In this document: positions 1 through 64,000 of the stretch, in pieces | Layout: every line of letters begins with the position of its first letter | How positions within the stretch are numbered: the stretch's first letter is position 1 | Assembly: GCA_018105865.1 (NCBI GenBank) | Contig: CM030868.1 | Span: 10,273,745 to 10,337,744 of the forward strand | Direction: 5' to 3' | DNA length: 64,000 bases | Source of the DNA: Metaphire vulgaris | Lineage: Eukaryota; Annelida; Clitellata; Crassiclitellata; Megascolecidae | Program-made: the position numbers and the translations under genes | Notes under the pieces: model-generated | The model's input: only the letters and a program-made list of their open reading frames with translations | Database searches by the model: none | What the model was told of the DNA's origin: nothing

Positions 1-189
1 TTCATGTTGTCACCTCAACTTTAGTACACGAAGAAAGAAGAAGATGATTCAGTATTGCCATATTTCATTTGAAAATTTATGTTCTGGTTCGAATGAATAT
101 ATAGGCCTAATGCCAGCAACATTTCAAGAGTTATACTCTAATACAACTGTTCAATAGCATTTCTACTTTAAATCATGAATATAGACGCA
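1..189. other. Unassigned flank
   Basis: I see nothing coding here; a TAGGCCTA word occurs at about 110. Confidence 0.4.
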
Positions 190-2050
190 TTATTATTATT
201 ATCGAATGCTTAATGCGCTAAATGATGTCAGCCATTTGATTGCGACATTATCAGCTGCGTGTAAAGTTTGTAATCCACCGTCCTCTAGCCTTGTTATAGG
301 GCAAGAGTCAGCTAGGTGCGACATTGTTTGAATGACACCGCAGGGGCACAGGTTCGAGTCAGTTAATCCCCATTTCTGATGACAGTAATTGCAGTGTCCC
401 TGTCCAGTTCGAAAACGGTTTAACAGACACCACAGGTGACGAGGCAGCGTGTCAAAGCCTGGTTGTCGGATAGCGGGATCTTCGACCAATTGGCAGTTGA
501 TCACCTGAGCCGACTCCCAGTCAAGTCTCCACTGTCTATCGACATCTGAGGGAACCTTGTTAAGCTGCAGAGGATGGCGTGATTTCAATCGGTGATTAGG
601 AGGGTTGGACAGGTCCTCGAAGAGTGGCAGGTCCTCACGGTCTGCTATCTTTGATAGAAATCTGTTCACTGCAGCTTCCCGTCGTAAGTATGGTGGTTGG
701 ATATTTGACAGAACTGGCAGCCATTGGAGCGCTGTTGGGCGCAGGGTTCCGGAGACAAGTCTCATGGCTGAGTGCAGCTGCGTGTCCACCGCCTTTGTGT
801 GCGAGGAGCGATACCAGGCGAGACAGCAGTATTCCACGGCTGAATAGCAAAGTGAAAGTGCAGACTGTCTCAGAGTAGCGGCGTTTGCTCCCCAGGAGGA
901 ACCGGCTAATTTTGACAGAAGGTTTGTCCGGGTTCTGACTTTGCCGGCCAACTTTGAAAGATGTGTTTTGAAGCTTAAAGTTCGATCAAGAGTAACGCCA
1001 AGATATACAGGGAATGGGTCGTGCTTCAATTGTTTCCCATCCATATGAATTTTTAGCTCGTATTTTGCTTTTCTGTTGTTCAAATGAAATACACTCGACA
1101 CAGTTTTATTGGCGTTTGGTTTAAGCCGCCATTTTTTGCAGTAGTCTGAGATCCGCTGTGTGTCGATAGTTAGCTGTTCTTCAAGTTCCTTGAATGTCTG
1201 GGCTTGAACGGCAAAGCCGATGTCATCGGCGTAGCCGTATTTCCTGCTAACTGTCAGGTATATAATTTAGATACAGATTGAATAATATAGGAGCTAAAAC
1301 TGAGCCTTGTGGAAGGCCATTTCTCTGACATCTCCATGAACTTATGTCATCTCCCATATGTACTCGAAACTGTCGGTCACGAAGAAGTAAATCCACGATA
1401 CGAACGAACCATGGTTGGAAATTCATCGAAAGTTTGTAACGTAAACCGGCATGCCAAACCGTATCAAAGGCTGCTGTCAAGTCCAAGAAGACAGAGCCTG
1501 TCTTTAGGCGCTTCTGATAGCCATTTTCTATGCATGTTGTAAGTGCAACAACCTGATCAGAGGTTCTGCGACCTTTTCTGAAGCCAGCTTGAAACGGGTT
1601 TAGTATGTCGTCTACCGATGTGGCGATGTGATTCAGTAGTAGTCTCTCGAATAACTTGTAACAAACGCTGAGTAGCGAGATTGGTCTGTAGCTTGCCGCA
1701 AGAGTTTTGTCTTTTCCTGGTTTTTCGATGGCAATGACCTTTGCTTTACGCCAAATCTTTGGAATACTGTTACTCGTTATGATTTTGTTGAAGAAGGTTA
1801 GCAGCCATTTGCATGCCTTTGGACCCAAATTTTTTAGAAACTCAGGGTGAATATTATCGTACCCTGGAGCCGTGCCTGTTTTCATGGATTTAAAAGCGTC
1901 ATAACGCATTAATTTGACAAGGCGCAAAATCCTTACAAGACGCTCTATCACAGAAGGACGTAGAGACGGAAGACAGAAAGTAAGTAAAACACTGCAGGGA
2001 CTATCTAATAGCGAATAGCGATAAGTAAGATGCTTGAGGAGGAGAAACAA
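190..2050 (-). mobile_element. Non-LTR retrotransposon (jockey-like), 5'-truncated, decayed
   Basis: Minus-strand reading frames 1247-2050 and 199-1101 give a reverse transcriptase with FLDLTAAFDTVWH (motif A), NGLPQGSVLAPILFNLYLN, and YADD at about 1210-1240. A C-terminal zinc-binding region follows (LNRFRTGQGHC...CPCG...THL-type). One frameshift lies near 1250-1270, between the two frames. The 3' end at about 190 is a short ATT-repeat tail. The 5' endonuclease is absent. Confidence 0.85.
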
Positions 2051-2251
2051 TCTGACAAGTGAGTCTACTGAAACATAAAATAATCAGAGTAAGATCAAGA
2101 AAAGTGTTGTCATTGTAGCGAAGAAAAACAATTGATTATGGAATAGATAGTCCCGAGGAATAATGAAACTATATCATTACGCGAAAAGCGCACATTTAAA
2201 ATGTGCTTAGATAAAACTAAATTCGAATTGTATTGCATTACTTTATCATAG

Positions 2252-2451
2252 CTAATAAAATTATTTGTTATGCTTATTGGAAGGTTCATATGGCTGGCTC
2301 TTCTCATAATGTCAACGATTCTATTCGTCATCGTGATGGTAACCAAAGTTAACGTTTTGAATTCGTCTGAGAGCGACGTAAATATCGATGTCATCTACAA
2401 CGACTCAATACCGTTTCCAGCTGTCACCTTTTGCAATCAAAATCCATACAG
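2252..2451 (+). CDS. Exon 1 (visible): DEG/ENaC TM1 and post-TM1 motif
   Basis: Acceptor TTATCATAG, donor ACAG|GTTAGG; enters phase 0 and leaves phase 2. It encodes a hydrophobic helix (FIWLALLIMSTILFVIVMV) preceded by the family's R-x-IW start, then about 25 residues leading to IPFPAVTFCNQNPYR, the hallmark that follows TM1 in ASC channels. An ATG at 2270 is in frame, but the family's cytoplasmic HG gating motif would lie upstream, so an earlier exon outside the window is expected. A MITE begins 30 bp after the donor. Confidence 0.88.
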
Positions 2452-5400
2452 GTTAGGAAAACCTTATTTAGATTAGATTCACAGGCCCGCCGAGAGAAAT
2501 TCCGGGCCCCTGTGCAGAATGACCGGCGGGCCCCTAGCAAGTCTTAAAATTTGCTGACGACTTTTTTGGCTTGTAACTCTTTTCACGCTGTTCCTTCTGG
2601 TGTGTCCACAGGTCCCGCCCCCCCTCTTCCCCGCCGGACCACTCTGCACAACTTAACGTCGTAACCTTTCTTTAGTGTTCTTATTGGTATTATTGTTAAA
2701 TACATAATCATAATCGGCCCGGCCCCCTCCAGGCCTCCGGGCCCCTGTGCATTTGCCCCTGCCCCCTCTCTCGGCGGCCCTGCGTATTCATTATTCACTT
2801 TATGTCATGCATTGTCATGATGCCGTCGTGGCTAGGTGGCAGTTGTCCGCAACTTTGAGCATTAATTCTTCGCTCAGTCCACTGTTCTCTTTTTAAAACT
2901 GCCTCCATTAGTAGATTCCCTTTCATGTTAGTCCAGGGTTTCCCAACATTGTTTTTCGTGACTCGGTATTAGTATACCTTTCCCTTCGCGACACAGCAAC
3001 ATTTTTACCCATGGTCTACGTTCCGAAAGTCTGAACTCTTACGAGCAAAGAAAGGTCGTCACCGCAATTTGACACTTAACGATGTGTTAATTTCAGTCTT
3101 AAGAAGAAGAAAAAGGCCGTCGCCACATTTTTACACCTACAAATAATTTTTTTACAAAATGTTTAATTTGATTATTATGAAATTTAATTATTTTTATTAA
3201 TAGATTTTTGCGACCCGGCATTTTGCTATCCGAGGCTAGGTCCGGTACCGAGTCACGACCCACCGGTTGGGAAACACTGTGTTCTCTCATTTTAATGATG
3301 TTATCTGCCCAGCAGGTTCTGGGTCTACCTTGCAATCAATTAAAAATTATCAATAACAGTGTAATTATCTGAAACGATCTGCACTGCCTTCGGAAATTCC
3401 GTCCACCTAAAGCAACCTCTCAACAGAATTACGCTCTTCGACCTAATGTACACGACCTTGGAATTCCTCGCCGGATTAATAGTCTTTGACGGATAAAACT
3501 TTAGCAAAAGATTATTATTATATTCGTAAAGTAAATGCAAAAATAATTTTAATTTCCATTATCTTTTAAAAATTTTATTTGTACTTGATGCATAAGGTAT
3601 GTATTAATTAAGATAAGTATAGGATAAGTCCCAGCATCCATGCGGTCCTTCAACATCCTTTCTGCGTTTTCGCTGACTCTTCGACGGAACGTCTTCTTGC
3701 GGAAGACCGCCTTCTGAAGGGTTCACTGCCCGATTTCAACACGGCAGCGAACTCTTTTGTGCCATCTGAGCGGACTTTTCCTCAAGACAAACAATCTTCC
3801 GTTCCATGTCGATTTGTCAGCGTTGTTGACAGCGCCTTTGACTTTGGCCTTCGCCATGCTACGGCGCTATAGAAGTTGTCCAGAACCATAACCATAACCA
3901 TATATTGTTTTGACCTTGCGTTTTGTCATGGTTGATTTAAATAAAGAGATATTGCATTGTATTGTATTGTAATGCATTGCATTGTAATGTATTGTATTGT
4001 ATTGTAAGTGCCAACAGTGTTTTGTACAGGCCTGTTAGGAGGGGAGATTCCCTCCCTCCAAAAAAACCTCAAAATTCCTCCCAAAAATCCCAGCACTCAA
4101 ACAAATTTTGCATTGAACTGTGTCTTTTCCCCTCCAACCAAGCCGATCCCCCCCGAAAGCCTCAATTTCCTCCCAAAGGGCTGGAGTATGGATAAAACAC
4201 TGAGTGTCAATATCAGTTATCGCCATGAGACCGTGAATCCTTATATATCGCTCAGTAGGCTACTCTGACATGTACTATAGGCTAAGTATGAAACTAGGGC
4301 ACAAATACTTTAGAAACTTGCAGAAATGATTTTCCTTTATTCTCAATCCTCTTGTCTACACGGAGCGCAAAGAATACTCGCATAAAACGATTTTCAGCAA
4401 AAATCTTTCTCACGTGCTTACACAACTATCACAACCGCTTTTGAATATGATTGTCTTTTTGTTCTCGATATCTCTCATCCAGGGTTATTTCTAGGATTAT
4501 GAATCTGGGGGGTGTCGGTCTCAAATTGGGGGTGCTGGAGGGTGTTAGGGGTGCATCTCAGGCTCGGATTGAGAAAAAATTGAGGGTTGTTACTTGTTGG
4601 TCTCAAATTGGGGGGGGGTGTAAAAATATCCCTGCTCTCATCACGTGTCGTTTTACAATACATATTGTAGATTAAGTGCATTAAAGGAAAACGGACTTTA
4701 TGATCTATTTGTTAATTTCATCGAGAACACATATGTTGAAAACAACACCAGACGTAAGTTCATTGCACTTACTGTATGTTAAATGTGACATAGAAACGAT
4801 TTATCTCCGTGTATTTTTTCTGGCAGATCATGTGGCTAAACCCAGGATGCTTAATATCCTATAACTTGTATTAGGTGAATGAAATTAACAAAAAAATAAT
4901 AACAATAAATAATATTGGTTTATGGAGCTCGAATGTAGAGTCCAAAATTGTATACCTATTTATACATTTTCAGCAGCGAGTCTAAGATGCATAGGGTGGT
5001 GTTAGTAACCCCGTGAAGAAAGGTGCCATGATAAAGAGGTTAGCGTTGCTAGGTTCGATTGATTATCTAATTCTGGAAGTTGCAATTTTTCATATCTCAA
5101 TGTTCCCTGGAGTAAGTATGTACGTTGAATTCCATGCATTCTGGTAAATTTTATGGATTCTATATGCATGTTAGTAAGTAAGTAACACGAAATTTCTATA
5201 GCGCTACCCGAAAGCTTGGCGCAGAGCATCAGTTTATTCACTGTGTAAAATCCATAGTCCGCAATCCATGTCGGTGGTGGTAAAGGGTGCAAAATAAGTA
5301 AGCAATTAAAATCCCGTTACTTTCTATAGCGCTTTCAAAAGCTGCTCCAAAGTAGCTCCTTATTCCTAGGCGCCTAATCTTAGTATGAAGCAGCTATAAC

Positions 5401-8400
5401 CATAGGTGGGGTCATTCAGGCAGGGTCATTTAATCCAAAGGGCCAGTGGTTAAGGACGTTATAGCTATGGAGGAAATGATTTTTGAAGATAAATTACTTT
5501 ACTTTTGAGAGAACAATTTGGGAGTTGTTGCGAGAGGGGAAGGAAATTGTGACTCAGAATTTGTTATTTGACCATGGTATAGACAGCGAAGAGATGTTGT
5601 AATTGAGTTCCAAAGTTCTGGTGCAGCTTATGAAAAGCACTGTTGCAAATTTTGAGGAATGATTGATCCAGAGGACGAAGGAGTGACATGAGAGGAAGAG
5701 GAAGAGTAGATCGAGGATTTTGTGGGATTATCAGATTTCGTAGGTAGATTGGTTATGATGTATGAAGTGAGTTATTAATCATCGAAATTATTTTATATTT
5801 AACGCGTTCTGCTATATTCAGGCAGTGTAGAGTTGTGAGTAATGGTGCAATGTGAAGGAAAACATAAGTAATTTGGTAACTGCACGAGCTGAGGCATTTG
5901 AATCGATTCTAGTTCACATGTGGAAGCTTTTAGATGATTGTGATACAGTGAGTTGCAGTTGTCTGACTTAGAGAGTGAACTATTGAAGTGGCAATAGTGA
6001 AAGCAGTTTTAATATCAAGGTATGGACAAAGGCGGTGTAGATCTCGAATGTGAGCGTAACAGGTTTTTGATAGTTGGGATGTGTGAGCTTCGAATTTTAG
6101 GGAAGAGCCAAAAGCAAATCCAAGATTTTTATAGTTGGAACAAGAATGATTATTGTGTCTGGGGCTAAAATCACGGTGGGATTTTCAAATTTTCTAATTT
6201 GTTGTGGTAATCCAATTAAAAGACGTTCTGTTTGGAAGGATTGAGAGCAAGGAGATTAGCTGACATCCACAATGAGATTAGCGATTTTAACGAGATTAGC
6301 GATTAAAATGCCGATTCGAGTTCAGTAACTGATGTTGTAGATCCAGCTATATAGGGAGTCGCAGCAAAGTATTTTTATGGAGTATGATAGCACGATTTGC
6401 GATGGATAGAATGTAGGTTTATAGTAAGGATTTCACCATAAGATTTCTTGTAAAGAATAATTTTAATTTGTTTCCGGAAAGTTTGTGGAACGGTGACCAC
6501 TGATGACTGATTTATCGACTGAAGAGGACCAGAGTTATTGAACTCTCGGATATCTGACGAAAGATCGTTCATGAGACTAGGTGCAGTGTTTGATATCGAC
6601 CGACCTGAGAATTTTAGGGACGTGGCTGTAGGTCGAACGAGCGTCAGGCTGGCAGATGAGCGAGTAGACCGCTTCGTTTTAATTATAAAGAGATAACAAG
6701 GGCACACAGGTTTTGAGAACTGGATGGCGTTGTAATGTATCCGTTCTGGAACGTTGAGCCAGTGAAGCGATTTCAAGACCGGAGTGATGTGGTGAGATTT
6801 TGGCGTTCGCGCGACAGCTCTAGTCAAAGTATTTTGTATTGCTTGAAGGCGTGCTATTTTTTGGCGAACATGAAGGTAGAGAGAGTTGCAGTAGTCCATG
6901 CTTGAATGAACAATTGAGGTGACAATAGTGCAAGGTGTGCGGAAGTTTATAGAAATGGACGTAAGCGTCGTAAGTCCCGTATGTATGTGAAATAGGCGCT
7001 ATTGAGATTTGATGTGCGTGTGTTGAAAATGAGAGATCTGGATCAAATATCACACCAAGATTTCTTACTGGGGAACTAGTTTTGAATGAGTGGTCAACTG
7101 AGGGTCCCTCGTTGAATCTGATTATCGAGTTTGATAACTTGGCGATTTGCATGGGTAGCCCGATGAGAATGAACTTTGTCTTTGAAGAATTTAGGCAGAG
7201 TAACTTCGACGAAATCAGTGTTTTATCTAGACTTCAAGCTTTGGGGAGGTAGAGGAATTGACTTGGCTGGAGGGAAAGAGACATAGTTCAATGCAAACAT
7301 TTGTGTCAGTGATTGAGATACCTCGCCAGCTGCCCTAACTCAGCAGGATCGAGATGACTGATAAGATCGAAACCAAGATAAAGCTGTAGTTGGAATACCA
7401 AACCATGCCGATAGGCTTTTACCAGAACATCGTGATCAATAGTATCAAATGCAGCTGATATATCGAGCAGATGTAGACAGGTGATTTTCTGTTGACTGAT
7501 GGAGGTCATCAGCTAGTCGTATAAAGCAAACAGGAGAGTGTCCGTAGAGTGATGCTTAGTTAAACCAGATCTAATGGGGTTGAAAGTAAGTTTGATGTAA
7601 GGTATTCCATGAATCGACAGAGCACAAAACGTTCAGTAAGTTGAAATTGAAATGACTGAAAAGTTTGATAACTTGCGTCCAAAAGGTTCGTTCTACAGTT
7701 CATCCTAAATTAGAGTTAACTTTTTTAGGAGTGGTGTTGTGATCGAGTGCTTAACTAAATCTGAAAATATTCCAGAGGGAAGCGAGATATTGATAATTAA
7801 TTTTATTTTTTGTATATTTAATAACTTTTTGGGGGTACTTTAGAAGAGAGGTTTGGAATGGAATCAGAGACACGCTGTTTATTTGAGATGGAATGTATGA
7901 AACGTGAAGTTTCTTCTTCAGTTGCTAATTCAAGATCTGCCCTGAGTTCTCAGCAATTTAATCAATCAATCAAGGATTTATTTCCAAAACAAAAAATCAT
8001 TACATATTAATTCAAGTTGCTCAGTTACAAAGAAAGGCGTACAATTTTTAGTTCTAATTTCATTGCACAGTCTAATTAAGAAAATAACAAGCTACAGTAC
8101 TAAGGTTCCCGCATGACAGTTGCACGCAAGTAATAAAACAGCCTCAATTTGCTCGTGTCTCAATTTCTAAAAGTATTATTCTTCGGGGTTTGAAATCTTC
8201 GTCGTTGATATAAAAGGGAATCTAATGATTGTTCTGATGTTATTGATAGCGACCTGCGACGAATACTTTCTTCGTCCGGGCATCTGTAGCATTCCTGAAA
8301 GGTTTTCCTCTGCAAATGTTTGGTTCGGTGAAGTGACGAGGTTCGTCTGCATGCAGCTATGCTCCGAAGTGTACGACGAAGAATGCAGTTCTTTCGTTTT

Positions 8401-11400
8401 CAACAGAACTGATAGCAGTTGCGTTCTCAGTTCATACACGGGCGACTGGATTCCATCGAATGCACCAAACTGCACCAGCACCAACGAATACCACCACTTC
8501 ATGGAATTCTATCGTAGACAACGGTGTCCAAGTAAGACAAGAAATTCTACTACCTTAAGTTGCTTAAATCGTCAAAAGAAAATCCTGCATAAACGCTATT
8601 ACGATTTTTGTGTCTGGTTGGACTAGGCCGTCGACACGATGGATCCTGGATTTACGTGGATTGGCGCTGGCATATGTCGCAAGAGAAGTTTCCAGTTGCA
8701 GTCAGCTGTCTGTCTTTGCGTAGCCGACGTTTTTCCTCTAGTAGGTTGATGCAAAGTTTGAAATGCCATCCGTGCATTGAGCGTGCCAGCGTGTCCTATC
8801 CTGTGCGAGCAGCTCGAGTTGCTTCGAAGGAATTGAGCAGACTTTCAAATTGTATTTCAGTGTGTCTTTGAATCGCTTCCTGGGTCTTCCGATCGATCGA
8901 GCTCCATCTTCCATCTGGCAGTAGAAAGCCATCTTTGGAGTTCTCATGTTGTCCATGCGAATAACATGACCAGTCCACCTGAATTTGGCAGCCAGTTGGA
9001 AGGCCTCAATCCCCGTGGTGCAGCAAGTCTGTAGAACTGCAGTGTTTGGACGTCCTGGTCAAATTCTGATTGCTGATTTAGAACGGAAGTAGTGCTGAGC
9101 CCATCGTTCTAGTATTTTTGGTCGATCTGTGATCAGCGTCCCGTTAATGTCGCGTATAGGAATGGCGCTATTTATGTGATGGCAATATATGGCTCTAAGT
9201 CCTTCATAGAAGGCTCTGAGTTCGTGTTTGTCATAGCACCATCAAACGCAAAAGGCTTGACACGTCTAAGCTGAAAGAAGCTAGCTGCAGCTAGTTGCTC
9301 CAGGACTTACTGGCTACTAGACTGCAGGAAGCAAAAGATGAACAGACATCTTCCAACGAAAAATGGTCTGTTTTAAAGAGCAAAATTCAACAAACTGCTA
9401 CCGAGATGCTGGGATTTGTTACCAGAAAACATGAGGACTGGTTTGATGACCAGGACAACGAAGCCAGAATCCTACTCGACGCCACGCATTGCACTCATCT
9501 TGCGTGGATGCACGAGAAAACCAACCTCACCTTGAGGAGAGCATACAATGATGCAAAACAGACAGCACATAGCAAACTTCGTGAGATGAAGAACAACTGG
9601 TAGCAGACTAAGGCAATTGTACTTCAATCTGCTGCTGACAAACACGATCTCAGAGATTGTTGTATGGAACGCTTGTTTAAATCAGCTGGTCCTGAAGCTC
9701 CATTTGCGCTGGTTATAATACAACTATGAACAAACCCAGTAGAAAATGTTATTTAAAAAAATTAACTTAATTTAATTTAACTTTTATTGCAACGAAGTGA
9801 TCCAGCTATATGTTTATTCCCAATGCATTGCAGGTTAGTATATGAACGAATAGTTAGCCTACATTTTTATGTAAATATTTTAATTAATGTATATTTCAAG
9901 TAACGAATAATCAGTGTCATTTCATTAATTTGATTTAAAATTCATGTGATCTTTGACAGAATATTCGGGTATTTCGTGCACATTTGAAGACGATTATGCG
10001 TGTATTTTGACTCAAACGACGGAATCGAACGAAACTTGGACCTTAACAGCAGCACGAGATCTTCTATCAATACCCTTTGATAACACTCTCAATTTGGGTA
10101 TTTGACTTGTATTATTAGCAATTTTCAAGCGAATATTGTACTAGTGCATGTACTAAGCTGGCCGTAATATCAGTGGACAGGTAGGTCTCAAATATTTGTC
10201 TCAAGCATTTACTCATATTCAATCCTGGATAGAGCTTGTCATCTCGGTTGATTTTGGAGTCTCAATTAATTATCTTCGGAAGCACAACTGCACTGGATCC
10301 AGAAATAATCTTTGACTTTATTCCAACTTTCGTCAACCATGCAAATATCACCTGATAACCAGCATACAACCAGAATCGTGACCTCTTTTCCCCCTTAAAA
10401 ATATTTTAAAACAAGACAAAATGCTATCCTTTCCCCATGGCTTATCCACCATAGTGGATCTCGTCATCTGGTTGTCCGGCTTGACATTATGAATGCAAAC
10501 TTGGTTCTTATGTGATTGGGATTTAGTACGCCATCGATTTATGTTTCCATAGACTACGGCATGGCATCATAGAAATTGATGTTTGGGCCACACAAATTAA
10601 GACTGTTGTAGCCAATGTCGCCGAGAAGAAAAAAAAATAGAAATTACGAAATCTTTGAAGGAAAACAAGAAACAAGCCTTTGAAAAACGAAGAATTAGAG
10701 TGTCTGAGATATAAGAGCGCTGTCTCTATCAAGTACATATGCTAGTTTTCGTTCGATAAATTCTTTGTACAACATGCCTTAGTGCTTTGTTACCATTAGG
10801 TAATTCCTTTCTGTATGCTTATTTGCTAATGAGTTATAACAGCGCTCTTTAGGATTAGTTGAAAATCAGTTTGGTATTTGATTTAAAAGCAACTGGTCAT
10901 TTTCAATTGCTGATGACGACCGATCGTCGTCTCGGCTTCTATTCACGTCTTCAGTCTCCGTACATCGACACAACGGATAAGTGCATTGAGCTTTATTTCT
11001 GGATGGACTCGTCTGATGATATACCAATCCTCTCAGCCATCGCCGTCTCAGAAGAAAAGGATGAGGTTACAGTAGTCAAGACGTTCGGAAAGCAAACGGC
11101 AGGATGGAATCGAATGTTCGCTGAGTTACCAGTTGGATTCAACCAAATTGTTATCGAAGGAAGAAGAGGAAGATTGAGTTTCACTGGAATCGCAGTCGAC
11201 GATATATTCGTTCGAAAATGTAGCGTATTACGTAAGTTGAGAGTGTTAAGGCCTTTGAATTGTGAAATTTTAAATATTGTTAAACTATTCAGCTGATAAA
11301 TGATGGTAAAATCAGAATAGGCCTATTAAGTAGGCACAACGATGACTGTACTAGGTGTTTTCTGTAGCAATAATACGAAAAGCTATTTGATAACACTAAA

Positions 11401-12801
11401 CCGCACATTTTTCGATATTTGAGGAGCTGTAACTGTCCTGCATGTTTTCACGTATGCTGAGTCCGAAAATGACAGCGGGTTTTCGCATATCACGTACAAT
11501 TGTCCCCAAAATAGCAAATTATTTCGACGAAATTACGAGTGCGGTGCCTTAGTTGAGAAAGGGACACGATACGCTAAGCTATTAGAAGAGTGCGATGCAT
11601 TGCGAGATAGGAAGGGCGCGGTGCACTGAGATATTGAGAGATAGGTAGAGTGAAAGTTGAAAGTCAAATTATTTCACTGCATCGAAGTAATTTGCTACTG
11701 ATGCATTATGCAAGTTGGTTTATTAAAAACGAAGTTCAGAGCAGTGTTTAATCTAGACTCCTGGACTCCGGGGGGAAACTGAAAAAGCGGGGAGAGGAAC
11801 TGACAAAGCCGGGGGAAATTCTGCTAGGGGCCGCTGTTAGTCCATGTAGTATTCCAAAATTTCCGGGGGCAATTTGAAATTTCCGGGGGGAAGAAGGGCA
11901 ATTTCCCTCTCGGAAACGGCCTAGATTAAACACTGGTTCAGAGTGACTTAGGTAGCTGTATCCTGAATCAAAAACTACAAAAGTTTTTTTTAAAAATTGG
12001 TTCAGTATTACTAAAGCTGCGCTGATAAATGCATTGGCTTCTTTTCAGTGGACACGGCATATATTTATATATACACACATATATACACTAGGCTTCCTTG
12101 ACGATTCGACCCTGGACGGCCCCACCACCAACGTCGCAGCAGACTTAGCAGCAATAGAAAAAGGATGCAAACATCTAGGACTGTCCCTCAAGTACGAGAA
12201 ATGTGAAGTCATTTGCAAGGTTCCAAAGACAAACACCAACACGGCTATGGACCGGTTCTCGCAGACGAGTCAAGAGGAGGCAATTTAGCTAGGCGCACCC
12301 ATAAGCACTTCCGCCGCTTTTGAAAATGTGATGTCCAGTCGCAATGTTGAGTTGCAGGCGGTATTGAATTGTCTGCGATTAATACCAACGCAGGATGCCA
12401 TATCCCTTCTCAGGATCTCTCTGTCTCATTCCAAGCTCCTGTACTTACTGCGCTGGACCTCTTGTGCTGGTCACCCGCTGCTAGAACACTTCGACGCCTT
12501 GATGTGTGAAGGCCTCAGCAATATCTTAAGTATAAAATTTTCTGACAGTCAGTGGCTTCCGGCGACTCTCCCCATCAGAAACGGGGGTCTGGGGATCCGT
12601 CGGGTGTCCATGCTTGCAGCTGAAGCCAGAAAGGCAGAAGACCGCTCCAGTCCTCCCTGCTTGAGCAGGCATGCCTGAACACCGACTCTCATGAATCACA
12701 AATTATGGACCAGTGGTGTTTCATGAGCCAACTACCAGGCCCCACGTCCGGTCAACTGAACAAGCAGTCCACCTGGGACCGTCCGCTCATCCAAAAGGAT
12801 A

Positions 12802-12848
<47 letters not shown>

Positions 12849-13933
12849 CAACGTAGAGATTTATGTGGCAACTAATACAGTGACTGCGTGGACACATTAC
12901 AAATTATAAATTACAATAGCTCGTGCGAAATAGCCAAGTTTTAAGATTCTTCTTGAAGGTGTCTGGCGTTAGGGAGAGTTGAACTGAAGAAGGCAGGCGG
13001 TTCCATGCCCTTGCAGCAGTCACGGAAAGGCACGATATTGACACCCCGTCCCAAGCTAACCCAGAACTATAACACCAAGTCCGACTCAGAACCGTCTCGG
13101 CATGCCCCGCCAGCGATTGGCTTCACGCGCTGCCCATCTCCTCCTGTGGCTTGCGAATGGATGACGAAACCATCAGAGTCGTCATCGACCTTCGCCTGGG
13201 CGCCCACATATGCGAGAAGCATCTCTGCCCGTGTGATGCCCAGGTGATGGAAGACGACTCGCATGGACTATCCTGTCCCCTGGACCCAGGTCGCACCACT
13301 CGCCATGCCACGTTGAACGATCTGGTGCAGCGGGATTTGGTTAGAGCGGGGGTCCCTTCCATCAAGGAACCGCCTGGCCTTTACAGGACGCAGCCTGGTG
13401 GTATGGGATGCAGTCGTGGCGGACACAGTCGCTGCCACCTATCTGCTATCCACTTCTCTCGCAGCGGGAGCCGCCGCTGAAGCCGCTGCTGTCTGAAAAA
13501 TATCAAAATGCCAGAACCTGACCACAATCTGTACTTTCCTACCAATAGCATTGGAAACGCTAGGTCCCATGAACCAAGAAGCCAACTTGGTCGTCGTCTT
13601 GCCCATCAATCCGGAAACAGAAAAATAGCAAACTATCAAAGCCTGACCCTCATGTACACATTCCTTCCAATCACACTTGAGATGCTAGGCCCCATAAATC
13701 AACGCGCCCTCTGTTTTTTTCAACGAGCTTGGTCGTCGTCTTGCTCAGCAATCCGGAGACAAGAGGGAAGGAAGCTTCCTCTTCCAACGATTGTCTGTCA
13801 CTCTGCTGCGATTCAACGCCATTGCTTTTCGAGGAACTTTTCCAGACCTCGAACCGGACGAGAGTTAGCCACACAATTTCTTAATGTGTCCGGACACTTT
13901 TCATAAGTCCTTCGGGAATGAAGTACCGAAGGC

Positions 13934-13981
<48 letters not shown>

Positions 13982-16900
13982 CATTTAATGTTGAACACAC
14001 TAGACTGGTGCTAAATTAAAGGCATGGTCCGATTTCAGATCCTGTCTCTTATTAGCAACACTCTGAAATGGCATTCCCCTGTTTACGTTCAGTCTCTAAT
14101 AAATCACTCTGTTTCTATTCCTGGAAGATCGCATTTGCACTCGGTAGACAGTTTTGATACATTTTTAGCACGAGCAGCAGTTGCTGGTCTACAAAACGTA
14201 GCAATCACTGGTGCTGGCGATGATTTAATGTTGTCGTCAAGACGAACTTCACATGTGAGAGCTACTGCTCTAACACACCGCAGGACCTTTCTCATTTCGT
14301 GTCCTATGTCGAGCGAACGTCGCCTCTGAACACTGCTACAAAATGGTGACATAGAAAATGTCCAGTATATTACTATAGTAGTTATTGACAAAGATATTGT
14401 ATTTGTCTTACTCTTGGCTCTGTTGAATGCATTCACATCACTTATTATATATTTCCTGCATCGATATTTTGATATGTAGTTTTTAATTCAGCGTGGCTTA
14501 TTGTTGACTGTATGTATTTGTTTAGAGCTTGAACGAGAATGTAGAGTCAATCCGATGGGTACAGGCTATGTTGGATCGGAGGCAAAATCTTCTTCTGGTG
14601 ACACTTGCATCGCCTGGTCTGGAGTCATCTTTGATTATGATCCATTGACAATGAAGATCAACAGTAATGACGTTAAGAACCATTGTCGCAATATGATTGG
14701 AGCAAATACGTTTCTCCAACCGTCTTGTTTCGTTTATAAAACGGATTTCTTTAAGTTCGTAACGCAGCAACTTTCTCCATGCAACATACGATACTGTGGT
14801 AAATAGCTGATATTATTACAAAATACCTCGAGTTTTATAAAAATAATAATAAACTACGAAAGACAGGTCAATTAAAGTAGAAATCAAAATTAAAATTGTA
14901 GCGGAATCATGATTCAGCCAAAACATTGTGGTTAGATACATATGTCTTTTTGCTGAATTATCATTAATATTATATGACTCTTCACGCACATTGACTCATT
15001 CACAAAGTGGAAAATGACAAGTGCATAGTAAGTCAAGGGTGAACAACTTGCCAAAATTCGCCAGGCAGTGGTTTGAATCAGATTCGAACCCGCTCCACTA
15101 AGGTTGCGTGACTAGAATCTTAAAGCTACCGTACACCCTACAACTGAATTATAGAGCTATGACCCAGCAATAAGATCAGTGGCGTACCTAAGCGTGGCAA
15201 AAGAAAAGAACGGTAATTATAATTCAAGATGTTGTGCGCAAAAAAAGCAAGATAAATCGCTTTGTTTAAGCTTGTAACTGTTATTGGCGATTCATTTTGC
15301 ATATATATTAGACCTATGGATTCTTTACTATTGAATTGACATTGTCAGTAATAACTAAAAGCAAAACAAAACTAGTTGTAGCCTTCACCTTATTAAATAA
15401 TGATTTCATTTAAGAATTTGTATCACATTTACTGATGAACAAATTGAAGCAACGAAGGGTTGGGATAGGGGATCGGCATCTTCCATGGACTGGCGGCACC
15501 TGGGATTTGGAGGGCGTCACCTATGACACCGTTCCCGTCGCCAATTACCCTAGGTCGCCACTGGAGAAGATATCGTTGCTTTGCTGGAATATCCTTTTCA
15601 GTGTGTTGATATTTCCATTTTGAATTTTGCCGATTCATTCGTCTCTAATAGAATAACTGTTACATAAAATTCTTGAGGTATTACTGCATATTAAATTTTA
15701 TTTTTAACTTTTAATATCTACAGAAGATAGGCATAACTTAACTGCTGGGATATTAGTTTATTTGTGATATTCGTTTTCAGAGTGTCGCATTGACAGTTAC
15801 TTTCAATGTCATGACGGATTTTGTATTCCGCGACAGTTGATCTGCAACGGAGTCAATGAGTGCGTCGACAGAAGCGACGAGGAGCCCGACAGTTGCCGTA
15901 AGTTTTCTATTAAAAATTATCATGAAATGAAATCTATTGCTGCTATCAAATTAATTATTTGGTATGACCATATTTTGAAAGAATACCATTTTACTTCGTA
16001 ACGACGTAAAGCATGTTGACACCAAGGGACTGCATTTAATATGTTAACTGTTTGGCATTGTATGCCGCACGCAAAAGGTTTTTGTAATTGCAAACTCAAA
16101 GGGAAAAGTTGCAGCACACTCAACAGAGAGAAGAGAATAAAAGGCTACATGAGTGAAAAGTGGGTTTTAATCCAGAGAAGATCCTATTAAGTAGCAGTGA
16201 TGCTGACAAAGACTGACCTCCAAGCACGAGGATGAGGAGAAGAACCGACACCCAACCGACGAAGGATATGGAAGAGGACCGACCTCAGGGACGAGGATAA
16301 CAAACGAGGACAGACCTTCCAAGGACAAGGATGAGGACGAGGAGACTAGAGTTGTGCGGGTACAGCAGAGGTCGATATATATATATATTTTAAAATGCAA
16401 TACGTTTATTGCCCGAAGAGCAGTGTAGTACAAATAAGATGCAATTGAAGAAGGAGATCGAATATGGCATAAGAAATAATATTAAGAATGAATATGCTTA
16501 ACTATGGAACGCACAATGCGAAATTGGGCCAATGTCTGCAAAAACGTCCCACCATTAATCTTTAGCGTTATTATTTGATTATGTTGCCTGTTTTTAGCGA
16601 CAAAGATAGGAATCACGTGTGACTTCGAGGACGATTATCTGTGTGGTTATAAGACGAACCTTCCAGGATTCCTTCCTTTCAACCGAATTCAAATCGAAGA
16701 TACCAACGACATCGATTTCCGAGGCATCACGACAGACGCCAGCGGATCTGTTGACGGTCCCTATATTAATATTAGCAATGGTTAAATATCGTAGTAAATC
16801 TACATTATATTCATGAGAAACGTAGAAATTTGAAAATGGCATCATACAAAAATGGTGCATCAGTTTAGCATGCGGTTTGCAATGGTTCTCCAGCAAAACC

Positions 16901-19900
16901 TCCGACTTATAAAAGGTAATCCTTGTAAAAGAATGCGGGTCTGCCCCTCTATTGTTGCAGCTGATGTCGTTGTCGCAAGGAAAGTAATCTTAAGAACTAT
17001 TTCTCCCATTTCGAGTTTTATTTGTATCGTATTAGATAACATTAATACGAATTTAGATTTAACTTGCCATTCGCTTTTTATCCCAAAGAGGTATGCTGAT
17101 TAAATCGGGTTTTATAGTTAATATCACGACTCAAGATGGACAATTGAACATTATTAAAATAAAAGCAGAAATTAGTCCACCGATAGATAGGCCAGGAATA
17201 GGGAATAGGAGGCGATAGATCCTGCTTAGCTGCGTAAGTCAAAGGTCACGAATTCAGACTTAAAAGATGGGAAGGCCTTTGGGTAACCCATCAGCGGAGC
17301 TGTCTGTACAATTTGTCTATGCTAAACGCAGATCTATTCTAGTTCAGAATTTCTAACATATAAATTGAATATGGCACTATCTCTATTCTCACATAAAACT
17401 GTTAAAGAAATCTCCATCTTCGATAAGTGCCAATTCTATCAATTTCGGAAAACTAATGCACTAGAGTGTCGTTGTCGCCCGAATCTACATCACTAATTGC
17501 AAGGAAATGCCTAAAATGTTGGGTTTAAAATTGTTTCAGATACAATTGCAAATTCGCACCTAAAGCCTATGCCACTGCACAGACACACTGCAGTTCGCAC
17601 CATTTAAGCACGATGGGCTGACAGGTTGATGTTCCAGAAGCTAAGGAAGAGAAATAGAACTAAACTTCTAAAGGAAAACTTCCTTTTATGATATTTCGCT
17701 CGACAGAATTTGTTTATGGTCAATAATGCAAATTTTCTCCTGAAGAGGCCATTGAACTAATTTTTAATACCTGAAGGTAAACTTGTACTTTTGACCGGTT
17801 CACATGGAAGTTCACGGCAATGTAGTCAACATTAAAAAAACCGTAACAGATTTACAAAGAGAATGCGAGACGAGCACAAAATAAAAACATGAATTAACCC
17901 CTTAACTGGGGATCCCAGATATATCTGTCCATTTTACATTGAGTTACAGTTAAATACACGATTAAGGGGTTAAGCAAATGTTATCCTCGACCGTCTTTAA
18001 GGAGTCTTTCAGCATATTTTGGCATATGAAAAAGGTAATCGTATAACTTGATAATATGACAAATGCATTACGAATATTGGTATTATTGCTCGTTGTACAT
18101 TAGGTCACTACATGACGGTCACTTCAGATCCCAGCAACAATTTCATCAAAATGCAGCTCATGTCTCAACTGGTCAATTTGACTCAACCGAAGACACTACA
18201 GTTCTCCTACATCGTTTCCACAACACTAGAATCTGATGGAGGTCCACTTCTTAGTGTATTGCAATATCCATTGCTTAACTTTCCAGTGGAGATTTATCGA
18301 ATTGCCAACAATGGACTGCAGAGCGTCTGGAAAATCGCTAGACTATGTCTTCCTCGAGGAGTGTATTACTTGGTATTCGAGGCAACGATGGGAAATGAAA
18401 TTGGTAGCCTTATAGCAATTGATAACATCCAACTCTTGGAAGACATTTGCGACGATTTCAAAAGTTCTGTGAAAAGCATTAATGGTAATTTACTGACCAT
18501 TTGACCATTTGACCAGTTAGAAACGTCGTTTAATGATTTGCCGACGCAGCTAAACAGCGCATATTACCGAGTAGATGTTTTCTCTTCAAAATTGACATGT
18601 AGGCTTGGATATTTTCTTATATCATTATTTGCAACACAGAGCATATGAACAACACCAATTTCGATATATTCTTTTCTAATATACTCAATGCAGAAAGAGA
18701 AGACCGTTGAGTTGCAGGACCAACTTGGGACAAATGGAGGTCCCGGAAACATGGGTGGATTGGCAGTATAGTAATATATGGCCTACATCAGTGGCTTCAA
18801 AATATTGAAGTGAAAATTCTGTGTAATGTAATGCAATGTAATAAACTATTTATCTAGCGCCTCCTCGATTCATAATCACTGAAAAGCGCCCCCTCGGCGA
18901 CTAACACTGTGCACCTGCAAGGTCCGCGTCGGTAGAACTGCTGACAGCGCCGACATGTGGACCTATGCGGATAGGCAGATGACAATCATAAAAACCCACT
19001 TGGACGGTGGAAAGGAATTCGCTGGCGTTACGAAATCCGGCGAGAGAGCGATCCTGCTCAATAAAATGTTTTTCTAGTACCGTCTCGACAGAGAAGAACA
19101 AAAGAAGGTGGTATTGAGGGTGCGCGCGGTATAGTAAAAGTAAAGGTTTTCACCCGTAGGCTCACGCCCGTAGGGTCCGGTGCTGATCCCCATATTTAGT
19201 AGCCAGCAGCCCATAGGTGGCTAAGCCATACATCGGCGGACGGTGGCCAGTCTCTTCCGCCGAACCTATGGTTACTATCGCAATGTTGCCATTGCTACTC
19301 ATTTTTGATGTTACTACCGCCCTCTAGCGATTAAGGCTGAGTCGACCTTAGGGGCTCCTACGGGATTGAACCCGTGTCGTCGGCGTGCCTGCCCAGTGAT
19401 ATTACCACTCATCTATCTTCCCGCCCGGTATACATACATTTATACGGCAACCTTTGCGTACGTCGCAATGTGAAAACACGGAATAAGACGCAGCGCGCTA
19501 GAACAATTTTTATACATGCGATCGCAATTTCGCACAAAACTGGTGTAGCATACTATATTAACTCCCATGTAATAATAATTCCCCCGTCATTATTATATTG
19601 TATACATAATAATAAGTTAATAACTCCCTTCATTATAATATATAATAATAACACCCCTAGCTTTATAGAAGCCAGCTGCGGCAGTGATGCAAATTGTAAA
19701 TTTTTAAGGATTTGAATTTGTTTCAATTATTTTATTCGGGATATTCGAAACTGTGGGCGAAAAGTTTTGATCTTTCCGTAATTTTAAAACTTATTTCGTT
19801 CTGGTTCATGTCGGTATTTGCACAAGCAGTCAATTCTTGCTCGAATTTTTAAAAACAAATTGCAATATTAAAAAATTGAGAAACAATCAGTAGTCTCATT

Positions 19901-22900
19901 TGCTAAATAGTAAACACTTAGGCAAAAGAATAAAATACAGTTGAGTTACCCCTATTTGTTCTGGGGAGTTATTATTATATAGAGTTATTACCTGCATCTT
20001 GGATGATCTCGCACCGGTCAAATCAAGCAAATTGAGGACCCGGCTCTGTCGACCGTTTTATGGCGCTGATTGCAGACAGGCCCGTCGAGTCGCACGTCGC
20101 CTGGAGCGAGTCTATTTGAAGAATAGGGGGACTGACCGAGAATCCGACGCATTTAACTCTTGGCGCACCGCGCTTAAAGCGAGTAGGCGCTTAGTTAGAT
20201 GCAAAGGACGCAAATATTGGAATCGAACTCTGCAGGATGGCAAACAAGACACTAAGCGGATGTGGAGTAACCTTGACAAGCTGCTGGGTAAAGAGGATTC
20301 TAGCTCAAAGGCATGTCTTGAATTCTCAGCTGATGACTTTCATCGACATATCGGTGATAAGATTGATAACATTCGAAACAAGACGTCTTCAGCTGTGCCT
20401 GTGACGTTCACTCATTACTCTGGACCTGACCTTTTGGAATTCATAGACCCAACGACTGAGGAAGTCATAGAGCTTGTCAGATCATCGTCTAATAAGTATT
20501 GCCTCCTGGATCCACTTCCTACATGGCTCCTAAAAGATTCGATTGATGTGCTTGCACCATTCTTGAGGACACTTATGACTGCTTCTTTGAACAGTGGGGA
20601 GTTCCCGCTGTCATGGAAACGAGCCATCGTTATACCACATCTCAAACGGCCAGGACTCGAACAAAACGATGTGGTTAACTACAGACCTGTCTCCAACCTA
20701 CCCTTTCTCTCCAAGCTACTGGAGAAATTCGTCAACAAGCAGCTGGTCGCTCATCTTGTGAAGAATGATCTTATGCCAAAGAACCAGTCAGCATACCGAA
20801 AGGGGCACTCCACCGAGACAGCCATACTAAGAATCTACAACGACATTGTAGACGCCATTGCCAATGGTCGTGTAGCTGTTCTTTGCCTCCTCGACCTATT
20901 CGCGGCCTTTGATACTGTCGATCATGCTACCCTCATTCGACGTCTTGAAATATCTTATGGCCTCAAGGGGCAGGTCTTATCCTGGCTCCGTGACTATGTA
21001 ACGGGCAGAATGCAGTCGGTCCGCTGTAACGGCCGAACGTCATCATACAGCAATGTCCTGAGTGGTGTTCCCCAGGGGTCTGTGTTGGGCCCTCTTTTGT
21101 TCATATTGTATGTTGCTGATGTTGGCCGAATCATCAAAGCCTTTCAGTGATGGGTAATTGCCCTTTTTTATCTAATTAATTAGAATTAGAATTAGTTGAA
21201 ATTTTACAATTACAATTAGAATTAGAATTAGCAAAATTTCACAACCAATTAATTAGAATTAGAATTAGATACTTTCTAATTCAATTAGAATTAGCAATTG
21301 GAAGTGCAGTGATAAAAATTGCGATGCATTTTAATGTAATGGCGAAAATTAATTTCATCCTCCGTAATCTAGATTATATCAGAATTGCATTTTGCAAGTA
21401 AAAGTGACTCAAACAAAGTATCATCTAGTCAATTTCATTTTCTCCTATCATTAAGAATAAATCCACTGCACTAAATGATCTTTCAATAGCAGCAGATGTG
21501 GCCGGTACAATATGATGCTGCAAATGTAGCTGGTATAAACAGGGAAAGTTCAATTTATGGTCCTCCCAAAAAGAAATACAATTAGTGTTCATATTGGTTG
21601 GAGTATATAAGTAACTTTGGAGCTCTTCAGTTTCTGTTGACGCCAGCAAAGTTTCTTCCATATATCCAAATAGATCGTTGTGGGACTTAATTTGAGGTGT
21701 GACTGATTTGTCATTGTCCATAGCTGGTGTCAAAGGTGTATTGTTTATCTGCTTTGAAACTGAATTTACTTGATGTTTAATTTGTCCTTGAACAAAATAT
21801 CCTTCCTCAGCACTCTCTATCCACTTGAGTTTGAATCGTGGTTCCAAAGCACTTGACACAAGCAAGTGTGCTAATTAGGCAACTAATTGTTTTTTTCAAT
21901 TACAATTAGCAAGCTAGTCATTAGAATTAGAATTAGAATTAGCAATATTTTGGAAGTAATTGATTAGAATTAGAATTAGACAGATAGCTAATTCATTAGC
22001 TAATTAATTAGAATTAGAAATTGAATTACCCATCACTGAAGCCTTTGGACTAGACTCGCACAGTTATGCTGATGATAGCCAAATATATTCCTTCTGTCTA
22101 CCGGCAGACTCGGACAGATTGCGGTCAAGGATCATTGAATGCATAGCTGAGGTCAAATCATGGATGTCATCTAATCGCCTGTCGCTTAACTCAGGGAAGA
22201 CTGAGTTCCTTTGACTAAGCTCCCCGAGAAGGAGATCCCAAATAAACAGGACACCGTTTGAAATAGAGGACACTGTCATTGCTCCCTCAACCACCGTAGG
22301 AGTTGTGTTGGCTCATTATTCGCGACTGCTCGGCGTTATTTTTGATGAGACACTGTCGTTCACGGATCATATAAGTAATGTGACACGTGTCTGTTATTAT
22401 CAGTTGCGGAGAATCAGAAGCATCAGGCGATATATACCAATGGATGCTGCGATACAACTGATTCGGGCGCTTGTTCTATCCAGGGTTGACCAATGCAATG
22501 GAGTCCTCCTCGGCCTTCCAGAGAGCCAGCTAAGCCGCCTCCAGTCGGTGCTCAATGCATCCTCTCGCTTGATCTTTGGAGCCCGCTGGAATGATCACGT
22601 GACACCGTTGCTTAGAGACAAGCTTCACTGGCTTGGGGTTCGAGAACGCATCACCTACAAGCGATGCCTGATTACATATCGGGCCCTGAACGACACCACC
22701 TGTCCTGACTACATATCAACACTCGTATGTAGGGCAACGACGAACAACAGACGCGCGGAACTTCGATCCAGTAGTCGGACATTTTTGATCGTCCCTCCGC
22801 CTTCGAAGACTGCCGTGTTTGGTGACAGATCAGTCACGCGGGGAAACCCAGCCCTGTGGAACTCGTTGCCGAGCGATGTTATTAATGCGAAGTCCGTCGG

Positions 22901-23074
22901 CTGTTTTGAGAAGCTCCTATAAAGACACACTTATTTACCATCTCTTATAAGTGACTCCTTTGTAAAGCGCTCTTGACTTTAGCTCCAGTTATGCCACTGC
23001 GCTATATAAATTGTCGTAGATAATATTAATAATAATAATATTATTATAAATATAATAATGACGGTGTGATTAAT

Positions 23075-23134
<60 letters not shown>

Positions 23135-26100
23135 TTGACAGGGCAGTCATTATTATATGGGAATAATTATTGTATGGGAGCCATTATTATATGGGAATAA
23201 TTATTGTATGGGAGTCATTATTATATGAGAATAATTATTGTATGGGAGCCATTATTATATGAGAATAATTATTGTATGGGAGTCATTATTATATGGGAAT
23301 AATTATTGTATATGGGAATAATTATTGTATGAGAGTTATTATATGGGAATAATTATTGTATGAGTCATTATTATATGGGAATAATTATTGTATGGGAGTC
23401 ATTATTATATGGGAATAATTATTGTATGGGAGTCATTATTATATGGGAATAATTATTGTATGGGAGTCATTATTATATGGGAATAATTATTGTATGGGAG
23501 TCATTATTATATGAGAATAATTATTGTATGGGAGTCATTATTATATGAGAATAATTATTGTATGGGAGTCATTATTATATTCTATACCCGTATGACGGTC
23601 AGAGGACGGCATGAACTATTCGGAAACCGACGATTAAGACGTGGCCTTGCAATTGGCACAAAAGCCAATGCCGGACGTCGGTAATTGGATAGAACGGCGA
23701 AATCCTAAATCTAATCTAATCTTAAACTTCTATAGCGCCACTTTCATAATGCACAGGAGCATCAATCGATGGCACACCAAATCCAAATCACTAAAGATCC
23801 AGGTCAAATCCAGGGTATCCGGCCGAACAAACGGGTGACAGTTTATGGTGGATAAGCCCGGTCAAAAACATGGGTCTTTAATCTTGCTCTAAAATTTGTA
23901 ATGAATCTGCAAAATCCACGACACGCAGACACATGTTGGCAACAGGAAGAAGACATTACATAATTCATTACACTAAACTGTAGTAAGAAATAACAACGAA
24001 ATGCAGTCTAAGATAATGTGAATGCTCATGCGGTTGATGACAGCATACCGACAACATCAGTCAAACAAGTGGCCAGCGTATATATTGACAAATTGGGACA
24101 GTAATGACAAACACCCAGTCTCTGCATTTTTTCAGGTAATTCGTCAGTCAACTGTACATTTCGTGGAAACGATTTGTGCGGATACGGTTTCCTCACAACT
24201 AGCACAGCTTTCGACATTACACAAAAATTCGGTTTCCTGGAGCTATTAGAAGGTTAATTCAAATGTAGCTAAGTCGTCATAGAAATATATAATGCGTATA
24301 ACACTGTTAAATGTATATTTTAATGATACCAAACAATAACTAAAGTAGAAGTCTTGTTGCAAATCATACGATTGCACTACTACTGTATATGCGCACTAAA
24401 ACGACCTTCAATTTCAAATCAAGTTCCATTGTAAATGTAATTATATCTTTAAAAACTTTTGGTAAATTTGTCTGTTTCTAATTAGGCAAGTACCGTGTAA
24501 GCTTATAATTTTTTTTATTGGTAAAACTGTATTGTGGGTTTTCAGTTGATTGCTTTGCTTGTCTGTCTCGTATAATTGAACACGTGTTATGTCATGCATA
24601 TCATGAGCTGAGCTGGAAAATTTTTTTTAAAATGTGTACTAAAACGACCTTCAATTTTAATTCAAGTTCCATTTTTGAGTATTGTTACAGGAGGTTGCGC
24701 TTGGACTCATTATAAAGCATCGGGAATGATCGAGTCATACTTGAGAGAGGATGAAGACTATCTAGATGGTTGTGACTGGCAAAGGCATGACATTTATGCT
24801 CCACTTGTCAGCATCTTCAGTTTTTCTATCACAAAGTATAACCTTAGCGGCAATTGCGAGCAGGAAAATATTACGGTAAGGATGAATCCTCTCTTTGATA
24901 GTCAATAAATACATTTATTGCACCGGACATATTTGCAGATATGAAACTGAGTTTTCTGTACGGTGCTTGCTTTATTGATTCATCAGGTCTTTCATATTTC
25001 CGGTTGGCGCCGGTTATTTCCGGTTGGCGCCGGTTAATGGCGGCCAGCATGCTCGTGTGCATGCCTCGAAAAAGCGTCGTTCTGGGTAGTTCGACAATAT
25101 TTTGCGCTCGTTTCAGCGCAAAATGTGCGAGTAGTGACCTTCTTGTCATTTTCGGGATGTCCTCTGCGCTTCTCTCGAATGGATTCGGACGGTTTTAGTC
25201 GCTGATTCGTCGCGTGTCTGGTCCACCATTTTGTTCTGCGATTTTTCATCGATGCTGTTTGGCAGACCTACAGAATAGATACCCGTATCGGAATGCTACG
25301 ACTTCCGTTGTAATCGTAACCTGGAATTCCATCCTAAGTCGGATTTACCTAGTTCGGCGACGGTCTATTTACGGGAGTGCGCAACTCAGAAATTCTCCGT
25401 GTGGTCTTGTCTCGCGGACAGTTCTCACAACATCTGCGGAATTTCAACATCTTATCCTGTGTTTTGTTCCTTTGACGTGTCTGTTGCGGACGGTTCTACA
25501 GCGGAAGGTCGCTTTCTACGGGGATTCACCATCGTGTGTGTTAGGGCGGCGATTTCCTTCGTTTCCATCAGGGCGGACTGTACGCTGTCTTAAATTGTGT
25601 GTTTTCCTACGTTCGCCATCGGCTGCCAAATTATGTCAAAGCGCCTTTGATTTAGGCCTTCGTCGTGCGTACGGCGCTATAGATGTCTTTGAGAAAGATA
25701 AAGATAAAGATAAAGATAAAGATAAAGGTTTCTGCATAAATAAATTGTCGACTTCAACCATGAATGGTGCCACTTGAAGTCATGTCACTGAGAATGTTGT
25801 AGAGCACAGTTGGTAAAATGGAGAATTAAAAGCGATAGCCATCAGTTAGTATTGTCAGTCATTCAAGGAGCAGAATAGTTGGGGTCCTTAACGTCCGCTC
25901 GATTAGCTCCATTAGATTCGTCTGCGTTTCACGTTGAGGTGAAGTGTCATTGAAGTGGCATTGATTGACTCGCAAGAGGCGCTTTGGTAGCTGTCCCACA
26001 GGTACTGTGCCTGCCTGCCCGGCTTCAACCAGAATAAAAATGTTCATCAGAAATTCGTCGAGTAGGTCCTGAACGTTGTCCAGTTTGTCATTTACGGACC

Positions 26101-29100
26101 GGATGCTCAACAGTCCGGCTCTGAGCGGTCGCACCGGAGGCCTGACGTGGCTATCGAATCTCGTGTGCACCAGTGAAGACGGGAGACAGTTCTTCGGTCT
26201 CGGTGTTGGTGCGTGCGAACGACGGGGGAAGATAACACAGAGTTGGGTCTCTGTAACCGTCGACCAGCCCTGCATCCGCGTCCCGACCTCCTCCTCCAGG
26301 GGGATTAGACAAAAAGGTGCCAGAGCCGCCAACGTATGGATGCAGGAGGACGCGGACGTGTCGTAAGCCCGTAGTCGAGGAGCTCGTCACGCGTGTAGGT
26401 GAGAGTTCCCATCAGTGTTTAATCTAGGCCGTTTCCGGGGGGAAATCGCCCTTTCCCCTCCCGGAAATTTCAAATTCCCCCCCCGGAAATTTTGGAATAC
26501 TGCATGGACTAACAGCGGCCCCTAGCAGAATTCCCCCCGGCTTTGTCAGTTTCCTCCCGGCTTTTTGAGTTCCCCCGGAGTCCAGGAGTCTAGATTAAAC
26601 ACTGGTTCCCATCGTCGCGAGCGGGCATTGCATCAACGGTAACACGGTAGTTCCAATGTAAGAGATTTTAGATCCGAGAAAACCAGTCTTTTAAGCGACG
26701 GTGTAAAGGTAAAATCACTCTGGCGAATATCGCAGCGAACGCAAGAATGGCGACAATGAATAGGTGCCGGTAAACGTCGATCTTCGCACAGTCGAAAAGT
26801 CATTAGCCGCCGACGATTAAGTCCCTCGTGTAGTCCCGGGTGGACGAGATGTCCTCAATGTCCTGCGGCTCGTCTTGTGTCTAAAGCTCATCGCTACTCT
26901 AGCATCTCAGACTTTATGCTTAACACCCTCCACTGGCTTCCAATTTCTGACCGCATTAAATTCAAAAAAGTAATTATTGTTTCTGCAGCACTTCGAGGTC
27001 AGGCACCGTCTTACATTACTGAGCTTTTCGAATCACCCTCTTCCACTGCCCATCGCCTGCTCCGCTCCACTGATCAGAAGGATGTGTATGTCCTCAGATC
27101 ACGCACTGCTCTTACTCAGCATTGGGCTTTTGCAGTGACTGGACCCTCCCTCTGGAATGCCTTGAACCCATCCATTCGGGAATCACTTCTTACTCCCTCG
27201 CTCTGCTCAATGCGAAAGCTAAAGTCACTACTTTACCCTGCGACTACAATGCTAGGAGCGCCTCTGAGTATAAATAGAAGAGGCACTATACAAATGTCAC
27301 ATTACATTACATTACAAGGAGGACGCTAATCGACTGGGTGTGAAAACAGAGCCACACCCTCACAAAATCTATGCAGAAATTAAAGAAGAGGCAAGACATA
27401 GATATTAATGGAAACACTGGAGGTCTAAATGACTGTCACATGACCAGCTTCAAAGGCGGCCTCTAAACTCTACACGAGGCTCAGCCTCATGCTGTACTAT
27501 TGAATGGCTGCGAAAGACTGGCATGCGTTATTAAAAGAAGAATGGAGCCCTGAATCTGTCTGAAGAAGAGAACATGATGGTGGTGGTGGTGGTGGGTGTG
27601 GTGGTGGTGACGATGATAGTTTAGAAATACCATACATGTAAATTATTTTTTCATCTCACGATTAAACTTGTGAATTCAGCTATATTGCTGCCTAGGGGCA
27701 GTCCATTAATCATGTCAACAACTTTGGGCAATTTTAGACCCACTCCCCACTTTATAACAACTGTCAACTTTCTGGGACCCTCTATAATTATGTCAAAAAC
27801 TTTTGACTTCCCACTTAGATCAGTGACGGGTCCCCTTAAAACGTTTAGAAAGTTATTATGACGGCCTTCTTTTTTACTTTTTTGTTCATCAAGTGTCGCA
27901 ATGTGGTGGCGATGACCTTTATTTTGCTTGTCAGGCTTTTTCCGTTATAAGAAATAGTATTCCACGAAATTTCTCTTTTTTATCATTTGAGAAAAATTGC
28001 TGACGTCAACTCCTCTCGATCCCGTCCCCTGACAAAAACTGTCAAACTTTTTCAAATCCCTCCTTCCCTATTTTGTTGACGTAATTAATGGACAGTCCGC
28101 TACTGAAATGGTTTCAGATCAAAGTCTTAGACATTGGAAATAACTGGACACATTACCTAACGATTTGCGATTCATTTCGACTTCAAAGACAGCTGGTAAA
28201 AACAATTCAGATGAGAGTAACTTACTATTTTCCGGGTAGGATACCAAAAACCCGTTTCCTTTTGACCTTCAGGATAATTCCGTCAACCCCCACTGGTAGC
28301 TATTTCGTCTTTCATCTTATAGTTTGTTGTAGTATATACATTATACATTGCACTATATAAAAGCACTCGATAATTTTTTTTATCAAGTATGTATTTGTAT
28401 TTATATTTATATTTAGCAAGTTATGTAATGGAATTGGTTAATGAACATGTTGATTCCAAGTATGACTTTTAATTTTTAATTTCATGTATCTTCAACGTCT
28501 TAAAAGTAAATTCAAATTTTTGTAAAATTTTACTTTCATAACACTTTTGATATGTAAGAGGTCATTTTCCGTTAGAACTTAATAAGTAGTGAACTAAACA
28601 CGTTGTGTTCTTCTCAGGCTACAGATAGGTAACTGCAGAATCATGCATAAAGTTTTGTATAGGCCTAATGCACCACACAAGTTGTATGCCTAACGGGATC
28701 TTAGGCCTATCTTTGGAAACTATAGATATAGAAGATCGTGAATTTTTATCACACGCACCATGAGTTAACTTTTCTCTGACCGGTCATTCATTTGAAACAT
28801 AGTGTTGCTCTAGAAATCTGTTTCACTGACATATAAAGCATGAACAGGTGTTGAGCTTTTCCTGCATGCCAAATGAGACAACCTATCATTTTTAGGCTAA
28901 ATCTCCAAAGGTTTCCAACTTCTCATCGAAACATCATGATCGTTATCATAATCGTGATCATGATGATCAGGACCATGAACATCAGAATCATGGCCATCAT
29001 GATCATGATCACATCATCATCGTAGTCATCGTCATCAACACCATCATCATCCTTTTCAAGTAGACTTCCTTTTACCTCATCGTATTCGCGTGTTTGGATT

Positions 29101-31228
29101 ATGTCGCCGTTCTCACCAGTTTTCGACTTTCTGCGTTTTTTGTCGCCTAATGAGAGAAAATTCCGGCGTTGAATTCCCATGAGCCGACCCTCCGTGAGAA
29201 TAGTCCGTCGCCGAGTAGGTTCTCTCTCGTCGCCGAACTCCTTTGATCCAACGGATATAGAAATTCCGTTGAAGATTGGAGCAACAGTCGATCGAGTCGT
29301 ACAATTGTCAAGAAGGGCGACATTCTAGACAGACAGACAGACACGCACTTGCGATGACAGCCATTGGGACGGACAAGATGGCGGTTATGAGAGCAACGAC
29401 CGACAGAAAACATTAAGAATATATATAGCCTTGAGTGCTCGGAAAGGACTTTACTTACTTTTAAAAATATTTCTGCAACTCATTTAGCGAGTCCCATATC
29501 TGATGGGTGACAGGAAGACATAGCTGTGTCATCAGTGATGCTCTATGACCTGGAAACAAAAAAAAATCCCTGAAGAGTGAAAAGAAGAATTTGTAGAGAC
29601 TCTTACGAAAAATATGAACTACGCTATGGAAGCATAACCCTTTTATTAGCAGAACATAAAGTGGCATAGTCATTCCAGGCCGAATCAAAGAAGCTAATCA
29701 AGGGACAATCAAGCTGGGTTTAGACAACGAAGATCATGACTGGCCCAAAGTCTCAAACTGAGATGCATTGTAGAAGAGTCAATAGACTGTTTCAGCATGT
29801 GACAAGGCCAACAAGAGGCAACAACATATTAGACCTGGTTCTAACAACAGAGGAGAATAAAGTTTCTAATGTGGAGGTTGGGCAGAATTTTGCAACAAGT
29901 GATCACCAAATGGTCAGTTTTACTATTAACTTTGGGATAGGTCAACAAAAGCAATTTCTAGAAAGACGTAACTTTTTAAGGGAGAATATGACCTGGCAAG
30001 AAAGATGATTATAGAAATGGATTTGGAGAGGGAAATAACAGGAAAAGACACAGAGGAAAGCTGGAGCATATTTACCAAATGTATGTCCAAAGTCATAGAA
30101 GTGACCATACCCAAACAGAAGAAAATTAATAACAAACTGCCCTGGATAACAAGAGAAGTGCAACGGAAAAGAAGGGCGAAAAACAAAGCGTGGAGGAAGC
30201 TAAATAAACTCAGATTGGCGAGTAAAGGAAATGAGCAGAACCAACACAGACACAAGATCTTGGAGGAACAGTATACTCAGAAAAGAAAAGCGTCAGCAGT
30301 TACTAACAAGATGGCTATTGCAAATTTTGAAGGCAGGTTGGCCAAAAATGATAAAACAAAACAGTAAAAGTTTCTACAAATATTGTAATAGAAAGTTGAG
30401 ACGAAAGGACACGGTCGGTCCCCTCTTGGACAGCGCAGGATGTGCAATAACAGACGATGTAGAAACTGCACAGATTCTAAATAACTATTTTTGTTCAGTA
30501 TTTACAGAGGAAAATGCAAATACTATGCCAGAAGCCAAAATTGTGTTCGATGGAAACGAAGAAGAATTGCTAACAGATATAGTGTGTACAAAAGAATGTG
30601 TTATCAAGGTTTTGACCAATTTAAAGACAGACAAGAGCCCAGGATTAGGTGGCTTACATCCGAAGTTTCTTTACGATGTTCGAAATGAAATAGGACATGC
30701 AATTGCTTATATAATCAATGAATCACTCAGAACTGGAGTAGTACCACAAGACTGGAGAGATGCATTAGTCAGCCCACTGTTCAAGAAGGGAAAACGAAGT
30801 GAACCAAGCAATTACAGACCAGTGGGCCTAAATTCTGTAATCTGCAAAGTTATGGAAAAAATACTAAAAGAGACCATTTCGGAACATTTGACTAGGCATA
30901 AAATTGTTAAAGATAGTCAGCACGGATTTACAAAGGGGCGTTCATGCCTGACTAACCTGTTGGACTTTCTGAAGGAGGTTTTTGATAAGCTAGATGAGGG
31001 CAAGGCAGTAGACATAATATATTTAGATTTTGCCAAGGCTTTTGATAAAGTACCCCACATAAGGCTGGCTGCCAAACTGAAGTCCTGTGGAATAAGGGGC
31101 AATATTCTCAGATGGATTGAAAATTGGTTGAAGGGAAGAAGACAGAAGGTTGGCATTAGGGGAGGCCATTCGGAATGGGCAAGAGTTATTAGTGGAGTTC
31201 CTCAGGGCTCACTTCTGGGGCCATTGCT

Positions 31229-31275
<47 letters not shown>

Positions 31276-34200
31276 GATTTCGATGAAGGATTACTATCCA
31301 AAATTTCAAAGTTTGCCGATGATACAAAGATATGTAGATATATAGACTCGGAGGATGATGCTAAAATTTTAAAGGAAGATCTAAAGAAATTGTTTCAGTG
31401 GTCTGTGGACTGGCAGATGCTTTTCAATACTGATAAATGTTCTGTAATGCATGTTGGGAAATCTAATAATGGTAATGAATATTCTTTAGAGGGGAAGGTT
31501 CTAACCACAGCAGAAAAAAGAAAGAGACTTGGGGGGTAGTCATCCATAGAAGTATGAATCCATCTCACCAATGCATGGAGGCAACAAAAAAGGGAAACCA
31601 AATGTTGGGAATTATGAAAAGGACAATAGTGAGTCGAGACAAAGATATAATCATAAAACTTTATAAGTCATTAGTAAGGCCTCATCTGGAATACTGTGTT
31701 CAGACATGGAATCCGTTCTTGAAAAAAGATATAGAGCTTTTAGAAAAAGTGCAAAGACTAGCAACGAAGATGGTCAGTGGGTGCCATAATTTAAGCTACG
31801 AAAAAAGACTTCAATATTGTGGATATACACCATTGGAAAGGAGAAGAGAGAGGGGGATTTGATAGAAACATACAAAGTAATGACTGGGAAAGTAGATGTG
31901 ACATACGATCGATTATTTACATTGGCACACCATAGCAGCACAAGAGGCCACAAATGCAAATTGTTTAAGTAGAGGGTTGGTCCAAGAAAGAAAAATTTCT
32001 TTAGTGCAAGGGTTGTGGACAAATGGAACAGTTTGGACGAAGTGGGAGTGACAGTTGAAACAGAACAAAAAACTTCCATGGGTTACGAGAGAGGTACAGA
32101 AGAAGAGAAGGGCCAAAAACAAATCGTGGAAGAAATTGAGAAGGCACCAACTAAAAATGCAAAGCAATGAAGGTTTGGAACAGGCGAGTTTAAAACAGTT
32201 ACAGTCCAGTTATGTGCAAAAGAGGAACAAATCAACAGCTACAAACAAAGCGGCTATTGCAGAGTATGAAAACAAATTAGCAAAAGACATCAAACGGAAC
32301 AGTAAGAGTTTTTATGGATATGCAAGAAGTAAGATGAAGCGAAAAGAAAAAGTGGGACCATTAGTAGCTGATTCTGGAGAAACAGTGACGGATGACATGG
32401 AAACAGCAACAATTCTGAACGATTACTTTGGATCAGTGTTCACAAAGGAAAATACAACCAACATACCAAAGCCCATTAATTTATTTTGTGGAAAAGAGGA
32501 GGAAGCATTATCAGACATAAATTGCAGTAAAGAGTGTGTCCTGGAAATTCTGAGCCAAATGAAAACTGACAAAAGCCCCGGAATAGACAATATACACCCA
32601 AAATTTCTGTATGAGGTAAGACATGAGGTTAGTGAGGTAATAGCCACAATATTCAATATGTCACTTAAATCGGGAATAGTCCCCAGGGACTGGAGGGATG
32701 CAGTAGTCACTCCTATATTCAAAAAGGGTAACCGTGGGGAGCCAGGAAATTATAGGCCTGTGAGTCTGACCTGTATAGTGTGTAAAGTTCTGGAGAAAAT
32801 AATGAAAGCAAATATATTGGACCATCTTATGAGACACAAGATTTTAAAGGATAGCCAGCATGGGTTTATTAAGTGAAGATCTTGCTTAACAAACATACTG
32901 GACTTTTTGGAGGAGATTCACGACAAGCTAGATGAGGGAAAGGCAGTTGATGTAGTATACCTGGACTTTGCAAAAGCATTCGATAAAGTACCTCATTCAA
33001 GACTGGCAGTCAAGCTTCAGGCCAGTGGAATTAGAGGTAAAGTTCTTGGATGGATAAAAACTGGCTTCAGAGCAGAAGACAGAAGGTAGGTATAAGAGGC
33101 AAGTATTCAGATTGGGCTGAGGTCATAAGTGGGGTGCCACAAGGTTCAGTGTTGGGACCTCTATTGTTTTTAATATACATCAACGACATCGATGATGATA
33201 TAATGTCAAAAATTGCAAAATTCGCTGATGACACACAACTGTGTGGTCAGAGTGACAGTGAAGCAGAAGCAAAAATTTTACAACAAGACCTTAATAGACT
33301 ATCCCAGTGGTCGGCAGATTGGCAAATGCTTTTTAATACAGATAAATGCTCGGTGATGCACATTGGGAAGAAGGGAACAGATCATGAGTTTAAGTTATGT
33401 GGGAAGGGACTAAAAGTGACAAACGAGGAGAAAGATCTAGGGGTCATCATGCATAACAGCTTAAAGCCATCTAGGCAATGTGCAGAGGCAGCTAATAAGG
33501 CCAACAAAATTCTAGGTATGATCAAAAGAACGATAGTGAGCAGAGAGAAGGATGTAATAATAAGACTTTACAAGACATTGGTACGTCCACATTTAGAGTA
33601 TTGTGTTCAAGCATGGTGTCCATTCCTGAAGAAAGACATAGAGACCTTAGAAAGAGTGCAACACAGAGCAACAAAAATGATCAAGGGATATCAGAAACTA
33701 ACCTATGAGGAAAGGCTAAATCACTGTGGATTAACAACCCTGGAAAAAAGAAGAGAGAGAGGGGATTTGATCGAGACAAACAAAATACTAACAAACAAAG
33801 TGGAAATGCCAAAGGAAAGATTTTTTACAATGAAGCAGTATGATCGAACCAGAGGACACAGCATGAAACTGTTCAAGAAACGGGTTGGGAGACATAAACA
33901 GCATTTTTTTAGTGCAAGAGTGGTGGACAGATGGAATGAACTGGATGAGGGGATAGTAACGGCTGCAACTGTAAACGAGTTCAAAATAAACCTCAGTAGT
34001 TTAGGATATTAGATTGGACGGGAGCAACAGTGGTTCTCACACAGGGCAGTCCCTACTGAACCACTTTAAACCTTGTTATATTATATTATTATTATAAACG
34101 GATTCAAAGGCTTTCTTGATAAACTTGGTTATTGAATGCGGAGAGTTACTACAGTGGCTTTCACACAGGCTTTCTTGGCCTCGTGGCCTCTTATTCACTG

Positions 34201-36058
34201 TAAAAGTTTTCAATATATAACCGGAGCTTAGAAACATTTCATTCGCTTGTTTAAGTTCCCACGATAACATGCTGTCACAAAACAACTCAGTACATGAAAC
34301 CACAATAACAATAACAGATTGGTAAAGATTGGTAAAGTATTAGAAAAAAGTATTAGAAAACAAAAAAGACATAATGACAAGATGGAAAGACTATTTTGAA
34401 GAATTATACAACACAGCAGGCAATAACAATGAAGACACCAACATAAGGAAGGAGAACAGAGAAGAGAATGATGAAGAAGAAATAGCAAACTTTACAGAAG
34501 AAGAAATAAAAGAAGCCATAAAAAGATTGAAAGTTGGAAAATCTCCAGGAACAGATATGATAACAACAGAAATGCTACAAGCGGGAGAGGAAATTACAGT
34601 GAATATATTCCACAACCTATGCAATAAAATATTCGAAGAAGAAAAATCACCAGAGGAATGGGGATAAGCCATAATAGTACCAATACATAAAAAAAGGGGA
34701 TAAAACAAACTGCAATAATTATAGAGGAATAAGCTTACTCAGTATACCAGGGGAAATATATACAAATGTGCTACAACAAAGACTCAAACACTGCTCAGAA
34801 GAAATATTGACAGAGGAACAAGCAGGCTTCAGAATGGGAAGAAGTACAATTGATCAAATACATACGATCAGAAGGATAGTAGAAAAATATTGCGAAACAA
34901 ATAAGAAAATATACCACAATTTCATTGACTTCAAACAAGCATTTGACAGCATACAGCATGAAGATCTATGGCAAGCACTGAAGCACTATGGTATTCCAGA
35001 GAAGCTAATGAATCTCATAAAAAACTTATACAGTAAAACAATGAGCAGAGTGAAAATTAATGGGGAACTAACAGAATGGTTTGAGATAACAATTGGAACG
35101 AGACAAGGATGTGGCTTATCTCCACTGCTATTTAATATAATACTAGATGTGGTAATGCAAAAAGCAATACAAAACACAAAAGAAGAAGATGCTGGAGTGA
35201 AAGTATATGGACAAACAATAAATAATTTAAGGTTTGTAGATGACATAGAAGTGATAACAACAAAAGCAGATCACCTACAAATATTAACCAATGAAATAAG
35301 CAAGGCCGGAGAAGAAGTGGGGCTAAAAATAAATATACAGAAAACTAAAGCAATGGTCACGGGGAACAAGAAGGGAAAAGTTAATCTAAAACTAAAGGAG
35401 GAAATAATAGAACAAGTACCAAAATTCGTATACCTAGGATCAGTACTGACAGAAGATGGCCTAAGTGAAGAAGACATAATAAGGAGAATTGGCCTAGCAA
35501 GTGCAGCATTTGGAAAACTTCAGAAGATATGGAAAGACAAACAAATATCACTGAAAACAAAACTAAAGCTATATAATACACTGATCAAACCAATACTATT
35601 ATATGGATCAGAATGCTGGACCATAAAGAAGAAAGACGAAAGAAGATTAATGACTGCAGAAATGAACTGGTTAAAAGGAATAGCAGGAGTCAGCAGAAGA
35701 CAAAGAATAAGAAATGAAACGATCAGAGAAAAGACAGAGCAAAAAGAAACGATACTCGAATCAATACAGAAACGAAGACTGAAATGGTTTGGTCATGTTG
35801 AAAGAATGAAGGAAGAAAGACTACCAAAGAAAGCACTATACAACTACGTTGAAGGGAAAAGGAGAAAAGGAAGACCAAGAAAAACATGGATAGAAAACTT
35901 AAAAGAGTATGCAGAAGAAATGCAAATGAACTTCATCCAAATGACCAGAGCAGCAAGAGACAGACAGAAGTGGAAGCAACTCATTCAGACCCATCGTCCA
36001 ACCCAATAGGGAAAGACGGAAGGAAAGAAAGAAGAAGACATGAAACCACTTAAAATCA

Positions 36059-36112
<54 letters not shown>

Positions 36113-38703
36113 GACCGTGGTAGGCAGGGACACAATGTGGGATCTAATGAGACATTCGACATCCCTGACGAGATCATAAGTATAGTGAAGAAAAGCTATC
36201 ATAACCTGTCTGCTAGAGTAATCTTCAGCCAAATGACATCATAGTGATAATCATAGTGACATCATAGCGAATTTCCGGTGGCGCCGTTTCCGGCGGCCAA
36301 GCATGCTCCTGTGCATGCCTCGGAAAAGCGTCGTTCTGGGCGGTTCGACGATATGTTGCGCTCGTTTTAGCGCAAAATGTGCGAGTAGTGACTTTCCCGT
36401 CATTTTCGGGAGGTCCTCTGCGCTTTTCTCGGGTGGATTAGGACGGGTTTAGTCGCTGATTCGTCGCCTGTCTGGTCCGCCATCTTGTTTTGCGATTTTT
36501 CTATCAACGCGGCCTGGCAGAACTGCAGACTAGATACCCGTGCGGGAATGCTGCGACATCCGTTCTAATTGTAACCTGGAATTCCATCCAAAGTCGGATT
36601 CACCTAGATCGACGACGGTTTACTCACGGGAGTCCGCATCTCAGAAATTCTCCGTGTGGCTCGCCTCGCGGACAGTTCTCACAACATCCGCGGAATTTAC
36701 AACATCTCATCCCGTGTTTTTGTTCCTTTGACGTGCCTGGTGTGGACGGTTCTACAGCGGAAGGCTCCTTTCTACGGGATTGCTGTCGTGGGCGTTTGGG
36801 CGGCGATTTCCGTCGTTTCCATCAGGGCTGACTTTACGCTGTCTCTGTTATCCGACGTTCCCCATCGGCATGCCAAAGTATGTCAAAGCGCCTTTGACTT
36901 CGACCTTCGTCATGCGTACGGCGCTATAGAAGTCGTCAAGAAGATAAAGATAAAGTGATAGTCCATCGGATCACGCATACCATAGGCGCAACAACTGGCA
37001 TTTATTTTCTCGTGCCATTGAGCCACTGCTTGAGAACAAACCATTGAAAAGCGCAGGAGCAACGCAACGTCTTTATCGACTGTTTCAATATTAGGCCTTA
37101 AAAAGTTGAGCATAAATTATTCCTAAGGTCTTAAGTTCACTATAAAAGTTTTCAATATGTAACCGGAGCTTAGAAACATTTCATTCGCTTGTTTAAGTTC
37201 CCACGATAACACGCTGTCACAAAACAACTCAGTACATGAAAATAATTGCAAGAAGGGAAGGTGAATTCAGAATTGTGAACACCACTGTGTTTTGATGTAT
37301 ATGTGGGTCTTAATGACTGCATTTCAGATTGGTGGCTGTCTTTGGAACTGAATTCTCCTTCAAGGCAGAAATATTCCGATGTCCATATCGCCAAATTTGT
37401 ATCTCCGATGTTCCGAATTACGCAGCCATCTTGTATAACCATATCCTTTGTTGCCCAGACGGAGTTCTATGCGAAGCTCGCATATCTGATTGAAGGAAGA
37501 CACCGGGAAAAACTGCTGCACAGAAATATACAGCCGATGATGTATGTGCAACAGTTGTATACACTCTCAAGATATGTTGATTTAATACCTGCTGACGGTC
37601 AACAATTCGTCTTAATACTTGAGGCCAGATGCTCAGTACCTGGAGAGCAACTTAACGTAGGCAGCGTGCTTGTGACATCTCGACTCTGCATTGGTAAGTG
37701 ACAATATTTTTCATTGCTTTGTATTAATCTTTCATTGACCAAAATTAACTTGCATGCTACTTGGCCGCTTCGCATTTCTATCACAAATCTGTTCGAATGG
37801 CAATTCATTTGGTTTTGATCAGAGGTGTCCACGGGTCCATTTTTTAGAACCAAATCCAACCCAACCCATCAAATCTTCAACCCAACCAACCCAACTCATG
37901 CCGATAATAGGTTTACTTGACCCAACCCAACCCACAGTATACATTACAGTTTCTTAAATCACGACTTATTTTCTGACTCAACCAATCCAACCACCACGAA
38001 TATGGAAAAGTCTGACCCAACCCAACCCAACCCAATCCAACCCAACACAATCCAACCCACGGGTTAACCCAACCCATGGACATCTCTGGTTTTGATTTAT
38101 TATCTAATTCGTCAAGCCACTATCATAATATCAAAGTATCGGCCGATGGCACGACAAAAATTTAAGACCAGTTACCGCAAATCCAGGCGTGAAGATTCAG
38201 TCCGGTTAAGGTACAGAGCAACCTGCGAGAGTAGGCGAGACCAAGCAGGTGTGTTTCAAGGCTGAGTTGTAGTGATGTGCCGAATAGGAGAAATTCGTAT
38301 TGCTTTATACGAGTAGAGGTGCGGACTCATTGTAGACAGATTGCATTGAAGACAATAATATCTGCTTTGAAATTTTCTGCTTTGAGCGACTCGGCGTTAT
38401 CGCGACTGTTGTCTGACAGATTATATACCAGTGGCATAGCCAGGATTTAAGAATATGAGGCACATCGAAAACTGTTGACGAACCAAAAAGGTAATCGTCG
38501 CAAGCGTTGTGAAGTTTGGTGCGGTCTGCTCGGCTTGATACTACCCTTACCCAAACTAATAACCGGTTTTGGACGAATATCAAAACTTTCGTAAACATTA
38601 GCTAAGTTATTTCCTTTCTTGTTGAACTTCGTTTTCGTTCTTACTACTTGGAAAAGTAATGCTGTCGAGATGCCGTAGTTTTAAATAAACAAACAGTAGT
38701 ATT

Positions 38704-38782
<79 letters not shown>

Positions 38783-41700
38783 ATAGTAGTAGTAGTAGTA
38801 GTAGTAGTTGTTGTTGTTGTAGAATTAGTACTTGCAGCAGTAGTAAAGTAAAGTAAGTAAGTAAAGTCAAGATTAATGTGGTGACTAGTCGACAGACTGC
38901 GCGAACACATTACTGTACATAACTAAATAACTAAATACAGTAACTAGTTCTGAATAGCCAGGACTTGAGTAGTAGTAGTAGTAGTAAAAATTATACTGTA
39001 AGTATTGTTATTATAGACAGGGTGCGATTTGTAGGGGGAAGAGAATAATTTTCCTGCCCAACTGCATCCCCCACTGAGGTGGCTACTGACATCTCAGCCA
39101 GGGAAGTCAATCTTCCCCACCACTGTGACAGGAAAGTGTGGCGAAAAGGGCTCACTCGTTTGCTACGAGCTCTTTCGCTCTTTCACCAGATGGCCAGCCC
39201 GGTGTAGCATATTATATTGACCCCATATAATGATAACTCCCCCTCATTATATAATAATAATTATAATAATAATAACTCTCTATATATAATAATAACTCCC
39301 CTAGTTTTACACAAGCCAGCTGTAACAGTGATGTAAATTGTAAATTTTTTAAATTTGAATTTGTCTCGATTATTTTATTTGCGAAATTTCGAAACTGTGT
39401 GCGAAAAAGGTTTGGCCTTTCCGTAATTTTAAAACTTATTTCGTTCGGGTTTATGTCGGTATATTTTTCTGTATTCTATATTTGATATTTGTTGGTATAA
39501 CTGGGCTAGTTGTTTTAGATTTGCTATTACTGCTCGCCAAATACCGTTATAAACAGGGCAATTTGGAGCCGGACAATTCGGCGAGGACAATTCGGCGCGG
39601 ACAATTCGGCGCGGACAATTCGGTGCGGACAATTCGGGGCAGGACAATTCGGAGAAAAGTTTTAATGAGTTCAAATAAATGCTAATCTCGCCCCGACGGT
39701 TGGGTGATAACAATTGTCGGTACCTTCGATTGCAGACTGTTGTGCTAGATTACGAAAACCGTAATGCAAGGGAGTACTTAACATCAATGTATTGAATTAA
39801 CATTATCATTCATCGAAATTCAATACAAGATGCTCAGTATCATTATTTGTAGACCAGAAGTACATATAATCAATTATAAAACAGGTTGTATGACTTTATC
39901 GACATATTTTGAAACAGTCGTGTTTTGAAACAGTTTTACAACTTTATACAACTTTCGTGGCATTCAATCAATCAATAAACTTCTATGGCGCCATTATCAT
40001 AATGCCCAGGGCATCAGCCGATGGCGCACAAATTAATTCTAATTAATTCTAATAGCATTAATTCTATTAGCTTAAATTCTTAATTCTGACATTCTTTCTT
40101 TTGGCTCCGAATTGTCCGGTTCCAAATTGCCTGGTCACCCGTCCGCCCAGGGGTACGCGTACCGTCGTTTGCGAACCGCTGGTCTCGACTAACCACATGA
40201 TAAAATTCTTACTTGTTTAGATGTTCAAAATTCTACCTTGTGGAACGGCGTATGTGCGTTTAGACCAAAAGCGGATGATACAACATGCGGATTCAGAGAT
40301 CATTCAGAAAATGGATTCAGTTGGTCTCTTATAAAGTCAATCACAGTTTCATCAGGTCAGTTACTTTAGCATGTTATTTGCCGAATGGCCTGAATTTTAA
40401 TCAGACTCTATAAATGATAGATTGAATGCCTTAAATGGGTCATGATAAAGAAAGAGCCGATAATGATCGCAAAGATGTTCAAATTCTAAAGTAAGCCCAA
40501 TGTGTGTCAAATAAATTTCATTTTACAGGTTTTTCTATTTTAATTATTTTGCTGTAAACTTAGCTTGGCCTATGTCGATTTCAACAGACGATTGCCATTT
40601 TTAAGGAACCATCATGTGACCTCTAATGTTTATTGATCAAATTCTAGGTTTTCGAAGTGAATTTGACGAGTTCAACTCTGGCGAAGAATCTGTTTTAATA
40701 TCTCCTCCGTTCAACGCCACAAAACTGATGAATCAATACATAGCTGTAAAAGGAGTAGTATCCTCCTTTAATATTAAACTAAATGTTTCTCTGTTGACTC
40801 TGTCGAATTCAACGACAACAAATTCCACTCAGTTGATTAACCTGGATGCTAAAGACTGGTTTTTTAGCGATAGTTTTATCTCTTCCCATGTTATCAAACA
40901 CCGAGGCTTGGCAAGATTACGAATTGTGGCATATCGTCAAAGAAATGGACCCAAAGATTATGCCTACGTTATGATTAACTATATTTATTCTACCAGTTTT
41001 GGTGAGTATGTGTACGTATATGAGTAACTGTAGCCGATCTTTCTTAAAAACCTAATAAGCAAACAAACAAAGTGACTGATTATAATCAAAGAAATCCATG
41101 CGCCATTTTAATAACGGGCCTAGGTTCAGTCGGTGCTCACTTCGAAGTAGCATCGCAATCGCGATGATTAAAACCAGTAAGTGAATCGGTTCGAATTCAT
41201 TCTAGGTTTTTATATTGCAGTTACTGTATGTATACAGTAGGATATAGGCAATAGAAAACAGGAGTCCGTTCTTGAATCTTTGTTTCTACTGTATCTCACG
41301 AGATATTCATCGGAACGGAAAATGCCCGAAATGAATTCCACAGTACTACTGGCCCAGTCATTTGAAAAGGCATGCTTAGTCAAGACGGTGTGGGTGTTGC
41401 AAATCGGAAAGGTTAAATGCAACTCAAGACTTGGTCGTTAGTTTATGATCCTGATCGGTAAGCAGGGAACGGAGATATGATGGCCAGTAAGATTATAGCA
41501 CCTAGTGAACTCGCAGGCAGATTGATTTTGAAGTCCGACAGACAACCAGTGAAGTGATTTAGTCGTATTTAGACGTCGTGTTTATAGTTCAAGCCCGAGA
41601 GCTTTCTACCTTTTGGAAACTCAATTATGGAGGATAGGCAATTGATGACAGTCTGGCTTCGAATCTTCGTGTTCTATCTTCAGAATCACGTACACGTGAA

Positions 41701-44700
41701 TTCTTTATCGACTAGACCACACCACTGCTCACAGTTTAATTCTAATATAACTATGTCCTTGAAAACATTTTAAAGTGGGGCGATTGCTAATATGCTGTCA
41801 TAAAATCTTAAATGTATTATTTGCATTTTTGGATTTTGTCATTTTATCTGTTTCTTGGTTCAACTATACAGTAACAGTCTTTTAAGAGGTTCCGTACTAC
41901 TCGTATTTGCCTACGACGCCGTAGTAAACATAGGAATAATTATAAGTCTTCCTTATAAGTTATAACTAGTGGACCCTCACGAACGATGGAAGACGGAATG
42001 TGGACCGCCATCAAAAAAATTGAGTAACTCCTAATGCTAAAAATTGGGCTAGTCGGCTAACGGCGGCAGTTTAAGGTGTCTGCCATAGATCTGCCCAACA
42101 ATTTATTTTCCCTATCTGCGCGAATGTATGTAAATGCATAGCAAATTGGAATGAACTACAATGGTTTCTGTTGTTTTAAAGTAACTACGAATGAACCGAA
42201 ATTATCGTCGATCATATGCGGCGGTCTGGAAGGCTGGTGTTCCTCGGCAGTGGGAGACACTTGGGCTGTGCTACTTTGTTGGTTTCCATGTAAGTTCTTA
42301 TATATTTCGTTAAGAAGTTCAGATATCTAATTTCTAGCCTAAATAATTCGCTCAATGATTCGTAACACAAAGGTCTCGAGTTTCTTTGCAATACAAGTCA
42401 TGACTTGTCGTATTTACCAGACATGGATTGCGGTTGGTATTACTGTAGACATGCAGAGCGGAAAGTTGCTTTTGTCATCGCTTTGCCAAAATATTCTGCC
42501 TTTGTCTTGAATTGTCATAAAGAACCAAGATAGCTTAACATAAAAGAGCGTTGAAGTTCTTGTGACTCCCTTACAGTTTGTAAAGGCATTAACATAGGCA
42601 CGAGGATACAGATTGGCCGGATCCCACCTATTTACCCCGAGACTAGCAGCATGTATATTTTTACACCCCCGTAACACCCCCGACACCTCCCCAATTTGAG
42701 ATCGACACCCTCAAATTTCCTAATCCCGAACACCACCCAATTCGAGAAGTAACACCCCCTCCCAACTTTATTTCTCTGATTATTTTTTTTGCTTGTCAGA
42801 CTTTTTACTTTTTCAGACCTGATTTGCTTAGATTTGATAAGGTTTGTAGCTCTTACTGTTCTAAACAAACATATCTATGGTTGCCAACTTTGACAAATTG
42901 CAATAAAGGACACCCGGTGCGGAAAAACCTTGGTGTCACCCGGTGCAGGGAAAAAGGGTTAACTTCCTTCTGAATTTCGGTGACAAGCAAAAAAGGTAAT
43001 CTTCCTTCTGAAATAGGATGTCAAGCAAAAAGGTCATTTCCCTTCTGAAATGGGGTGACAAGCAAAACAAAGGAAATTTCAATTGAAATGTGTGGTTTCA
43101 TGACTTAATTTTTGAAATAAAGGACGACAAACCATGGTCCTTTATAAAAGCGATAAAGGACAAAGACTCAGAGATGCATTAAAGGACTGTCCTTTGAAAT
43201 AAAGGACGGTTGGCAACCCTAAACATATCACGTCTCCTCGTTCAAACATCTCGTTCTTTTGCCTCCTCCAGGCTATGGCGCGTGTTTTCCGTGTCTCGTT
43301 TTAGATCCTCTCTCGTGAATGTTTGCACCTCTGCCTTCAGAATTTTATATTTTCCTGCATCCTTCTTCGTCTTCGCTTCTCGTTTTTCATGAATTTTGTT
43401 TAGTGAGTTTTCCGTAACCCGTGGCTTCTGCTTGCGTTTTATCCTTCCAATTATTGTCTCAGCAGCTTTGTTTATATTTCTTTGGTTTGTTTATATAATT
43501 ATCGTCTATGGTGTTCTCTCTTCTTCTTCTATACTACTTAGTTACGGTACCTGCATGTCTTTACTAAATTAACATGTAACGTCCAAGAATAGATTTAAGC
43601 AGATGATTTATTATCATGTCGACATCGTCGTCGTTGTCTAATTGTCGCATGGACATACAGTAGGAGGTATCGTACGCCCACCTTTGCTAATAGCATTACG
43701 AGTAGCGTATCCATGCAGTTCAGACGTGGGTGTTCTATTCGCGAGCTATTTCAGAGAGGAAGCCGTCTTAGATTTGTAGAATCCATGCGCATCCAAGTCT
43801 TCCCGGATCTTTTCCATGCTTTGGAAGATGGCGTTCGCTCTGACGAGACACGAGCAATCTGATCGAATAATGCCGTATACGGCGACGTGCGATCATGGCG
43901 AATATTGTCCGAATGACTCGAAGACCTCGCGTCTCTCACCGGACCTGTATACGCAACAGGAGATCTTAACGTGCGGCTCGACCGTGAAGACGACGTTGTC
44001 AGTCGACAACTCTGTGAACTTTTCACAACCTACAGCTTCGCGTTTCAAAACACTGAGGCCACGCACGTCAGGGGTTTTCTGGATGTCGTGGAGTATCACA
44101 ATGACGCTGTGCCGCCCGAGATGAACACAGTAGATGCGGGGGATGTCCGACCACCGTCTTGTCCGAGGGGCAGTGCCGCTCGTGCCCGGTCTACGCGTCC
44201 GTCTCACGGCGCACCTGGCAAAAGCTAGCTAGATAACCTCATGTTCCGGCAGGAGCTCGCGACCTCCAGACTCTGGCAACCAGCTCTATGCAGTGGCGGC
44301 TCTACCGGGGCCGGGGGCCCGTGCCCCCATTGAGTACCTGCCCCCCAGTGTCCCTCTGTTGGGACCTACATGTATACTTAATGCTACATACATAACAACA
44401 AATGGTTGCCCCATGATTAGAAGTTCCCACCCCAACTGCCCCCCACTTGCCAAATCCTGGCCACTGGCTCTATGGTCCGCATTGGACATCGAAGAACCGT
44501 CTCTCCTCTGTGTCCGGGAGATCACTGACTTTCTGGAGAGACTGGTGCCAGTGACGACAGTGAGATCCAAACGAGAGCTGCGGTCTGCTGAACGGAAAAC
44601 TAGGATAACTCACCTGGACCCTGCTGATACTCCCTGCAGCAGCAGCCTACTGGACGGAACAACGGAGAGCCTATAGGCAACTACTTCGTTGTAAGCGCAA

Positions 44701-47588
44701 TGCTTTCTGGAACGGCAAAGTCGACTCTGAGCGCGTCGATCCTCGATGTCTCTGGCGGTCCTTTAACACTCTATTTGGTCGAAGTCGAATACAAACTCGT
44801 GGAACACCCACAGCTAACGCCCTCGCCGAATCCATCCGTGATAAGGAGGCAAGGTTGTGCGCAGCGACAGGCGATCATATCACTCCTGTGCCTAGTGCAT
44901 TAACACAGTGCTATTTCGGATCTGTTATGTGTTCTCATGTCGGCACTTCTGATTTTTACTTATATAGGTCGATAAAAACAGAAAATTATCCGAATGGATG
45001 TCATGTTTTTGAACAGAATCATAGAAAATGATTGATTTTAAATCATAGAAATGTCAATAATTGCCCAAACTCAAATTTAGGCTATAGAATACGCAGTGTT
45101 GTTCATTATCAACAAAGCGGGTCAATCTTTATTAATTTTAATTTTGTCATTCGTATAGGCTTATTATTTCCTATATATCAAGAACAATTCTCGGAAGCCG
45201 CGATATCAACGGAAACCAACTACCACAATATGTCAAATGCGTTTGTGACTGATCCGGTTTTCATCAGTACACCAGTGATGCTGAATCTCAGTATGACGTT
45301 TGCATTTGCAAGTGCAGCTGACCAAAAGGCTCTATATCTTGACGTCTATATGGCTTCGGTGTTTGGGTTTCTTCAAGTCAAATTATATAGATTGTACTAC
45401 AGTGCTAAGAATATTCATGAGGCGACTAGACTCTGTCTTCCGATGGGAATATACCGCATAGCGTTCCTTGGTTACAGAGATTTTCGTGTGAAAGACGCAT
45501 TTTTGTTGGTTGAAAGAGTCCAAATCACCGATACAAAATGTTTATTTGACGGCAGTGAAACGACAAGTGAGTAGACATCCATGCTCTACATGCCTTTTAG
45601 TACTTTTAGTCAAAAACTGTACACTGTATGAGTGAAGTAGGCCTATATGAGAAACTGTTTATCGTGTCAATAATGTGTATATGCTCGAATGGAAAAAGTG
45701 AATTTAAAGTGCCCGAAGTTTTAGTGTTACGAAGTTCACAAAATTAAACTAAGTAGGCCTACGAGTTCTTTTCTTGTAGGGCCAACTTCTCCAAATGAAT
45801 ACTTTAAAATTCTACCATCATGTAGGCACTTTGAAAATAACTTTAATCCAAACCAACAGTCAAATGAAGTCTCTTCAAACGATCATACAACATAACAGTA
45901 AATTTAGTAAATATTTTCAGCAATACACACTTTATGAAAACATACATCAACAGTAGTAACATATGATAATGGAAGAATTATTGTTGCTTAGAATTGGTCC
46001 TTAAGCAATCCTTAGGGACAAGTACCAGGACAAGGATTAACATCACAGGATAAAAATAGGAAATGTCATGGAATACTATTTATTACAACGGAAAAAAGCT
46101 TGACAAGCAAAATAAAGGTCTTAGTGGGGGGTCAAAGGTTTTTGACATAATTATGGGGGTCACTGAAAATTGACAGTTATTGACAAAAGGATGGGGTAAA
46201 AATTGCCCAAAAATGGTTGACGTAATTAATTGACAGCTCTATATTGTTTGAAAGGGTCACTGGTTCTAATTTCGTCTAATAGGGGCCTACGATTAGGATG
46301 AGTACTGAATCAATGAATGACACCGTCTTCATATACTAGCAAAGATCAATGATTGTGTCATTAAATGTCGCTTACCTCTAAACACAGGAAATATGTTTCG
46401 ACTTGGCACAAAGTTTCTTTGAGACCATTACTAATATTCAATTTTTCTCTGCATAAATTCCATGCATTAAACACCAAATAACAGCATCTGTATGAATCGA
46501 GTACTCAGTTTATCCGTTTGGGTTTCAGCAACGAATAACTGTATTGTGACATTTTCAGAAAGTGTTGCCTTCTCTGCGCCTAACAATAGTGATTCCATTT
46601 CCATAGATTATATTGATAGAATTTGTGGACACAAATATAAATACAGTAAATAATTCTAAAAGAGAAGCCTGACAGATCTCTGCTATCTGTATGAATCCGA
46701 CTTCCGAGAGCGCCATTTTGGCTGCTCGCACGTATTATCGCTGTTCTTGGCGGTTTTAGTTTGTCTCCGCCATTTATCTCCACCAGCCAGTCGATGGAGT
46801 CAAAGGGCAAAAGACAGTTCCGGGCGCGGAATTCCATGTTCAGTCGGTTTCCCGTCAATTTGGATTACTCTTGGAAAATTTTTCCCAGCATCCATGCGGT
46901 CCTTCAACATCCTTTCTGCGTTTTCGCTGACTTGAGAAGACGGAGATTTCAACACGAGCGAACTCTTTTGCCATCTGAGCGGACGTACAAGTCCTTCCAT
47001 GTTGATTTGTCAGCGTTGTTGACAGCTTGGCGCTATTCAAACATTGTTTACTTATTTAATTATTATTTAAGAGAAAAGGCGCTACTAGAGAATCGTCACC
47101 ATTTAATTTTTAGCTGAATAAAGGTTGAATAAAAATGGTGTTCTACAGTATGTTCTTTTCGACTCACGCAATTTTTAGTATTTTTAAGAGTAGAACTTCG
47201 TTATAATGCACTCGGTTATAAGGAATCCTAGACTATGTTGTCGCTTAACATTGGGGCATGGCTGTGGTCGTCGAAGAATGCCTATATGGCTGAGCGGTTG
47301 GTGACCTCGCCGGTCGCGACGGTGGAGACAATGATGGTAGCTTTCGTCCTACAGCCGGATGAAGGCGCGTGGGACCGCCGTCCAGCTCGTCCTGAGTATC
47401 CCTGGTCTTCTAGGCGACGACGACGACGATGGTGGCCCAATGCGACGTCGCGACTCTGACTTTGTTTGTCATTCAACGTTTATGATAATTCAACAGTTCT
47501 TCAACGATGCAATTGCACGATCAACTGATAACATAGAAAACATGGTTTATCTAAGACTTGTATAATATACAGGGGCTTAGCGACGGAG

Positions 47589-47634
<46 letters not shown>

Positions 47635-50600
47635 TATATATATATCCCCACAAATCCGAAAACCTCAAAATCTTTCTAATGGTTAGTAGCCGTTTTGTTC
47701 ACATGTGGGACATTAACATATTATGTTTTGATTTGAAATAGTAATGACTAGTTAGGATTTATACCACCCTCCCAAATAAAATTCCTGGCTACGCCGCTGA
47801 GTTCAGCCACATGTGAAAAGTCGTTTGCTTCCGTTTCTTGACGTTCAAGCGGTGTCACTCGACAAAGAGAAACTTCACAATTAAGCCTAATGCTGTCAGT
47901 CTTGGCCGACCACGGAGACACCAGTGCTCCGCTAGCAGAGAATTTGGCCGATTGATCATGTAAACAGAGTCCAGTAATTAAAGTGTCTTGTGCATATCTG
48001 CTTCCAAGAGGTCTAGATTTAAGGATGGAATGAACGAAATCCGCTATTTATATATAATAAGAAGGATTGCTACCTTAATTAGGGATATTAAATCCGCTTC
48101 CAATTTAGGTAAAGAAGGTGAGGCCGAAAACACGATCAAGAATCGATTTCTCGGCGTTCCTGGAAGAGAGCCACATCCTATTCTTATAACACAGAACGCC
48201 GATATCTGAACCATGTTCTCTCTCTCTCTCCTCTCTCTCCCTCTCACACCCTCATCAGGATCATGGTCCAGTTATAGACAATGTTATTGAAATTTGTGCC
48301 ACATAAATCAGTCAGTTGCTGCCTATTACTGAATTTATAATTTTTATATGGGATATAAGGATTTCCCCCTCATATTTGGTTAGCGATTCAGCGGTCAGAA
48401 GCAGGCTAAAGGGAGTAATAATGCAAGGTCATGTTCGTTGCAGACTTAATAACGGTGGAGCGGGAAGATGTTAATAGCCTAATGCAGTATAAACAAACTG
48501 ACCGTCGAGTCGTCGACCAAAGTTACATATTAACATACTAGCGGTTTACCCCACAAAAACGACGGGAAAGAATGACTGTTTTACTACCAGATTTTTTGCA
48601 AATGTCATAGGATTTTGCGCAATGGATTGTCCTTAACGCGCGGCCTTTACTTCAACCGAGTTAACGTCCATTCACAGCTGAGGGCGCTTGGTACAAAAGC
48701 AAAAAAGTGTTGATAAAGAAGTTAACTGTTTTCCAAAAACTTTGACAAAATAACACGAATTCTGCGAAAAGAGATAATACGATTTTATATGGAATATTAT
48801 TTAAATCATTTATGGGGTTCTAAGGAGAAATGTGGTAAAGTTGTACGTGAACTCTGAAGACAGGTGGACCACGGACAGGTAAGTTATCAACTTGAGAACC
48901 AATTGATGCAAAGGCAACTGTTGAGTTCTAGCATCGGATGTTCTACTTGAATTGGTGATAATGAGGGTGTTTTGGATTGCTAAGCAGCTGTTGAATATAA
49001 CCTGAAAACGGGCGATTATTAATCTTCAATAAGACTGTGCCTTTGTGGCAGCAATATTTAAATGTTCCACCAAATGACCTTTCACTTTGAAAGTTTAGTG
49101 ATTCGCGATGTTGACATTTGAAAGTCATTGGACCGCATGAATGTTCTGAGACTTCATGGTCGACGTAAGTATAATGACTTGGCAATATCGAACGACGTGC
49201 AGTGCTTGATTCTCTTCTTTTCTGTGCTGCTTTTCCACGCCGAACTAAAGCCTGCTCCTCGCGTTCTCACTTGCTTGTCGGAAAGCTCGTGAACGCTGGA
49301 CTTTTGTGTATTTTGAGAACCCCGAACAGCTAGAGTTTCCGGACTTTTGTTTTTACGTGAATTTTGCTTTCTCTCACGCGCCATTCGCTGTTTTTGTTCT
49401 TCTGGAGTCTCGGAATTCATTCGCACTTCATTCTTTGTCAGTTAAATAGAGAGATTATCCTGACTTTGTTATAGAATAGTTTACATATACGAATATTGCG
49501 ATTGAAGAATTACGCGTACGAATCAGTTGGTTCAGTGTTAGCCAAAGAATAGCGCCGGAGGAACAACGTTTCAATAATGTACATATAGATGTACATATGG
49601 TGACCGGAAGATTCGGTACCGGAAGATTCGGGACGGAAGATTCGGGACGGAAGATTCGGTACCGGAAAATTCGGTACCGGTCACGGAAGATTCGGTACCG
49701 TTGGGTGTGCGGGGGCCGCTGGGGCTCATGCCACCTTATTGCCCCCCCCCGTGGGGTGGGCGGATAAGACCGTTCTAACGCGGGGGAGGGAAATAACGGC
49801 GAACTATGATAGTAATAGCACGGCGGGTGGGGCGGTCCGGGAGCCGTTGAATCGGGTCAATTTTCCCTCCGGAAACGGCCTAGCTTAAACCCTGCCTGTA
49901 AAAAGTACTACCGTAGTATATCTATCTATTTTGGGCCTTTTCTAGAAGGTCACATCAAACAGCTCAAGTTCCCTGACATATTGCGAGTTTAAAATCTGTT
50001 TACATCTATTAAGTCGGTGGGGGAGCAAAAGCGCGCCTGAACGCTGGGTGTCCGCTAATGACGCGCGACAGTTAAAGCGGCCAAATACCAGCAGCAGGCG
50101 AGGCGTCATCTTATGTGTATGTCGAACCGGTACCGAATTATCCGGTACCGAATCTTCCGGGAACCGTACATATAGATGTGATAGATGTGCATTTGCATTG
50201 TATATATTAAAAATCACGCCACCTAGCCAAGCTTCGCCCACCAAAATAGCGTGACGTAGTAATTACGTACGTAGAAACCACGCCACTGTGACGCTGTACA
50301 CGTAGCAATTATGTACGTTAAAATCACGCCACTTCCTCAAGCTCCGCCCACCAAGATACCGTGAGTCCGTGATGCTGTAATATGCTATAGTAATGATTAC
50401 ACATCACTGTCCTGGTTAAATATAAAAATGTCCATCAATTTCTGTTTCAGAAGTCTTAATTGCGGCCTACAATCAGAAAGGAAAGCTGAACTTGACAGCT
50501 GTAAACTCGATGACTACAGTGTACTTTGATGACTCCTGCAGAGTTCAGCGTCCAACTGACGATGAATCTGAAAATTGATATTACAGAATGCAAAGAAGAA

Positions 50601-53600
50601 TATATTGAAGTAGGAAAATTAAACAATTGCATGATCTTTGTGACATTTTGTGTCTTAACTCATAGACTATTGCAACTATCCAATTGTTTGATTTCAAATA
50701 TAACTTCTGCAGACATCGCAAATCGCGCGATCAAATGGTCCAAAATGAGATCACAGTACTAGTTGAAAATGTCTTTCTTACAAAACTTTGCTTTAAAATA
50801 AATCTGACCGTCTTCTCTTTAACTCACCATTTAATCACAAAGCGCGATTGGCCCGAAATTTCAAAAAACACTATAGCAGTATTTGCATGTCTGTCATCTT
50901 AGATAATAATTTTCTTTTTCCATTATGTCAGTCGCGCTACACGGCAGATGTTGGACAACGTCGTTGCCCGGCACCAACCCATCCCCGCCCCAATAATACC
51001 GGTCCCAACCCCCGTTCCGGAATAAGATTGTTACAAAGCAACGTGAAAATATCGAAAACTTATTTAAACAAATTTGTAAAATTGTAAGATATCGACTATA
51101 TCATTTTCTTCCATTATTTGTTTTCAAATAAACTAGAAATTTTAGAAGGTTAAAGACCCAGACCTTCAAACACAGGTGATCAACTATCGCGTGATTAACT
51201 GTCGCGTGATTAACTGTCGCGTGATTAACTGTCGCGTGATTAACTGTCGCGTGATTAAATGTCCATACACCTTGGATTTGTTTATCTCTCTTATGGAAAT
51301 TCTGGAGGGAGGAAATAAAGATGTCAAATCATGTCATCTGGTATACGCTTTGTTACAGGCTGACGTATGTGCATTATGAAATAAGATAGAGATATCGATA
51401 AAATTAAAATTGGCTTTATATTGACTTGGGGTAAGAAAACGGTGAGAACTAAAAATCAGTAGGTAGTGGTTCTTCTGTGATTCAGATGTCAGTTTACGAG
51501 TCTGACGTCAGCTACGGTTTGACAGTGCAAACGGTGTTACTTGAGTCGTTTTGGGACGGAATACAAGAAAACTACGATTCCAATCAGTCACTACAAATGG
51601 TTATATCGCCGTCAGCTATTCGCTGCATTGACGAAATAGAGTACGAAGTAAACGCAACCAGAACAGAAGGTTAGCAAATAGAAGTACATTTATGGTTTAA
51701 CTGACTTTTTATGAATGCAACGAATTTTATGGATTGTTATGTCAGTACAATCAGTTCCCAAATGGATTTTAACTATATTTGGTTTTGTTCGGTTAAGATA
51801 TACTAAGATTTGATGCGCCAGCGGCTGACGCTTCTACACATTTTATAATGGCGCTATATAATTGATTGGTTTATATGCCCTCATGAAAAAATATCGATAT
51901 ATAAATATATATATTAACATCCTTTATTTTGGAGTTATTTGTCTTCTGTTTAGGATATTCACTCCAATTAATTCAGGATCTAAATAGCAATGTAGTACAA
52001 TCGGACAATTTTACCGCTCAGTGGATTTCTGATATGTTTTTGGTTCCTCGTGTCACTCATCTGTGCCTGTCGTTCCACTTGGAAACATCGACAAACGTTC
52101 AAATCGTGCACTACGAAGAAACAGAGAAGGTAATTGCGACGTCGAAGGTCGTCTTCTTGACCGGAACCAACACCACGATAGCGGAATCAGCGCAAGGAAG
52201 ATTCGAATTACCGTTAAATAACGACACATACAGAACACAGATCATCATTCAAGTCAGCGAAAATACGACAATTCACGACGTCAGAATCGATTCTGGAGTC
52301 TGTCAGCGAACAGGTTAATAGAATTGACACATGACAAAACTCAAAACAGACGAGGAGCGTTCTTTATTTGAGTAAGCTGTGTCTAAAGTTGCAAAAGACA
52401 ACATCATGGCTCATTTGCGAGTTCTTGATAGCATGTAATTTAGAACTATCAGTTGATCCTATTGCGTAGATTCTGGATTTCAACTTTTGTGCTGTTTGAA
52501 GCAAATTCTTCCGCTTAAAATATTCACTTCGTTCTTCTCAATTTTGCTAAAAGCCTTTCTGATTTTTATTCAAATATGAACTCACTACTATCTGTTTTCT
52601 TCTCAGTGTAAGTATTCAAATTGAATTGGTTGGCATAGAAGAGCACTTAAATAACTTAAACGAATTGCTAGTTTTCTATGGAAATTACAATATTTCAGAG
52701 TGTTTCACTTCCTCGTCAATTATTGCAGTTAGCAGTAATGCTATTAAATGGTGATCAATGTGTTATGCTTTGTTGTTCAGTGACGGCAAAGGATTGGAAC
52801 GCTCAGTGTGACTTCAGCATGATGTCTGACTGTGGATTCGTGGATGCTACAGAGGATATGTATAGATGGGTCATGACTTATGCTCGATCATCGCCTCTCT
52901 GCACCTCACCACAAGGTTTGTTTCACACCATATTTGATCTTCTCCTGCAATGTCTCAATATTTTGGTAACCTCCTTTCAATTATACAGAATGATGAACAG
53001 GAAAAGATGGATACTGGTTACTGCTTTGGAACAATACTGCCTTCAGACTTCTTACAGAGCTATCAATAAAAATACACCAATGATCTGGTTGGCGTTTTAT
53101 ACCTATTTCATCAAGCAGGTTCATTACGTTCGTACGAAAGTAGAGTGAATCTGACATTAAAAAGAACTGGATGCAAGCTGTGTATCTTTGTGGTGTTTTG
53201 AAATTTTTACTTCTTTATCAAGAAGATTCAATTCTTTCAGTCGGGAGGCCAAACGTTCTGCCACCGGATTTAAGAAGATTAGGTCTCTTAACACTAGAAG
53301 GACCGGAATTTTTTATACCTCGAAGGCCCACGTGCGTCAATTGACGCAACAGCTTAAAACTGGTTGATTCTATTAGAAAATCCAACATGCATAAGAAAGG
53401 AATTAATATTAGGAAATTAAAGCATTTAATCTACTGATTTAAACATGAATTTTAGTAATATTCTATGCTGGTAATTCTCTATAAATAAATATTCTATGCT
53501 GTTGTTTCAGCCATTTTGTAGCTTGTGTTACTCACGTTTTTATCAATTTTTATTAATTGCATAGGCTAGTCCCTGAATTGAAGCCACGAAGAGAGGTAAA

Positions 53601-56600
53601 GTATCAGTACACGAAGAGAGACACGAAGAGAGAAGAGGTAGGTGGGAAGACGGGTACGAGAACCGTATATTATTAATAAATGAATTCAGTTAAAATAACA
53701 TTAAATATTTAATTTACTGCCCTATTACGTATTTGATTTGGAAAGTGAGGGTCTCCATATGACCGCACATGCCCCTTGTTCTTCCAACTCTACATCAAAA
53801 TCTGAAATCTCAGTGTCAGATTCATCTGTGAATTTATCAGCTGGAGGAAGGGGAATAGACAGCTGTTCATTACGTGGTGCTGGTGCAATAGAAGAAGGTA
53901 TATTGGAATAAGTTAGTTTTCATTTACCCTGTTGGTTCATATAACTAGATAAATCCAACATGCAAAAGAAACGTCACTTCTATGATTTGTCGATTCTCCC
54001 CAGATTCTTGGAACCGCAAACATCATACATTTTCGGCCATTTGCATCCATTGTTTCCGTGTCGATTTGCAGCAACCAACAGATCATTTGAGAAGTCCACG
54101 GCTTGTCTTGGTTTCCAATCGGCATGTCGAAGTTCTGTTCAGAAGCAATGTTATATCTCGTGCCTTTAGAAATACTACATTGTGACAACCCTTTTCCAGT
54201 GTGTGTATAAAATCCGCAAGGAGGAGAGGCACGCTTCAGGGTTTGCCGAGTTTGTCCATCGTGAGCAATCGGCCATAACCATGAGATTAAGTGCTTCTGA
54301 GAATATTATGTGTCGTGTAGTAGGGATTTTAAAAAATTATGAATACAGTATTATCGTCGTTGTCACCGACAAGTATATTAATCGAGGACATTAACTATCT
54401 AGATGTGTTTGGTTAATCTTCTCTAATTTTAATATATGCACGGACAATAGCCATGTGGTTTTTATGAATATTATTATTCAGATAACAAAACAATGTAGTA
54501 TATATATATATAGTGTAGTTCTGGTTTGGCGCCTTCAGGCTGCCTTGCTCGTGTATGCGCGTTTCTCGAAGATTGCCGTTCTTGGCAGTTTGCCGGTATC
54601 TTGCGCGTGTTTTTAACGCTAAATGTGCAGACAGTGACCTTCTCGTCGCTGTCGGATAGTTCTCTACACTTTCTCAGGATAGTTTAGGACGTTTTTGGTC
54701 GTTCGCCGTCGAGTGTCTGGACCGCCATCTTGGACCGGCCTTTATTCCATCGAAGTGGCCGGTAGAACTGTAGACTAGCTACACGCTCGAGATTGCTACG
54801 ATGCTGTCTTTGAAACTAGATGGAATGACTGTCGTCCTAATCTTCGCCCGGAATTCCATCTCGCGTCGAATCTGTCGAGTTCGGTGATGGATTATACTCA
54901 CGGAAGACTGCACCACGGGAATTCACCGCCTAATCTTGCCGTGCGGAGAGTTCCTTACCACACCTCACTGCCCTTCGGATATTGACCATTATTGCCTGGC
55001 TGATCATTCACCTTTCCCAGAGCTATTTTAGGAAAGGCCGAGCGCCTAAGAATAAGAAGCTACTGTTGTGCTGCTCTCCAAAGCGCTAAATAAATCCACG
55101 AGATTTTACTTACGTACTTGCTTACTCTGCGGAATTTCAACATCTTCTTCCGTGCTAAGTTGCTGTGAACGTTTCTTTTGCAAAATACCGCTTTCTATAA
55201 GATTCACCACAGTGCTAGTCAAGGCAACGGATTCATTCCATCAAAACGGACTTTCAAGGTCGTCATTCTAGGTTCGTCATAGGCATGTCATCGATGTCAA
55301 AGCGCATACTGAAGTATACATGCATACAAATCGTTAATCTAATAATTGAACGATTATTTCACTTCCTACAACCATTTTACAGCCTTCCATACGTCCTGCT
55401 TCGCGTCTTCCCTGAGAAAGTCACCGCGATAACCTTTCTTTTTCCCAATTCTAAAAGAAAGGCCAACAGCTTCCTTTGTCGCCACTCTCCTTCATATCTC
55501 ATTAACAACATGATCTCGATCTCGATCTCGATCTCTCTTCCGAGCGGTCCTGTACTCTCCCTGTTCCGGTCAGTCTCTCAGAAGGTGCACACACACACAC
55601 ACGCATGCAGCAGGATTTAAACATCCATTCAGCGGCATTGATGCAGGCATATGTCCAACTTCGGCCTCTCCGGCACTGAATCTCAGAAACGGCTGACCGT
55701 GGTCACCCTGCACGAAGTTGCAGTGGACCAGTGGCGTAGCGTGACTTTTGGGGGCCCGGGGGGCATCTTTGTCACGGGGGCCCCAAAGTTTTAAAATTTC
55801 ATGACAAGCAAAAAAAAAAAAAAAAAATCAAAACGGACTCATCGCCTCCTTTTTACCCTGACGAGCAAAAAAAAAATAATTGGTCGTCAGCGCGTTTTAC
55901 ACTTCTATGGTTAGGGTTCAAAGTTAGGGTTAACCCCAACCTAACCCCAACAGCTACTTTGTCGCCAACCCTAACTCTAACCATGATCTCTTAGACCCCT
56001 CTCTTTTCCGGCCCCTCCCTGTTCCCCCCGGGGGCAGTCGACAAAGTGCCCCCCATTCAGCGGCATTGATGCGTTGTCCACGCCACTGCAGTGGACCCGG
56101 TGACTCGCGGCTCAGAGGTTCATCTGCCATCTCTTCTGCTGTCTTCATTAACTGGGTCAGCTTAAATCAAGGTGTTAAAAGTAAATGTGGAGTTTAACAT
56201 TGGCCCTACTCTGTATCTAAGCATGACAATCGTACCTCTCAGCGAGGATAGCTAACTAATACAACACTATACATCCATTAATCAGTTCTACAATCTGTGT
56301 TCAATACATTGCATATTGAATCGTCACAATATTTCACTTATGTTGCGCCAACATAAATATCCAAACACAACTAAAAGAGTCAACGGATATCTTGCAATGT
56401 CTAGAGGACATTAGTATTGTGTAAAAGAAATGAGCAAAATATCCGTCTGAAACAAGTAAAACTAATGACATGTTGATGCAATGGAGAGATTAATAGTATC
56501 ATGATAATCAGCACCACAGAATTATACAAGTAACATAACAATTGAACTTATGGACATTTTTGTTGCACAGTGATTGTAATAAGCCATCTCGCTCGCACTC

Positions 56601-59600
56601 CTGACTGTATGTGTTCATTGATCTCTTCTAACCTTCACTAATTTGGCTTATTGTATTCTTGTACTCCAGGAACATAATTCAGCATACAGCTGAGGAAGAG
56701 AACTTGATCACATAAGCGACTTACTGAATTAGCTCCATAGCCAAATCAGTTAAAATTCGGTGCTTATCTGCAATTGCACTTTGTATTTGTGGAATTTGCA
56801 CTTTTTCTCTGATCTAGCCAAGCTCTATCTTCTGACTAATTTCGTCAAAACAAGACCAACCATTTATTCAAGTTGAGGCCTTATTCGAATAGTCTGAATT
56901 CAATAATGCACTGGCTTCGTCCAGAAACGATTTGAAACTTTTTCAGGTCAAAACAATCTTAGTGGGATCATTCATTACGAAGAAGTGATACATACTGTAA
57001 AGTATAACTGCATTCAATAACATTCAACTGCCAATCCCTTCATAATTTGCTATCAATCTTTAAGTTAAAATTCATCATCTTGTTCTCTGTATATGCTAGA
57101 TGATGACGGCAGAGTTCGCGAGTGTCTTTCAGACGACAACGGAAGGAATTACATTGGTCGAACGAATAGAACGCTCTCTGGAAGAGAATGTCAACCATGG
57201 AATTCACAGTTATCTGCCCAAATATTTAATGACGTCGCCTATTTTCCCGATTCGTTGTATAATTCAAATGCAACATTGTCGGACGTTAGTAACTACTGTC
57301 GTAATCCGTCGATAGATGGAGACTATGCTTTACGTCCGTGGTGCTATAGTCTGAGAAACACCTTCGTGAAAGAATATTGTGACATTCCATTCTGTCAAGG
57401 TAATCTGACTTACGTAAATTTAGGTCAAGTTTATACCTCGCAATGAAAGCTATTTTTGTTTTGCGAGAGATTAATGCGATTCCGAGAAAAATTTGGTAAG
57501 CGACAATTCGAGCCTAAAATGCTCCTAAGAATTTGTGAAAATATTAGCGTCAAACATACAAAGATTTTGAATAGAAATCAAAAAAGGCTGATCTGCCTAA
57601 GTAAGCAAAGCAAGTTACTGAATTGACTTTAATGAAAACTTTAAAAAATCCAATCATACATTGTATTTATTTAGAACTGCAGCGTTTGTTAATATTGCAT
57701 CACTAGTTTGAAAACTTTATTGAGTTCTGTTCCTTCAAGCCTGTTACTAAAACCTTCAGAAGACAATGGAAATAAATGTTAGTTTTCAGTCGTCGCATTT
57801 ATAACGGTCATTGTCACACACTAGTGGCCTGATTTTGATTGGAGCACATTCTATATAAGATTTGTCACGAAAACTGTGATAATATGCGCAGTTTTTGAGC
57901 TCATAAAGTTCACTATCCATAGAATTCACTTTCCCTCAAGGGGACCTAGAATTTTCCAGTGCCACTGGTTTGCCAACAAGATCTGGTAAATGCGACTCAC
58001 TCTTGATTTACGTCAATCAATTGTTTCCGTAGTTGAGTGTTTCCCTGTTCGTTTAACTGTCACAGATTTCTACATGAAAGTTGTCTTTTCCAAACGGCTA
58101 TACAACGGCTGTTCTATCGTCTCCAGTATTTCCAAGCACTAACGAAACAGATCATTGCCTTCAGTTTCAATATAGACTGAGTGATTCGAAGGTAACACTC
58201 CGAGTTGATATCATCGATCCTGTTCAATCATCATTACTTACCCTGGGCACCCTGTCTTATCATAATCAGACGAATGCCTCTGACTGGAACAATGCATCAA
58301 TTGCGATCAATAATAAGTTCCGGCAAGTGAAGTTTGTGGCAGACAAAATAGGATACACAAGAGAGTTTTCTTTCGTCGCAGTTCGAAAAGTCGTAATACA
58401 CAATTCGTCATGTTCAAAGCAAGGTAAAATGTATTCTAAAAATGAGCTTTTTTCTTTATATAGACGTTTTATTATTTTCTTCTATGCTAAATAAATAATA
58501 AAATGAATTACTCATATCGTGTGATTTCTAAAGTCGATTACATTGGCATATTCAATAATTAATTGATTCGCTCATTCAGTCATTCATTTCCTGGGTTTTT
58601 AACGATAACTGGAGTTTTTAAAATGCCTTTTATAGCTGATAAAAATTCTTCGAAAGACGGCGTGACTTATGACGGAATGCAGCTGCCCGACCTTTCATTT
58701 AAAGATCTGGTATTAGAAGATATGAATCGTGAGTTGAATTAAATTGCAATTCTTTTGATCTTGCTATAAATCAATTCAACTGTAGCCAATGTTATGTATT
58801 TATCCCGACGCAATGACACTGATCATGACAATCTGTAACAAGGCATTGTGAACATTATATCTAAGTTTAGACCTAATAGAAGTAAACATGTTTGAAATAG
58901 TCTGATGTGAGTGCGACATATGAATTGTGGATAATATAGCCAATTGACCTCCTTATATTCACTTTCTATTCTGACAGGTTGACAATTCACCTAAGCATTT
59001 TAACGAGGAGTTAATAATCGACGAAGAAGTAACAATGTTACCTTAGTGACTGAATGTACGAATGTAAAAAAATCAAAAATCAAGCAAAACGTTAAGGGAC
59101 CCGAGCTAATTGATTATAAATCAAACGATTAGTAATGGGCCTAATAAAATGCCTGACCGATTGCTATTCTAAATTAGATTTGAGTGTTCAATTTATTGTA
59201 AGATAGAATAAATACAACCAAAGTAATTAATTGTAATTAGAATTAGTAATTGATGGCTGCCACCAAACTGAGACGGATGATTTTTCTGGCACTTGATGAT
59301 GGAAGATGGACTCGTGAACTTGGCAGTGAAGGCATGGAGGGTAAAATATCAAGAGGAAAAAAGATTTAAAAACACAGACAGACTAAGAGAGATGGTCTCG
59401 CAATAGACAGCAACATCGAACTCGTGAGGAATACCAGAGATCGTCAAAAGTGGAAATCAATGGCCGCCGACGTAACAATGCATGGCACCTGAGAAGAAGA
59501 AAGCAATTAATTGTAATTAGATCAGATTGAGTGATTGCAAGATTGCTCGATAATTTGGTTGGTTTTTGGATGGGTTGGTAGACTGGGTTGTTGATTTATT

Positions 59601-59926
59601 GATTGATTGACTGATTGGAATTATAAACTACTACTGGTATTGTTCTTATTAAGAGCTGACGATGGCAGACATTCAGTTCTTGCTTCGCCACAGAAAGCAA
59701 AGTTTCATATACAGGTGATCGTTCATGGCGATTTTAACATGGATAGGATACTAAATTGTTTTTTATTTGATGATGACTTTGATAACTGCAAAATCGGTGT
59801 CATTCTCTTCGACCTGCTGTTGTTCTACTTCGAAACGTTGTGTAATTGTCACTGTGATTAAAGCCAACATGTTATACTGCAAACCGACAGTTCTCGTAGT
59901 AGAACTTTGAGGACTCTCGCGATCGA

Positions 59927-59981
<55 letters not shown>

Positions 59982-62780: not shown

Positions 62781-64000
62781 GCAAATCATTGAAATATTTT
62801 AGATATTTGTTTTCGTAAAAGCAATCATCGTCTGATGCTCATCTAGGCATTTTCTTATCTTTAACATCGATTCAATTTTTAAAACTGAATTGATTATATC
62901 TGAATGTTGCTCGTACCTGAGTCATTTGATTGCGCTGCGCTCTTAAGTTTCAAAAGCTCGATTGCAAAACAATATTTAGACTAATGCTCCAGTTTTACAT
63001 ATCTTTAAACAGATTTGCATCAAATTCTGCAACGTAGAGTACATGTTCTGGAATGTATCTGTCATCGATCAAAATTAGGTTATCTTAGAAAAGCAGGGAG
63101 AGTTGGAATCGAGAACTTTGAAGTTTTGGATCTAGGGTTTGATAAACGGGCTTTGCCTGTCAAAGAGTAATTACGAATGACTCATGCGGTTTCAGATTAA
63201 TGTTCCCAGGGTACGAACGATGACTAGTTGAATTAGATACTGCAGTTGTGATAAGATCTTGATTAGAACCACATTGCAAGTTCTTTGTGAAACTTTATAG
63301 TGCGGCATTCCATCGAGGTTGTTTGAAGTCGAACTGTGATTTGTGTGTTTTCAACAGTGATTATCTGGAAATTGACATAAACTAATTACTGCGTTAATAA
63401 TATATCGCAGCTGGCTGGCGATGATAGAATAGCTCTAGCTATTTGCTACGAATCCTTTGTTGTATGGCAAGATGATGTCATTGTCTGGATTTTGAGAATA
63501 AAAGCATGGCGTTCGAGTGAGCACACCACTTTCCCCGGCAGGGCTCACTTGCCCGGCAACCTGGCATATACGCTAGAGCAATCTGCATGCTTTCGCTGAA
63601 ATGTTTTTCTTGAAATCGTTATCATATTCGCTGTTCGACTTCTTTAGTGATTGTTCTTAGTTCATTCACAATTAGGTGCTTTTCCCTCTGATGCAGCCAT
63701 TGTATGAAAACTCTTACCAATTAATGCCATTAATCGCTTCAGATCAAAATTCTCGCCAGTTTTCATTGCTGTAGTTTATTATTATTCAATCTCTCATGAT
63801 GTTTTTTCTGCAGCATTTCTATGTCTTGATTTACCGTGTAACAATTCTGTATTTTCGGAAAATCGTCTGTTTCTCATAAATTTTCTGATGCCAAAATTCG
63901 TGCATTCTCTTACCTCTTTGACTTGTTCTATGTTACTCTTTAAGCTAATTTCAGTCTTCTTTGACATTCTCACAGTTTAGAAACTTGCTGATATAAAATC
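62781..64000. other. Intron 28 to window edge
   Basis: No further channel exon, repeat or RNA gene recognised. Confidence 0.45.

Follow-up and report, generated by a model that had tools for sequence, protein, structure and literature searches.

A DEG/ENaC channel gene of the earthworm Metaphire vulgaris with a predicted PAN, MAM, kringle and LDLa insertion in its finger

Channel exons and the finger region

The window, i.e. the whole stretch of 64,000 nt from Metaphire vulgaris that was analysed, holds on its + strand the larger part of a gene of the DEG/ENaC family (acid-sensing/epithelial sodium-channel family), whose other exons lie in the flanking DNA. Exons were found by splice-aware scans of the + strand, with gaps filled by phase-directed scans; all exons described here lie on that strand, and their entering and leaving intron phases are given in brackets. 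The 5′-most one, E0, encodes the HG motif (VHGL) in the flanking DNA at window coordinates -1038 to -916, its 5′ end being uncertain, and neither a start codon nor an exon upstream of E0 was found in the fetched flanks. Exon E1 (2284..2451; 2,2) encodes TM1, beta1 and FPAVTFCNQNPY, and matches Pfam ASC as scored with an earlier start at 2252. That start was rejected because 2252 is closely followed by an in-frame stop in two further tandem copies of the gene (copies 2 and 3, described below); the AG acceptor ahead of 2284 is conserved in all three copies.

The first module exon of the gene, which encodes a PAN domain, starts in phase 1, and as E1 ends in phase 2, the two cannot splice directly. 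A phase-directed scan identified exon E2 (4671..4753; 2,1), which fits this 2-to-1 gap, has a GTAAGT donor and encodes finger helix alpha1 with (R)LSALKENGLYDLFVNFIENTYVENNTR. E2 is 59% identical in copy 2 and 67% in copy 3, with the acceptor and the GTAAGT donor conserved, and it aligns to the ASIC1/2 stretch that follows CN.N..R.

On the far side of the modules, exon b (58636..58728; 1,1) encodes the remaining finger and is 83% identical in copy 2, where the acceptor is shifted by 3 nt with the phase unchanged. The finger ends in exon b2 (59654..59714; 1,2), found by a phase-directed scan of copies 1 and 2 and near-identical in copy 2. Then come exon c with CYTFN (60946..61064; 2,1), recognised by Pfam ASC and by ASIC in the PDB, exon d (61393..61475; 1,0), matched by Pfam ASC and mapped in copy 2, and exon e with GFDVSPGF (62682..62780; 0,0), matched by Pfam ASC and spliced from a GC donor at 62780/62781 that is kept in copy 2. 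The flanking DNA continues the gene with an exon for PPWGICGEED...CHCKSGYMP (64234-64387), a long exon (68988-70285) and another one (72287-72546) that carry a second insertion, a downstream exon (73940-74031) and the TM2 exon with GGSILSFFEF and the stop (from 74748). The scans confirmed the layout proposed in an earlier note on this DNA, with TM1 and FPAVTFCNQNPY on the left, the modules between, and CYTFN and the palm segments (60946-62780) on the right, all on the + strand. Among candidates tried, an acceptor at 58580 was dropped, being absent from copy 2, and a donor at 58732 and a candidate exon at 29462-29610 were first accepted and then dropped.

E1 (with its start at 2252) joined to 58636-62780 scores 6.4e-34 against Pfam ASC. 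In the joined halves, profile positions 1-129 lie before the modules and 128-376 after them, and the two halves match ASIC1 (PDB) on either side of a gap that opens after FPAVTFCN. When the modules are removed, the Pfam ASC match reaches 1.1e-77, covering profile positions 1-424 and a second stretch, and the module-free protein matches ASIC2 at 8.4e-47. The gene shares with the ASIC/ENaC family (PF00858) the HG motif, TM1, FPAVTFCN, CYTFN, GFxVxPGF, PPWGxC, C-x-C, the G-x-S filter (here GGS) and TM2, the choice of motifs that define the DEG/ENaC family being in part general knowledge. It differs in that the ASIC1 chain has short stretches where the M. vulgaris gene has ~1,568 residues (finger) and ~494 residues (thumb).

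Read across 4671-4753, 58636-58728 and 59654-59714, the predicted finger is whole, and the modules are inserted, not substituted. The earlier suggestion that the finger had been replaced did not hold, whereas its other form, an expanded finger, did: by alignment, an insert of 1,568 residues (~1,670 in the earlier estimate) falls in the alpha1-alpha2 loop. In alignments to ASIC1 and ASIC2, which are weak within the finger, the junction of the insert maps just after the ASIC1/2 alpha1 stretch, from which we infer both an insertion site in the predicted alpha1-alpha2 loop and its exact position relative to the helices. Finger helices other than alpha1 are named here according to what we take to be the usual scheme. 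The alpha1 motif is described in PMC10507113, and the ENaC GRIP domain is positioned between finger alpha1 and alpha2 in PMC6197857. The likeness to GRIP is that of an insertion between alpha1 and alpha2, beside finger and thumb, a placement that for the earthworm gene comes from alignment only. The GRIP domain is, however, a small beta-strand insertion with inhibitory tracts, whereas the earthworm gene has whole module exons.

The second insertion, of ~494 residues, is encoded by 68988-70285 minus its first 24 residues and by 72287-72546. It falls, in the alignment, between the ASIC1 residues YGKELSMVKI and ENILVLDIFF, a segment that we take to belong to the thumb. The long exon (68988-70285) is 73% identical in copy 2 and has no PDB relative at E 0.1. 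The second insertion has no Pfam match above the cut-off and is, by eye, rich in helix-forming sequence.

The genome as a whole (728,303,522 bases on 246 contigs, searched for ASC) gave at least 98 six-frame ASC matches, with 93 of 1,519 candidates scored. Among the matches listed, 33 cover a near-full profile in one stop-free open frame of 514-758 residues, and many TM2-exon matches cluster on contigs C1 and C23. These ASC matches and TM2 clusters represent a large DEG/ENaC expansion in this genome.

The module cassette and its tandem copies

The module cassette consists of 20 exons (4,703 bases, 1,568 residues) within one phase-1 ASC intron. The residue count is a lower bound and leaves out a 0-to-1 exon expected in the gap from 28195 to 37328. 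Unless indicated, its exons enter and leave in phase 1 (1,1). The cassette starts with a PAN_1 exon at 8250..8531 (Pfam 1.0e-5; 95-96% identical in copies 2 and 3), followed by a first MAM domain encoded by 9960..10097 and 10890..11231 (Pfam MAM 1.2e-16 when joined; second exon 99% identical over 111 residues in copies 2 and 3). A degenerate kringle 1 at 14526..14798 (Pfam Kringle 5.5e-6, below the cut-off; 33% identical to kringle 2) and an LDL-receptor class A module at 15781..15897 (Pfam 6.1e-10) precede a second MAM domain, encoded by 16598..16780 and 18104..18484 (Pfam MAM 2.1e-12 when joined; second exon 87% identical in copies 2 and 3). The next three exons are a first exon that is MAM-like by eye at 24136..24252 (78% over 37 residues in copies 2 and 3; no Pfam MAM match), an exon that is CUB-like by eye only at 24691..24875 (1,0; 62-64% in copies 2 and 3; no Pfam CUB match), and an exon at 28118..28195 (0,0), whose donor possibly lies at 28216 and which is conserved in copy 2.

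Beyond the gap that follows, four exons are MAM-like by eye: a divergent second exon at 37328..37693 (85% over 119 residues in copy 2; no Pfam match), a first exon at 40221..40355 (71% over 35 residues in copy 2; no Pfam match), a second exon at 40648..41001 (57% over 113 residues in copy 2, with a 6-nt length difference that keeps the frame) and a divergent second exon at 45159..45566 (56% in copy 2; no significant Pfam match). A short exon at 50451..50518 (1,0), conserved in copy 2 with its frame, and an exon at 51486..51669 whose fold was not recognised (0,1; 97% in copy 2) are followed by two more exons that are MAM-like by eye, a second exon at 51954..52313 (88% in copy 2) and a first exon at 52781..52915 (76% over 42 residues in copy 2). 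Kringle 2 at 57100..57399 (Pfam Kringle 2.0e-17) and a MAM second exon at 58127..58423 (Pfam MAM 8.1e-7, second half of the profile; 93% in copy 2) close the cassette. A candidate exon at 52607-52750 was dropped, as it has no counterpart in copy 2 and leaves a 30-bp gap to the next exon.

Searched singly or together with their partner exon, 8 of the 20 module exons, or ~680 of the 1,568 residues, score above the Pfam cut-off, as two complete MAM domains, one half MAM, kringle 2, LDLa and PAN_1. No match above the cut-off was obtained for 11 others (24136-28195, 37328-41001, 45159-45566 and 50451-52915), including 52781-52915 joined to 51954-52313, which reaches 0.059 for MAM. Several of these 11 exons resemble divergent MAM by eye, some MAM halves in the cassette lack a partner, and copy 2 retains all 11 exons, splice sites and frame included. 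Of the domains named in the earlier note, ASC, PAN, MAM, Kringle and LDLa are thus found above the Pfam cut-off; CUB is not, 24691-24875 plus 28118-28195 matching no Pfam family up to E 0.1. The same profile searches, run up to E 0.01 on the two joined parts and up to 0.1 on further pieces, returned neither an EGF family nor a protease domain.

Among solved chains, kringle 2 is nearest to the kringles of plasminogen and HGF, two proteins that also carry PAN. The likeness ends there, the earthworm modules sitting in a channel gene in which the Pfam searches found no protease domain. Kringle 2 contains a D-G-D motif, absent from kringle 1, that presumably lies near the site of the acidic pair of lysine-binding kringles.

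The exons read in two open blocks. Part A, which runs through 13 exons from the HG exon to 28195, is open over 823 residues, and part B, with 20 exons from 37328 to the TM2 exon, over 1,675 residues up to a single stop behind TM2. As the remaining two frames of part B contain 110 and 119 stops, chance does not explain these open frames. The phase 0-to-1 exon sought between 28195 and 37328 was not found, and the frame is therefore given as two blocks. From the sequence we predict one gene with a single transcript, its exon series being phase-compatible but for this one junction. The compatible intron phases claimed earlier hold for the series with two qualifications, the 28195/37328 gap and the step from E1 (out 2) to PAN (in 1), where E2 had been missed. 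By eye, reverse-transcriptase-like open frames of retroelements are seen in the introns (19945-21147, 30204-31283, 33041-34009 and 34678-36006) and, on the minus strand, upstream (202-2083).

Over 223,701 bp of the contig, the module and ASC exons recur in the same order (tblastn), in copy 2 from 82,145 and in copy 3 from 162,616, the latter being followed to its counterpart of 24875, in the CUB-like exon, close to where the fetched DNA ends. With a boundary mapping that tolerated in-frame shifts of up to 12 nt, of which a single one was used (3 nt, at 58636), all 20 part-B exons and 12 of the 13 part-A exons were mapped in copy 2, 16598-16780 failing at its 3′ boundary alone, and 11 of the 13 part-A exons were mapped in copy 3, with an open frame. 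Every mapped acceptor is AG and every donor GT, except for the GC at 62780 that copies 1 and 2 share; the last exon has no donor. Six of the mapped exons are longer or shorter in copy 2 than in copy 1, always by a multiple of 3, and the frames stay open; E0, whose length differs by 10, was left out of this comparison, its 5′ end being uncertain.

The dN/dS ratio between copies 1 and 2 is 0.48 over 221 ASC codons and 0.54 over 1,490 module codons, for an exon list lacking E0, 28118, 50451, 59654 and the downstream exons; values near 0.5 indicate only moderate constraint. In the MAM-like exons 40221-40355 and 40648-41001, dN slightly exceeds dS between these copies, which suggests that this pair is relaxed or diversifying. 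At low divergence, dN about equals dS in kringle 1 (copy 2) and PAN (copy 3). Note that dS falls to 0.02-0.03, against an average of ~0.18, in 8250-8531 (copies 2 and 3) and 51486-51669 (copy 2), which makes gene conversion between the tandem copies likely at these two exons.

Relatives and alternative readings

We searched for relatives of the two parts of the protein separately. With the module part, 4 of 4,035 candidates matched, at 23-31% identity over 8-15% of the query: three MALRD proteins (MAM and LDL-receptor class A) and a Biomphalaria MAM/LDLa/trypsin protein; ASC is absent from the precomputed Pfam lists of all four. With the ASC part, none of 349 candidates of ~935-2,975 aa matched at E 0.01 or better, and 2 of 203 candidates of ~300-950 aa did match. 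One of these two, from a JGI contig, is a channel-like protein of 351 residues whose finger is short; it is 34% identical. These protein searches are word-based and need shared 5-residue words, so that absence is not proof; within this scope, no annotated protein with the composite architecture was found. A phage-collection search gave no match either, and the titles and abstract openings of open-licence papers yielded no DEG/ENaC channel with PAN, MAM or kringle modules.

Other ASC loci of the genome were compared in the same way. At two multi-exon ASC genes on C23 (59 kb, six loci), tblastn detected no module exon below E 0.03, the best scores being 0.037 for LDLa and 0.057 for PAN, both on the opposite strand. 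The MAM profile reached E 1.5 at best on loci L017-L019, and no module was seen by eye in the readable part of the long ORFs with ASC matches at loci L009-L011.

The view that this architecture is unknown thus stands as far as the protein and literature searches reach, but it has partial precedents, in EGAS channels for the addition of modules and in GRIP for the place of insertion. According to PMC10424705, the EGAS channels of C. elegans are EGF plus ASC, and in oocytes their currents did not exceed the control. Like the earthworm gene, they join a DEG/ENaC channel to extracellular modules; the modules there are EGF, of which none was found here.

Taken as a whole, the locus is probably best explained as one DEG/ENaC gene with a module insertion in a complete finger. 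In this reading, an ordinary channel gene would have acquired phase-1 module exons by shuffling into one of its phase-1 introns. The strongest rival, because the join without modules is itself a normal channel, is that the modules belong to a separate gene for a secreted or membrane protein, nested on the same strand in the 54-kb intron of a plain channel gene. Joining 4671-4753 to 58636-58728 indeed yields a normal and complete channel, and copy 1 offers possible ends for such a gene: an in-frame ATG (MIVLMLLIATC) that precedes the PAN acceptor by 25 nt, two weak candidates for a first exon, each with a hydrophobic start, between 2452 and 8240, and, 3′ of 58423, a read-through stop and an AATAAA, the latter also present in copy 2. 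However, copies 2 and 3 have GTG in place of this ATG, and a start at the next ATG in frame would leave seven residues; the read-through tail ends differently in copies 1 and 2, whereas the donor is conserved. The space for gene ends is also small, with 212 bp (copy 1) or 235 bp (copy 2) from the end of the cassette to ASC exon b, and an intron between E2 and PAN that measures 700 bp in copy 2 and only 211 bp in copy 3. These 211 bp between the finger and PAN exons are strong evidence against a nested separate gene, which we regard as very improbable, the first and last module exons moreover sharing the phase of the phase-1 ASC intron.

An optional cassette would account for the normal channel differently, the main product being a plain channel and the arm being alternatively spliced, optional or tissue-specific. 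As the cassette is in phase 1 at both ends, the gene would yield a plain channel if the cassette were skipped; the exons joined without the modules read open as far as the stop behind TM2 and encode at least 931 residues, the second insertion included. This would, however, require the simultaneous skipping of at least 20 exons, which is generally uncommon, and we consider it unlikely. That the locus is an assembly artefact or a decayed gene is scarcely credible: introns that by eye are rich in retroelements, some unpaired MAM halves and a dN/dS of ~0.5 could be read in this sense, but diverged copies keep exon order, open frames and splice sites, with length changes in multiples of 3, and the 223,701-bp joined stretch contains no N.

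A possible arm-operated channel

DEG/ENaC channels are gated via finger and thumb, by protons, peptides, proteases or force, and in ENaC these two domains frame the cleft through which the channel is inhibited and activated. For the single gene with an inserted cassette that we favour, three subunits may assemble as in ASIC/ENaC, by analogy with these channels. A PAN/MAM/kringle/LDLa arm would then project from each finger where ENaC has GRIP, next to the cleft between finger and thumb that controls gating, and docking of a ligand, of matrix or of a protease on the arm, a pull on it, or its cleavage, would shift the finger relative to the thumb and so open or close the Na+ pore.

According to PMC8223032, plasmin cuts mammalian DEG/ENaC channels in the finger and potentiates MEC-4(d) with MEC-6, not UNC-8(d). 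M. vulgaris has 20 lumbrokinase genes, according to the title of a supplement (PMC7666815). Together with the likeness of kringle 2 to those of plasminogen and HGF, these plasmin effects and lumbrokinase genes make protease docking or cutting on the arm a reasonable first hypothesis; an adhesion-driven pull on the arm may be the other candidate input. We tentatively put forward, as a possibility, that these are arm-operated Na+ channels, i.e. trimers with three ~1,600-residue PAN/kringle/MAM arms at the GRIP site and a helical-thumb brace, gated by the worm's own fibrinolytic-type proteases or by matrix tension.

Overall, what is new is a predicted PAN/MAM/kringle/LDLa insertion in the known DEG/ENaC family, with a strong structural case and a function that we infer. 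An adhesion/protease-type ectodomain is apparently placed in the finger, at the site of protease gating in ENaC, with another long piece near the thumb, and the exon shuffling is still legible in the intron phases. This suggests that the DEG/ENaC ectodomain can accommodate inserts several times as large as itself, and it raises the question of whether a shuffled extracellular receptor arm can drive a DEG/ENaC pore.
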